NCBI GenBank assembly: GCA_964019415.1
Contig: OZ025870.1
Span: 5,756,915 to 5,820,914, forward strand
DNA length: 64,000 nucleotides
Direction of reading: 5' to 3'
From: Ianthella basta
Lineage: Eukaryota; Porifera; Demospongiae; Verongiida; Ianthellidae
Numbering within the stretch: position 1 is the first letter of the stretch; every line of letters begins with the position of its first letter. Position numbers and translations under genes: made by a program. This document shows, piece after piece, positions 1 to 64,000 of this stretch. The notes under the pieces are model-generated. The model did no database searches, was not told the DNA's origin, and saw only the letters and a program-made list of their open reading frames with translations.

Positions 1-130
1 AAGCTTCAGTGTATTGGCATATGAAATGTTGTAGTTAAGTGCTGTGAAATGGTTAGAGTAGTGATAGTGTGTAGTATGGTACATGTTCGTGCCATCATTA
101 GTTTTCATGGGTCATTTGTATCATATTTAG

Positions 131-208
131 GTGCAAGTGAAGTTGCACCACAGACCATTCCGGGTCATCTTCAACCCTCCAGGCCAGTGGCAGAGCATGA
201 GGCGCAAG
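131..208 (+). pseudogene. Isolated GASEV cassette exon of a truncated death-fold unit
   Basis: A 78-base exon follows a ttag acceptor and precedes a gtgtgtg donor. It begins and ends in phase 1 and encodes a short polar linker starting GASEVAPQT and ending EHEAQG. The sequence of 1-600 is nearly the same as 59930-60480 of gene D, so this is the tail of another copy of the same unit, entering from the left edge. It lacks the KARAITMG exon and any terminal exon, because near position 600 it runs directly into the upstream region of the next unit. The exon is open, but no complete gene can be built from it inside the window. Confidence 0.5.
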
Positions 209-435
209 GTGTGTGTATTTGTGTGTTGTGAAAACATGCCAACTATTATAGCATCTTGTACCACCTGTGCACATACTGTGTAAAGCAGCATTCCACAAGG
301 GTGTTTTTATTGAATATTCAGCAACTGGGTGGTACTGTGGGTAGGTTTAAGTAAACACTTCTGATCAAGGACACTCCCTAGAGATGTGACCAGGAAATAG
401 GCTCTAGCTGGGGCACGTTTGGGGTACGTGAGAGT

Positions 436-520
436 TAGTCTCGTTCCCAGCTCACTTGCCGATGCCATTTTGACAAAGGCAGCCATTTTTGTTAAAGTGG
501 GGCTAGGTAAGACTAAGTGA
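436..520. repeat. Short palindromic MITE-like element in the cassette intron
   Basis: An imperfect inverted repeat runs from tctcgttcccag to ggggctaggtaagact around a central ccattttgacaaag. Homologous copies lie after the GASEV exons near 1157-1262, 13928-14012, 30815-30890, 35139-35221 and 60361-60440. Related palindromes are at 46553-46640 and, as one half only, at 54420-54457. It is probably an old non-autonomous DNA transposon that was duplicated along with the array. Confidence 0.5.
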
Positions 521-774
521 GAGCAGATCTGTCACTTGTCTGTTGGAGCCATTGTGGACAATACCAGTCTGACTACAAATTCAGAAAATTTACAGAATGC
601 ACAAAAACCACGTTATTATTTATGAAGTGGTCTTTATATAGTGAGTGATCTATATAAAATATAGGTGATGTGGTGTAAGGTGTGATTTAATGTCATCCTT
701 TCTCATAAATGTTCTAGGTTCTTCCATTGCTCCAGTGTACAACCCTACACACATTCCCTCCCTCCATTCCACAG

Positions 775-1392
775 TTGTCCATCCCCCACCACATGCACCA
801 CCCACCGGGTCATTTGTAGGTGCAAGTGAAGTTGCACCACAGACCACCCTGGGTCCTGTTCAACCCTCCAGGCCAGTGACAGAGCGTAAGGCACAAGGTG
901 TGTGTACTTGTGTGTTGTGAAAGCATGCTAACTGTTAGCTGTAAAATTATACCAATGTAGATGTAGAAGCATCTTGTACCGTCTGTGCGCATACTGTGTA
1001 GAGCGGTACTCCACAAGGGTATTATTATTGAATATTCAACAGCTGGGTGGTACTGTGGGTCACTTTTAAGTAAGCACTTCTGATCAAGGACACTCCCTAG
1101 AGGCGTGACCAGGTAATAGGATCCAGCTTGGGCGTGTTTGGGCTACCTGAGAGTTAGTCTCGTTCCTAGTAGTCTTGTTCCCAGTCCTTTCACTTCTGGA
1201 CGCCATTTTGACAAAGGCAACCATTTTTGTAGAATTGGGACTGGATACAAGACTACGTGAGAGCATGCAGAGAGTGAGAGAGTTCACTTGTCTGTTTAAG
1301 CCATTGTGGACAATCCCAAACTGAATTCTAATTCAGAAAATTAATTCACAAGCTTTACTTGATTCTAGCCAGAGCAAGAGTGATAACCATAG
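775..1392 (+). pseudogene. Unit 0 exons: fused PPP+GASEV exon and KARA-type exon
   Basis: The exon at 775-897 (123 bases, phase 1 to phase 1) begins like the proline-rich PPP exon of the other units (VHPPPHAPPTG). It then runs in frame into the GASEV exon. The intron and the ETAES exon that separate them in genes B, C and D are missing. The small exon at 1369-1392 (24 bases, phase 1-1) is the KARAITMG type, here reading ARARVITIG. Donors are gtgtgtg and gtaagct. Downstream the unit is interrupted by an insertion of about 5.7 kb (2750-8490), and its Death exon is reduced to a stub at 11408-11428. The unit is therefore probably not a working gene, although these two exons are open. Confidence 0.5.
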
Positions 1393-2214
1393 GTAAGCTA
1401 TTTCCTAACAATTCAGGGAGTGTGAATTCTTAGGAAAATGATTTAGTTTGGCTTTATGTAAGAGATAGGTACTATCTCTTTGGTGATTTGCCTCTAATCT
1501 GAGTACCATCTATAGCCATAGATACTCCACCCTAAACCAAATAGGGAAGTCTAGCCAGTTCACTTGTTGGGGCGCCAAATGTGCCCCTATAATGTTTTCA
1601 GATTTAGGTATTCGTGCGGCTTCATGTGCGTATACATGTATGTATGCATAATTATTTCTGTCATTGCAAATGGCAGCACTCATGACGTTCATTAATACAA
1701 AGCTTAAAATCATCTCTATTGGTGTTTTGCCGTCTATCAATCGAACGAAGTTTGTTCATGAACATGTGTTGATAGAATGATACTCGGAAAAAGCTTAACG
1801 AAAGACTCTTCTGCAAGATACAGCTCCAATTATCACAGACGAACATTGCAAAATGGCTTCGCTCAATGCTCTCTGTTTGCTATGCTCAAAATTGTCTTCG
1901 TATTTCGTTGTGTATCCAAAGAACGAAAGGTATTTCAGGAACCTGTTTAAGTAATAGTATTGTAGTAGAAAGCTTTCCTAACTATTCTCCTTTGAGGTAC
2001 AGCCTCAAATAGAACAGTGGTCAAATGACATGTTGGCCTATGAGAGACAATGGAATTATGGCATAAGCTACCACTCAGAGTAGCCTTTTTAGCCAGTACA
2101 CTCCTCCTCCAGGCGCTAAGTAACTTGTACATCCTCACTCAGAGTGTTATGTAGATAAAAAGCATCAGCAAAGCATTTTGACAGTTTGGTAGGGGTGCAT
2201 TCACTGGATGGTTT
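1393..2214. other. Non-coding stretch of unit 0
   Basis: The first part (to about 1560) matches the intron after the KARA exon in the other units. The rest carries no recognisable gene, and the short ORFs here have no family features. Confidence 0.4.
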
Positions 2215-2933
2215 GGAGACTTGAAACTCTCACAAACTCAAAGGTCTATGGCATCGTGATGTATCTTTCAGGCCATCAGCAATGCTGCATCCCAACTATC
2301 TGAACTATTCGACATACATGGGGAAGTTGCTAGCAAGTAGTTCGAGTTCAGGGGTGCCCTAGCGCCCCACGAGTTTTATCAGCTTGAAATACTTGTTAAC
2401 TAGATGTAAAATCTGAAGTTGACAATGATGGCATAGTCATTGTCATGTGGTCACTAGGTGCAATGTACAAATGCAGGTGACTTTACACAACAAATGCCAC
2501 TCATTTTTCGTGATAGCCCCAATGCCGCATTTTGAAAATTTTCATTGGAGGGCCGTAAAAACTGAAGTTCCAAGATTTAGGGAAGGGGGGATGCCAGGTT
2601 GGCATATTGCTTGCTAAAATTCCAAGGGGAGAGAAAGTTGAGTCTATAGCAAGGTGTGCATGAGTCCCCCCTGAAGTGCATCTCTGCCTTATGTGCTTTA
2701 GAATAGGACTATCAAGCTTTTAAAAGGGTGAGCACTACTGTAAGTGGTAACAAGCACTTTGAGTTAAAAAGCTCGTGGGGTGCCGGGGCACCCCTGAACA
2801 TGAACTACTTGCTAGCAATCTCCACATCATGTTCAGTAGTTCAGCAAGTTGAGGATGCAGCAAGGCTGATGGCCTGAAATATACATCAAGATGCAATAGA
2901 CTGTTGGGTTTGCAAGAGTTTCAAGTCGCCAGA
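2215..2933. repeat. Long inverted repeat, arms of about 185 bases
   Basis: Positions 2215-2400 and the reverse complement of about 2748-2933 are clearly homologous, sharing for example aggccatcagc, gctagcaagtagttc and caggggtgcc. The sequence between the arms (about 2400-2745) is not foreign. It matches 60725-61060 of gene D, part of the array unit itself. The arms may be two insertions of one element in opposite orientation, or one element that captured or was invaded by unit sequence. Confidence 0.6.
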
Positions 2934-2937
2934 GCAG

Positions 2938-3018
2938 TCACACACAAACACACATGCATGCACACACACACGCACACATATGCACACACACGCGCACACA
3001 TATGCACACACACGCGCA

Positions 3019-3109
<91 letters not shown>
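2938..3109. repeat. Compound (AC)n/(AG)n microsatellite
   Basis: An interrupted (CA)n tract to about 3036 changes into a (GA)n tract ending at about 3109. The retroelement reading frame starts about 200 bases beyond it, and a second (GA)n tract lies just past the element's 3' end. Confidence 0.9.
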
Positions 3110-3111
<2 letters not shown>

Positions 3112-6100
3112 GCGAATAAAATGGTGGAAGGTCTCTAATCAGCAGTGAAGTTGGCTCTGATCTAACTGAGTTCTAGGCTACTTTTCAGTATTTCTGTCTA
3201 GTGGAACTTGTTGTTCAGTCCCCCAGTACTCTTTTGGGAGATCATCAGTTACATCCCTCAACCAGCTCAGCAGTTTTGGAGGCTACTACTTTTAACACCT
3301 TTTTGCCACCTCAAGCATGGACCCACAAGCCCTACCCAATGGTTCTAGAGCCTGTCCCTTCTGTCTCCAAGTCTTTGCCAGACTAGGGAACCACCTGAAA
3401 GGATGCCCTCAAAGGCAAGGAAGGGATTACACCCATCTTCTTTCACAGAAGACTCTCTCCAAGAACACCTCCAAGGCTAAGAAAATGCCCTGCCCAAAGT
3501 GTGGTATCAAGTTTGAGCGTCTAGATACTCACCTGAGAAACAGTGCTACCTGTAAGAATGCCCCCACCCAGCCATCTACGTCACCATCACCTACCCCTGT
3601 AGATACAATCTCAGCTACAGTCCCTGACCCCAGTTCATCCCAAACCCAAGCCCAACAACCACCCACGTCACTAGTGACATCACCAGTTTCAACCCTACCA
3701 GCAATGAAGCTGCCCCAGACACCAGAGGATTGGGTGGAGGCTGATCAGTTCTTTCAAACCACCATTGTACCAGCAGTTCTCATGGAAGTCAATGTGGATA
3801 CCATGAACGAGGTCCTCTGCCATGGCATCTACTCATTCTTCACATCAAAGCATGGTACCATAGTATCCAATCAGCACCATCAACACCCACCCAAGCCGCG
3901 AAGAAATCAAATTGTGATAACAAAGGTGAAAACTGAGAAGAATGCAGTGAAGAAGAGGTTGAGACAATTGAGAAGAAGTGGAAACAGCCCTGAGGAAGTC
4001 AGACTACTTGCCCAAGAGTTCCATCAGCTTGTGCGCAAGCACAGCAGACTTGCCAAGAAGGCCAGGAAGGCAGATGCTAAGATGAGTGCAAAGAAGCAGA
4101 GGAAAGAGTGCCACAGAGATCTCCACAAGTTTGCCCGGAAGATCCTGGAGGAAGATGATTATGCATCCATCCAACCAACCTTTGGTAAGGAAGAAGCTGA
4201 ATCCTTTTTTGCCAGCACTTATTCAGCTTCACCCAAGTCATTCACACGTCCTGCATGGATGCCACAGCCTCCACTACCAACAGTGCCTATGGTGACCAGT
4301 GAGTTCACTGCAGAGGAGGTTGAGAGTGTTATTGGTAAGTCAAGGTCAGCATCCAGTCCTAGCCCAGTAGACCAAATTCCATACACAGTTCTGAAGAAGT
4401 GTCCATCCTTGATGCCTGCATTGTTGCACCTGTTTAACCACTGCTGGTCAACGCAGACGGTACCAAAAGCCTGGAAGGTTGGTGTTATCCACTTGCTTGG
4501 GAAGAAGAAAGCTGAGGAGGACCCCAGTCAGCCATCACACTTTCGCCCCATTGCCCTCACATCCTGCGTGGGCAAGGTGTTCACCAGCCTGCTGAAGCAG
4601 AGGTGGCTGTCCTACATGATGGAGAATCGGTACCTAAACACATCTGTGCAGAAGGCCTTCATTGACGGTGTACCTGGATGCACAGAACATCACCTGAAGC
4701 TCCTATCCATCATCAGTGAAGCCCAGAGGAAACACAAATCCCTGTCTGTCTGTTGGCTTGACCTTGCCAACGCCTTTGGCAGTGTTCACCATGAACTGAT
4801 TCGCTTCTCCTTGTCACACTATCATGCGCCTCAGGTGATGGTCAGCACTATATCCAACCTCTATGAAGACCTCACAGGCGTCATATCCAGCAAGGCTTGG
4901 ACAACAAACCCCATCCATCTTCAGATCGGGGTGTACCAGGGTGACCCACTTTCAGTGCTTGTTTTCAACACCGTCATGAACACCCTGGTCGACACCATCA
5001 CGAAGCAGTACCCAGACCTTGGTTACTCCCACAGTTCATCCCCTTGCAGCACCAACTTACTTCAGTACGCAGATGACACATCTCTAATCGCAGATGGCCC
5101 ATCCTCCTGCAGGAGTCTCCTCGCTGCCACAGAGTCTTGGCTGACCTGGTCAGGCATGAAGGCCAATGTACCCAAGTGCGTGTCCCTAGCCATCCACTCA
5201 TCCAGTGGGAAGCCATATGATCCGGAGCTGACACTGAATGGAGAACCCATCCCCTACATCGGTGACTCAACCTTCCGTTTCCTTGGTGCTCCTGTCTCTG
5301 TTCACTCAACCAGTGCACAGGCCAGAGAAGGCTTGCTGAGGAAGCTGAAGTCCCTTCTGGAGAAAGTTGACGCAACTCTCATCACAAGGCAGCAGAAGCT
5401 AAGGCTCTTCAAAGCTGGCATCTGTCCAAGACTCTCCTGGGACCTCTCAGTATCCGTATTCCCCCTCACGTGGCTCCAAACCAAGCTCCAGCCTCTGGCC
5501 ACACGGTACCTGAAGCGTTGGTGTGGTCTAGCCAGGTCAGCAGACACAAGCCGGCTGTTTCTACCCAAAGCCAATGGTGGCCTGGACCTACCAGAACTGA
5601 CTACCATGTACAAGAAGTTACACGCAGCGAAAGCTGCCTCGTACATGTGCTCCAGAGACCCAACAGTGAGATCTATTGCCACCCAGGAGACACTGAGGGA
5701 AGCCGCGCAGAGGAGACCTGCCTATCGCCCATTCCAAGAGGTGGTTGACGTGATGAAAGAAGACCCAGGTGCCACAAAGAAGAAGATCACCACCCAAGTC
5801 AAGGCCAAAGTGCAGGCAGCAGACAATGCAGCCCGGCTCGCCCACAGTGCAGGTCTGACTGTCCAAGGCCAGACAGTGCGGGACTTCCAGGGAAGAGCAG
5901 CTGACCTGTGGTCTACCACAGTGCAGTCCCTCCCAGAGCGTGCTTTCAAGTTTGCCCTCAATGCCGTCACAGACACACTGCCACATAACAGGAACCTCTT
6001 CCTGTGGAAGAAGATGTCTTCCCCACAGTGCCAACTCTGCAGCAAAGAGCAAACCCTACACCACGTGCTCAACAACTGCACAGTGGCCCTGGAGGGGAGA

Positions 6101-6824
6101 CGGTACAACGACAGGCACGACAGCGTTTTGGCCTGCATCCACTCCTTCCTCTCTGCACATCTACCACAGGACAGCAGGATCACTGCGGATCTCCCCAACA
6201 TCTCATTCACCTTCCCCCAGAACATTGTTGCCACTGACGAACGACCAGACATCGTTGTCTGGAGTGACTCCTCCATCCACATGGTGGAGTTGACCATCCC
6301 ATTTGAGACTGGTATCGAGGATGCAGCACAGCGGAAGCTAGCAAAGTATGCAGAACTCGTGAAGAGATGCAGAAGGAATGGCTTTGCTGCTACTCTCACC
6401 ACCATTGAGGTTGGTTCGAGAGGTTTCATCCATGTCCCCAGCTTCAATCAACTTTATCAGATGGTGGATGCCAGCTCAAAGGCAAAGAGTGAACTGGAGA
6501 GGGAGGTGATTCGGCGAGTCATCGAGGAATCATTCCGCATATGGTGCAAGAGGAATTGGAGTGAACACAACAGACTACTTGATAACCTGCATGCTTAACT
6601 TTACCCTTACTCTCTCACCTAACCTAACTGTAATTGCATGCCTGAATAGTATTTCTATCTATTTTTTTTTCCTTTTGTTTTTGAGGTCCGACTTTAACTG
6701 TGCATGTTTGTTTTCAGAACATCCTTTTTGGCAGTGTCGGGGTCACCTCTACCCACCTGTCACTTTTAATGCATTCGAAACAAGTGTACTTACCTGCAGT
6801 TTTGAATAATAATGGTGACAAGTT

Positions 6825-6825
<1 letters not shown>
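3110..6825 (+). mobile_element. Full-length R2/NeSL-like non-LTR retrotransposon flanked by (GA)n
   Basis: This stretch lies between two (GA)n tracts. It holds about 200 bases of 5' untranslated sequence, one long ORF (3317-6598) and about 225 bases of 3' sequence ending gacaagttgaa before the second (GA)n. There are no long terminal repeats. Sitting inside a simple repeat is what is expected if the element targets (GA)n or was captured by it. Exact ends and any target-site duplication cannot be placed, because both edges are repetitive. Confidence 0.7.
3317..6598 (+). CDS. R2/NeSL-like retrotransposon polyprotein (zinc fingers, reverse transcriptase, RLE endonuclease)
   Basis: The ORF of 1093 residues has no interruption. 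Near the N-terminus are two C2HC fingers (C13, C16, H26, C30; C59, C62, H72, C79), then a Pro/Ser/Thr-rich linker and a basic Lys/Arg-rich stretch. The reverse transcriptase follows, with the FRPIALTS motif, a conserved WLDLANAFGS near residue 480, GVYQGDPLS, and the catalytic YADD near 583. The C-terminus has a CX2C...HX4-5C finger near 905-921. After it comes a restriction-like endonuclease signature with RPD near 976 and VELTIPFE about 15 residues on. This order is that of R2-clade elements, in which fingers bind the target DNA and the nuclease primes reverse transcription. The absence of an N-terminal APE-type endonuclease argues against CR1 or RTE. The intact frame suggests a recent insertion. 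The first Met in frame was taken as the start. Confidence 0.85.
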   Translation: MDPQALPNGSRACPFCLQVFARLGNHLKGCPQRQGRDYTHLLSQKTLSKNTSKAKKMPCPKCGIKFERLDTHLRNSATCKNAPTQPSTSPSPTPVDTISATVPDPSSSQTQAQQPPTSLVTSPVSTLPAMKLPQTPEDWVEADQFFQTTIVPAVLMEVNVDTMNEVLCHGIYSFFTSKHGTIVSNQHHQHPPKPRRNQIVITKVKTEKNAVKKRLRQLRRSGNSPEEVRLLAQEFHQLVRKHSRLAKKARKADAKMSAKKQRKECHRDLHKFARKILEEDDYASIQPTFGKEEAESFFASTYSASPKSFTRPAWMPQPPLPTVPMVTSEFTAEEVESVIGKSRSASSPSPVDQIPYTVLKKCPSLMPALLHLFNHCWSTQTVPKAWKVGVIHLLGKKKAEEDPSQPSHFRPIALTSCVGKVFTSLLKQRWLSYMMENRYLNTSVQKAFIDGVPGCTEHHLKLLSIISEAQRKHKSLSVCWLDLANAFGSVHHELIRFSLSHYHAPQVMVSTISNLYEDLTGVISSKAWTTNPIHLQIGVYQGDPLSVLVFNTVMNTLVDTITKQYPDLGYSHSSSPCSTNLLQYADDTSLIADGPSSCRSLLAATESWLTWSGMKANVPKCVSLAIHSSSGKPYDPELTLNGEPIPYIGDSTFRFLGAPVSVHSTSAQAREGLLRKLKSLLEKVDATLITRQQKLRLFKAGICPRLSWDLSVSVFPLTWLQTKLQPLATRYLKRWCGLARSADTSRLFLPKANGGLDLPELTTMYKKLHAAKAASYMCSRDPTVRSIATQETLREAAQRRPAYRPFQEVVDVMKEDPGATKKKITTQVKAKVQAADNAARLAHSAGLTVQGQTVRDFQGRAADLWSTTVQSLPERAFKFALNAVTDTLPHNRNLFLWKKMSSPQCQLCSKEQTLHHVLNNCTVALEGRRYNDRHDSVLACIHSFLSAHLPQDSRITADLPNISFTFPQNIVATDERPDIVVWSDSSIHMVELTIPFETGIEDAAQRKLAKYAELVKRCRRNGFAATLTTIEVGSRGFIHVPSFNQLYQMVDASSKAKSELEREVIRRVIEESFRIWCKRNWSEHNRLLDNLHA

Positions 6826-6881
<56 letters not shown>
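6826..6881. repeat. (GA)n microsatellite at the 3' edge of the retrotransposon
   Basis: An uninterrupted gaga run of about 55 bases directly follows the 3' end of the R2-like element and matches the (GA)n tract at its 5' side. Confidence 0.9.
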
Positions 6882-6885
<4 letters not shown>

Positions 6886-7369
6886 GGGTGTAGACACAGA
6901 GCGTCAGCTAGCAAGATCTGTTGTAAATGGAGGAACATTTCAGCGCATGTTACCTGCCCATAGTGTAATTTTGATTCCTCTAGGAGCACTAATCTTTGCA
7001 CACTTTGGTGTCATGATTTCCTGAAGTGCGCCGCACTGTTCCGCTGTCTCAACGAACTCCACAAGGGTAGCTATATAGCTAGCTTCCCATCATGTACAAT
7101 ATCAGGCTTTTCGGTTGAAAATCAAGCCAATTCATCCAAGGAACCTCGTTGTGTTGGTATATTATAATGAACAAATGGTTCTAAGCCTGCATTAACTAAT
7201 TAAAAAGCACTATGCAATACAGGAAGCTTAAATGTAGTAAGTCGATATCGACTCGTCTCAGAGCGCCACCATTTAAAATGCCCGTCGCTCAGTCTTCATG
7301 ATAATTGGAGCTATGTCTCACAGGAGAGTCTTTTAATAATCTTATTACTAGTATTACTGTGTAAACACA
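6882..7369. other. No gene recognised
   Basis: Short ORFs only, with no splice-bounded exon, no RNA gene and no clear repeat structure. Confidence 0.4.
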
Positions 7370-8410
7370 TATCTATGTCCTAATTTTGTTTGATAAAAAT
7401 ACGACGAAATCCGAACGTAGATGATTGCAAGCCCTGTAAAGCGTAGATCTTGAGCGCCACCATCTTGAATTGCCCGAAATATACATACATATGTAAGGAT
7501 GGCTTAAAAAGGACAGAAAGAAGTAAAGGCTGTTACACAGTGGAGCATTAACCATGGTCCCTACATGCAAGAATGTTGTGCCTTATATTCCTACATCCTT
7601 GAATGTAGGGACGATGGTTAATGCTCCACTGTGTAACAGCCTTTACTTGTTTCTGTCCTTCTTGTGTCATCCCTACATCTTTACAATGTTTGTAGAAAAA
7701 TTTCATTATTTCTAGTTTCTGTACTTATAATAGGGGGCAGCTAAGCTGAAGCAACACACTTAGTCACAACCATAGGGCATTGGTGCAGGCATTTTACCTC
7801 ATTTCTGTAATCCTGCAGCTCAAGGTGTGGGCTAGCACCTAGGTTCCGTGCTAATAGCCCAGCGAGAAACAGCGATCGGAAGCCAACTGTGGCGGGGAAA
7901 TGCACGATTGCGAAAGTCCTTCAGACGGCGCACAAGCTAACTGCTGCAGTCGCTAACAATGGCACCAGTCACACCGGTTTCATCTGGTTTAATTATGTAA
8001 TTTTAAAATTGCATGGCCAAGCAACACGGCAGGAGTCGTGGCAAGTGCCGTCTTCTGCACTAACTCAGGTCGCCTTCTAACCTACATAGGAATGCAGCCA
8101 GCCAAAATTGATGCAATATAATGCAAGAAGTATCCTCCTGGTCCCTCTAGTTTGTGCGCTAAAGGTGTCAGAGAAGAAGAAGAATAAGAAGAATAAGAAG
8201 ACGAAACGTTGGTAATGTCGACGGTGCTCTCTAGATGTAGGCACACCTTCGCTGGGACGTTAGGTTAGTTATGCACACTGTTCAGTCCCCGCTTTGTCAT
8301 GGTAAGCTTCATTTGCCGGTTTTTGGTCCTGTTCAGGAGTAGTGCGACGTTTGTATTACAGCATGCAAACAACCACTACATAGACAGCACTACCGTGCTG
8401 TCTGATAGTC
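7370..8410. repeat. Repeat element related to 22610-23650 and 41200-41430
   Basis: This block shares blocks in the same order with 22610-23650: a fold-back core, gtgaccggaag-like text, an agaagaagaataagaag stretch and an end with ccctacatagagag or cactacatagacag. The region 41200-41430 carries a reverse-oriented relative. No transposase was seen, so it is probably a non-autonomous DNA element. The ORF at 7889-8080 has no recognisable features. Confidence 0.45.
7493..7676. repeat. Fold-back (hairpin) MITE core
   Basis: The arms 7493-7565 and 7602-7676 are reverse complements, sharing aggctgttacacagtgg, gcattaaccatggtccctac and outer gatgtaggg-like ends. A second copy is at 22670-22862. Transcribed, it would form a long hairpin. 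Confidence 0.75.
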
Positions 8411-8479
8411 CGTTACGAACATGAAGCCATACAAATACCTAAAAGTGAAAACAATATAGGGGAGCCGAAGATGTTTTTG

Positions 8480-9080
8480 GAGGATTTGTTGCTGGTTAGC
8501 CTGATTCTATGTCATAAAGTATGCTTATTTTGTCGGTGCTTATGTACTACTGTCGCAATGCTAACAGCATAGTCATGTTTCTCTCATCATCGTTTCCCTC
8601 ATAAAGCTAGTAGTGTATGCTGCCAGTCATTGACCACTTTTGTTCCTTCAACTATAACTCACTTGATTCTTTTGGCAATCAATAGCTGAACACAACTCGA
8701 TGTCTTGCTCAACCATTTTGAAGCCATAACTGGATTCATTCAGGTGCTCATCACTTCCATGGACCCTGGTGATTGACCAGTTATCGACTGCACATACACT
8801 TGCCTATACCAGTTTTTACCGATTCTCACACAAAATCATTCAGTAACGTTTCTTCACAACAACCATGCATTCTTGGGTTTTACCAATAAGAATTGAAGAG
8901 CAAGGTGTGGCAAGTCATACCCTACCTAGCTGTATGTCTTATGTTTGTTTATGTTATGTTTTATGTTCTTATGAAACTGGTATGCACTATCACGTCTGTT
9001 TCACTTGTATCCCGTGCGTACAACTTAGTAATTGTTGCACAATAGCAAATGGCGCCCATTTCTCTATGCTGGCCATGTAG
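8480..9080. repeat. Unit 0 segment matching 61090-61560 and 35800-36160
   Basis: Sequence such as acttattttgtc, tactactgtcgcaatgct and cagtcattgaccac is shared with the introns of genes D and B. The array unit therefore resumes here after the 2750-8490 insertion. No exon was found in it. Confidence 0.55.
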
Positions 9081-9460
9081 AAGGATATCAGTCCTCCAGG
9101 ATTTCCTAATGAAATGATGCATAGCATTTGATCGCTGGTATTATTATAGATGTTTTGGTGTAGGTCCCATCTTACTCCTTTTTTCTGCAGGTTTCCAGGT
9201 CCAGTATGTTTTATATTGTAATCATGTGTGTGTATTTAAATACTAAATGTTGCTATGCACATACATTCCTCAAAGCTGCAGTAAAAAAAGGGGTAAGATT
9301 AGACCAATACCAAAATACCTAAACAATTACCAGCAATCAAATGCACTGAGCCGTTTCTTCTGAAAAACCTGGAGGAATGATATCCATTATACATTGCTAG
9401 CATTGGGAAAAGATGCCATTTCGGATGAAAAAATGTTGCATAATAACTATGTTACCCCAG
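9081..9460. other. No gene recognised
   Basis: AT-rich sequence with no coding features. A loose inverted similarity (tcctccaggatttcctaatgaaa-like against the sequence near 9360) hints at a small decayed inverted-repeat element. Confidence 0.3.
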
Positions 9461-9796
9461 CGAAACAGCTGTGATTATATAAATTAAATTTGTCTGCCTT
9501 TGGTGGGCTTCTGTGCTCCAGTGCCCGATATTGGTACCTGTAATGATCTGTACAGTCGACGATGGTCCCACAGCAAAGGAGAGTTGAGACTGGCCTGGTG
9601 GGGTCATGTCTGCGGGGTGCAAGCAATGGTTGCTTAGCAAGGCGTGCAATGGGTTGACACTGTGTCTTAGTCCAGGCAGTGGAGGGGATTCTATAGCTGA
9701 ACAGGCCATCCCTTGCCGGCTGGTCATCTGCTGACCCTGTCCAGGCTGTACTGGCTGTATGGGGTGAAAATCTTGGGCTATGCAGGCAGCACTTTG

Positions 9797-10090
9797 TGTA
9801 GTCTGGCTAGCTAGACCATCACAATTTGCCCAGGAAGCTTCGAAGGGAAGGGACGATCTAGCGAGGATAGCGATTAGTTCACACCTTTTTGACCAATCAG
9901 ATGTGTTTGCCACAAATTCGGGGCAATGATATTCATGACCTCAACAGTTACAACTATCTGTGTGTAACTGTATAATTGGAGGTGTGACATAGATAACTTG
10001 AAGGTGTGAAGTAATCGCAGTACCGCTAGACAGTACCTTTCCTTCTGCGCATCTGTTGCTTATTGGGATGGTCTAGCTAGCCAGATTACA
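9797..10090. mobile_element. Small TIR element (MITE), agtctggctagctagacca family
   Basis: The left end gtagtctggctagctagacc and right end ggtctagctagccagattac are reverse complements. Just inside is a second inverted pair around gattagttcacacc / aaggtgtgaagtaatc. A larger relative with the same ends spans about 55500-56940. The element interrupts the shared array segment, which in gene D lacks it. Confidence 0.6.
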
Positions 10091-10308
10091 CTTTGCTTAG
10101 TCTGCATTCGAATGCAGAAGTACATTGTGTAGAAAATGCCAGTACTAGTCACCTGTGGACTTTCTGGAGGTCAGTCGGCAGCTGTGTGCACATCCTCCAT
10201 CTGTAAATGCTGTTCAGGAGGATGATCCCCTGTCATGTGGTCAGTACTTTGCCTGCATGGTCTGCTCCTGATGCATAGAAATAGGAACTTGTTTCTTCTT
10301 CGTACATC

Positions 10309-10700
10309 CGAGGTGGCAAACAACCGGTTCATGGGTTTTCGCTGCGCTCTCTTTGGCAGCAGTTTTTCGCAAACCCGACCCCTTAGATCGAGATGTGGTA
10401 CAGCGTTCGACAACTGGGAAAGTTTGGTTGCAATGCATATGTGTCAAAATGCTTGCAGGAGAAGCTCGCAAACAACTGTTGGAGCTCCTCTTTTGCATTA
10501 CAGCATGGGAAGTGTGCCATGAAAACTGTATACATCCTCCATAGATCCAGGATTGCGGATGGTTGGTCAATGGTTTTTGCTGCACTCTCCATGGCAGCAG
10601 CTTATTCGCACAAGCTGTCCCCCCCCAGATTGAGGTCGGGTATAGCATCCATATGCTGGGAAAGTTTGGTCTCAATTCATCACTGTTTGTGGGAGGAGTT
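10309..10700. repeat. Direct duplication with a period of about 240 bases
   Basis: The segment starting tcatgggttttcgctgc near 10330 recurs as tcaatggtttttgctgc near 10567, followed by matching ggcagcag..ttcgcaca and ctgggaaagtttgg. The equivalent position of gene D (62080-62290) has only one copy. Confidence 0.55.
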
Positions 10701-11279
10701 TATAAATAGCCGTTTTGTACTTCTCTTTATGGATATTGATTTACATAGGGGCAGTTAATGTTGGCAAATTTAATATCTACCTGAGTCTCAAGGGCGTTTG
10801 GATAATGACTGAGTTGCAAAGTGTTAGGGTGATATCTGAATTACCCGAAGGCCAAGGGCCAATATTTGGCATATCAACCAACCTTCTGTGCTTTAAATAG
10901 ATAAAATTTTGCGACACTATGGAGTCACAGTGCCAATGCAGAGGCTAAATTTCTTGGCGCTTGTTGGGATGGTTTAGCTATATAGCCTGAATGTACTGGG
11001 GCCTATACAGGGGCGTAGGGAGGGGGATTTCTGGGGGTTTCAGGAAACCCCTTTCAAAATAATAGTATCAATAAAACTGAAGAGAAATAGCTACTGCAAA
11101 CTTGAGGTGGTGCAGCCAATGACCTTTTTGTAGCTGGTGCACTATAGGAGACAGGTTTTGTTCAAACTTACATCGTTTCCCTCATGATTTCAGCTGCAAA
11201 AATGACAACCTCACCTTTGGCGGCCATTTTGAGATGTAAAATGACGTCATTCTTAGCATAAACCGGAAACCCCCTTATG

Positions 11280-11507
11280 AAATGACCCATAAGTCTCTCC
11301 TCGACAGTGAAGTGATCACATTTCTACACTTCATCTTTCATAAGAAGCATCTGCCTTTCAATTCCTCCTTCTGTGACTGAATATGAAGTTATCAAAATCA
11401 AAAGACATATGTAGTGAGCAGTAAGTGAGCAAGCAGTTTTATTAGATATGTCCTACCCTTTCTGTTGTGTATGTGTGCGTTTGACTGTATGTGTGTGTGT
11501 GTGTGTG

Positions 11508-11543
<36 letters not shown>

Positions 11544-11830
11544 TGTGTTTCCTACAGTAGTGCAGAGCTGCTGTAGTCACAAACTGCAATGAGCATTGTT
11601 AATTGAGAAGACTTTCCCTGATAGTGAGCAAATGATTAACTCTATTGTGTACTGATTCACGGCAGTATTCCTTTTTGTGTGTAAGAAGCAGACTTTCAAC
11701 CACCTTCCCACCTTCACTACAAGGGAAATATCCTTGGAGTGATCTACAGTGTAAGAAGTCGCTGTAGTTGTCACTTCCACTTCAGTTCCTGGAGCACCTC
11801 CTCTAGGCACAACATCCTAGGTGGCTGTGT
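11280..11830 (+). pseudogene. Unit 0 end: Death exon deleted to a stub, downstream flank retained
   Basis: The sequence to 11400 matches 62400-62520 of gene D. From about 11408 it matches the last codons and downstream flank of the Death exons of genes B and D (gtgagcagtaagtgagcaagcag). The PPGG exon and nearly all of the Death exon are gone; only the final V-S-S-K-stop codons (to 11428) survive. The downstream flank includes a (GT)n tract and a conserved segment ending near 11830, where the next unit starts. Confidence 0.6.
11478..11541. repeat. (GT)n microsatellite after the Death-exon stub
   Basis: An interrupted GT run. It holds the same position as the long (GT)n at 36648-37102 and the short run near 63806-63819, each just downstream of the terminal-exon stop codon. 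Confidence 0.85.
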
Positions 11831-12423
11831 GTGTCATAGTACGTATCTGTCATCTTCTGTGACTGCCTAGTCCAATGAAGTTCATCAAAGGGAACTGAAT
11901 GCATGAAACAGTATTAAAGAGCTTCAGTTCTATACTTGTAATTTCCCTTTTGCAACAATACAAATGCACAAAAACCATGTTATTATAATTGGTCTATATT
12001 GAGTAATCTTTCAGTAAAGGTTTAGGTGACGTGGTGTATAAGATGTGATTCGGCGTCATCCCTTCTCATAAATGTTCTAGGTGGTTCCATTGCTCCAGTG
12101 TGTAACCCTACACATGCATATTCCCTCCCTCCATTCCTCAGCTGTCCCTCTCCTGCCACCACCCACTGGGACTACCACTGGATCAGCAGCCCAACCTCAG
12201 CTGGGCACTGTTTTGAGTACATCAGATACAGAGCAACAAGGTTATAAAGCCATTGAACCAGACTTGCGCATGCATCCATGTCGTGTGTTTGCCCTTTTTA
12301 TACAGTATATTGTTGTGTTCTGTGCAGGAACTGCTGAATTTTCAGTGTCCGGCTTGAAGAGACCACCTGCACATGAGGTGATTCCTCCCATGAGAGACAT
12401 TGAAGAAGGGACCACACCAAAAG

Positions 12424-13270
12424 GTATAACACAGTGGCCATGGGTGTGCAGTTAGTATGAACCTGAGATGGACTGGTTGCAATGGGAATGTACAAAAGTA
12501 CCTGTAATGACTTTCAATTTGCAAGCCCTCTACCATTTGTGTTAATTCATGGTCGATGATGCTAGTGCGATAGTTAAAATTAATGCTATCGAAGATCATG
12601 AGAAGTCTTGGAGTTACAGGAGGTGCATACTACGTTTTGTCAGGTCTGCATGAAGAGTGCCTTGGGGAAGATTAACACAGGAAGTGTTAATGTGTCTGAG
12701 TGAAAAGTATAATGCAATGATGCTGCTTTGGCAAGCAGAACAGTCCTGTTGTGACATGTAAATGTTAATTCGTCGAAATGATAGCATTGAAAATTAGGAT
12801 TGTACAGCTGTTCTATGCAAATGAAAAGGGAGCATTTTTATGGCTGCTACTGTGTCTATATATAAGTGCCAGCCTGTGCTACTAGAGTATTTTTGTAGAG
12901 TGCATTGAGCTATTCCTTCAGACTAGTTTTGTACCTAGGCTGTCCACTGTAAGTAGCACAGGCAGGAATTACAGCCAGGGCACCACTACCTGTCCTCCAC
13001 CCCACACCCCACCCCAATCTGGGGCAGTTGAGTACACCGTATACTTTTGTAACTCTACATAAGATAGTTGGAGCAGGGAGAATGATTGAAAGTCAGCACA
13101 GCAACTCTCTGATCATTTGAAACTGGCCCTTCTGGATGAAATTAATCAGTTTGCCCCAATTTAATGCTTTGATTCATTGTTCCCATGCTATTACACTATT
13201 ATTGCTATACAGTATACACTATATTATGTTGAAAGGGTAATTACTGGATATTACGCCTGACCTACCAACT
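12424..13270. other. Intron of unit A
   Basis: This intron closely matches 33413-34150 of gene B. No exon was found in it. Confidence 0.5.
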
Positions 13271-13344
13271 ACACCAGTATTGGTGTCTCAGTTGGCAGGG
13301 GGCACGAAGCTATTGGTTGGCAACCAGTGATCGCCTCCCCCAGT

Positions 13345-13572
13345 CATCCAGCAAAGATGGAAGAGCCACTGCAAAAGCAATTCCCCCTTGACAACGCCTC
13401 AGTCGTGACGACTGTAGCCTCCCTTGTCTGTTTCTGTTGAAACCACAAGTGTTTAACTTGTGGTGGATACAGAAGCAGCCAGTCATCCAACCATCAACCA
13501 TCAGTGCGCCAAACTGATGAGCCCCAATTAGGGTGAAACAGCTGTCAGTGGCTCTTCCATCTTTGCTGGATG
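13345..13572 (+). mobile_element. Small inverted-repeat element carrying a hammerhead core
   Basis: The ends catccagcaaagatggaaga (13345 on) and tcttccatctttgctggatg (to 13572) are reverse complements over about 28 bases. The element lies about 30 bases upstream of the GASEV acceptor of unit A and is absent from the same intron in genes B, C and D. Its right part contains the ribozyme core described separately. It may be a remnant of an RTE-, Penelope- or SINE-type retroelement, groups that often carry such ribozymes. Confidence 0.5.
13507..13553 (+). ncRNA. Hammerhead ribozyme, type I with minimal stem III
   Basis: The conserved core CTGATGA lies at 13514-13520 and GAAA at 13535-13538. Between them stem II forms from gccc/gggt with a six-base loop. 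Stem III is the self-complementary acagctgt (13538-13545), followed by C13546, the expected cleavage position. Stem I pairs gcca (13508-13511) with tggc (13549-13552). The two base pairs next to the core are mismatched (aa against ag), so activity may be reduced. The very short stem III is typical of retroelement-borne hammerheads that act as dimers. Confidence 0.6.
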
Positions 13573-13682
13573 AATGTTTCCTGGGTCACTTGCATCATAC
13601 TTAGGTGCAAGTAAAGTTGCACCACAGACCACTCTGGGTTTGTGTTAACCCTCCAGGCCAGTGACAGAGCACGAGGCACAAG

Positions 13683-15200
13683 GTGTGTGTACTTGTGTGC
13701 TGTGAAAGCATGCTAACTGTTATACCAATATATATGTAGAAGCATCTTGTACCATCTGTGCACATACTGTGATGAGTGGCATTCCACAAGGGTATTTTTA
13801 TTGAATATTCTGCAACTGGGTGGTACTGTGGGTAAGTTTAAGTAAGCCCTTCTGATCAAGGACTCTTCCTAGAGGCGTGACCAGGAAATAGGATCCAGCT
13901 GGGGTGTGTTTGGGCTACCTGAGAGTTAGTCTTGTTTCTGGCCCACTTCTGGATGCCATTTTGACAAAGGCAGCCATTTTTGTGGAAGTGGGGCTGGGTA
14001 CGAGACTATGTGAGAGCATCGAATTTATAGTAAGGAAGAGCCCCCCCCCTCCCCCCCGAAGCGCACCTCTGTGCATGTGAGTTATGGCTAAACAATGTAA
14101 CCGCATGTACGTCGAAAGTTTGGATTCCGTGTTCTCTCATTTCTCTGCCAGATTGAGCCCGATTTGTGCAAGCTCAGCATCTATCTGAACCTCTATCCAT
14201 GTGCTACAATAGCATCCTTACAAATTTTGAATAATTGTTCTTTCTTCCGAGATATAGTTTTGTTAGTAACTACAATAAAATAGCACAAATCATCGTGGTA
14301 GCAAGTGAGAGTGAGACTGAATTCAAAACAAAGGGTATGGGCCAATACACAATCAAATACTCTAACTTTTGCATATGAGCACTTTTCCCAACTAATTCTG
14401 CTGTAAAGTTACATCTATAAATGTAACTTTTCTTCCGCCCCCAAAAAGTTGCGCACCTTATAACTCTTCACAGGAGTATCTGATCATAAGTGCTCGTGAA
14501 GATTTGCTGCGAAGACACGTTATCTTCACGGGCAGCCATTGTCACATGACCTTCCCGTGACACCCTGCTGAAATGTCGTAACACTTACTAGTAGAGCTTT
14601 GAGAAGGATGGCGTAGCCGTCTTAAGGCAGCACGGCAATGTCTATCTGCTATCAGGAACGGCTAGCTTCACGATTGAAGCAGATTCGTTCGACAAATCTC
14701 GCGTTGATGTACCATTCATTATGCGAATCACAAGCACGTCACGCGTAGTCACATGCGTAACTACGGTAACATCGAAGAATGTGGTAAAACCGCACGGTTC
14801 ATGCTAGATAAACAAACTTGCTAGCAGATGACATATCCCACATGCATGCCATATGCGCTATTAAATAGTACTATTAAGCTTTCAAAGGGCGAGGACTACT
14901 GTAAGTGGTAAAAATGTTTGCATCTTCGCATCTCATCACTGCATCTTTGCCACAATGTTCACAATCTTGCCCTGCACCCCCTCTGGATCTACGCATTATA
15001 TCGCTAGTGGACAGCTCTGCAATTGGCCATGTACTAAGTCGAAGCGACCCCTTTCCCCAGTTTGTGCGAGGGGTTTGTGTTGCAAAATTTGTATAATTAT
15101 ACGTATAGATGTTATATACAGTCATTAAATGCTCTATAGATCAGCCTTCATGTTTTTTAGGAAATTAGTGTGTTTCAATCATTTATATTATATATACCAC
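13683..15200. other. Decayed end of unit A and non-coding sequence
   Basis: 13683-14060 matches the intron after the GASEV exon, including the short palindromic MITE and the C-run seen at 35712 and 60999. At 14870-14915 a short block again matches array sequence (ctttcaaagggcgaggactactg). No exon was recognised, and the small opposing ORFs at 14874-15125 show no family features. Confidence 0.4.
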
Positions 15201-15208
15201 ACTGTCAG

Positions 15209-15275
15209 GGATATAGTGGGGATATATTGGGGATGTATTAGGGGAGATATCCCTAATACATCCCCAATATATCAC
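15209..15275. repeat. Hairpin of about 67 bases
   Basis: gatatattggggatgtatta is followed, after a short loop, by its reverse complement taatacatccccaatatatc. It directly precedes the nested inverted-repeat elements. Confidence 0.75.
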
Positions 15276-15287
15276 GAATAATTAAAT

Positions 15288-16128
15288 GTGAGCGGATTAA
15301 GAAAACAATCCACTTCGCGCAATATGAAAATAATGCCTGTGCGTCAAAACAGTCATGTTGGTGATATTTCACCGAAAAACGGATTATGGCATCATTCTGA
15401 TCTATGGTACAGTCACTATCTTGTGGCCAAGTTTGAAGCCTATATTCCTTCTCAGAAGCTCAAACGACGGTGGCGTAGCACGACACTTTTCAGTGGTCTG
15501 GCCAGTCACCAATATTTGTGAGCGGATTTGAGAAAAGGCCCAATTTCATGCAGTTGATTGATTTTGAGTAAGTGACACCTTGTTAAAGTGGAATGGTTGA
15601 GCTGTCTATTGCTCATTGTTGTGCTTCGATATCTGCTCCCATTCCCGAGAAAACGCTCTCCTGAAGTATGAAATTATGCTCGGTACGGAATAGGGAAAAC
15701 GGAATTTTAACACTTACTTTTGGTTATAGTCAAAATGGCGGATTCGTTGTGGTGGTTGTCGTGGGAAGTGTATCTGCCTCGTCTTCGGCACAACAAGGTC
15801 TCCAAGTTCATTGAAAAAGATGAATCAGTATATTGACTTCAGCAGGACCTGGATTGTCATGAATAACGTGCGTAGCTTTTCACGTTCACGTGAATCATCC
15901 GTATACGTCGTGCATGATGGCCAACTGTGTAAATTTGCCGTCTTCGTTTGAGCTTCAGAGACGGACTATAGACTTCAAACTTGGCCAGAAGGTAGGGACT
16001 GTACCATATATATAAATGATGCCAAAAGCCGAATTACGCTGAAATGTCACCCATGCCACTGTTTTTGCCGTAGCTATTGTTTACACATTGCGCGAAATTG
16101 GACCTTTTCTCAAATCCGCTCACATTTT
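15288..16128. mobile_element. Inverted-repeat DNA element, arms of about 220 bases
   Basis: The left arm 15288-15510 is homologous to the reverse complement of 15905-16128. Both begin gtgagcggat and share ttggccaagtttgaag and tggcatcat. No transposase ORF lies inside. Part of the right-arm text (caaacttggccagaaggtaggg) recurs at 32027-32190, so the family has other members. The element overlaps another inverted pair (15515-17012). Confidence 0.6.
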
Positions 16129-17012
16129 AGTAACCTAATCAATAATTATAACTAACTAATATCGTGGTTTTCAGAACAGATATGTTTGCTAAGCTTCCCT
16201 GAGGAAGTGGCACAGCACACCACCATCTATGTAATACGGGCAGTGTGCAGGGCTGTAGCAAAATTGTGAAGTGGAATAGAGAGTAAGTGTTTGTGAGCGT
16301 AGCGAGCAAAAAACTTATTACTCTAACCCATTTATTGAGCTGACGACGGCCAATTCAGACAGGTCGAATGACATCATACAATGTAATGCAACAATGGCCG
16401 CCTCATTGATTAGAGTGCATGGTAGCCTATTGAAGTGATACATCACTAAAACGTTTTCCTTTAAGTTAGAACCTATAATCAGGTAAGTTTACAAAGCTAC
16501 TTCTTGGTTTATGGTTGCACTCTCCCCCTAAATCTGGAAGTGTATGCAAATTGGCCAGCTTTCATTTTCAAAAAACGCCTATGAACGAAGACTGCGAATT
16601 TGCACAGTGACCGTCAGGCGCAACGTATACGTACATGTCACGTAAGCGTAAAAAGCTATGCACGTTATTCAAGGCAACCAGGCCTTGCTCGAAATCGACG
16701 TACGTACACTAATCCAGCATTCCCGCCAAGCGTGAAGACCTTCACATGCCGAGGACGAGACAGATATGCTTCCCACGACGACCAACCCAACTTGTCCGCC
16801 ATTTGTGCTGTGACTGGAAGTCCATGCCTTTTTTGGCCAAGTATGTAGCGTAATTTCGTATTTTAGGCAAGCGTAGCTCGGGAACTGAAGCAGCTATTGA
16901 AGCGCAACAAAGGGCAATAGAGAGCTCAACCACTCTACTTTAACACGGTGTTACTAACTCATAATCAATACACTGTGTGAAGTGGGTCGTTTTCTCAAAT
17001 CCGCTTACAAAT
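15515..17012. mobile_element. Second inverted-repeat element overlapping the first
   Basis: The left arm 15515-15665 matches the reverse complement of 16860-17012: gcggatttgagaaaa ends, then aagt..ggttgagctgtctattg text. Both elements share the terminal signature gtgagcggatttgagaaaa, so the two arm pairs form an A-B-A'-B' pattern. This may be two related elements inserted one into the other. Short ORFs at 16600-16933 lie between the arms and look like chance. Confidence 0.6.
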
Positions 17013-17036
17013 AGTGTTAGACAACTCCCGTGCAAC

Positions 17037-17090
17037 ATCCAAACACTATATGGGTGACTCGGATGGGTCACCAATATAGTGTTTGGATAT
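17037..17090. repeat. Perfect short hairpin
   Basis: ccaaacactatatgggtgac and gtcaccaatatagtgtttgg pair almost perfectly around a loop of a few bases, just outside the inverted-repeat element end at 17012. Confidence 0.8.
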
Positions 17091-17131
17091 GGATGGCGCA
17101 AGTTTTGGGAAAGAATGGATGCTCAGAAGAA

Positions 17132-17868
17132 GTAACCTCGTACCCAGTTCCTATTTCCATTCTGACTTCCGCTCGGAAGGGAATAAAACCTGGCAGCATT
17201 TGGGGGGGAGGGGGGGGGGTCGAAACTAGCTATCAACATCTGTGAGGTCACAATCCACGTGATTTTGTTAGACCAATTTGGAAGTAAAATTGTGACACAT
17301 CTCCTAAACTGTGCCACAGATGAGACTTTGGAAGGTGATCACATACATCTGTAGATTGACAAAGAGGTCCCAGCTTCATTTGGCAGCAGGGAGAAGTTGT
17401 GTGCGCCTTCTTCGGTGGAAAAGATGTCTTAGTCAGCATACCTAAGATCCTACGGATTTGGGTCGACTTCCAGAGTTCGTGTTGGGCTACCTCAATAACA
17501 GCCATCAAGCTACATAGAAAATGTCCAAATTGCCATTGTCCTTCCTGCAAGCAAACCCGTGGATAGCGTCACCCTTTGCAGCAAAGCGAATGGATGGACA
17601 ACCGTTTGTGCCTGCGATCAGCAACTGTGAAGACTGCTTTTCGTTTCTGCCATCTACAACCTTTCGCGGCTCTCGGCAAACAAGGCGAGCTGATCACCTC
17701 CAGGGTTCAATTTTTCTAGCTGCGTACTGCCATTGTTTAAGTCACGTGTATGATTCTGCAATCTGATTGTTGCTCCAAAATCGTGGGGTGGAAGTTGACA
17801 TCTTTGACCCCCCATTGTTCCCGAGCGGAAGTCGGAATGGAAAAAGGGACTGGGTACGCATACGAGGC
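17132..17868. mobile_element. TIR element, cctcgtacccagt family
   Basis: The left end 17132-17182 (cctcgtacccagttcct ... gacttccgctcgg) is repeated in reverse at 17815-17868. A related end occurs alone at 53600-53660. The interior has no transposase; its ORFs on both strands are short and unrecognised. Confidence 0.55.
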
Positions 17869-17914
17869 AACAGAAGAAGAGTGCTTTGAATAAACACCAG
17901 CAGAAGCTCAGGAC

Positions 17915-18352
17915 GTGTATTATTATCGCCAGTTTTCTACCAGGGTTCCACAGATGCTAACGGATGTCAAATACTTGCAGATTGAAGACAAGATGGATAA
18001 TGTCGCTGTGTCTTCAATGGACGAATTGTTGGAGATTTTACTCACAAAGACAAAAAGGGAGCTTGATGGTTCTTGTGAGATACTGAGGACGAATGGATAC
18101 AAGCATAGGACGAGGAAGCTGGAAGCTGGAAGTGACAGCGCAGACCAGCAAGACCCTAGATGTACTGTAGATGCTAGTATAAAACCCGAGCCGCCACGAT
18201 TAAGGACCGATAAAATGTGTGTGACTGTCACTCACAACCCATCAGGAGAGGAAGTGTGGGATGAAGGTGACTGCTGGGCATATCGTCGCACATTATTTAT
18301 TGCTGATTTCCCAAAGACAATTACCACACAGTATAATGCACTAGCTAGCTAG
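17915..18352 (+). CDS. Hypothetical ORF, not recognised
   Basis: The open frame of up to 145 codons has an acidic and polar composition (MDELLEILLTKTKRELD near the start, then SIKPEPPRLRTDK). I do not recognise a family. The run around residues 30-50 could be a short amphipathic helix. The ORF overlaps the end of the preceding TIR element only marginally. It ends at tag in a tagctagctagttag stretch. It could be an upstream exon of the gene at 19318-22603 or a chance ORF; no splice link could be shown. Confidence 0.25.
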   Translation: MYYYRQFSTRVPQMLTDVKYLQIEDKMDNVAVSSMDELLEILLTKTKRELDGSCEILRTNGYKHRTRKLEAGSDSADQQDPRCTVDASIKPEPPRLRTDKMCVTVTHNPSGEEVWDEGDCWAYRRTLFIADFPKTITTQYNALAS

Positions 18353-18359
18353 TTAGCTA

Positions 18360-19290
18360 AGAAATGAAATTGTCTATAAACATGGCTGCTGCAGCAATTT
18401 AATGAGTAATTCACTTATAGCATAAAGTTAATGGAGTTGCGGCCCAGAAGGGCTTCTTTAGCTGTAGCAGCTGATTAGCCCAAATTAGGCTAGTAGCTAA
18501 TGGAGATTCACCTTTCAAAGGTAGTTTACCATATGAGCTGTACAGCTACTTAGCACCACCAATGGCTCTCTCCTTGTCATGCAGTTTAGTGCAAGATGCT
18601 GTTGTTGCTCTTTCGGGGAGAGACGTTGGGCAGTGGTAGCCAACGTCTTTGCTGACTGTTCATGCAGTATAGCTGACAGAGGTATTCTCCGGGTGGACTG
18701 CACAGTTTCCGCACATTATACCAATACTATATCAGCATTAACTGTGGAATGTCAGATGTACATTGGCTGAGTAGCAAACTCATGCATCTCTGAGTTTGCT
18801 GCATTTCTGGTCATGGTGCTGTAGAGGCTCATTGTTGCATCATGTAGATGGACGGGGAGATTTCTTCAAGCTAATTATGCAACAGAAAGGTATATGTTAA
18901 TTCAGGATATTTCGATCTCAATCTCAGCTGATAAAGACCCTCAAGGTTGAAACGCCCTGAACTTGTACCTTTCCGTTATGCAATTTGAGGAAACAAAGTA
19001 TCCTTGCGTGTTCCGCTTGTGGGTCATGTCCAGTGTGTTTACATAAAGTGAACCTTGAGGTATTCACACTTTGAGGTGGAAATTCCTATGTTGCCATGAC
19101 TACACCTCGCTGCATGTGATGTGCGTGTGATTAGAGAGCATTCAGAAATCGAACGTCACATCCGGCGGCTGCAAGAAACGAAATTTAAATGGCCAAGAAG
19201 ACGTTTTGGTAAAAGGGAAATAGAGCTGATGTCTTTGTCGTTCTCAAACTTTGAAGGGATCGACGTTTCAAGGCTTTATACGAAGGAATT
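18360..19290. other. No gene recognised; possible retroelement tail
   Basis: Near 18925-18957 the string ctgataaagaccctcaaggttgaaac resembles the ctgat-a-agacc..ggt-gaaac signature seen at the ends of some retroelements. The matching 3' stem is not convincing. The ORF at 19121-19321 (basic, RRLQETKFKWPRRRFGK) has no family assignment. Confidence 0.25.
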
Positions 19291-19317
19291 TTGCACTTTG
19301 AACTCGGCGAACGTTGT

Positions 19318-22300
19318 ATGAAGTCATATGCTTGCTTCTGTTTTGTACTCCATATATGGTTTGTCACAAGAACGCCATGTGATGCGCTTGGTAAAGAGGC
19401 TTTCCTGCAATTGCTTTTACAAATCGCTGTTGTCGAAATCGCTGAGACAATTTCTTCGGCAGATAAAGATAGAAATGGTTAGTCAAGTGAGTTTTCTAAC
19501 TTTTCCATGAGGGATTATGCTTTGCACCTTTCCTATCTAGAGTTAGGCCACCCGAAATTTTTTAGTTAAACGAGTAGTCATAGTTTTCTTGCTATAAGTT
19601 CTCAGGAGATTGGTTGATCACGTAATCCCTCATACAAAAGTTAGATAGTACTGTTGCGCACCCATTGATGCCATTCTCTGCCCGCTGCACCCTTCCATTG
19701 ATTTCGACATCGCCATTTACTGCTATTTTGGTGGCTTCGTAATTGTCGCTATAACTCGATATAACTAAGAATTATAACCAACCCTTATGCAGAGAGTTAT
19801 AGAAGAGTTCTTTGTCTTCACTTTCATACTAGTCCTGCTCTGATCCAGCTAAGCCTGTAAAAGATATAAGCTAAAATACGAAGGGCAAAATCGGCCGCAC
19901 GGAAGCCACATTGTTTACATAATGGACATGTCCCACATGCGTCATTTCTGGTCGTGTCTTTGTAATATACTTTATACCATTGAATCTTAGGCAGACCTTA
20001 TGGAGGTCATGCACTCCATAGTTTAAACAAGGCATAGTGCATTGTAATGTGCATAGGTGCATGCTAACTTGGCAGTGCACCATAGTAGTTGTAGGACCAA
20101 AGTGCTTGAGATACAGGACAAAACATGTTCCACTTACTTCCAGATGCATGCAGGGCTAGGGAGAGAAGAAACCTACTGTATCCGGGTGTAGTGATTCATA
20201 CAGATCTCTTTTGAGAGCTTAGAAAGGCATGCAAGCAATGCCCTATTCATTTGTATGTGGAAGCAGCGATGATAGCTTCTCACAGTAAAGTATAACAAGC
20301 CACTCTTATATAAGTGTCTGCATACTCTGAAATAAATATTGCATTACGCTGTGAATTGCTTTCTTAGTAAAGGAATTCCAATTTATTGGTACTATGACCT
20401 GTAACAGCACTTCATGTACGGTGCTAAAGACCCTACATCAAAACTGGGGAGATTGTGAGGAGATTGCTTCCTTCATCCATTTTTCTGTCTACGTTTCTAT
20501 TGATTACGTAGATCAGCTGGATATTCAGCAAGACTTGATCTCATGTGATGTGATTGTCTTTGAGACATATGAAGATGGTCAAAGTTCGGAGCGCCGCAAC
20601 AAAGCCATTCGGGATCTCTTCCAAAATGCCTATTCAGCATTGCTTTACATTTTTGAAAGAGCATCTCAGACTACCACTTATCTTGCTGATCTAAAGAAGA
20701 GAATGCATAATGTTGGGAGAATAGAGAAATTGGAGCATGCTGTTTCTTTGAGGGCAATTTTCCAATCCCTTGAAGTTGAAAAGCAGTGGAATGATCTTAG
20801 ATTATTGATAGTTGCAATTGCATGCCTTCCACTGGAAGCAAAGAAGGAAAAAGCTGCTGCACGCATGGTTTTCAACCACTACAGATCTCATCTCAATGCA
20901 TACAAAAGGACAACATCTATCAAGGACAGCGAAGCATTAATGAAAGCATATGGTAAAGATGAGGAAGCTGATCTTGTCCCCTTGGAAATCACTGTTGACA
21001 AGAACATTGAAAATTATACTTGGGAGGAATGCGTCACAATGGGAAATCGTTTTTTTGGTGTTCCTGCTCGGCCTCGTAGTGCCAGGCCTGGTAGCACCAT
21101 ACTAGTCTTCATGGTGCCAAAGACCCTAGCCAGAAAGATTGAGGAAAAGTTATCTAAGCCTGACATTAGGTGGTTGATGAAGGAACTAGGTGTTCTGCAA
21201 GTCCATCCCCCTGGGATATGCAATAAGGAGATGACAGCGGCCATCTCACCCCATAGCATTCGAGTTGGTCTAGAGTCTGGAGTGGACTTCATTTCTTTGA
21301 CAGAGGTGAATGTATATTGTATTTTTGTGTGTGCATGTGTGCATGTGTTTGTGTGCATGCATGTGTCTGTATATATATGCATACAAATAATGCCATGCAC
21401 TTTCTGCATGTGGGGCAGTGTATAAATTCTTATATAGTATGTGTGCAGTTTAGTTTAGGGTTATTTATCTGTACTTATATTAATTATACAAGCTGCATGA
21501 GAGATTCTGCATGCATCAGCTGCTACTTGTTGTATACATGCTGTCTGGAGCTGAGTCAAAATAGAGACCCAGGCCACTGATAATGCGGTAGCTACATCAT
21601 TTGTGCATAATGTTTGCTACATACTGTATTGAGTTGCATTGTGCTATGGCATGATTCTTGTTGTCTCTCCCCCCTCACTATGCACACACATGCATGCATG
21701 CATGCACCAACCAGCACTGCTCCTCTCTAATGAAGTCCCTAGTGAACTCCCAAGACATGTCCTTGATGGATGGAGGGAAGTACACAGGAGGATTCTTCAG
21801 AGAGATCACTCAAACCAAAGGTGTGTGCCAGTGTGCACGATTCAGAGAGGTTAACCAATGTGATTATACTTGCATGTGTTTTATACATGGTTTGTGTGCA
21901 TCTGTTCATCCAATAACAAATAATATAACTTTGTATGCATGCTATATACTTAGTAATTTGATTGGATGATTGGATGACTTAGTAATTTATTCATGTAATC
22001 CTGCCTTGCATATGCTGTGTTCCACTACGTACATGTACATATAACATGCAGCTCTCAGCCCTCATGTGGTTATTGGCAAATGCTCAACTCCAGCTCAAGC
22101 TTCTGGTGTACCAGCTGTTCCCAAAACCTCTGATACTCAATCTAAGGAACTGCCTCATCCAGTGAGTTGCATAGTAGCCGAAATGTTGTCATGTTCTTGA
22201 AAGAGAGAGCATTTTGGGATGTTGCATGCATGGGCCCTATACAGCTGTGTTTATACTCACGGAAGGCATATATTTCATCAGCAATGACCAGGAAAACTCC

Positions 22301-22603
22301 AGCTAGAGCTACTGCCACACTATATTACCCAATTCACTTGTAGCACTTGTGTCCTTGTGTGTTTCATCCTTGCACTCTCCTGGTCCTACACACTTGCAGG
22401 TGAAGCACCTTCATAGGGACTGGATGAAGCTTGGAGAGTATCAGAAAACCACCCAACATAGTCCAACAGGTGGGTTCTATACTGCAGTCAAGGCTGCCTG
22501 TGGGAATTTCCAAATAGGTTCGCACCCAAAGAAAATTTTAACTTCTCGCTATGTGCACGGCAATATCACAATTGATTCAATGAAGTACTGTCAATGCATC
22601 TGA
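19318..22603 (+). CDS. Unrecognised five-exon gene, about 505 residues
   Basis: Five exons join in frame with GT-AG signals: 19318-19477, 20368-21305, 21715-21820, 22052-22161 and 22400-22603 (stop TGA). Junction phases agree throughout (1, 0, 1, 0). Exon 1 begins MKSYACFCFVLHIWFV, a hydrophobic run that could be a weak signal peptide or anchor. Exon 2 encodes about 312 residues, largely helical by composition (KAIRDLFQNAYSALLYIFER). Near its end is a compact motif with FFGVPARPRS, PGSTILVFMVPKTLARKIEE and WLMKELGVLQVHPPG. A pattern of F-x-VP, GS-hydrophobic-VP and GVLQV is one I associate with ends of multidomain invertebrate proteins of the NLR or death-fold type, but I cannot name it. Exon 4 is a Pro/Ser-rich linker. 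The last exon could splice on at 22470 (gtgggt) instead of ending at 22603. Exon 1 is the least certain. Confidence 0.45.
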
Positions 22604-22609
22604 TCAAAT

Positions 22610-23650
22610 AGCATATTTTGATCTTAATAGTTAGTATAGAAATAATAAAAAATTCTACAAAAATAGTAAGGATGTAGGGATGGCACAAAAAGTACAGAAA
22701 CAAGTAGAGGCTGTTACACAGTGAAGCATTAACCATGGTCCCTACATGCAAGAATGTCGCACCTTATAGTCCTACACCTTGAATGTAGGGAGGATGGTTA
22801 ATGCTCCAATGTGTAACAGCCTTTACTTGTTTCTGTACTTTTTGTGCCATCCCTTACATCCTTGCTATTTTTGTAGAAAATTTTAATTATTTCTAGTTTC
22901 TGTACTTTTTATGGTGTGCAAGCTGCACATGCTAAGTGCCACTAGAGGACTTCCATGCAGATTAATGGATAGGACCTTATTTCTGTAATCCTGGAGTTCG
23001 CGGTGTCAGCTATCTCCTAACTTCCGTGCCAGCCCACCTATGAGCTTAGAACAGTGACCGGAAGTTAGCCAAGTAATAAATAAAAATAGTGAGTCCACGG
23101 CTGACCTTTTGAAACGACGCACAAACTAACTTCAGCCTAAGCCCTTGTCTCGTATTCACCTCAAACGGCCTCCTGACAGTGGTGGCTGGCTTTTGGACAG
23201 AAAATGAAGAAACAGTAGGCAGAAAACTGCCGTTCCTCAATGTCATCATAAATGGCGTCTTGTGCATAGCAACGTCTTCCGAAAGACTCGGTAATGTGTG
23301 AACAATATGCTTTTGGAGCCTATACTTTGAAAGAATACAGTTCGGTTAATTTGCAGTAGTTTCGCCTTCAAATTAGTTCAATAGCTAATTCTGTTCGTCA
23401 GTTACACCTGGTGAAGAAGAATATGAAGAATATGAAGACGAAAATGGATGTTTTCGGGTGTCATTTTCTCGCTGAAAGACCACGTTCGCTTGCCTTCCAG
23501 GTCAATTTAGTGTATGAATATTTTGTATTTGGCCCTACAAAGCCTCGTTTTGGTGGTTTTTGACGCTTTTCGCGATTTCATCCCTATACCAATGTATTGT
23601 GAATTCGAAACACCCTGTACCATCCCTACATAGAGAGTACTATCGTACTC
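22610..23650. repeat. Second copy of the 7370-8410 repeat element
   Basis: Shares the fold-back core, the agaagaatatgaagaatatgaag stretch and the terminal ccctacatagagagtactat text. No coding capacity was seen; the ORF at 23046-23267 is not conserved in the other copy. Confidence 0.5.
22670..22862. repeat. Fold-back MITE core, second copy
   Basis: The arms 22670-22745 and 22785-22862 are reverse complements, beginning and ending with ggatgtagggatggca-like text. The sequence is close to the copy at 7493-7676. Confidence 0.75.
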
Positions 23651-23703
23651 TCTGATATACATGATAATAAGATAAAATTACATGATTGAAAACAATGAAA
23701 GTT

Positions 23704-25480
23704 TTTGGATTGGATTGGAAATCTTATTTGAACTGGGAAGACCTTTAGCCTAAAGGATACTTCTCAAGGCACCCAGACACAAGAGAAAGAAAACAAGGAC
23801 AAGGACAAGACAATAAACAATGAATAAAGGAGATGACAAGCATAACTGTTCAGGTAATAGATAATAGATAAAGTAATTGTTAATGAAGATGAATGACAAA
23901 TATGGTCAATTGGGAATTGCATGCAATAGTTCATAAGGTATAAGATAATACATGTTTCCTAGCTGCAGTGGCTAATGTATCTAAGTTCTTGATGTCTCTC
24001 AATCTTGGTGGCAGAGCATTCCAGCTCTTTGACCCACGAAAGGCAAATGATTTCTTGCCGTGGTTCGTGCAACTGTGAGGGATAAGAAGTCCTTTGCTTG
24101 TGGAGGACCTGGTCTTGTGCTGGTGAACCTGGGATGATGGCTTGAAAAGGGCAGAGAGGTACGGGGGGCTGTGCCCTGAAAGGCAGCGAAAAACTGCAGT
24201 AACTTCACTGAGTTTTCGCCGCGATGCTAATGTGAGCCAGCCAAGCTCGCGCCGCATGGCTGTGCCAGATACATCCCTACACCTTCCCAGAATGACTCTA
24301 GCCGCATAGTTTTGTAGGCGTTCCAATGTACTGGCCTGTGCCACTGTGCATGTATTCCAGACTGCATCAGCATATGTCAAGTGGGGAAGCACGTATGCAT
24401 TGTAATACATACAGAGTGCTTTCCTTGGAAGGAGCCAAGCAAGTCTCCTGAGGAGATTGATGCTCTTCGATGCCCTTGTACCCACTATCTTGATATGGTC
24501 ATCCCAAGAGAGTGTGTCATTCACCATCACACCCAGGAACTTGTGGCAGCGTACTTGCTCAATGGGAGTACCGCTGAGATGGACATTGATGGGTGGAAGG
24601 GACTTACGCCAGCAAGAATGGATGAGCATCACCTTCATTTTGGCTACATTCAGTTGCAGGCCACTATCCAAAAGCCATTTGTTAGCAGAGTCAAGTGTGT
24701 GGTTCAGTGCGGCTGTGATGTCAGCAGTAGTGTGGGCAGCTACAAATAGAGAGGTGTCATCTGCGAATAGCACTGTAACTACTCCTTGGAGGCATGATGG
24801 CAGGCTATTTACGAACAATGTAAAAAGGAGGGGACCAAGGACAGATCCTTGCGGAACACCAGAAGTAACAATATGGTCATTCGAGTGCTCTGAGTTGATT
24901 GCAGTGCACTGATATCTATCAGCCAAGTAGGAGTTGAACCACTGACAAGTAGCACAGTCAAGGCCAAGTTCACCGAGGCGTGAGAGCAACAACAAATGAT
25001 TGACAGTGTTGAATGCTTTGGAGACGTCCAAAAAACTGCTCCGACAAGCTGTCCTTGATCCAAAGCTGTGTGCCACTTGTTAGTGACATGCAATAGAGTA
25101 GTTGATGTCGAATGCCTGGGACGAAATCCAGATTGGCAGGGAGACAGTAGACCATGTAGCTGGAGGTGCGAATACACTTGATCTCTGACTACCCCTTCCA
25201 AGATCTTGCTGGCTGCTGGAAGGAGTGAAATTGGCCTGTAATTGTTGAGGGTATCACAAGGACCACCCTTGTGCAGGGGCTTAACAGTGGCTCGTTTCCA
25301 CATGGATGGATAGGAGCTTGATGCTATCAATGAGGTGATGATGGAGCAAATAGGATAATCAACGACAGAACTCGCAAGATTCAGCATAGCTGGTGGTATG
25401 CCATCAGGGCCAGTACTCTTGCAAGGGTTCAGGTTAGCCAACCTAGCTTGGCACTCTTCGGGTAGGATGGGCTCTAGTTG
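23704..25480 (-). mobile_element. 5'-truncated CR1/L2-like non-LTR retrotransposon
   Basis: The element reads on the - strand. Its 5' end (near 25480) abuts hAT-derived sequence and lacks the endonuclease. Its 3' end has a short tandem tail (ttggattggattgga on the + strand at about 23705-23720), as in CR1/L2-type elements. No poly-A tail is present. Confidence 0.65.
23931..25441 (-). pseudogene. CR1/L2-like reverse transcriptase with one frameshift
   Basis: The coding part runs from 25441 down to 23931. The first segment has KSTGPDGIPPAML, then PLHKGG and NNYRPISLLP. The second has FLDVSKAFNTVNH, GVPQGSVLGPLLF and the catalytic FADDTSLF, followed by a thumb and C-terminal region (YNAYVLPHLTYADAVW ... 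WNALPPRLRD). This is a reverse transcriptase of the Jockey/CR1/L2 group with APE-type ancestry. Just before FLDVSKAF (near 25035) the frame changes by one base within a run of T (- strand), so the ORF is broken there. Otherwise the remaining frame of about 380 codons is open, which suggests fairly recent decay or a homopolymer sequencing error. No endonuclease domain is present upstream. Confidence 0.8.
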
Positions 25481-25506
25481 AAATTATTATTGGTGGTAGT
25501 GATAGA

Positions 25507-26421
25507 TCATGCAGTGTCTGGTAGGAGTGCAATTCTTCTATTTGTTGCATCATGATCCCTAATGACAGCAGAATTGTCTACCATCGTAGCATGGTGTATG
25601 TGAAGAAGAGCCAACCCAGAAAGGCATTCATCAGTCATATGGCTTCTTAAGTATGTCTTGAACCGTAGAAGACCACTGAACGATTGTTCTGCTAAAGCAG
25701 TGGACACAGGTATAGTGGAAAGCACCTTCAAAATTGTGTGGATGTTTGGTAAAATCAGGTGGGCAGCATAAACAGCTTCCTGACGGTTGCTTGATTTCAC
25801 TGCACCTGACTGAATTCCATGTTGCCACTTTTCCAATTCAATGTCTGCTAAAGAAGGATGTGGCAGTAACTGGCTGAGCTCTTCTTTAAGGTCTAGCCAC
25901 ATCTCGTCAATCAGGCTGGATATGATAGATGAGATGGCACCAGGTACTGTGCTTTCAGATGATGCATTGGCTTACACAGTCGATCCTGAAGTTCCACCAT
26001 GAGCTGATCAATGAAGGAGATGAACAATTGAAGTGCCAGTACTCCTCCACAGTAGATGTAGGAGTGTTTGAGTGTTTGAATTGACCTGTGGTGGTGCGTG
26101 GTTATGTTACAGGAATGTTGTTGTCTGCCAATGTAGTCGCTTCACTTTTCTTCTGCATGAGGCTGCACAAAGTTTGTGCAATGAGGAGGCTCATAAAAGG
26201 TCACAGTGTGGGTCCTGAAGATGATCACTCAATGGTGTGAGGTGGGAAAGAAGGCTTTCACACACACATATTGTGACAACAAAATCAAATGGTTCCATTG
26301 TCTTCATAAAAGATGATGCAGATGAGCGCTTATTTGATTGCTTTCTTGCGATAAGGCAAAAGTTAATTCTGATTACAATTACATAGCATAACACTACACT
26401 TAAGTAAATGTCATGCTTCAC
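25507..26421 (-). pseudogene. Decayed hAT transposase, C-terminal half
   Basis: On the - strand 25902-25507 encodes the hAT dimerisation region: ILKVLSTIPVSTALAEQSFS, then LLRFKTYLRSHMTDECLSGL and ALLHIHH. This corresponds to the conserved ...E-x-x-F-S...R-x-x-M...L-x-x-L pattern. Upstream, 26421-26191 holds a further segment, MKTMEPFDFVVTICVCESLL followed by TPLSDHLQDPHCDLL, as in the ZMYM-like/DUF4371 hAT proteins. Between them (about 25905-26190) fragments such as EEYWHF and FIDQLMVELQDRL are spread over different frames. The gene is a multi-frameshift relic and not functional. It lies directly upstream, on the same strand, of the truncated retrotransposon. Confidence 0.65.
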
Positions 26422-26429
26422 TGTTAGCT

Positions 26430-27290
26430 AGTAAGCCAGTCAAAAAAGAAGCCTTGATCAGGCAGCTGGCCGGTGGTCCCCAGCATTGATGCCGAGTTCC
26501 CTCTCTAAACTGCCACAGACAGGCTTTGGAAGAGGTAGGTGGTGGACCTCTCGTCTCCAGATGCTTGAGCCAGAGAAGTAAACATTTAGCTCACAAATCT
26601 GTGCTCGCATGTTTGTACAGTTGCTAAGTTAAGGCTGTCGCTTTTACAATGTACATATACAGCTACTGGGCTACTCTAATAAGAAGTAAACAACAGCTAA
26701 AATTGGTAAGAAAGAATGTAACCTACCTACCTAGCTAGATAGCTAGCTACGTAACTACTCTCCAAAAGGCAATACTTCAACGAGGTGACACTATCCACTT
26801 GCCTTGACTTCTGGCTCGATGTACTGTTTGTCAGCTGGCTACTGTCTTCGGAGTGTGAAGTTGAAAGCTTGAAAAAACTGTACAAGTTATTCATCTCCAT
26901 TATGTGAACCCAGTGGTACATGGTGCGCATGCTCAAATCATTGTGCAATGGCAAAATGGCTACTTGTCGTCACGGAGCTGATTTTCTTCCAAGAAATTTG
27001 CCTCTACGACTATGTATATTGTAACAAATCATTAAAAGAACTATTCAATCAGAGACAAAATAATGTTTAGGGCCCTATTGAGTTATGATTGTATGCATCA
27101 CTATGCACTACAGGGCCAGCTCTGCAGATTTCATAAAGAGATAATTTTTATTTTCTAGCCCTGGTAAAATTGGTATGCAAGTGCATACTCTGTGTATATG
27201 CTGTGGGCGCCCTTGGCAGTAACAGTAACAGCAAAGGCCTACTAGCAGTGACAGATGGGGCAAACAAAAAAATGCTCATTTTCTCACCAA
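26430..27290. other. No gene recognised
   Basis: Non-coding sequence with a tagctagctag stretch near 26735. Short - strand ORFs (26727-26954, 27148-27384) show no family features. Confidence 0.35.
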
Positions 27291-27299
27291 TGGCAGGTT

Positions 27300-27730
27300 T
27301 GGTGGTAGGTTGTTTGGCATTGCATTTGATATGACTGGGAAGATTTGGGTGACAGACAGCGGCAGCAGCAAGGTATATAGTCAAACTGTCCCAAGATGGC
27401 CAACTCCTTCAGACCATACGAAAGTGATCATTATGAGAACCCTTACAGTGTGGCTGTTAATCCTGAAGGTCTGATTTGTATCTATGAATACTTTAACCAC
27501 TGTGTTACTTTTCACAGTGAGACAGCAAGTTTCTGCTTGCTTTTGGCTCAGAAGGGAGTGGCCCAAAGCATTTTAGATTGCATTTTGATATAGCATTTTG
27601 TTCAGATGACCAAGTGTATATTACTGAGAAATGGATAAAATGAGTTTGTGTATGAACCAAGGATTTGTGAGAGCTTTCAAAACACAATAAAATTGAACTA
27701 CATTGCAGATTGATCAATATCACTAACTTT
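27300..27730 (+). pseudogene. Decayed NHL-repeat coding sequence
   Basis: Three NHL-like repeats follow one another in three different frames: GRLFGIAFDMTGKIWVTDSG (from 27304), then ENPYSVAVNPEGLICI (within 27396-27593), then FDIAFCSDDQVYITEKWIK (from about 27584), which ends in a stop. Each has the G/P-x-G/S-(I/V)-A-hydrophobic ... G/D-x-(I/V)-(W/Y/C)-(V/I) pattern of the beta-propeller repeats found in TRIM-NHL proteins. The frame changes make it a pseudogene, or exons whose splice sites I could not place. No RING or B-box was found upstream. Confidence 0.5.
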
Positions 27731-28024
27731 CTGCGCCGCAAGTACGCAATGGATAATGACCGTGCGCCATTTGGTTTGCAATCGCCGCACACGTACAACC
27801 AGGTGTGATGCCAGCTCAGTCTTCGTCAGTCCCTACCCACATGGGAACACCACCCAGTCCTAGTGATATCACCGTTGGCCGTTTTGGCCTTCAGGAAGGA
27901 ACAGTGCTGTCAGTACTAGTGTCCTTAGATGATGCCATTGCGAGCACCAAACTGCCATAATTATACTACAACTGAACACATTTGAAAGAAGGCTGGTGCA
28001 CTTGTCACTGACGTACATTCAGTA

Positions 28025-28540
28025 GTGCCTGCACCTAGGTTTGGTCTGCAGGACAAAATGGTGAAGTCCAAGTCAGGCTCTACTCCTCACCTGGTCACTG
28101 TGAGCATGAGCAAGAGGGTGTGCAGTACAGATGTGATGACAAGTGCCCCCCAATACAAGTCTGTGTGCATTTGTTTGCACACTGTTGCCACAGCAGAAAT
28201 CAATGGAGACCTGGCCAACTTTCTTCAGTACTTCCACCACAACTGTGGATTGCACATGCCAAATTTGGCAGAACATTTCAATATAGAATGGATGCAGATG
28301 CCACTTTTTGAAGACTGACAAGATGAATTTAGGTATGAAGAATACAGAGAGTTCACCAGTCCCCGTACTGGACTACTGACATCAAAGTTCGGCAATGCAT
28401 ATTATCACCCCAGACAGAAGGGTCTGGGGCTGAAGTGGGGGATCCAGAGGTTTGATGTCATTGTGCCGGACCATCTCAAAATAGCGCTTACCACCCCACA
28501 GAAGGATGTTCTCCTGCAGGAATTGAGAATAACCGTGTAA
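28025..28540 (+). pseudogene. SWIM-type zinc-finger protein fragment with an in-frame stop
   Basis: The frame encodes LQDKMVKSKSGSTPHLVTVS, then a Cys/His region (APQYKSVCICLHTVATAE) resembling the CxCx(n)CxH core of a SWIM finger with its first cysteines disturbed. After it come NFLQYFHHNCG and PNLAEHFN. A TGA at 28316-28318 interrupts, but the same frame continues with FRYEEYREFTSPRTGLLTSK and FGNAYYH through to TAA at 28538-28540. This tail also fits the metazoan uncharacterised SWIM proteins as I know them. It is probably the 3' part of a captured or transposon-derived gene with one nonsense change. Upstream text at 27800-27960 could hold linker sequence but has no clear exon. Confidence 0.5.
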
Positions 28541-29190
28541 CTAGCTAGCTAACTGTGCATCACTTTGGTTTCAGGTTCAAGTTTCAAGTTTTGTTAGCTA
28601 GCTAAGCTATAGCTAGCTAGCTATGTCACTGCTGTTTGTGTTTATGCATTGTGTTCAATCTTTGGTACTTCGGTGGCAGTTGCAGGCAATTATGCAGCAT
28701 GGCACACGGCCACCTTCCATGGTAGAATAACCAAGGCGCTGGATGGCATCCATCGCAGCGTATAACACTCTCTGGTCCATGCTCTGGTCTGCTGCCATTT
28801 GCAGACACGCGAGCGATAAATATTTCACACCTTTCCTGCCATCTGATTGGGCACGCAACCATTGTGGCGTGCTGCACAAGTCAATGTATTAGACTTAACC
28901 TGACCCTTCCGCGAGGAGGGGTCACACGATGCCTGACTAGCCTCCAGAGGCTCCCAAATACTACAAAATGTCTCGGGGGGTGGGGCATGCCCCCAGAACG
29001 CCCCTGGAGGTTGTGGGGTCTGTGGGCCTGTGCCCTGGCAACTCAGGAGCCCTAGCTACGTCACTGCTTCTAAACATCATCATATATAGCTAACTTTAGA
29101 CATCCTCTTCCGCCACCAAACGCGGAACTGACTCCTACAGCACTTCTGGTCGACGAGCAAAGAGACAGCTTCGAGACAGCGCCCAACAGG
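28541..29190. other. No gene recognised
   Basis: A long tagctagc stretch lies near 28540-28625. After it, 28625-29190 contains only short unassigned ORFs on both strands. Confidence 0.35.
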
Positions 29191-29199
29191 TCATCGACT

Positions 29200-29780
29200 T
29201 CACCCCGCGCCTTCTTTGAGAATGGCCGCACCTGCCTCGGAGGACTTCAATCCGCCGCCTGGAGCATATGACAGAAGTAATGTAGAAACTTGTGAGCTCC
29301 GCGATACGTTCACGCTAACATTTTCAACCGTCTGTAGCGTTGAAAAGCTTTGCGCGCACAGTTGCCCTTCTAAATGCTCTTCAGAATCTGGCCCATGCGT
29401 ACTGTGCAGGCACCATGTCTCACAACCATACAACAGTGTGGGGATCATTGTTGTGTTCACCACTTTCTAGCTACCCTTATTACCTTAGACTTCCTCCAGT
29501 TTACCTTCAACTCCCATTTGCTCAACACATCACTCATTACTATCATATTATGCTGAAGTCCCTCCAACGATTCCGACATTACCACCATATCGTCTGTAAA
29601 CAGGAGTACTTCTACATTCCCAGTAGGCAACCTCACCTCACTCTGAAACTGCCTACACACAGTCACACAGTTACCCTTCAAAATTCCTCCAGCTGGTGCG
29701 TGTAGTGCGGACGAGCGAACTGCCTTCTGCCACAACAGAACCCTAGCCACTGCATTGACTGCGCACTTGAACACTTGCAG
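29200..29780 (-). pseudogene. Non-LTR reverse transcriptase fragment
   Basis: On the - strand, 29774-29457 includes VEVLLFTDDMVVMSESLEGL, carrying the reverse transcriptase DD motif (as FTDD), and then WELKVNWRKSKVIRVAR. A second frame (29463-29200) continues with TTMIPTLLYGCETWCLH, the conserved thumb-region block. The two overlap in different frames, so there is at least one frameshift. No fingers, endonuclease or 5' part are present. It is a fragment of a different retrotransposon from those at 3.3 and 25 kb. Confidence 0.65.
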
Positions 29781-29789
29781 CTATCTGTG

Positions 29790-30480
29790 TGCCCTCCCTC
29801 TATGTGACTCTCGCTCATCGATGTCTTATAGAGAGCATGTAGGTGTGTTTGCATTTGTGTGTTTGGCTACATGCGTGCTTCTCTTTCTGTGTGTGTGTGT
29901 GTCCGTGTACTTGATTGTGTTTTGACAACTCCGTGAATGTGCAAACTGTGTATAAGGTATGTCCGTTTATGTTCTGCACATGTGTGTCAAATAATTTTTT
30001 ACTCTATTCATATCCACTTCATCATCATTTCTGTTCATTCTTGCCTAAGAGGTGTGTCCACAAGTGTGTTGATGAATTACACAAAATTAGTTGCAATAGC
30101 TACTATATAATTATTGATAATACAGCAGCGACTGGAGGGAGCAAGTATTTTGAGTTAGGGCGGCAGCCCCATGAGATTTTTTACTTGAAACACTTGTTTC
30201 CTGTAATGTGCAATTGCCTGCATAGTATACACCCTAATTTTTCCAAAATTCTCTTTTATCCATGTGCAAACAGTGCAAACAGTGGTTTTCTGCCCTGCTA
30301 TCTAATTGTCATGGGTGACCTGGTATAGGCTAGCTTCAGAGAGGTGACTGGCATCCCCATTGTGCAGAAGGATTGATCTCCTTATGTACATTACGTTTTG
30401 CAGAGGTTAAGATGTAATGGTATTCATTGTATGAGTAAAATAGCTTATGCAGCATTTCAAGTCTATAAGTATTATTACAT
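29790..30480. repeat. Array-related intron sequence
   Basis: From about 30180 the sequence matches the end of the ETAES-GASEV intron in other units, for example gcaattgcctgcatagtata, cagtggttt-ctgccctgcta and gcttcagagaggtgac. 29790-30180 holds only short unassigned ORFs. Confidence 0.45.
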
Positions 30481-30489
30481 AGCTATGTC

Positions 30490-31012
30490 TTACGTCAGCG
30501 TTCAGACCACCCCAGGTTCTGTTCAACCCTCCAGGCCAGTGACAGAGCATAAGGCACAAGGTGTGCGTACTTGTGTGTTGTGAAAGCGTGCTAACTGTTA
30601 TACCCATGTATAGCTATGTAGAAGCATCTTCTATCATCTGCTACATACTGTATAGAGTACTACGTAGCATTCCACAAGGGCATTTTTATTGAATATACAG
30701 CAACTGGGGGGTACTGTGGTTCACGTTTAAGGGAACACTTTGGATCCAGGACACTCCCTAGAGGCGTGACCAGGAAATAGGAACTAGCTGGGGCGTATTT
30801 GGCCTGCCTGTCTCAGCCCGCTTCCCAATGCCATTTGACAAGACAGCCATTTTTGTGGAAGTGGGGCTTGGTAAAAGACTACGTGAGACCATAGATCTAT
30901 GGTGAGAGTTGGCTTGTCTGTTTCAGCCATTGTGAACAATCCCAATTTAAATTCAAATTCAGAAAATTGAAGCTGTACTTGATTCTAGCCAAAGCAAGAG
31001 CAATAACCATGG
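30490..31012 (+). pseudogene. Partial array unit: truncated GASEV exon and KARAITMG exon
   Basis: The GASEV exon lost its start: the intron text atgtcagc jumps straight to cagaccaccccagg, removing about 110 bases including the acceptor and the GASEV codons. The rest (PSRPVTEHKAQG, donor gtgtgcg) remains to about 30560. A cryptic cag at 30496-30498 would give the wrong phase. The KARAITMG exon at 30989-31012 is intact (phase 1-1, donor gtaagct). No terminal exon follows. Confidence 0.5.
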
Positions 31013-31440
31013 GTAAGCTATTAACAATTCAGGGAGTGTGAATTCCTAGGACAATGATTTGGGTTGGCTTTATGTAGGATAGGTACTATCTCTTTGGTGG
31101 TATGCCTCTAATCTGAGTATCATGACATTGTATATATAGCAATAGATACTTCACCCTATACCATAGTAGGGAAGTCCAGCCCAGTTCACTGTTAACTAGA
31201 TGTAGAATCCAAAGGTGACAATGATGGCATTATATTTATTGTCATGTGGTCACTGCCCTACAAGTGCAATGTACAAACATACCAAGAGTACAATACTACA
31301 CACTAGTTTTGTACCATCACTTTAGGGTTGGTTGCATAACTTTGGGTGATTAGACATTGCACATGACGGTCATTACGACCAATGAAATTGATGCATTCAT
31401 ATTGTTGGTGCACAATCCCATTCATTTTAGGGGTGCCGAA

Positions 31441-31446
<6 letters not shown>
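31013..31446. repeat. Array intron sequence
   Basis: Matches the region after the KARA exon in other units (tacttcaccctataccatag, gtcatgtggtcactgccctac). No exon was seen. Confidence 0.4.
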
Positions 31447-31521
<75 letters not shown>

Positions 31522-31529
31522 GTGTGCGC
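31447..31529. repeat. (GT)n microsatellite
   Basis: A near-perfect GT run of about 80 bases. It is not at the post-stop position of the other array microsatellites. The long VCVC/HTHT ORFs over it are artefacts. Confidence 0.9.
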
Positions 31530-32690
31530 GCATGCGCACTTACGTGTAGACCATTTTGGCCTCATGTACGTACATGCACTCACTTGAATTCAGCCCCATG
31601 CAGCAAGCCTAGCTTACTAAGGCTCAGTCATTTGTTTAGTCAGTGTGCTGTGCACTTCAACTGCTACACACAATACCTACTTCCATCCATCGGTCCAGAT
31701 GCACTGGCGCAGCTTATTAAAAACGTTACCTGTGGCCCTTGTAGGCATCACTGAAGGCTAAAAGCGACGCTGCTGTAAACGTGCTCATGTAGAGAGATGG
31801 TGCTGCTAGCACAAGGGCGCGGACAAGCCTGCAGAGGGGATTTGCAGGCTTGTCTTACTTCTTTCTGAGAGAGATGAATACACTTAGCGTAGGGCCTTTC
31901 CCTATTTCTGTGTAGATGTTTTGTATACTGTCCATATTACATTTTTGGCATACTTCGCTCGCAGACAATGTGACCGTGGCCATGAAAATGTTTGGTCCTT
32001 GTGTGACGCATGAAAGGGCTACAAGTTTCAAACTTGGCCAGAAGGTAGGGAATACATCATAGATACTGATGATGCAATAATCCACGATTGCATGAAATTT
32101 TGCTTATGCGCGAGTTTTCCGCCGTACTAACTTGTTTACATTGCCCCCAAATTAAATGGGCCCTTTCGCAAATTCTATCACAAATATGTACTGTGGGTAA
32201 GTTTGATTTTTGGCATTAGCTGTATAAAGTACTAATCCTCTTATATAGGATTTTCTGTGTTACTGTAGCTAAATGAATCTGTTTCTAAGGTTTGCTAAGA
32301 CTAACACACTGAAATTAGCTGTCTAATTACTAGTACTATTAGCCTACTTGGGATGTATCCTTGTACAGCTATTTACTTGGATAAGGCCTTATAAGTTTAA
32401 ACTTGAATGAACTGTGTGGCAGCTTATATCAGGCCTCATTTCTTTGTTCTGGCCTGGGCTGAAGTTGCTTTCAGTTCACATGTGTGCTTTGTTGTTAAGG
32501 ACTGTAAACGTACTAAGCAGTGAATGTTCATACATTTGTGTTTAAAATAGTGCTCTTCTGTTGTTAGAGGAGAAAACACAGTGGCACTGTGTCTGCATAT
32601 GATATATTCCTAGCCAGAAACCTTGGCTATGATAGAGTCCTCGCCTAAGACTCCATACATGCACTTGTCCGAGATCAGTGACCATTGCCA
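31530..32690. other. No gene; relic of the gtgagcggat inverted-repeat family at 31855-32190
   Basis: 31855-32190 is similar to the right arm at 15905-16128, with caaacttggccagaaggtaggg shared and an end tcgcaaattctatcacaaatat. It appears to be a solo copy or half element. The remainder has no recognisable content. Confidence 0.4.
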
Positions 32691-32979
32691 AATGCATTAT
32701 ATAAATTTCTGCCTTCAGTGGGCGTCTGTGCTCCGGTGCCCAATGATGACGCCTGGGCACTGTTCTGATTACATCAGGGGAATAGCAACAAGGTTATAAA
32801 GCCATTGAGCCGGACTAGCACATGCATCCATGCCTGTGCATTTGCTCTTTTTATACAGTATTATGTTGTGTTGTGTGCAGAAACTGCTGAATCTGTGTCC
32901 GGCCTGAAGAGACCACCTGCACATGAGGTGGTTTTTCCCATTAAGAGGAGAATCATTGAAGAATGGACCACAGTAAAAG
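32690..32979 (+). pseudogene. Partial array unit: half PPP exon and complete ETAES exon
   Basis: The 3' half of a PPP exon (tgggcactgtt ... gaatagcaacaag) is joined to text like that near 9510, so its acceptor and proline-rich half are lost. The ETAES exon at 32881-32979 is complete in phase 1-1 (99 bases, donor gtataat). It has diverged from the others, reading EVVFPIKRRIIEEWTTVKG near its end. It could act as an extra 5' cassette of gene B or be dead. Confidence 0.45.
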
Positions 32980-33133
32980 GTATAATGCAATAGGTGTGCA
33001 GTTAGTAAGAACCCGAGATGGACTGGTTGTAATGGGACTGTACAAAAGTACGTATAATGACTTTAGCAGGTCGTAGATGGTTCCATTGCTCTAGTGTACA
33101 ACCCTACACACATCTCCTCCCTCCATTCCTCAG

Positions 33134-36100
33134 CTGTCTCTCCCCTGCCACCCACTGGGACTACCACTGGATCAGCAGCCCAACCTCAGCTGGGCACTGT
33201 TTTGAGTACATCAGATACAGAGCAACAAGGTTATAAAGCCATTGAACCAGACTTGCGCATGCATCCATATCATGTGTTTGCCCTATATATACAGTATTTT
33301 GTTGTGTTCTGTGCAGGAACTGCTGAATCTTCAGTGTCCGGCCTGAAGAGACCACCTGCACATGAGGTGATTCCTCCCATGAGAGACATTGAAGAAGGGA
33401 CCACACCAAAAGGTATAATGCAGTGGCCATGGGTGTGCAGTTAGTATGAACCTGAGATGGACTGGTTGCAATGGGATTGTACAAAAGTAATGACTTTCAA
33501 TTATCAAACCCTCTACCATTTGTGTTAGTTCATGGTCAATGATGCTAGTGCGATAGTTAAAAGTAATGCTATCGAAGATCATGAGAAGTCTTGGAGTTAC
33601 AGGAGGTGCATACTACGTTTTGTCAGGTCTGCATGAAGAGTGTTTTGGGGAAGATTAACACAGGAAGTGTTAATGTGTCTGAGTGAAAGGTAGCATGCAA
33701 TGATGCTACTTTGGCAGGCAGAACAGTCCTGCTGTGACATGTTAATGCTATTTTGTCGAAATGATAGCATTGAAAATTAGGATTGTACGGCTGCTCTATG
33801 CAAATGAAAATGGAACCTTTTTATGGCTGCTACTGTGTCTATATAAACATGCCAGCCTGTGCTACTAGAGTATTTGTTAGTGTGCATTGATTAATTCCGT
33901 CAGACTAGTTTTGTACCTAGGCTGTCCACTATAAGCAGCACAGGCTGGAAGAACAGCCAGGGCACCCCTAATCCTTACCCCAAACTGGGGCAGTTGAAAA
34001 CACTGTATACTTTCGTAACTCTACATGGAGATAGTTGGAGTAGGGAGAATGATTGAAACGTCAGCACAGCAACTCATATCATTAATTTTCAAACTGGCCC
34101 ACTTCAGGATGAAAGTAGTCAGCTTGCTCCAATGCTTTGATTCGCTGTTCCCATGATCTTCCAACGCTACATATGCATGCAGGGAAGAAAGCACTCGCTG
34201 ATGTCATTGAGACATAGCAAAGTTATTAGTAAGGCTATATGCCTGCAATGGCGTAAATGAATGTTGACTCCATCACTTTCCAGAATACCATTGCTCTGCT
34301 TTAGTGTCATGCAAGCAATTTTATCCACCGTGAGTGGAAATGTGATTGTTGTCCATACTGGGGAAGCTTCCACAAGCTGTGCTTTTTGCAAACGTTATGT
34401 CCCAGGCCTTCTCTAAGGCTAGAAAGATAAAAATTCAAGCTGAATTCAGTACAAGCTAGTTTTTGCTGTAATGTACAATTGCTTGCATGAGTAGTATACA
34501 TCACTATTTTTTGAGAATCTTTTTATGCATGTGCAAACAGTGCAAACAGTGGTTTCTGCCCTGCTAATTATCATGGATGCCCTGGGTATGAGGCTAGCTT
34601 CAGAGAGGTGAATCACATTACCCTAGGCCTTTGTGCGGAAGGTTTGATCTCCCTACATGCACTGTGTATTGCAGAGGTTAAGATGTAATGGTATAATTTG
34701 TTTTTAGTTGAATAACCTATGCAGGTCTATAAGTATTATTGCATGGCTATGTCCTATGTCAGCAATGTATCCAGAGTTGGTGTATTGGCATAGTTTTCAT
34801 GGATCATTTGTGTCATACTCAGGTGCAAGTAAAGTTGCAGCACAGACCACTCCGGTCCACTCCTTCATGGGATTGGTAAAGCGTAGACTGGAAGAGCATG
34901 AGGCACGAGGTGTGTGTACTTGTGTGTTGTGAAAACATGTCAACTATTATAGCATCTTGTACCATCTGTGCACACACTGTGTAGAGCGGCATTCCACAAG
35001 GGCAATTTTATCGAATATTCAGCAACTGGGTGGTACTATTGGTAGGTTTAAGTAAACTCTTCTAATCCAGGACACTCCCTAGAGGCGTGACCAGGAAATA
35101 GGCTCTAGCTGGGGCAGGTTTGGGCTACCTGAGAGTTAGTCTCGTTACCAGCCCACTTCCAGATGCCATTTTGACAGAGGCAGCCATTTTTGTTGAAGTG
35201 GGGCTAGGTAAGACTAAGTGAGAGTCACTTGTCTGTTGGAGCCATTGTGGACAATCCCAATCTGAATTTAAATTCAGAAAATTGAAACTGTACTTGATTC
35301 TAGCCAAAGCAAGAGCAATAACCATGGGTAAGCTATTAACAATTCAGGAGTGTGAATTCCTAGCAAAAAATGATTAAGTTGGCCTTTATGTAAGATAGCC
35401 ACTATCTCGTCGGTCCTAATCTGTGTACCATGTATAGCTATAGATACTCCACCCTAAACCATAGTAGGGAAGCCCAGTCATGTGGTCACTGCCCTACAGG
35501 TGCAATGTACAAACACAGGTGACTTTACACAACAAATGTGTCACTCGAATGTTTTGTGATAGCCCCAGTGCTGCATTTGAAAATTCCTCAAGGGGGGGAG
35601 GGGTAGGAAAAACTGAAGTTTCAAGATTTACGGAAGGGGGAATACTAGGTAAGCATATGGCTTGCTAAAATTCCAAAGGGGAGAGAAAGTTGAGTTTATA
35701 GCAATGGGGAGCCCCCCCCCCCCCCCCCCCCCAAATGCACCTCTGCCTTATGCATGCACTATAAAAATGATACTATCAAACTGTCAAAGGGTGAAGACTG
35801 TTTACTGGATTCTATGCTATGAAGTACACTTATTTTGTCAATGCATGTATACTACTGTCGCAATGCTATTGGCATGGTCATGTTCTCTCAGAAAGCTACG
35901 TAGTAGCATAAGCTGTCAGTCATTAATCACTTTTTGTTCCTTCAACTGTAACTCAGTTGATTCTTGTGGCGATCAATAGCTGAACACGAGGCGCTGTCTT
36001 GCTCAGCCATTTTGAAGCCATAACTAGATTCATTGCATAGGTGCTCATCACTTCCATGGACCCTGGTGATTAACCATTTATTGACTACACTTGCAATTGC

Positions 36101-36611
36101 CTATACCAATTATATTTTTACGGTTTCTCACACTAAATCATTCAGTAACATGGCTACACTGTTTTACCCCACACACATCCCTCCTTCCATTCCACAGCTG
36201 TCCCACCACCTGGTGGAGCTGCTGGCAGACAAGTGACCAGTACACAAGATGTAACCCATCCATCTGGTAAGGGCGATGAATACAATGACTTGTTGTTATT
36301 AGAACTTGTTCACATTGTTATATTTTATGACAGATGTGATAGAGGCCCTTGGGGGGAAAGCTGATTCAAAGTGGAGACGTTTTGGCACTTTTCTTCGCTT
36401 TGATTCTGCACTGATGGACACAATTGAGAGTGACAATAGCAAGAGTGTCACTGACTGTATGCTAGACCTGGTTACCAAGTGGGTGGATAATGAAGAAAGT
36501 AGTGGTGATCTCCCTCGCACATGGCAGACAGTGGTGGAGACAGTGAGAAAATTGAAGGATAGGAAACTGGCAGAGGAATTGGAGAAGAAGTATGGAGTGA
36601 GCAGTAAGTGA
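33134..36611 (+). CDS. Gene B: cassette-linker protein ending in a Death domain
   Basis: Six exons join in frame: PPP 33134-33229, ETAES 33317-33412, GASEV 34823-34909, KARAITMG 35304-35327, PPGG 36198-36266 and Death 36334-36611 (stop TGA 36609-36611). Every internal exon begins and ends in phase 1, with cag/tag acceptors and gttata, gtataa, gtgtgt, gtaagc and gtaagg donors. The first four to five exons encode a Pro/Ser/Thr-rich, probably disordered linker. The last encodes the globular domain. Death domains bind one another to assemble apoptotic or immune signalling complexes, so the product is probably a cytoplasmic adaptor or the tail of a receptor. The GASEV exon here has an extra stretch, FMGLVKRRLE. 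The first exon with the start codon was not identified, so the protein is incomplete at its N-terminus. This is the best-preserved Death-ending unit, with no stop in any exon. Confidence 0.6.
35712..35732. repeat. Poly-C run
   Basis: 21 consecutive C in the intron before the PPGG exon of gene B. Homologous runs are at 60999-61017 (gene D) and 14041-14057 (unit A, interrupted). Confidence 0.9.
36334..36611 (+). CDS. Death domain terminal exon of gene B
   Basis: The exon encodes about 92 residues: DVIEALGG, then KWRRFGTFLRFDSALMDTIE, CMLDLVTKWV, LPRTWQTVVETVRKL and AEELEKKYGVSSK. The spacing of W, F-L, I-E, L-x-x-W and T-W-x-x-V fits the six-helix Death fold, including the typical W before helix 5. 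A TGA ends it, and a (GT)n tract follows within 40 bases. It is closely similar to the exon at 63491-63768. Confidence 0.8.
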
Positions 36612-36647
36612 GCAAGCAGTTTTATTAGATATGTCTACCTCTCTGTT

Positions 36648-37102
<455 letters not shown>

Positions 37103-37658
37103 TGAATGTTTCCCACCGTGGTACAGAGCTGCTATGAGCAATAATAATCTGTAACACTTTCCCTCGATGTGAACAAATGGTTAACTCTATTGTGCACTGA
37201 TTCACGGCAGGTTCTTTTTGTGTGTAAGAAGCAGACTTTCAACCACCTTCCCACCTTCACTACGGGAGAAATGTCCTCAGAGTGATCTACAGTGTATGAA
37301 GTCGCTGTAGTTGACACTTCCACTACAGTTCCTGAGGCACAGCAGCCTAGGTGGCTGTGCGTGTCACAGTACGTATCTTCTGTGACTGCTTAGTCCAATG
37401 AAGTTGTTCAGATGCAACTTAATGCATGAAGCAGTATTAAACAGCTTCAGCCCTATACTTGTAATTATCCATTTGCAACACTACAAAATGCACAAAAAAA
37501 CACATTATTATAAGTGGTCTATAGTGAGTAATCGTTAAGTAACATTTAAGTAACGTGTATAAGGTGTGATTCAGCGGCATCCCTTCTCATAAATGCTCTA
37601 GATAGTTTCATTGCTCTACTGTACAGTCCTACACGCATCCCCTCTCTCCATTCCACAG

Positions 37659-40600
37659 CTGTCCCTCCCCCACCACCCTCTGGGACTACCACTGGATCAG
37701 CAGGCCAACCTCAGCTGGGCACTGGTTTGAGTACATCAGGTACAGAGCAACTAGGTTATAAAGCCATTGAACCAGACTTGCACATGCATCCATGTCGTGT
37801 GATTGCCCATTTTATACAGTATTTTGTTGTGTTCTGTGCAGAAACTGCTGAATCTTCAGTGTCCGGCTTGAAGAGACCACCTGCACATGAGGTGATTCCT
37901 CCCACGAGAGACATTGAAGAAGGGACTACACCAAAAGGTATGACACAATAATTGTGCAGTTAGTATGAACCTGAGATGGACTGGTTGGAATGGGACTGTA
38001 CAAGAGCTGTAATGACTTTCAATTAACAAGTCGTCTACCATTCTTGTTAATTCATGGTCAATGCTGCTAGTGCGATAGATAAATGCTATTGAAGATCATG
38101 AGAAGTCCTGGAGTTGCAAGAAGTACAGGGTTCAGGTCTCCATTAAGAGTGTTTTACGTAAGATTAACACAGGAAGTGTTAATGTGTCTGAGTGAAAGGT
38201 AGCATGCAATGATGCTACTTTGGCAGGCCAAACAGCCATGCTGTGACATGTTAATGCTAATTTGTTGAAATGATAACATTGAAAATTAAGATTGAACAGC
38301 TGTTTTATGCAAATGAAAAGAGAGCCTTTTTATGGCTGCTACTGTATCTAAAAGTGCCAACCTGTGCTACTATAGAGTATTTGCTAGTTTGCATTGAGCA
38401 TTTCCTTTAGTTTTGTACCTATGCTGTCCACTATAAGTAGCACAGGCAGGAAGAGCAGCCAGGCACCACGGTTCCTGGCCTCCACCCCACACCCTACCCC
38501 AAACTAGGGGTGGTTGAAAACTTAGGACATACGTAATAATGCAGACACTGTATACTTTTGTAGCTCTACATGAAGATAGTCGGAGGAGGGAGAATGATTG
38601 AAACGTCAGCACAGCAGCTCTCTGAAACTGGCCCTTCATGACGAAATTACTGCTAGTCAGCTCGCTCCAATGCTTTGATTCGCTGTTCTCGTGATCTTCC
38701 AACACTACATACGTAGGGAAGATAGCAGTTGCTGATTTCATTGAGACATAACAAGGTTATTAGTAAGGCTATATGCCTGCAATGACATAAATGTATGGTG
38801 ACTCCATCACTTTTCAGAATACCGTTGCCCTGCTTTAGTGTAATGCAAGCAATTTTGTCCACCGTGAGTGCAAATGTGACCATAGTGCGCAGCGGAGAAG
38901 CTTACACAAGCTGTGTGTTTTGCATGCCCCGTGCCTTCTCTAAGGCTGTAAAGAAATAGAGTACAAGCTAGTTTTTTGCTGTAATGTGCAGCTGCCTGCA
39001 TTACATACATCACAAATTTCGAAAATCTCATTTATGCAAGTGCAACAATGTGAACACTAATATTTGAAATTTCTTTTGTGAATGTGCAAACAATGCGAAC
39101 AGTGGTTTCTTGCCCTACTAATTATCATGGATGTCCTGGGTATGAGGCTAGCTTCAGAGAGGTGACTCACATACCCTTTGTGCGGAAGGTTTGATCTCCT
39201 TACGTACATTATGTATTGCAGTGGTTAAAATGTAATAGTATTGCTTTTGTGAGTTGAATAACTTATACAGCATTTCAAGTCTATAAGCATTATTACATAG
39301 CTATGCCCTATGTCAGCACTGATGCAATGTATTCAGAGTCAGTGTAGCTACCGGTATGTAAAATTTTGCAGTGAGTTGTCGTAAAATGGTTAAGGTAGTG
39401 ATGGTGTGTACTATGATGCATTTTTGTGTAGTTTTATTGGTTCATTTGTATCATATTTTAGGTGCAAGTGAAGTTGCACCACAGACCACCCTGGGTCCTG
39501 TTCAACCCTCCACACTAGTGGCAGAGCATAAGGCACAAGGTGTGTGTACTTGTGTGTGTTTCTGTAGAAGCAATGTATAGGTGCTTATATGTGCAGGGTT
39601 TAGGATAGTAGTAACAGCCAGTCTGATATTCTGTGCCATTTTGAAATGGATATTCATCAAGGAATTGTGGATACCCTAAAGTAAACACTTGCCATCAAGA
39701 TCGTCTATTGAGTCATGACCAGAAATGACATCCAGCTTGGTCTATATGGGACTGGTATTACCAACTGTGGAAGACATGACTGTGTATATTGTGCATAATA
39801 TAATATGGTCCATGTAGACTTTGTGAGGATGACAGCATCATACTGCAGAACTGATAGATGTATGTGATTGCTAGAATATTGCTACGTACACATTTGCACT
39901 TCATTAACGTAAGGTTCTATAGATGTGTTGGCAAATCCAACTACAATGCCTTTGAAGTGAGTGAGTGTAATTCGTGTAGCATTTTCCAAGAATAGTGCAT
40001 ATAAATCAACGATTATAGCCATAGTGTTTGATTGTACTGAGACATTTTTGAGAATTTAGTGACGTGAGATTGTTCTCCCTCAATTATCTGCACCATAGTT
40101 GGGAGAGAAGGTGCATCACAGTCCACTCCTGCTGAGCCCCCTGTGGCCACGCCAGTGAGAGAGCATGATGCTGAAGGTGTGTCTATGTGTGGTTATATGG
40201 AGGCATGCCCACTGTTACTTAAATGCCACTGCATGCATCTTTAACCCACTTGAGATGCATGCATACCAGTTACACGGCCGTGCGTTCTATGGGACTTTCT
40301 AAACCAATATGAATATTCAGAAACTGGGAGAAGCTGTGGGTTATCTAAGTAAACACACGTAGGGAAGGACACGCCTTAGAGGCATAAACAGGGCTTTTAA
40401 GGCTATGTAACAGTAACTGCACATTGCCGCAATTGTGGACATCCCAAACTGAATTCAAATTCAGACATTTTGAAGTTGGTCTCAGTTCAGCCATGTCTGA
40501 AGCAAGTCCCAAATCCATGGGTAAGCTATTCACAGTCCTGTGAGTCTGAGTTCATAACAAAATGATAAAGATTTGACTTTAAGAGTACTTTGGTTTATGT

Positions 40601-43600
40601 GTACTCATATCCCTCCTGGCAGAGTGTATAAGCATGCAGATAATAGGCACCCAGTTCATTTGTGATCTTCCTAAAGGGTTACTGTCTTGAATCCTGATCA
40701 ATGATGCCACTATATCTTTGAATCTTGACCATCTTTACCATGTGTTGTTACACTTAAGAAACTGCTGCCTTGCTAGGTGTGCTAAGTCTTACTGTTGTCA
40801 CTATACATAAAAATTATGGTAATAAATCATTCTCTATTTCAGCTTCTCTGTTCTTCAGTTTCTTCTTCATAGCTTTTTGAATTGAAACCAGAGAAACCAT
40901 GACCATCTTTTACACTACTTGGTATATAATCTTATTGTATTGCATATTCACTAGTCTTGTATTGGCCAGCCCTTTTGCGTATACTGTTCTTGCATAATGT
41001 CTGTGGGAACCAAGGACAGGGAGTGAACCACTGCACTCTTTGATGTGTGTACTACACACACCACACATAGAGGATTAGGAAGAGAGATTGTATGATTTGA
41101 AGCTTGAAAAGAGTGTGCATAAAGTCCATTCACTAAAGCCTGGGCATGTGAGGCTATCCAACTTCTATGTGATTCCTCATTCTACTCAGCTCATAATCAT
41201 GTAGGGATGGTGGTGGTTGTTTGTATGCTGTAATACAAACGGAAAGTAGCCCTACTCCCGAACAGTAGTAAGGACTGGCACAAGAAACTGCTTACGAGGA
41301 GGTGTGGCTGTAGAGTATGCAGAGCTAACCTTACTTCCACACGCAAGCGCGCTGTCGTGTAGAAAGCGTCGACGCCTTTTTTTGTTTCGTCTTCTTATTC
41401 TTATTCTTCTTCTTCATCAGCTGTAACTCCCAAACCATATGGAATAGAAGGATAAATTGTCCGCAGTTCTATGCCGCTTTCGACCTGTAAGTGCCTTTTG
41501 TAGGTTTGACGACTCCGCGTGCAAGTTCACAAATGGATGTTTCCAGGCCTTGGGGAGCCGTACCTGGGAGAAAGACGCCATTTTACCCTGACGCACTACA
41601 CGTTTCTGACACCGTCTTCCGCCTATTCCTCACACAATCACCATCTAATAGCTCCACATCGTGGTCGAACGACTGTGCCAGGGTATATACTGGATATGCT
41701 TCGCCCAACATTCGACCCACCACAGACTACCCTAGGTTGCCCACCCAGCCATATCCCACAATGCTACACACCCTGCCATGCATTTGGAGCACATTCCTTT
41801 GTTGCCACTGTTGTTTGAAAGCCTTTCTAGTAGATCAGCCGTTGCCCATGTGCAATTTGCATTCCATAAAAACTCAAGAAACAAGGGTGTGTAAAAATGT
41901 TTCCTCCAAAAACAAGGGCAAATGTAGGGATGGTGCAGTGTGCCTCTGAAGGGCATGGCAAACCAACTGGTGGAAAACCGTAGGAACAAGGAGGAGGGCC
42001 GGTCCATGCAAAGAGGGGGGCCAGCCTGTCCACACAAAACCCATGCAGGTCATTAACATTCGCTGACTTTGAATACATTTGCACCATCCCTACATCTGGC
42101 AACATTTTGCTGCGCTTGCGGTCTTGCTACCATCCCCTATTTCTCCACCTGCATATTGTTATGCAATTGTGAGTGTGCAGTAACAGGCTAACGAGCTGCT
42201 ACATGCAGGCGATTAAGATTGCATGCCTATTCCAGCTGTGCATCTTCCCATGTACACTTCACCAAACTGTATACATACACCCACGTACATGACTAAAGTA
42301 CATGACTAAAGCGCCTTTGAGGAAAGGCTGTACAGCTATATGTATAGCAATTGCAGAATCTGGTGTACACTGTGGTGCATGCATAGGTATTAGTGTGTTC
42401 TGATATACTGTAAGACACTAGCTACCTGGATATATGTACGTGTATGGAGGTTGAACTTCGCAAACATTGGTAGTGAAGTGTACAATGTTTGCGCTGGCCT
42501 AGAGCTAAACAGTGTGGGCATGAAAGTGGGTGTGGTGGTTTGCAGGCAGCGATGTAGTGAACACCTATGGTAAGTATCGCCACTGCATTTGAGCTTAGTG
42601 CTTTGCCGCAGGGTTTCATGGCAGAGCGAGATAGCTACATAAGAGATGAATTAACCCAAAGAATATGGAGCCTGCAACTGATACTTACATGGAAACACAT
42701 AACGAACTGGAAGAGTAGGAGGTTCTAGATTCTAGAGCACAGCAAAGTAGATTGGGTAGTAGGCAATTTGCAGGGATAAACCTTGTGGAAAGGAAAGATA
42801 GAGCACAGCAAAGCAGAGAGTTGGGTGAATTGTAAGACTGTACCTGTAGGTGCAAAAGGGAAGCTGAATAGCTGGAATGGTTGTGCGGTAGTAGCTAGGA
42901 GGTGCGGCAAAATGTTGCCAGATGTAGGGATGGTGCAAATGTATTCAAAGTCAGCGAATGTTAATGACCTGCATGAGTTTTGCGTGGACAGGCTGGCCCC
43001 CCTCTTTGCATGGACAGGCCCTCCTCCTTGTTCCTACGGTTTTTCCGCCAGTTGGTTTGCCATGCCCTTCAGAGGCACACTGCACCATCCCTACATTTGC
43101 CCTTGTTTTTGGGGGAAACATTTTTACACACCCTTATTATTCGTATTCTTCTCCGTCAGCTGTAACTCATGAACGATAATGAGTAAGGGACTGATTTATC
43201 CACAATTCTACAGCGCTTTCGACGGGTAAGTGCCTTTTGTAGGTTTGATGACTCCGCGAGTAAGTCCACAAATGGAGGTTACTAGACCTCGGGGAGACGT
43301 TCCTAGGAAAAAGACGCCATTTTACGCTGACGTAACTACACATTCGGACACACTTGATCGCCTAATCCTCTTTCAGTTGCGATTCAGTAGATCCACAACG
43401 CGGCGAGATGACTGTTCTAGAGCGCATACAGAAGATGCTTTGACCGACATTCGCCCGCGCACCGTTTCGGAGGTTATCCGCGGCCGTGCCATTTGGCAGC
43501 CATTTTCCCTTACTGCGAGGTTGCTTCCGGCCGACATTTCCGCGTTCGCTTGACGATGAGAGCTAGCTGTCACTTCTGGTTCCTCTCCACAATCATTCTG

Positions 43601-46165
43601 CATTCAAGGGTGTAGGTATGGTGCAGCTCTTTTGTGTGCATGTAGGGGCCGTACCTCTAGACCGCCTGTGGTGTGGGTAGATACGTAGCTATAGCCAATA
43701 TCCATCCAGACAGTGAGTCAGAGCGTCAGCAAAATATGATTGGGATTGTGGGAGTTACTCTGTGACCAAGCCAGTGTTGCCTACCACCATGACTTCCTGG
43801 ATAGGTAATTTGGGAGGGGGGGGGGGGGCTACAGCACCCTAGCCCTCTTGTTCTGCCATCCTAGCCTATAGCACAGCTAACTCCGCAAAATGATAGGCTA
43901 GCCAAACAGAAGTAATACATCTTGCACCCATCCACCACAGACTACCCTAGGTTGCCCACCCAGCCACATCTCACAATGTGCTACACACCCTGTCATGCAT
44001 TTGGAGCACATTTCTTTGTTGCCACTGTTGTTTAATTGGAAGCCTTTCTAGTAGATCAGCCGTTGCCATGTGCAATTTGCATTCCATAAAAAGTCTAGAA
44101 ACAAGGGTGTGTAAAAATGTTTCCTTCAAAAACAAGGGCAGATGTAGGGATGGTGCAGTGTGTCTCTGAAGGGCATGGCAAACCACCTGGCGGAAAAACC
44201 GTAGGTACAAGGAGGAGGGCCGGTCCATGCAGAGAGGGGACCAGCCTGTCCCCGCAAAACCCATGCAGATCATTAACATTCACTGACTTGAATACATTTG
44301 CACCATCCCTACATCTGGCAACATTTTGCTGCGCTTGTGGTCTTGCTACCATCCCCTATTTCTCCACCTGCATGTTGTTATGCAATTGTGAGTGTGCAAT
44401 AACAAGCTAAAGGGCTGCTACATGCATATGCAGGCGATTAAGATTGCATGCCTATTCCAGCTATGTATCTTCCCATGTACACATCACCAAGCTGCATGCA
44501 TACACCCATGTACACGACTAAAGCGCTGATGATAAAAGGCTGTAGAGCTATATAGCAATTGTGGAGTCTGGTACACTGTGGCACTTGCATATATATGTAC
44601 AGGTGTGTTCTGATATACTGTAAGACACTAGCTACCTGGATATACGTACATGAAGGTTGAACTTCACAAATGCCGGCAGTGAAGTGTACAATGTCTGTGC
44701 TGGCCTAGAGCTAAACAGTGTGGACATGAAAGTGGGTGTAGTGGTTTGCAGGCAGCAATGTAGTGAACAGCTAGGTATGGTAAGAATTGGCACAGCAGTT
44801 GAGCTTAGTGGTTTGCCAGGATCTCATGGTAGGGTGTGCTGGCTACATAAGAGATAATTATAAACCCAAAGAATATGGAGCCTGCAACTGATACTTACAT
44901 GGAAAAATACAATGCATTGGAAAAGTAGCTATAGGAGATTCAAAATTCTAGAGCACAGCAAAGTAGATTGAGTAGCAAGCAATTTGCGGGGAAACACTTG
45001 GTGGAAAGAGAAGATTGAGCACTGCAAAGCAGAGATGGACACATTGTACAGGGGAAGCTGAATAGCTGGAATGCATGGTTGTGCAGTAGTAGGAGGCGTG
45101 TCAAAATGTTGCTAGATGTAGGGATGGTGCAAATGAATTCAAGTCAGTGAATGTTAACGATCTGCATGGGTTTTGCGGGGACAGGCTGGTCCCCCTCTTT
45201 GCATGGACCGGCCCTCCTCCTTGTTCCTACGGTTTTTCCGCCAGGTGGTTTGCCATGCCTTTCAGAGACACACTGCACCATCCCTACATTTGCCCTTGTT
45301 TTTGGAGGAAACTAGATATATACATACTGCATTGTGTGTACTACATACAGTATTATTATTCTATTTAATAATTTTAGATAATATTATTCCAGTCTAAGTT
45401 TTATTCGAATATATATTCAACAACTGAAAGGGACCCACACTCACTAAATAGACACTTGTAATCAAGGCGCCCCCTAGTTGCGTAACCAGTAAATATATAT
45501 AATCCAATTGGGATGTGTTGAGATTCTGAACAAGTTTGGCTGTATCTCCTTGCCATTTTGCACAAACTCTATACTTAAGTTTGATAACTGAAGCTGCATT
45601 TGGTTCTGTCACATTAGATAGCACTGGCTAATACACAAAGTGTGCATATGTTCAGAATGAGAGAGAGTAATTGGCATTAGGCTACTGATACTCTGACGAT
45701 AACCTTTGCTTGCATGGATAGGGTCTTTTGCTGTATGTGCTAGGATGTACCAGGTGTTAAGTGAAGTTTCATTGCTCAGTTTACTTTGGATACTGTACAG
45801 CTAATGCACTAATATTCTCTCCCAAACACTGCACATATTATTTGCTTGCCATTTGTGGCTCAGCCACACTTGATCAGGTACTTCAGAAAAGTTCTGCAGA
45901 GTTTGTGGACAAAATGAACAGTCAGGTTATTGCACCGACTTTGTGTACGCTGGGCCTAATTCCAGATAAAGTTAAGCTTGCAATTGTTCAGCCTACCATG
46001 ACTAGGGAGGAAGCCAATGATCAGCTCTTTCAGTATATCATAAAGGAAGTTGATAATGTGAAAACTGTGAGGGAAATTTTTGATTTTGCTGCCAAGAAGC
46101 CAGCTTATGGGAAAATGAACACATTTGCCAAGGACATGCTGAAGAAGCTGGCAACAGTAAAATGA
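37659..46165 (+). CDS. Gene C: cassette-linker protein ending in a CARD-like domain
   Basis: Exons: PPP 37659-37754, ETAES 37842-37937, GASEV 39462-39539, a divergent second GASEV-type exon 40099-40176 (VGREGASQSTPAEPP), a KARA-type exon 40491-40520 (AMSEASPKSMG) and a terminal exon 45864-46165 with stop TGA at 46163-46165. All are phase 1-1 up to the terminal exon, which is entered in phase 1. The linker follows the same layout as genes B and D, but the end is a different death-fold domain and the PPGG exon is absent. The intron before the last exon is about 5.3 kb, swollen by two large fold-back elements. Linking the linker to the terminal exon rests on phase and order; a separate gene at 45.8 kb is the alternative. 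The start exon was not found. Confidence 0.5.
40521..41200. other. Intron of gene C, no exon recognised
   Basis: The short - strand ORF at 40951-41133 has no family features. The sequence here is single-copy compared with the rest of the window. Confidence 0.35.
41200..43170. mobile_element. Large fold-back element 1 in the gene C intron
   Basis: The arms 41887-42115 and 42905-43135 are reverse complements with tgtagggatggtgca at the inner and outer edges, tcattaacattcgctgac and tccatgcaaagagggg. The left flank 41200-41430 is a reverse-oriented relative of the 7370-8410 repeat. The ORFs in the arms (such as 41491-41949 and 42783-43172) mirror each other because of the inverted repeat and have no recognisable domain. 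Confidence 0.6.
43230..43900. other. Sequence related to the 41490-41700 flank
   Basis: gtgccttttgtaggtttgatgactccgcg is shared with 41490-41520, and the two continue in parallel for about 200 bases. The ORF at 43230-43553 follows this repeat and is not assigned. A G-run lies at 43817-43829. Confidence 0.4.
43900..45320. mobile_element. Large fold-back element 2 in the gene C intron
   Basis: The arms 44087-44340 and 45105-45310 are reverse complements and homologous to the arms of element 1. The spacer (44341-45104) is also similar to that of element 1 (42116-42904), so the whole element was duplicated or inserted twice. No transposase was seen. Confidence 0.6.
45864..46165 (+). CDS. CARD-like terminal exon of gene C
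   Basis: The exon encodes about 100 residues: ATLDQVLQKSSAEFVDKMNS, then IAPTLCTLGLIPDKVKLAIV, TREEANDQLFQYIIK and FAKDMLKKL. The order of hydrophobic helices fits a CARD: an N-terminal helix with LDxVL, a conserved loop before LIPDKVK, a central QLFQYI helix and a C-terminal KDMLKKL helix. CARDs recruit caspases and adaptors by pairing with other CARDs. A DED or a divergent Death domain is a possible alternative. Nothing in sequence relates it to the two Death exons beyond the general fold. The acceptor is ctcag at 45859-45863. Confidence 0.55.
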
Positions 46166-46470
46166 GGTATGTAGTGGTGTGAGCATTTCGTCATCACATT
46201 GATTTGTATCTCTCTCAATAATAGTATGCATGTGCTTATGTAAACCTACAGATGCATCTACATGTCAGAAATGAGTGATTGACAGGTAGCTCTTTATTTG
46301 ATTGCAATGAACAGTTATTATTACAATAGACACAAGATTTCAGATAGTTAGACACCTCCATGCTGTGCACTAATGTAGGCATTGTGATCTACAGTTAATG
46401 CCTAACATATCAAGGATAACAGTGGTTGATGTTGGTTTTGACCAATTGTTAGTCACATCTGCTATTTAAG

Positions 46471-46656
46471 TACTAGTTACTACTGAGCTTCTAGGGGGTA
46501 GCGTTTTTACTGACCGCAGACCCAAGGGTACTTTCCTATAGAAGCTCAGTGATTAGTCTCATCCCCACCTCACTTCCAGTCACCATTTTATGACCTGTTT
46601 ATAAAATGGCTGCAGGAAGTGGGCTGGGAACATGAGTATTCAGTAGTAACTAGTTT
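46471..46656. mobile_element. TIR MITE
   Basis: The ends tactagttactactgagctt and attcagtagtaactagt are inverted. Inside is a second palindrome, ctcacttccagtcaccatttta / taaaatggctgcaggaagtg, of the same family as the short MITE in the cassette introns. Confidence 0.65.
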
Positions 46657-46885
46657 ATTGCCCTATGGAGCAACTCAATTGCATGCCTTAATTCATATTT
46701 CGAATGCATCTCCTAAAGGTAGCCCAGAATGGCGAAACGAATGCAGCTACCTAAGAACAGTAGTCCTCACTCTAAATACACTGCAATTCAATCTCACTGA
46801 TGAAGAGTTCGAAGAATTTACTCGTGGATTTGTTCTGGGAACATGCCTGGCAACCCAGAAGTTTGTCCTGCATAATCTTAGGTAG
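46619..46885 (+). CDS. Unrecognised ORF
   Basis: The 88-codon frame begins inside the MITE and continues with SPEWRNECSYLRTVVLTLNT and TDEEFEEFTRGFVLGTCLA, which look protein-like in composition. I do not recognise a family. The Met comes from MITE sequence, so any real exon would start later, about 46716 after a ggtag. It could equally be chance. The following frame to 47107 is also unassigned. Confidence 0.2.
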   Translation: MGWEHEYSVVTSLLPYGATQLHALIHISNASPKGSPEWRNECSYLRTVVLTLNTLQFNLTDEEFEEFTRGFVLGTCLATQKFVLHNLR

Positions 46886-48120
46886 TCTCGCATAGCCAGC
46901 TGCTCCTCTGTTTTGGATACAGCTTGCCGAGGCTCGCCATTAATCTGGAATGCTTCTGTGAAGAAACGGGGAGCCACTTCTCAAGCTATTGGTGATCACC
47001 CATCAATAGTACATTTGCAGGCACTTCATCTCTCAAAATGCATAGGTTTCTGGACTACCCCAGCTCTGAAAGAGTTGCAAGCATCTCTGTGTCAGCCAAG
47101 GTGTTGAGTTTCCATTGTGTTTGCAGTATACTTAGCTTTATTGATTCGATCTTGTGACCGTTCTGAGTGTTGTTATGATAAAGACTAGCCAGTTTATTGC
47201 GTGACCCCAATGCAGTTAGTGATTCACTTACCGAAGCAGAACTTTGATTTATGTTGTCATCAGGTGGTAATTATAATTACAAGTTGATTTCCCGCCCTTC
47301 AGGGGTTCACACTCTATCGTTTGAAATTTGTGCACCTAACCAATCAAACTGTCTATCATAGTAATTTAAATGTGAGCTTTCTATAGACTTGCTCTGAAAC
47401 TCTGTATGCATAGAAATTTCAGGCGTTGATTTTTTTGTCTAAAGGAGTCCAGCGGCAACGGTGCTATATATATGTATGTATATATGTATATATAATGTTA
47501 CTCCGCAGATTGCCATAATGTACTTTTCCATATGCTTGAAGATTGGTAGAAACTGGAAGAGCTCACATTCAACCAGAACATGATCTTTACTGTATCTCTT
47601 ATACGTCAGGGCCGTAGCACCCAGTCCGGCTGGTCCGGTTTTTGCAGCTGGAACCAAAATTCTAAATATTGAAGATATGCATTTCAAACGTACTTTCAAA
47701 TTGGGGGGGGGGGGCACTGGCCTAAGGTTAAACAACGTTCTAAAGGCAGAGTGGTATTGTTACAGCGCTGCAGGACTTAGCTTGACCAAGAAATAGCCAG
47801 ATACTTAGTCCTCTAACCAGCCTCAACGGCGACAGCCATTTTACGGATGCCGCATGACGTTTTTTGATGTTTTCTGATGCGAAAAATGGTGTGTTAATCA
47901 ACCGCCATGCGTTGATGGTGTATTCTAGTCGAGGGAAGGAGAGATTTGTGCTGCCTAGCGTTGGAGAGACAGCCAAAAACCACTAGATTTCAATTTTTAA
48001 TGCGCTATCTACTGTACAGCAGTTATTGTAGAAGTCTTCTAGTTGTCCTTGTGGATGTGGTAGCCATGCACGAGTCATGTTTTGGCATAATTATGTGTTC
48101 TCAAAGGATGTCACATGATT
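46886..48120. other. No gene recognised
   Basis: Contains a TA-rich run near 47465-47495 and a G-run at 47703-47713. The ORFs here are short and unassigned. Confidence 0.35.
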
Positions 48121-48225
48121 CCTGTCTCTTCCTGGCTTGCTCCCTCCCCTCCTACCCTTACCCACAGCTTCTTACCTTCCTAACCTCTCTTTCCATGACC
48201 TATCTTCCCTTCCTCGCGCATGCCC

Positions 48226-48780
48226 TCCCACTTCCTCCCCTCCTGCCCTCCCACTTCCTCCCTTCCTGCCCTCCCACTTCCTCCCCTCCTGCCCTCCCAC
48301 TTCCTCCCTTCCTGCCCTCCCACTCCCTCTCGTCCCACCTTCCCACTCCCTCCCTCCCTTCCTGCCCTCCCACTCCCTTCTTCCCTTCCCTCCCTCCCAT
48401 CCCACCCTCCCTTCCCACCTCCCACTCTCTTCCTCCCCTCCTGCCCTCCTGCTCCTTTCCTCCTCTCCAGCCCTCCCACTCCCTTCCTCCCCTCCTGCCA
48501 TCCCACTCCATTCCTCCCTTCCCACCCCCCCACTCCCTTCCTCCCTTCCCACACCCCCACTCCCTTCCTCCCTTCCCCCCACTCCCTCCCTTCCCACCCC
48601 CCACTCCCTTCCTCCCTTCCCACCCCCCACTCCCTTCCTCCCTTCCCACCCCCCACTCCCTTCCTCCCTTCCCACCCCCACTCCCTTCCTCCCTTCCCCC
48701 CCCCCACTCCCTTCCTCCCTTCCCACCGCCCACTCCCTTCCTCCCCTCCCGCCCTCCCACTTCCATCCTTTCCTCTATCC
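48226..48780. repeat. Long (TCCC)n-type pyrimidine-rich tract
   Basis: About 550 bases made almost wholly of C and T on the + strand, in variants of cccactcccttcctccc with rare g or a. All long ORFs over it, on both strands, are low-complexity artefacts. Such tracts can form triplex DNA. Confidence 0.9.
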
Positions 48781-48849
48781 TTCATACTTACTCACTCCGT
48801 CCTCCATTCCTCTATCCCCTTCCCACTCCGTACCTCCATCTCTGTGTGT

Positions 48850-49765
48850 ATGCATGTGCACATACATCTGTTTGCATTCTTTCAGTCTGGTTGAGTGTAC
48901 TATCCTGACTACATGTTAACTCTTCTTTTGCGTTGACCAACTGATCTAATCTCATGTGTGTACATGCAATGATTACGTACTTGTTTCACTTTGCCTACCT
49001 CTCTTGCAGGGTCATATATGTATCTGCCTAGAAGCTCTCAACCTGTGATCAACAGGAACTGTCTTGTAGACATAGTAATATGTTTGCTGTGGGTATAGTT
49101 TGAACGTTTGTAGTTTGCATCCAACCATACATTGAATTATCTTTCTCTATATTATACTGTTTATATTATGAAACCTTTGTGTTGAGTACACATAATATTA
49201 TGGCTGCACTATCACACATTACAATTGTGATTCACATAACTGCATGCAATCATGCAAAGTAGTACATATATATGAAGTGAATTCAAGGTGGATTCATGCA
49301 AGGGGTGGCCATGGGGTATGTTGCAAATTGCAATATATTGCAATTGGCTGATAGAAGAGCCCAATTAATTATATTGCAAGTGCCATGGAAGTTGTGCTCA
49401 ATGACTCACTGCACACGATATAGCTATGTACTTAATTAAGATCGATGTAGTGACCTGTACATAGACAGGTATACCACTGTATTTCATATAGTGAAGTACT
49501 TTCATATGCTTCTGACAACTGTCCTGTGCCATAATTAGTTCTATGTCACTGCATGTATCTGCATGCAGAACTACCATTGCCTTTAATGTGAAGTGTATAC
49601 TGTATATCTATATGACGTCCTTGTCTTCACATTACATCTAGACATGGATGATGTCACAATTTCAATGCATTGCTAGGTAAGTGTATCTGTATGACATTGT
49701 ATTATGGGTGTATTACCAGTTGTTCCACTGGTACCATTTTCCCTCATGATCACCTCTGTCCTCAG
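48850..49765. other. No exon recognised upstream of the APH-1 exons
   Basis: The N-terminal exons of APH-1 (first two to three membrane segments) would be expected here but no matching hydrophobic exon was found. AT-rich non-coding sequence. Confidence 0.4.
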
Positions 49766-50597
49766 GCGAGTGGACAACATGCTGTAACTTGTCAGTGGAG
49801 ACAAGACTGAACTGAGGAAACACAAGCAGGCCTATGGTGAGAGGGTGGTACTCTTACATATACCAATGAAAGCTACTTCCTTTGAATGATTGAGGACACT
49901 CGGATTGTGGCAAGGTCACTTCTTGATAGATCAAAGGTTTGACAGATGTACGCATAATACAGAAAACTAAATAGGCAAAGATGAAGCATAAGGGGCAAAA
50001 CATTATATTCTACGTCTAATGTTCATTAACAAATGTTCGTGGTGTGCTCAATGGTCAAATAAGATTTATCATCAAGCTATCGAGAGAGCAATTTCATGAT
50101 TAATGTGCATACCATAATCTAAGACAGTCACTTGTGAGCCAGGTAAAGGTAGATTACGTAATTAGTGTTAGCTTACATTTTGTTAGTTACATTTTGTGGC
50201 CCAGCAGACAATAATCCATATCCATCCATAGGACTTTACACTTTGATGTACTGTTATGTGTTGATGTTATTAATTATATAGGGTTCATTCAATTTTACAT
50301 GAACTACTGAGCTGTTTACTTGTGATTGTATGTAACGGACTTGCTATATTTATCTATGTAGCATAGCTTAGTGTAGGTGAACTAAATCACAATTTAGTAC
50401 ACTGATTTCTGCTGAGAATGTGATCTGATCCATGTGTGGCTTGTTGCTTACTTCCCACTCCCAGCTGGTGGATTGGGTTTCAGACTCATGTTCTCTGCCC
50501 TAGCTAGCATCAACATGATCCAACTCTCAGGAGGCCCCACTAGCACTACTGCCGGTCTGCTGCCTACACAGCTATATACCATTCTTCATTGAAACAG

Positions 50598-51479
50598 GTA
50601 CTATATTGCAGGCACTGACAGCTGTAGGTTATTGGAACCATAATAACATATGCATGCACAGACGATGCAGTAGGGGTTCATTGCTGCGTAAGGGTACTGG
50701 TAGGGAAGAGTTTCTGATACAGTTATGGTACCAGTTGAAAAAGGTCCTCGGACCAAAATGCGCTGGAAATTAATTGAAGTTGAGATCCAGTTGCTGCGCT
50801 TACCCTCAGAAACTCTTTCCTACCATATGCACAGACTTTGTAGCACAGTAAATGTATGATTTTCCAATGGGCACACACGCCTGCTTTTGAATGCAGTAGG
50901 CTTGATCAGGATGTGTCCAGCCACAAAAGCGTTCACCAACTCCGACATTTTACCTTACACATGCACACTCGTACTCCAGCCTGCATGAGTCTCTATGATA
51001 TCAATATTAAATGAACAGTTTCTTGTATCATTTGCACAATGTACATGACATAATACACTATGCACCACGGCTCACATGTGTAATGACATATCCCTAACTG
51101 TCACTCTGCACACAGGCATCTTTCTCCCTTCTTAAGTATGGAGTTACCCTCTTACCCAATTCATTAGAATGATGGGCTTGAAGTAATGTGCAGTGTATAA
51201 TTGGCATGTGTGTTGTGTAATATGTACGACAGTGCCATCAGAATTAGGAATTACACAAATAATCCAATGCATACATACCTTTCACTATATCCAGTGTATT
51301 AGGCTGTTGATGGTGACAGCTGGCAACGCTTAGCATTGCTTTCTTGTTCTTGTTGAAAATGTCTCTCACAGGACAGGAGTAAAACAGCCGTTTTGCTGTA
51401 TATGGTCCCCTGGATGGCCTTATGTTATGTATACAGTCCTGTTTACTAAGCGGCTGGTTCTTTGTCTCTTGTCCTGCAG
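50598..51479. other. APH-1 intron
   Basis: Contains a small inverted pair near 50676-50830 (gcgtaagggta..ggtagggaagagtttctga / tcagaaactctttcctacc), probably a MITE. No exon was seen. Confidence 0.45.
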
Positions 51480-51645
51480 CTTTTTCGTTGATGGTGTTCC
51501 TCTTCCTTCACATCTATTGGGGTTTGCTGTGGTTTGCTGCTTATGAGAAGAGCTACATCAAAGGAGCTATTGTCCTCTTTACTCACACCGCTGCATCTGT
51601 CCTAGTGAGTTTGGCATTTGTAGTGATTGAAGTTGTGAGTACTAC

Positions 51646-52366
51646 GAGCACTTACAGTACTGATTAGAAATACTGTACCATAGTGAGTGCGTTCAGACTG
51701 CACCTACGTGCGAGCAGCGTGTGGGTACGCGCGAGTAAGCGCAAAGTTAACACTTCAATACGTGTAAAAGGGCCGCTGTTTCGTCATCGCTCTGACGTCA
51801 TAGTAAAAATGGACGCAGGCGGCAGCATCTATGCGCGACTAGGTAATAGGTGTTAATTTTTTTTTTTTTTATAATATGCCAATGACCCAATGAATACAAT
51901 TATGGGCACACATGCGCACTGCCCAAAATACAACAGGAGTGCATAAATTACAAAGAAATCAGTCAGAGACATGTACAGTCAGTATTGTAATAATTGCAAT
52001 AGATTGAAATGGTTAGGGCCTGCACTCATTGTTGGCAAGGGTAAACGAATCAGGCTTGGCCGGTCTCCCTTGCCGGGATCTGTATAATAGGTGTTAATGC
52101 CTTGTACGCAATGACGTAGCGAACGAAACTTAATACAGAACGAAGATGCATCGTATCTGATCGAGCGTCGACGGCTTTATGTCAATTTCAGAAGAGAAAA
52201 GCCTGTTTAAAAGCCCTTGCCGTTACAAGAATTTTGTATGAAGAATTGTGCTTACAAGTGCGCGTAACTGCGCGTACCCGCATAACACGTACGCGCGCGT
52301 GCGGTCGCCAGCGTTTGGTGTGCGGTTTTATGGTATAGTATTTCTAATCAGTACAGTACTTGTTTG
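51646..52366. mobile_element. TIR element in the last APH-1 intron
   Basis: The left end acagtactgattagaaatac and the right end gtatttctaatcagtac with tactgt are inverted, followed inward by GC-rich gcgcg-containing arms (51700-51780, 52240-52320). No transposase was seen. A retroposed insert lies inside. Confidence 0.65.
51857..52084 (-). mobile_element. SINE or 5'-truncated LINE with poly-A tail and target-site duplication
   Basis: Read on the - strand, a segment of about 225 bases ends in a run of about 15 A (t-run at 51857-51870 on +). The sequence taataggtgttaat occurs on both sides (51845-51858 and 52085-52098) as a target-site duplication. No convincing tRNA-type A and B boxes were seen, so a truncated LINE end is as likely as a SINE. 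Confidence 0.7.
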
Positions 52367-52375
52367 CCAGCTGCA

Positions 52376-52790
52376 CCCATTTTCTTCTGCTGGGTCCTTC
52401 TCTCCCTTCACTCTTACACCCATCCACTCAATCCCCTTCCCTCCCCTCCTTCACCCCTCTGCACCCTTTCCCTCCCTCCCCCGTCCACTTCCTTCCCTTA
52501 CCTACCCTCGCTCCAACCATCCCCTCCCCTTCCCTTCCTCCTCTGCACCCTTCCTTTCCCCTCTCTGCTCTCCCTTTCCTCCACTGCCTCCCTCCTTCCC
52601 TTCCCTCTTCTCTTTTGTATGTCACGCTCTTCTTGCTAATCCTACAACTAACATCATCACTATCAACTGCCACTTCCACACCTCATGTACCTCCTCCTCC
52701 TGTTTCTCCACTCCTATTCTGCATGACTTCTCTTCTCTGTGTTTCTTTATCCTCCCCTCCCCTCCTCCCTCCTCCCTCCTCCATACACAG
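52376..52790. repeat. Extended pyrimidine-rich tract ending at the APH-1 last-exon acceptor
   Basis: About 400 bases of C/T-rich sequence lead into ccatacacag and the final APH-1 exon. An ordinary polypyrimidine tract is 10-40 bases. A normal branch site cannot be singled out. The ORFs over it are low-complexity artefacts. Confidence 0.75.
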
Positions 52791-52949
52791 TCTGCCTTCA
52801 ACCTGTACTATGACCGCACAGTGTCTGCTCCTGTGGTCCTCGCTGTCCAGTTCCTCCTCCTGGTAGGACTGGTCATCTGCAGCTTGTGGACTGCTGGAGC
52901 TAAACCATTGAACTTTAAGTATTTATTGTTTATTCATTGATCACACTAA

Positions 52950-54220
52950 TGTGTGTTAAGCAACATTTGGCATGAACTTGATTGTATCATACCACATCTT
53001 TGATTGTGTGAAATGTACCATTGGCGCACCCACATGCACAGACACACCAGTACAGTGGAACCTGTGTCAACTAGCTATAGTGGTCACCTGAGTTAGGCGG
53101 TCGCCTAGCCTAAGCTGATTGCATGATTGTATCATACCACATCTTTGATTGGCATTGCCGTTGGTAGCCAAGCAGTGCATGTCAGTATAATAGTAAACTA
53201 TTCAAACTGCATTGCTTCAGTCAGCAGCAGCTGTTTCTGTAGGTGGATGCCATGGACATGAGCTTTCCTATAAATATATGCATGTGTTTCAATCATTTAG
53301 TAAGCCAAGTGTCATTGTATATAGTGGCAGTGATAATAATACCCACCTGTCGACATCTTGTACATTAACCATTAACTTGCAAATTATGCATGATGCAACT
53401 ACAGCGGATTTATGCAATCTTGCAACATGCAGGTTCCCAAACTGTGCACGTGGGTAGTCGCTACCTAGCTTACGAACCAAAATTGTACACAACTATGATG
53501 TCACATAGTCCATGCATATCCTAGGTAACGACTGCCCAAAGGTCTGGAACTTGTCGCAAGATTGCAAGATCTGCTGTATTTAGTTAGTAGCCTCATAAAC
53601 AGTCCCTATTTCCACTGTGGAAGTTGGAATGGACATAGGACTGGGTACGAGGTTACCATATAGTTGTAAGCATAAGAGAATATTCGCACGCAAACAAATG
53701 CACAGACAGCCCCTACCGAAAGACGATGCATCTAGATAGATTTGCAAGAAATCTCATTGACACGTTGACCTTGCATGTCAGTAGTAAACAGTATGCACCC
53801 CTCTCTAGCAGTGATTGATGCACTAGACAGACAATATAGCTAGCTATGGAGTGTGGTGTGCCACCAATATGCCCAATAGCGAGCTAATTATAACCCGGAC
53901 CAGCTAGCTATAGCTAGCATTGAGCAAGACCGTCCAAGACCACTACTCTACTATCGCCATCACCCTTCACTCTTCCTCCCCTCCCTACCTCACCTGAGGG
54001 TCCAATGTCAGGTTCCCGAACATGGCCATCGTAGTTGTGTAGGTGTAGTTGTACAGCTTCCACTCTTATACAATGCACATTAGGGTTCAAGAAATAAGGT
54101 TGAACTTGGTGAAACGGTGTAACTCGCAGGTGTCCTTTCATGATCTACAATGAAACTAGCGTAAAAACATCCTTTAGAATTAAAAGGGAGTTAAGAATGG
54201 CCAGCAGACAAAAGCATAGA
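52950..54220. other. No gene recognised
   Basis: 53050-53105 holds acagtggaacctgtgtcaac...ggcggtcgcct, a motif common in short invertebrate repeats. 53600-53660 resembles the end of the 17132-17868 TIR element. Short ORFs are unassigned. Confidence 0.35.
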
Positions 54221-54226
54221 AACAAG

Positions 54227-54413
54227 CAACAGTAACTCAACGCCATGATGAACCACATTGCCGTAAAGTTCGCTATGCATTCCTAATTTTCTTGTACAGC
54301 TACATGGGCCCAAATGTCTAGCTAGCTAGTCCCATGTAGCTACTACAAGGAAATTAGGAATGCATAGCGAACTTCATGTCAATGTGGTTCATCGTGGTGT
54401 TGAGTTACTGTTG
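54227..54413. repeat. Fold-back MITE directly upstream of the caspase-like gene
   Basis: The arms cagtaactcaacgccatgat ... caaatgtctag and gtcccatgtagc ... gtgttgagttactg are nearly perfect reverse complements (about 90 bases each) around a ctagctagctag centre. The right edge lies about 10 bases before the proposed start codon at 54424. Confidence 0.8.
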
Positions 54414-54423
54414 CCATTGCAAA

Positions 54424-55316
54424 ATGGCGGCCGGAAGTGGGCTGGGAACGAGACTAGGCAGTGCCTTACTTCTCGCTAACAGCTATGTAGACAATCCGTA
54501 CCTAACCAACCTGACAAGAATCGATCAAGCAGCTGTGGATTTCTGTAATACGTTTTCTACTCTCCGATTTGACCCTGTGATCTACTATGATGAGACAAGG
54601 GGTGGTTTCCTTGAGAAACTCCGCACCTTCGTACAGGATCCTACAAGAGCTACACAGAAGTACATTGTCTTCTTCTACATTGGCCACGGTGGAGACGGAG
54701 ATATCCTTTACATGCAGGATGGATTGGTAGTGACAACTAAGGAGATTGTCGACATCTTCTCTGGCCTCCCAAGCACCATGTTCAAGATATTCTTCATCGA
54801 TGCCTGCAGAGGAGACGAGAAGACACCGGGACCGGGTGGTTACTATTCAGAGTATCCAAACACCCTCGTGTCTCACTCAACGCTGCCACACAAAAAAGCC
54901 TGGCCCGGAGACGACTATGGTACGCGTACGTAGCTATGATGGTGCTCCGTAGTTTTGCATTGCAACCTATACTCACCCACTCCTAGCTTGAACTTTTCCT
55001 CAATTCGGTCTTAATGAGCGAAGTGGACAGACACCTTTGATATTATGTTTATCTCCTTGCAGGTTTATACTCGAAGACTCTACTGAATGCGCTGTTGAAC
55101 ACTGGTGGCACTGTGCAGTCTGCTCTTGATTCTGTTCAGGCACAGCTCCTTGTGCATGGTCAACAGTACCCACTGTACACAAATGCCGTTCCACCTCTCA
55201 GTTTGGAAGCAGATGTTAGGGCTGCTGGAGGCAAGCTGGAGCCCCCACCCCTTCCACGGAAAGTGACTGAGCTTCAGGCACAAATGGGAAAAATCAGAAA
55301 TGGTATATATGTATAA
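54424..55316 (+). CDS. Caspase/paracaspase-like cysteine protease (C14), two exons
   Basis: Exons 54424-54919 and 55063-55316 (stop TAA) join in phase 1 through a gtacgc donor and ttgcag acceptor, giving about 249 residues. The caspase-haemoglobinase fold is clear: ALLLANSYVDNPYLTNL as the first strand, YIVFFYIGHGGDGDILY with catalytic His88, then KIFFIDACRGDE with catalytic Cys128. Later come HSTLPHKKAWPGDDYGLYSK and TLLNALL, matching the small-subunit start. DACRG is nearer to caspase QACRG than to metacaspase DSCxSG; overall spacing is also like MALT1-type paracaspases. No prodomain is fused, so activation would need partners. Residues 1-12 come from sequence of the palindromic MITE family (atggcggccggaagtgggctgg). 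If an upstream exon exists, the acceptor ggcag at 54457-54461 could be used instead. The last exon could splice on at 55304. Confidence 0.7.
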
Positions 55317-55336
55317 TATACGTATGTGTAGTATGT

Positions 55337-55410
55337 ACCATTACCGAGGAAACCATGCATGTTTTTCAAGCCCTTAACTCCTACTTGGACATGGTTTCCT
55401 TGGTAATGGT
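55337..55410. repeat. Hairpin just after the caspase-like gene
   Basis: accattaccgaggaaaccat (55337 on) and atggtttccttggtaatggt (to 55410) pair with one mismatch. It starts about 20 bases after the stop codon. It could be a MITE or a structured 3' end. Confidence 0.7.
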
Positions 55411-55499
55411 ATATATAGACTTCTTGAAAGGGTTGTGTTGCTAATATTGGTAATTTATATTATCGTACTTGATGGTAGCATCAATGGAATGTAGTCTAC

Positions 55500-56940
55500 A
55501 CTAGTCTGGCTCGCTAGACTGTCCCATCTAAACGCCAGGCGATTAGGCTGGGAAGGTACTAGTCTAGCCACTAGCCCCTACTTTGTCATAGCGTGCGGGG
55601 GCGGAAGAAAAGATAAGGTGTAGCAGAATGTGTGAATTCCATGCCTCACAATCAATGCGCTACTGCCTACTGGACGGTTATCAAGAACGTTGATTATGAA
55701 CAACGTCAATGAATTATACTTAGTAACGAGAGGAAATGACGGCCAGAGGGTGGGAATTGTCATTGCATAGGCTTTCCTCGAGGATCGCGGGCTCCACAGC
55801 TTGCAGTGAACAAATTATTGTCTCGTATACGAGTGTCGCACTGTCCCAAGTTTGGTACAATAAGCACCTGTGGTCTCTATAATTGCTGCTGTGATCTGAC
55901 GCAGCAGTGATCTCATTGGTCAGCGTGATGTGTGGAATATACGCTTTCTGCTAGACCCTACTTTTCTTCTGCCCTCGTGCGCAATGACCAAGTAGGGGCT
56001 AGTGGCTAGACTAGGAAGGGATGGTCTAGTGGCAGTAATGATTAGTTCACACCTATTCAATCAACCAGATGTGTTTATCAGGAATTCGTGCTAATAGTAT
56101 TAATTGGCTTGAGGAGCTTCAGTTACACAAGAGTGGGTCTTCGTGGCTGTGGCTGTGTTCTAGCTTTGGTGATTGATGAGGGCTCGAAGCTCAGCAATCC
56201 CTCGCTCTATTCCTCCACTTTTACTCTTGGATCACTTTCGCGGAGAAGGTTGCAATGGGGCAGTCAACGGTTTAGAACTGGAAAAGATCGCACCTGCACT
56301 GTTAGATAGCGAGCGACACAAAGGCTACTTTCTTCCTTGGGCAGATGATGAGCTGGGGGAATTACTGAGCAACACGTAGCAGAGAAAATAGATGGAAATC
56401 AATGTAATACGTTTTGACCACTAAGGTCTTCATTAGTTTCAATACTCAGTATATGTACAGTATTGTAACTGATGAAGACTTTCATGGCCGAATCGTATGT
56501 TACATTGATTTTCATCTATTTTCTCTGCTACGTGTTGCTCAATAATTCCCACTGTCTTTTTGATGTCGTAGCAATTACCCTCTACCAAATTATATTAGAT
56601 GATGAGCTGTCGCAAGTATTTTCCCACGAGTAGTGGGAATAGGCTGACTGTAGTCTACAGTCAGCCTATATATCTGCCTTTCACCAACTTGTACTTCTGT
56701 TCTAGTGGTTGGCAGCAGCAATTGCAGAAGCGCTTGTACTGTACCATTTCATCTGATATATGGTTCGGCCCAATTGCGCAGATTTACCGTAGTGTATTGC
56801 TTATGAATTGCACAATACAATAGGTGTGACTTTGATAATGTGAAGGTGTGAACTAATCGTTGCCACAAGTAGACTGTCCCTCCCATTCATTGCCCAAGGC
56901 ATGATTGGACGGTCTAGCAAGCCAGACTAAGTGTACGCTA
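55500..56940. mobile_element. Composite TIR element, agtctggcttgctagacc family
   Basis: The outer ends ctagtctggctcgctagact and ggtctagcaagccagactaa are inverted. A second inverted pair (55559-55620 / 55960-56025, around ctagccactagcccctact) and a third (gattagttcacacc at 56040 / ggtgtgaactaatc at 56845) are nested inside. The small relative at 9797-10090 has the same outer ends and the third pair. The interior ORFs (56088-56379, 56599-56823) are unassigned. Confidence 0.6.
56350..56553. repeat. Long palindrome inside the composite element
   Basis: The arms ggaattactgagcaacacgt ... and acgtgttgctcaataattcc are nearly perfect reverse complements around 56450. Each arm, read inward to outward, contains a tgatgaagac...gtc/gcc-gaa/aaa string. 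Confidence 0.75.
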
Positions 56941-58380
56941 AAGTAGTTATCACCTTGCGATAACTTAGTTATCACCCAGTGATAACACCTGTCACCTAAT
57001 AATAACTAAAAATCATTGGCCGAAAAAGTAGGTGATAGTTGTAACCTATTGATATAACTATCACCATTTGACCTTTACTGGTCACCCTGACATGCATGGC
57101 TGATGTCCACTGATGTATCCTTTAGTCATTTGCATGTACAACTCATGCTCCTCCTTGCCCCGACCCAAGTGATTCAGACTTGGGTATTCTATCTGATTGT
57201 GCCACTTGAGACTAAGTATGACACCAATTGCAAGGTTGCCCTTTGTGAGCATAGAAGCACTGTTCACTGACCCATGTTGAGGTGTATCGGCAGCAGCAAC
57301 ATGGATTTGTTCCATTTTTAATTGTTTCATGTACTGTAGGGCGCTCCCGTGAGTGTAACATGAATTCCGGACTGAATAGGCTATATATATGTTTAATAAG
57401 CTAATATTATAGTGACAGAGCAGCTCCTAACCATACATAGTATTGATTGGTTTGACTCATGCGTGAAGGCAGTGGAGCATTGGCACAGGAAGAAAAGATA
57501 AGTTAAAGTAGGAGTTCCTAACAATGGGTGTCTTAACACAGCGCACCGCCTGCACGCGAAGGAACAGCTTCTATGTTTTCGCGCATTTAGGGCAGGAGTC
57601 AATGTGACGACAGACTGGGAGTTCCTGCATCCCTGTTCCTTTGTGTAGAGGTGGTCAGCAGTGCCATGTTTTGATTACTCTATTTTGTTCTGAACCCCTC
57701 ACTTTACTTTATTTGTCCCTTAAAAGCGGCTTGTGCAGGCGTCTTCAGATCAGGAACGAAGCTTGTCATTATTCTATGGGAATCTTCAGGTCTGGTGTCA
57801 TTCTCTTAGTATCACTTATGCCAACAGCGGCAGGAGAAACTGCTCTAACCCGTCCCTAAGAAGGCATGTACCTCTTCAACGGTGTGAGATGAAGATTACA
57901 TCACTCGCAGAACATAATTTGAATGTGTGATTGTCCAATCAAATGGCATTGTAGGCAGTAAAATCCCGTTTACCTGTGTGATATAGCTATAACATATACC
58001 TCGGCTTTCGGCCTCAGGAAACCTTCGTAATACAGTCTATATCTATTACATATATGTAGTACGGTGATTGCGCAACCATATGGAGCTAAGCATTAGCAGG
58101 TGGTCCTATATATATGTAGTACAGTAGGTTGGTTCACTGCCTCTATTTACGAACGCGGTGTTCATATTTACCTTGGTCTTCACGCCTTGGTAAATATGTA
58201 AGCGCCTCAGTCATACATATATATCGGTTATGGACCTCCCTACATACAGTACCATATAAATTCCATATACTTATTATTTTGCATTTCTTATAGGTTATGC
58301 ATTAGTATATATGTATCTTATGTGTACTGTCTATGTCACCAGTTGTTCCTTCTGGTTTGCTCTTGGGGGGGAAGTGACTA
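56941..58380. other. No gene recognised; short repeats
   Basis: 56946-57066 has several gttatcacc/ggtgataac repeats in both orientations. 58166-58204 is a hairpin (catatttacc / ggtaaatatg). ORFs at 57641-57930 are unassigned. Confidence 0.35.
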
Positions 58381-58700
58381 CACTGATGACGCTGTAATAC
58401 ACTGTATCTGTCATCTTCTGTGACTGCCTAGTCCAATGAAGTTGATCAAAGGCAACTCAATGCATGAAACAGTACTAAAATGGCTTCTGCCCTATAGTTG
58501 TAATTTCCTTTTGCAACAGTACAAAGTGCACAAAAACCATGTTATTATTTATGAAGTGGTCTATAGTGAGTTATCTTTCAAGAAAATTTTAGGTGACGTG
58601 GTGTAAGGTGTGATTCGGTGTCATCCCTTCTCATAAATGTTCTAGGTGTATTCATCTCTAGTGTACAACCCTACACACATCCCCTCCCTCCATTCCACAG

Positions 58701-61700
58701 CTGTCCCTCCCCCGCCACCCTCCGGGACTTCCTCAGGATCAGCTAGCCAACCTCAGATGGGCATTGGTTTGAGTACATCAGGTGAAGAGCAAGAAGGTTA
58801 TAAAGCCTTTGAGCCAGACTTACACATGCATCCATGTCGTGTGATTGCCCATTTCATACAGTATTTTGTTGTGTTCTGTGCAGAAACCGCTGAATCTTCA
58901 GTGTCCAGCCTGAACAAACCACCTGCACATGAGGTGATTCCTCCCATGAGAGACATTGAAGAAGGGACCGCACCAAAAGGTATAACACATTGGGTGTGCA
59001 GGTAGTATGAACCTAAGATGGACTGGTTGGAATGGGACTGTACAAAAGCTGTAATGACTTTCAATTAGCAAGTCGTCTACCATTCGTGTTAATTCATGGT
59101 CAATGCTGTTAGTGCGATAGATGAATGCTATTAAAGATCATTAGAAGTCCTGGAGTTGCAGGAGGTACATATGTTGTTCAGGGCTGCATTGGAAGTGTTA
59201 TTGTGTCTGAGTGAAAGGTAACATGCAATGGTGCTACTTTGGCAGGCAGAACAGCCATGCTGTGACATGTTTAATATTAATTTGTCAAATGATAGCATTG
59301 AAAATTAAGATTGAACAGCTGTTCTATGCAATGAAAAGAGAGCCTTTTTATGGCTGCTACTGTATCTAAAAAGTGCCAGCCTGTGTGCATTTGTTAGTTT
59401 GCATTGAGCCTATATGCCTGCAATGGCTTAAATGAATGGTGACTCCATCACTTTCCAGAATACTGTTGCCCTGCTTTAGTGTCATGCAAGCAATTTGTCC
59501 ACCGTGAGTGGAAATGTGATTGTTGTCTGCAGTGGGGAAGCTTCCACAAGCTGTGCGTTTTGCGAAAAAAGCCTTCTCTAAGGCTGGAAAGAAATCAATT
59601 AAAGCTAAATTGAGTGCAAGCTAGTTTTTGCTGATGTACAATTGCCTGCGTAGTATGCATCACAAATTTTTGAAATTCTTTTGTGAATGCACAAAAAATA
59701 TGAATAGTGGTTTCATGCCCTGCTAATGATCATGAATGTCCCCCTGGGTATGAGGCTAGCTTCAGAGAGGTGACTCACATACCCTGTGTGCGGAAAGTTT
59801 GATCTCCTTACGTACATTATGTGTTGCAGAGGCTAAGATGTAATGGTATTGATTTATATGAGTTGAATAACTTATGCAGCGTTTCAAGTCTATTTACATA
59901 TGTCCTATGTCAGCAATGATACAATGTATTAAGCTTCAGTGTATTGGTATATGAAATGTTGTACTTAAGTGCTGTGAAATGGTTAGAGTAGTGATAGTGT
60001 GTAGTATGATGCATGTTCGTGCCATCATTAGTTTTCATGGGTCATTTGTATCATACTTAGATGAGCGTGAAGTTGCACCACAGACCATTTCGGGTCATCT
60101 TCAACCCTCCAGGCCAGTGGCAGAGCATGAAGCACAAGGTTTGTGTACTTGTGTGTTGTGAAAGCTGACGATTATAGCATCTTGTACTGTCTGTGTACAT
60201 ACTGTGTAGAGCGGCATTCCACAAGGGCATTTTTATTGAATATTCAGCATCTGGGTGGTACTGTGGGTAAGTTTAAGTAAACCCTTCTAATCTAGGACAC
60301 TCCCTAGAGGCGTGACCAGGAAATAGGATCTAGCTGGGGTGCATTTGGGCTACCTGAGAGTTAGTCTTGTTTCCAGCCCACTTCCGGACGCCATTTTGAC
60401 AAAGACAGCCATTTTAAGTGGGGCTAGGTAAGACTACGTGAGAGCAGATCTGTCACTTGTCTGTTGGAGCCATTGTGGGCAATCCCAATCTGAATTCAAA
60501 TTCAGAAAATTGAAGCTGTACTTGATTCTAGCCAAAGCAAGAGCACTAACCATGGGTGAGCTATTAACAATTCAGGGAGTGTGAATTCCTAGGAAAAATG
60601 ATTAAGTTTGCCTTAGTGTAAGATAGTCACAATCTCTTTGGTGATTTGCTTCTAATCTGAGTACCATGTATAGCTATAGATACTCCACCCTAAACCACAG
60701 TAGGGAAGCCCAACCAGTTTGCTTGTTAACTAGATGTAGAACTCGAAGGTGACAGTGGTAGCATTCTCATATTCATTGTCACGTGGTCACTGCCCTACAG
60801 TACAAACACAGGTGACTTTACACAACACATGTCACTCGAATGTTTTGTGATAGCCCCAGTGCTGTCTTTCGAATATTCTTAAGGGGGGTAGGAAAAACTG
60901 AAGTTTCAAGATTTAAGGGAAGAGGGAATACAAGGTTGGCATATGGCTTGCTAAACTTCCAAAGGGGAGTGAAAGTCGAGTTTCTATGCAAGGGGGAGCC
61001 CCCCCCCCCCCCCCCCCAAAATGCACCTCTGTCTTATGCACTATAAAACAATACTATCAAAGTGTCAAAGGGTGAAGACTATTTACTGCTTGCTACCCGG
61101 ATTCTATGCTATGAAGTATACTTATTTTGTCAGTACATGTATACTACTGTTGCAATGCTATTGGCATGGTCATGTTTCTCTCAGAAAGCTACGTAGTAGC
61201 GTATGCTACCAGTCATTGACTACTTTTTGCCCCTTCAACTGTAACTCAGTTGATTCTTGTGGTGATCAATAGCTGAACACGAGCCGCTGTCTTGCTCAGC
61301 CATTTTGAAGCCATAACTAGATTCAATGCATGCTCATCACTTCCATTGACCCTGGTGATTAACCAGTTATCGACTACACATACAATTGCCTATACCAATT
61401 ATATTTTTACGTATTCTCACAAAAAATTATTCCGTAACTTTGCTTCGCAACAACCCTGCATGCAATCTGGGGTTTGAAAGGATTGAAGAGCCAGTTGTGA
61501 CAAGTCCTACCCTAAATAGCTCTAAGTGTTGTGTGCCTCTTGCCGAAACTGGTATGCATTATATGAAGTTTTAGCAGAGAGGCCTGGTGCCCAACAATGG
61601 TGCCTGGGCTCTGTGCAGTCAATGACGTCTCCCCAGCGAAGGAGAGTTGAGGCTGGCCTGGTGGGGTCATATCTGCGGGGTGCAAGTGAAGGCATGCAAT

Positions 61701-63768
61701 GGGTTGATGCTGGGTTACACTTTGTTTTGGTCCAGGCAGTGGAGGTGATTCTATTGCTGAACAGACCATTCTTAGGCGCTGGGCATCTGCTGACCCTATC
61801 CGGGCAGTACAGGCTGTGTAAGATGAAGGTCCTAGGCCATGTAGACAGCACTTTGCGTGGTCTGCATCCGAATGCAGAAGTACATTGCGTAGGAATTGTC
61901 ATTAGCAGTCGCCTATGGACTTTCTGAAGGTCAGTCGGCAGCTGTGTGCACATCCTCCGTCTGTAAAAGCCATTCAGGAGGATGACCTGTGTTATGTAGT
62001 CAGTGCCACTTCTGGTCTGCTCCTGATGCATGGAAGTAGGAGCCTGTTCCTTTCTTTGTAAATTCAAGATGGCAGACAATTGGTTCATGGGTTTTCGCTG
62101 CACTCTCTTCAGCAGCATCTTATTCGCATACCTGCCCCCTTAGATCAAGATGTGGTACAGCGTTCGACAACTGGGAAAGTTTGCTTGCAGTGCGTTGATG
62201 CATGGGAGGAGTTCGCAGACAACCATAGGAGCTCCTTTTTTGCGTTGCAGCACAGGATTCAACTCTACCTCTGCAGGACAGTGTCCTGATTGCATCAAGT
62301 ATAGAGCAACACAGTTTAAGATACCAATGAACCAGATTTACAGATATTTGAACAGCATTGACACGTATGTACCATACTGCACAAGGTAGTTTATATATGG
62401 TAGGGGGGCCATAAGTCCTTTCTCTACAGTAAAGTGATTACATTTCTACACTTCATCATTCATAAGAAGCATCTGCCTTTCAATTCCACCTTCTGTGACT
62501 GAATAAGAAATCGTCAAAAGCTGGCTGCACGGCTGTGTCAGCGTACTCCAACTTATTGTAGCCAATTAGCGTCCATGGCTCTAATTCCTGATGCATAGTA
62601 CTTACACAGCAGTGACAGCTTGTACTGCACACCAAAGTAGTCAAGAACTTGCAATTGGATCCAGAATTCCCTATGATAAACATAGTCCATGCATTTTAGT
62701 TGATCTGACAAAGCTCCTTAAGTGTAGCTCTGAGTTGTCCTTACAGCCCATGCTTAATCATATGATGTCATTGCTTCTGGCAAATAACCCCAACAGTGCA
62801 AGTGTCACCAGCTGCCTACCATTCGAAGAAGGCCTATCTGTATTCCGGTATGAAGATTCACTATACACATAGATATTCTGTTAACTGTTTGTGAGGAAAT
62901 CAACGAGTCAAATACTGCAATAATTCAGTGACTCAGAGTTCTTCAGATAATAATTAGATGTGAAACATTTATGACCGAAGATTTTGTTTATGACTAAGGG
63001 TTAGTTGTGTCTGTGCAAAGTTTGTTCACATAGTTGAAGCCCCATAGATTGAGGATGTCAATGACACCAAACGCAAGCCATTTTGCCTGCAATGAAAAGT
63101 AGTAGCAGCCCGAAACTTATGAATTTTAGAATTAGGGTGTGTTTGGAAATAGTACCCTGACTGTACATATTCTCCTAAGTAATTACAGTGGCACACTATT
63201 GTACACCAGTAAACCTAGATGTGTTGCGTGGTGTTCATATTGTAGGTTAAAACATTCAATGCTCCTTCTCCCTGTATGATAAATGTATTAGCTCAGTGGC
63301 TCCATGGCTGCAGTGTTTGACCCCTCACAATTCCCTCCTTTCATTCCACAGCTGTCTCACCACCTGGTGGACCTGCTGGTGGACAAGTGACCAGTATAAA
63401 AATAACACACGCAGATGGTAAGGGCATTAAGTACCATGACTTGTGAACATGAGACATTCAATGACATATTGTGTTGCCTGCCTATGACAGATGTGCTAGA
63501 TGCAATTGGGGGGGAACTTGATGCAAAGTGGAGACATTTTGGCACTTTTCTTCGTTTTGAGCCCCCACTGATGGACACAATTGAGAGTGACCATAACAAG
63601 AGTGTCACTGACTGTATGCTAGACCTGGTTACCAAGTGGGTGGCGTACTACGAAGGTAGTGGTAGCCTCCCTCGCACATGGCAGACAGTGGTGAACGCGG
63701 TGAGGAAATCAAAGCATACGAAACTGGCTGAGAAATTGGCAAAGACATACGGAGTGAGCAGTAAGTGA
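58701..63768 (+). CDS. Gene D: cassette-linker protein ending in a Death domain
   Basis: Exons: PPP 58701-58796, ETAES 58884-58979, GASEV-type 60061-60138 (here DEREVAPQTISG), KARA 60532-60555 (AKARALTMG), PPGG 63352-63417 (VSPPGGPAGGQVTSIK) and Death 63491-63768 (stop TGA). All cassettes are phase 1-1 with intact signals (gttata, gtataa, gtttgt, gtgagc, gtaagg) and no stops, so the unit appears functional. Layout and linker composition match gene B. The intron before PPGG is longer (about 2.8 kb) and contains the block shared with 9470-10720. The upstream neighbour is the caspase-like gene at 54.4 kb, about 3.4 kb away and on the same strand. The start exon was not identified; the protein could include an upstream domain not recognised here. 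Confidence 0.6.
60556..63351. repeat. Long intron of gene D with array-shared blocks
   Basis: 60556-61480 matches introns of genes B and unit 0, and contains a poly-C run at 60999-61017. 61560-62330 and 62400-62520 match unit 0 (9470-10720 and 11280-11400). 62530-63290 has no clear match elsewhere in the window and no exon. Long ORFs on either strand (such as 61522-62118) are not conserved in frame with unit 0. Confidence 0.5.
63491..63768 (+). CDS. Death domain terminal exon of gene D
   Basis: About 92 residues: DVLDAIGGELDAKWRHFGTF, LRFEPPLMDTIE, CMLDLVTKWV, LPRTWQTVVNAVRK and AEKLAKTYGVSSK. It aligns without gaps to the gene B Death exon; differences cluster in the first helix, around residues 20-35 and near the end. 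The conserved W positions are all kept. A short (GT)n run follows the stop codon. Confidence 0.8.
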
Positions 63769-64000
63769 GCGAGCAGTATTATTTGACATGTCGACTCTCT
63801 CTGTTTTGTGTGTGTGTGTTCCCTACAATAGTGCAGAGCTGCTGTAGTTGCACACCACAATGAGCAGTGATAATCTAGAACCACTTTCCATCGATGTGAA
63901 CAAATGGTTAACTCTGTTGTGCACTGACTCACGGCAGTATTCTTTTTGTGTGTAAGAAACAAACTTTCAACCACCTTCCCACCTTCACTACGGGGGAAAT
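63769..64000. repeat. Downstream flank of gene D
   Basis: Matches 36612-37270 and 11429-11720, the sequence following the Death exons: a short GT run, then tgcagagctgct, caaatggttaactctgttgt and ttcaaccaccttcccacctt. It indicates that another unit may begin beyond the right edge. Confidence 0.6.

Follow-up and report, generated by a model that had tools for sequence, protein, structure and literature searches.

Caspase-like and death-fold modules in a one-strand array with signs of exchanged Death and CARD ends in the sponge Ianthella basta

RAIDD/CRADD is a CARD-Death adaptor of caspase-2, and CARD-only and PYD-only proteins regulate inflammasomes. The locus of Ianthella basta described here resembles the former in that CARD and Death exons lie beside a caspase-2-like caspase, and on C1 a CARD exon is located about 1.5 kb 5' of EX4-Death; within the window, however, CARD and Death belong to separate units and the CARD exon carries its own stop. 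It resembles the latter in its single death-fold domains beside caspases, which are possible decoys, although single-domain products would here follow from the element E only (see below). In amphioxus, an expansion of caspases to 45 genes proceeded via domain recombination and shuffling (PMC3196919, PMC2575513). As described there, it shares with our locus the many caspases, the exchanged Death/DED/CARD prodomains and the lineage-specific character, but in amphioxus the death-fold domain is fused to the caspase as an N-terminal prodomain, whereas here it lies 3' of the caspase behind a conserved element of its own, and a fusion is only possible. For the sponge Amphimedon, Death-like plus TRADD-N proteins with 357 members are reported (PMC8195603), likewise a lineage-specific expansion, with one to three Death-like domains and variable partners including caspase; their domain order is unlike that of the array here. 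A genome search for NCOA6_TRADD-N (PF13820) gave no match, nor did the control of the same search. Work on sponge NLRs (PMC12909245) and sponge promoters (PMC4773876) left the interpretation unaltered, and no such array was found among the matches listed from the open-access literature.

The window, i.e., the whole stretch of 64,000 nucleotides analysed here (C3:5756915-5820914), lies inside a one-strand array of about 190 kb (5705914-5895945), as revealed by searching the genome (209 Mb, 96 contigs) with the Death exon, the CARD exon, the linker, the caspase and E. Counts from these searches, with at most 150 candidates scored, are lower bounds: the array holds at least eight caspase-like exons (K), 14 copies of E, six Death exons (D) and seven CARD exons (C). 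With the linkers and one truncated E omitted, their order reads K E D C K E C K E E E D E C K E D K E C E C K E D E C E D K E D K E C, and the end type chosen along the array is DCDCDCCDCDDC. The features of the window are given below in window positions.

1..11400, + strand: degraded copy of a unit D-type region that has lost its Death exon by deletion and carries inserted transposons
12142..13684, + strand: partial unit with AV, TAES and an EX3 interrupted by a stop codon
30488..31012, + strand: partial unit with an EX3 remnant and E
32690..32981, + strand: partial unit in which AV is reduced to its 3' half (by eye) and TAES retains the second basic cluster, KRR
33134..33412, + strand: AV and TAES of unit B (TAES 33317-33412), the donor between them lost (AT for GT), the intervening stretch open in frame
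34823..34909, + strand: third linker exon of unit B (EX3), phase 1-1
35222..35327, + strand: E of unit B, ending in ACCATGG before gtaagc, candidate start exon
36198..36266, + strand: EX4 of unit B, a proline/glycine exon of phase 1-1 just 5' of the Death exon
36334..36611, + strand: Death exon of unit B up to TGA, with a donor GTAAGT overlapping the stop
37659..37739, + strand: AV linker exon of unit C
37842..37937, + strand: TAES linker exon of unit C
39462..39539, + strand: EX3 linker exon of unit C
40099..40176, + strand: EX3b, an extra linker exon of unit C
40429..40520, + strand: E of unit C, divergent type, ending in TCCATGG before gtaagc
45864..46165, + strand: CARD exon of unit C with a CARD six-helix fold, stop TGA
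54424..54919, + strand: caspase large-subunit exon (K) with motifs GHGG and DACRG, its first codons within a transposon terminal repeat
55063..55302, + strand: putative caspase small-subunit exon, phase 1-1, alone without Pfam match
58701..58781, + strand: AV linker exon of unit D
58884..58979, + strand: TAES linker exon of unit D
60061..60138, + strand: EX3 linker exon of unit D
60452..60555, + strand: E of unit D, ending in ACCATGG before GTRAG
63352..63417, + strand: EX4 of unit D, a proline/glycine exon
63491..63768, + strand: Death exon of unit D, of a lineage differing from that of the array's other five

With linkers disregarded, the next module after K is E in all eight cases, which 12 of 100,000 label shuffles also reached, and E stands immediately before 12 of the 13 Death or CARD exons, matched by one shuffle in 100,000; because units were copied as blocks and their labels are dependent, these figures should not be read as real probabilities. 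Neither the linker copies nor the truncated E copy at 5757445 entered this test. The repeat can therefore be written as K-(linker)-E-(Death or CARD), and we show that one fixed order recurs on a single strand: a caspase module, an AV-TAES-EX3 linker that is sometimes absent, E, and a death-fold exon that is either EX4-Death or CARD. In six of 14 cases E is not immediately preceded by a caspase, and in one unit the next end after caspase and E is deleted. The sequence-only reading had regarded a common linker as the constant part; this view is weak, because the DNA search placed a linker between caspase and E in only three of the eight caspase-headed units, and it is E, rather than the linker, that is the constant part of the array. 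E is confined to this cluster among the matches listed (13 and 11 overlapping matches). Beyond the array, the Death exon recurs at no fewer than 74 leading genome places (at least 40% identity) and the CARD exon at 122 or more (E≤0.01), so that the death-fold family is spread through the genome and not limited to this locus. Neither NACHT nor LRR was detected at E≤0.1 in the three plus-strand frames of window positions 14000-23000, 30000-40000 and 49000-58500, and the domain scan gave no Pfam match in the window at 14-23 kb. A further family of 288 residues, compared with NCOA6_TRADD-N, gave no match, and its fold model was poor (pLDDT 42).

The linkers of units B, C and D had been described as near-identical cassettes of phase 1-1. 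The phase held: 12 linker exons, 11 from these units and one from the 12 kb partial unit, are flanked by AG and GT and have symmetric phases (1-1). Unit B AV falls outside these 12 because its donor reads AT, and the AV donor is lost in the 12 kb partial unit as well. Protein identities to unit C are 97% (B) and 85% (D) for TAES and 81% (B) and 82% (D) for AV. Third positions show at best a weak excess of changes in any exon type and none in EX3, and the coding status of the linkers therefore rests on conserved frames and splice sites. In distant copies on C22 and C7, TAES carries KR-(10 residues)-KRR, which we take to resemble a putative bipartite nuclear localisation signal; the TAES exons that follow AV in B, C and D lack the second basic cluster.

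As for the ends, the assignment of B and D to the Death domain was borne out. As a lone exon, the unit B end scores 24.2 bits with PF00531 (Pfam cut-off 22.6; 16.2 bits within a long frame); that of D scores 15.3 bits alone, below the cut-off, but is 73% identical to B. Judged from these comparisons, both are Death domains, B by the Pfam cut-off as an exon and D by similarity. In the alignment of two window and 15 locus sequences, 14 of the 17 family members scanned gave a Death match at E≤0.1. The end of unit C, proposed to be CARD-like, is identified as a CARD by its fold rather than by a sequence profile: it adopts the six-helix CARD fold, but the families listed for 24 members at E≤1 did not include PF00619, CARD_2 appeared in two and Dark_CARD in one of the 24, all below threshold, and the best match to PDB profiles was CARD8 (E 0.31). 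The CARD alignment comprised the window and 23 of 29 other loci. A stop precedes the donor-like end of the CARD exon in all five C3/C4 copies and in 10 of the 30 copies read overall. Between the window CARD and its twin 65 kb upstream (dN 0.20, dS 0.15, 65% protein identity), constraint is not evident, and their split appears older than the 98%-identical parts of the array. The adjoining gene is caspase-like as claimed, its large-subunit exon matching PF00656 (3e-13; 50.4 bits, cut-off 21.4), with caspase-2 as nearest PDB match (E 2.8e-9; GHGG and DACRG aligned). A stretch at another locus (L074) looked similar by eye to the second caspase exon, but tblastn with that exon listed the window only.

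Self-comparison confirmed the repeated units and the partial units previously read at 1-600, 600-11830, 12142-13682, 30490-31012 and 32690-32979. In the copy at 1-11.4 kb, position 11397 matches 62519 and 11401 matches 63741, which delimits the deletion. Elements of the array are paired at offsets of 64.2-65.0 kb, which points to a block duplication, but its parts have diverged unequally, the caspase and the D-type linker being 98% identical and the CARD exon 65% at the protein level. The Death exon of unit D is nearer to C1 copies (up to 82% protein identity) than to that of B. In a tree of 27 Death exons, the array's other five form a supported group (99/96) with D outside. Monophyly of the array's Death exons occurred in none of 200 bootstrap trees and was rejected by the AU test (p 0.0148), which presumes a group named in advance; the group was defined by array membership, but the tree had already been seen. 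Unit D shares 90.5-96.2% nucleotide identity with B across E and the following introns, against 85.7% before E, 82.1% in EX4, 63.1% in the short intron before Death and 84.9% in Death. When B, D and the units at 5868726 and 5880448 were compared, 27 informative sites fell into nine runs (p 2e-4): before E, B sided with 5868726 at six of seven sites, in the intron after E with D at six of six, and in Death with 5880448 at five of five. This blockwise switching is the pattern expected from recombination or gene conversion between units and, together with the B-like E and following introns and the position of the D Death exon outside the clade, indicates an exchange of ends between units. The idea of swapped ends next to a caspase is thus strengthened by array order, Death tree and site switching.

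The conserved element E sits between linker and end exon and has the consensus end CCATGG followed by GTRAG. We favour E as a probable start exon, because the later exons, being in phase 1, would yield M and then Ala (EX4 or CARD), and because, beyond the third linker exon of unit C, E is the sole patch found to align with B/D. Alternatively, E might be regulatory or internal. That E is the most conserved stretch was rejected, as its B-D identity of 96% is barely above that of the adjoining introns (mostly 84-94%, once 96%); between B and D, exons are no more conserved than introns. An ETS/YY1-like motif upstream of E, considered as a caspase/E promoter, was also rejected and represents a transposon terminal repeat, with 628 genome copies at up to two mismatches (reversed control: 0) and 13 inverted pairs with a spacing of 733-747 bases, the layout of a small transposon (by eye, among the matches listed). 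We therefore make no promoter claim for E.

The most economical reading of these sequences, and the one we favour, is an array of caspase and death-fold modules with exchanged ends and small proteins started from E. E would be the start exon (ATG G, then the junction) of a small death-fold gene, giving a Death protein of about 115 residues or a CARD protein of about 100 residues near the caspases. Homotypic Death/Death or CARD/CARD assembly could bring the caspase-2-like enzymes to upstream sensors, or, in an alternative role, the small proteins could cap such assemblies as decoys. Since the exons are symmetric in phase 1, ends could presumably be swapped with the frame intact, and a swap would give the unit a different binding partner. 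Longer forms that skip E would make use of the linker exons. Taken as a whole, this account is held tentatively and falls somewhat short of an even chance.

A rather unlikely alternative is that the caspase exons are spliced via the linker to EX4-Death or CARD, resulting in a single polypeptide with a C-terminal death-fold domain, the reverse of the usual N-terminal prodomain. Exon phases would permit this, as the donor of caspase exon 2 is in phase 1 and so are the starts of the linker and end exons; a stop follows a few codons beyond that donor, however, so exon 2 could also be the last exon. All eight caspase exons are followed on their strand by E and an end (apart from the one deleted end), the linker has no other visible start exon in six copies, and in the 65 kb twin of unit C a decayed, frameshifted caspase exon (tblastn 2.9e-12) directly precedes the linker. 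Against this stand the intervening E with its own ATG, the five of eight units in which the DNA search placed no linker between caspase and E, and the units without a caspase.

More doubtful is a model in which the Death exon is internal, its GTAAGT is used and the Death exon of one unit is spliced to the next linker, giving e.g., Death-linker-CARD for B and C. In the window clade, this strong donor overlaps the stop, and 13 of 28 relatives have a GTRAGT near the end of the Death domain, where about 0.05 would be expected per sequence. Linker exons follow 0.6-1.5 kb 3' of Death on C7 (two loci), C10 and C3 (two loci besides the window, TAES only), and at one C22 and one C7 locus, i.e., two of the three loci scanned, the Death exon has a phase-1 donor at its end, with the same linker exons following 0.3-0.7 kb further on; these two loci have one Pfam match each and, by eye, a second Death-like stretch. 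Conversely, all 20 divergent relatives read (of 44 places ranked 31-74) have a stop within 1-15 codons of the match end, 10 of them with a GTRAGT located 13-25 nt beyond the first base of the stop, the arrangement of a 3' UTR intron, and chromosome 1 copies carry the same donor with no linker detected within 1.5 kb downstream. The notion that GTAAGT makes Death necessarily internal was hence weakened by the nearby stops and partly revived by the GTRAGT excess. Judged from these stops, this excess and the C22/C7 donors, Death may be last or may have a linker after it; the donor at the stop, its recurrence and the Death-then-linker order on other contigs suggest that some transcripts may continue past Death.

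The proposal that B, C and D are three multi-exon adaptors starting just before AV, with linker plus Death (B, D) or CARD (C), is improbable. Exon phases are compatible with it and the linker proteins are conserved as far as distant copies on other contigs, but an alignment of six copies revealed no conserved start exon or open frame before AV, the unit B AV donor is lost, EX3 has a stop codon in two of seven copies, and the left boundary of the linker module is its own and common to caspase-headed units. Adaptors are a possible product, while caspase fusions, single-domain proteins and partly decayed copies would fit the sequences equally well. The broader suggestion of a locus generating new death-signalling combinations divides: the exchange analysis supports it, but the gene models gain no support. 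Improbable as well is an extended form, a combinatorial locus of frame-neutral exon cassettes: free caspases, caspase-linker-Death/CARD fusions and separate Death or CARD proteins would all arise from it by alternative starts and splicing, with recombination continuing to exchange the end exons.

Least probable is a graveyard of recent duplicates decaying around few working genes, which would fit the deleted Death exon at 1-11.4 kb, the lost AV donor, the EX3 stops, the frameshifted caspase of the unit C twin, the transposons within units C and A and the little excess of third-position changes in any exon type, but is countered by the six Death and seven CARD array matches, all free of internal stops, by the open window caspase with its catalytic motifs and by a median Death dN/dS of 0.55 in the array (15 pairs, none above 1). 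For C1 copies the median was 1.03; 27 of 55 pairs exceeded 1, in some cases on hardly any synonymous change. Pairs lacking synonymous change yielded no value, and the three most distant fetched Death loci were omitted from dN/dS and tree.

The array adds to the lineage-specific expansions of death-fold genes, for which exchange of partner domains is known in amphioxus and expanded death-fold sets are known in sponges. Here, such exchange is visible at the DNA level in one cluster, with frame-neutral exons, a recurring element and swapped Death and CARD ends. If the combinatorial locus were true, individuals could each carry their own death-signalling wirings, perhaps serving self/non-self or pathogen discrimination. 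If transcripts agree, the cluster would offer a direct test of how death-signalling circuits evolve in animals and of differences between individuals at this locus.

The apparent start codon of the window caspase at 54424, as well as that of its paired copy about 65 kb away in the array, is supplied by a 25-nt motif. This motif reads as the terminal repeat of a small transposon, since it occurs in 628 copies in the genome, which are frequently paired in inverted orientation with about 735 bases between them. For the remaining 31 listed caspase matches, the alignment begins at residue 6 or later.

Features in the window and on C1, another contig of the same genome
54421-54445, 25-nt motif (related copies near 35154, 46603 and 60379)
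41880-43138 and 44100-45312, ~1.2 kb element present twice
3296-6598, plus strand, and 23931-25483, minus strand, long frames like LINE-type retrotransposons
20442-21305, 288-codon open frame
51383-51667, Aph-1-like exon (gamma-secretase subunit), Pfam E 1.3e-4, below cut-off
C1:15829396-15834595, minus strand, locus with CARD and EX4-Death (L011/L042)

Both copies of the ~1.2 kb element are inserted in unit C between element E and the CARD exon, and their terminal inverted repeats span about 210-235 nt (96-97%). The two long frames, of which the plus-strand one runs for 1100 codons without a stop, resemble LINE-type retrotransposons, judged by putative reverse transcriptase motifs.

The 288-codon frame belongs to a family with at least 105 matches across the genome; Pfam and PDB searches gave no match, and the quality of the fold model was too low for use. 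Of these places, 95 were compared with a hand-picked set of Death and CARD matches, and at least 10 of them have one on the same strand no more than 8 kb upstream. The Aph-1-like exon is flanked by unit C and the caspase, and a frame scan of this region did not list Aph-1 among its families.

On C1, the L011/L042 CARD exon lacks a stop and ends in a phase-1 donor, with EX4 (a proline/glycine exon) and Death following about 1.5 kb downstream, as read at one locus; according to coordinates, two further CARD/Death pairs share this spacing. L011/L042 is a candidate CARD-Death gene of RAIDD-like type. When the Death exons of 11 C1 loci are compared in pairs, dN/dS is around 1 and exceeds 1 in 27 of 55 pairs, and these exons may be under diversifying selection or relaxed constraint.
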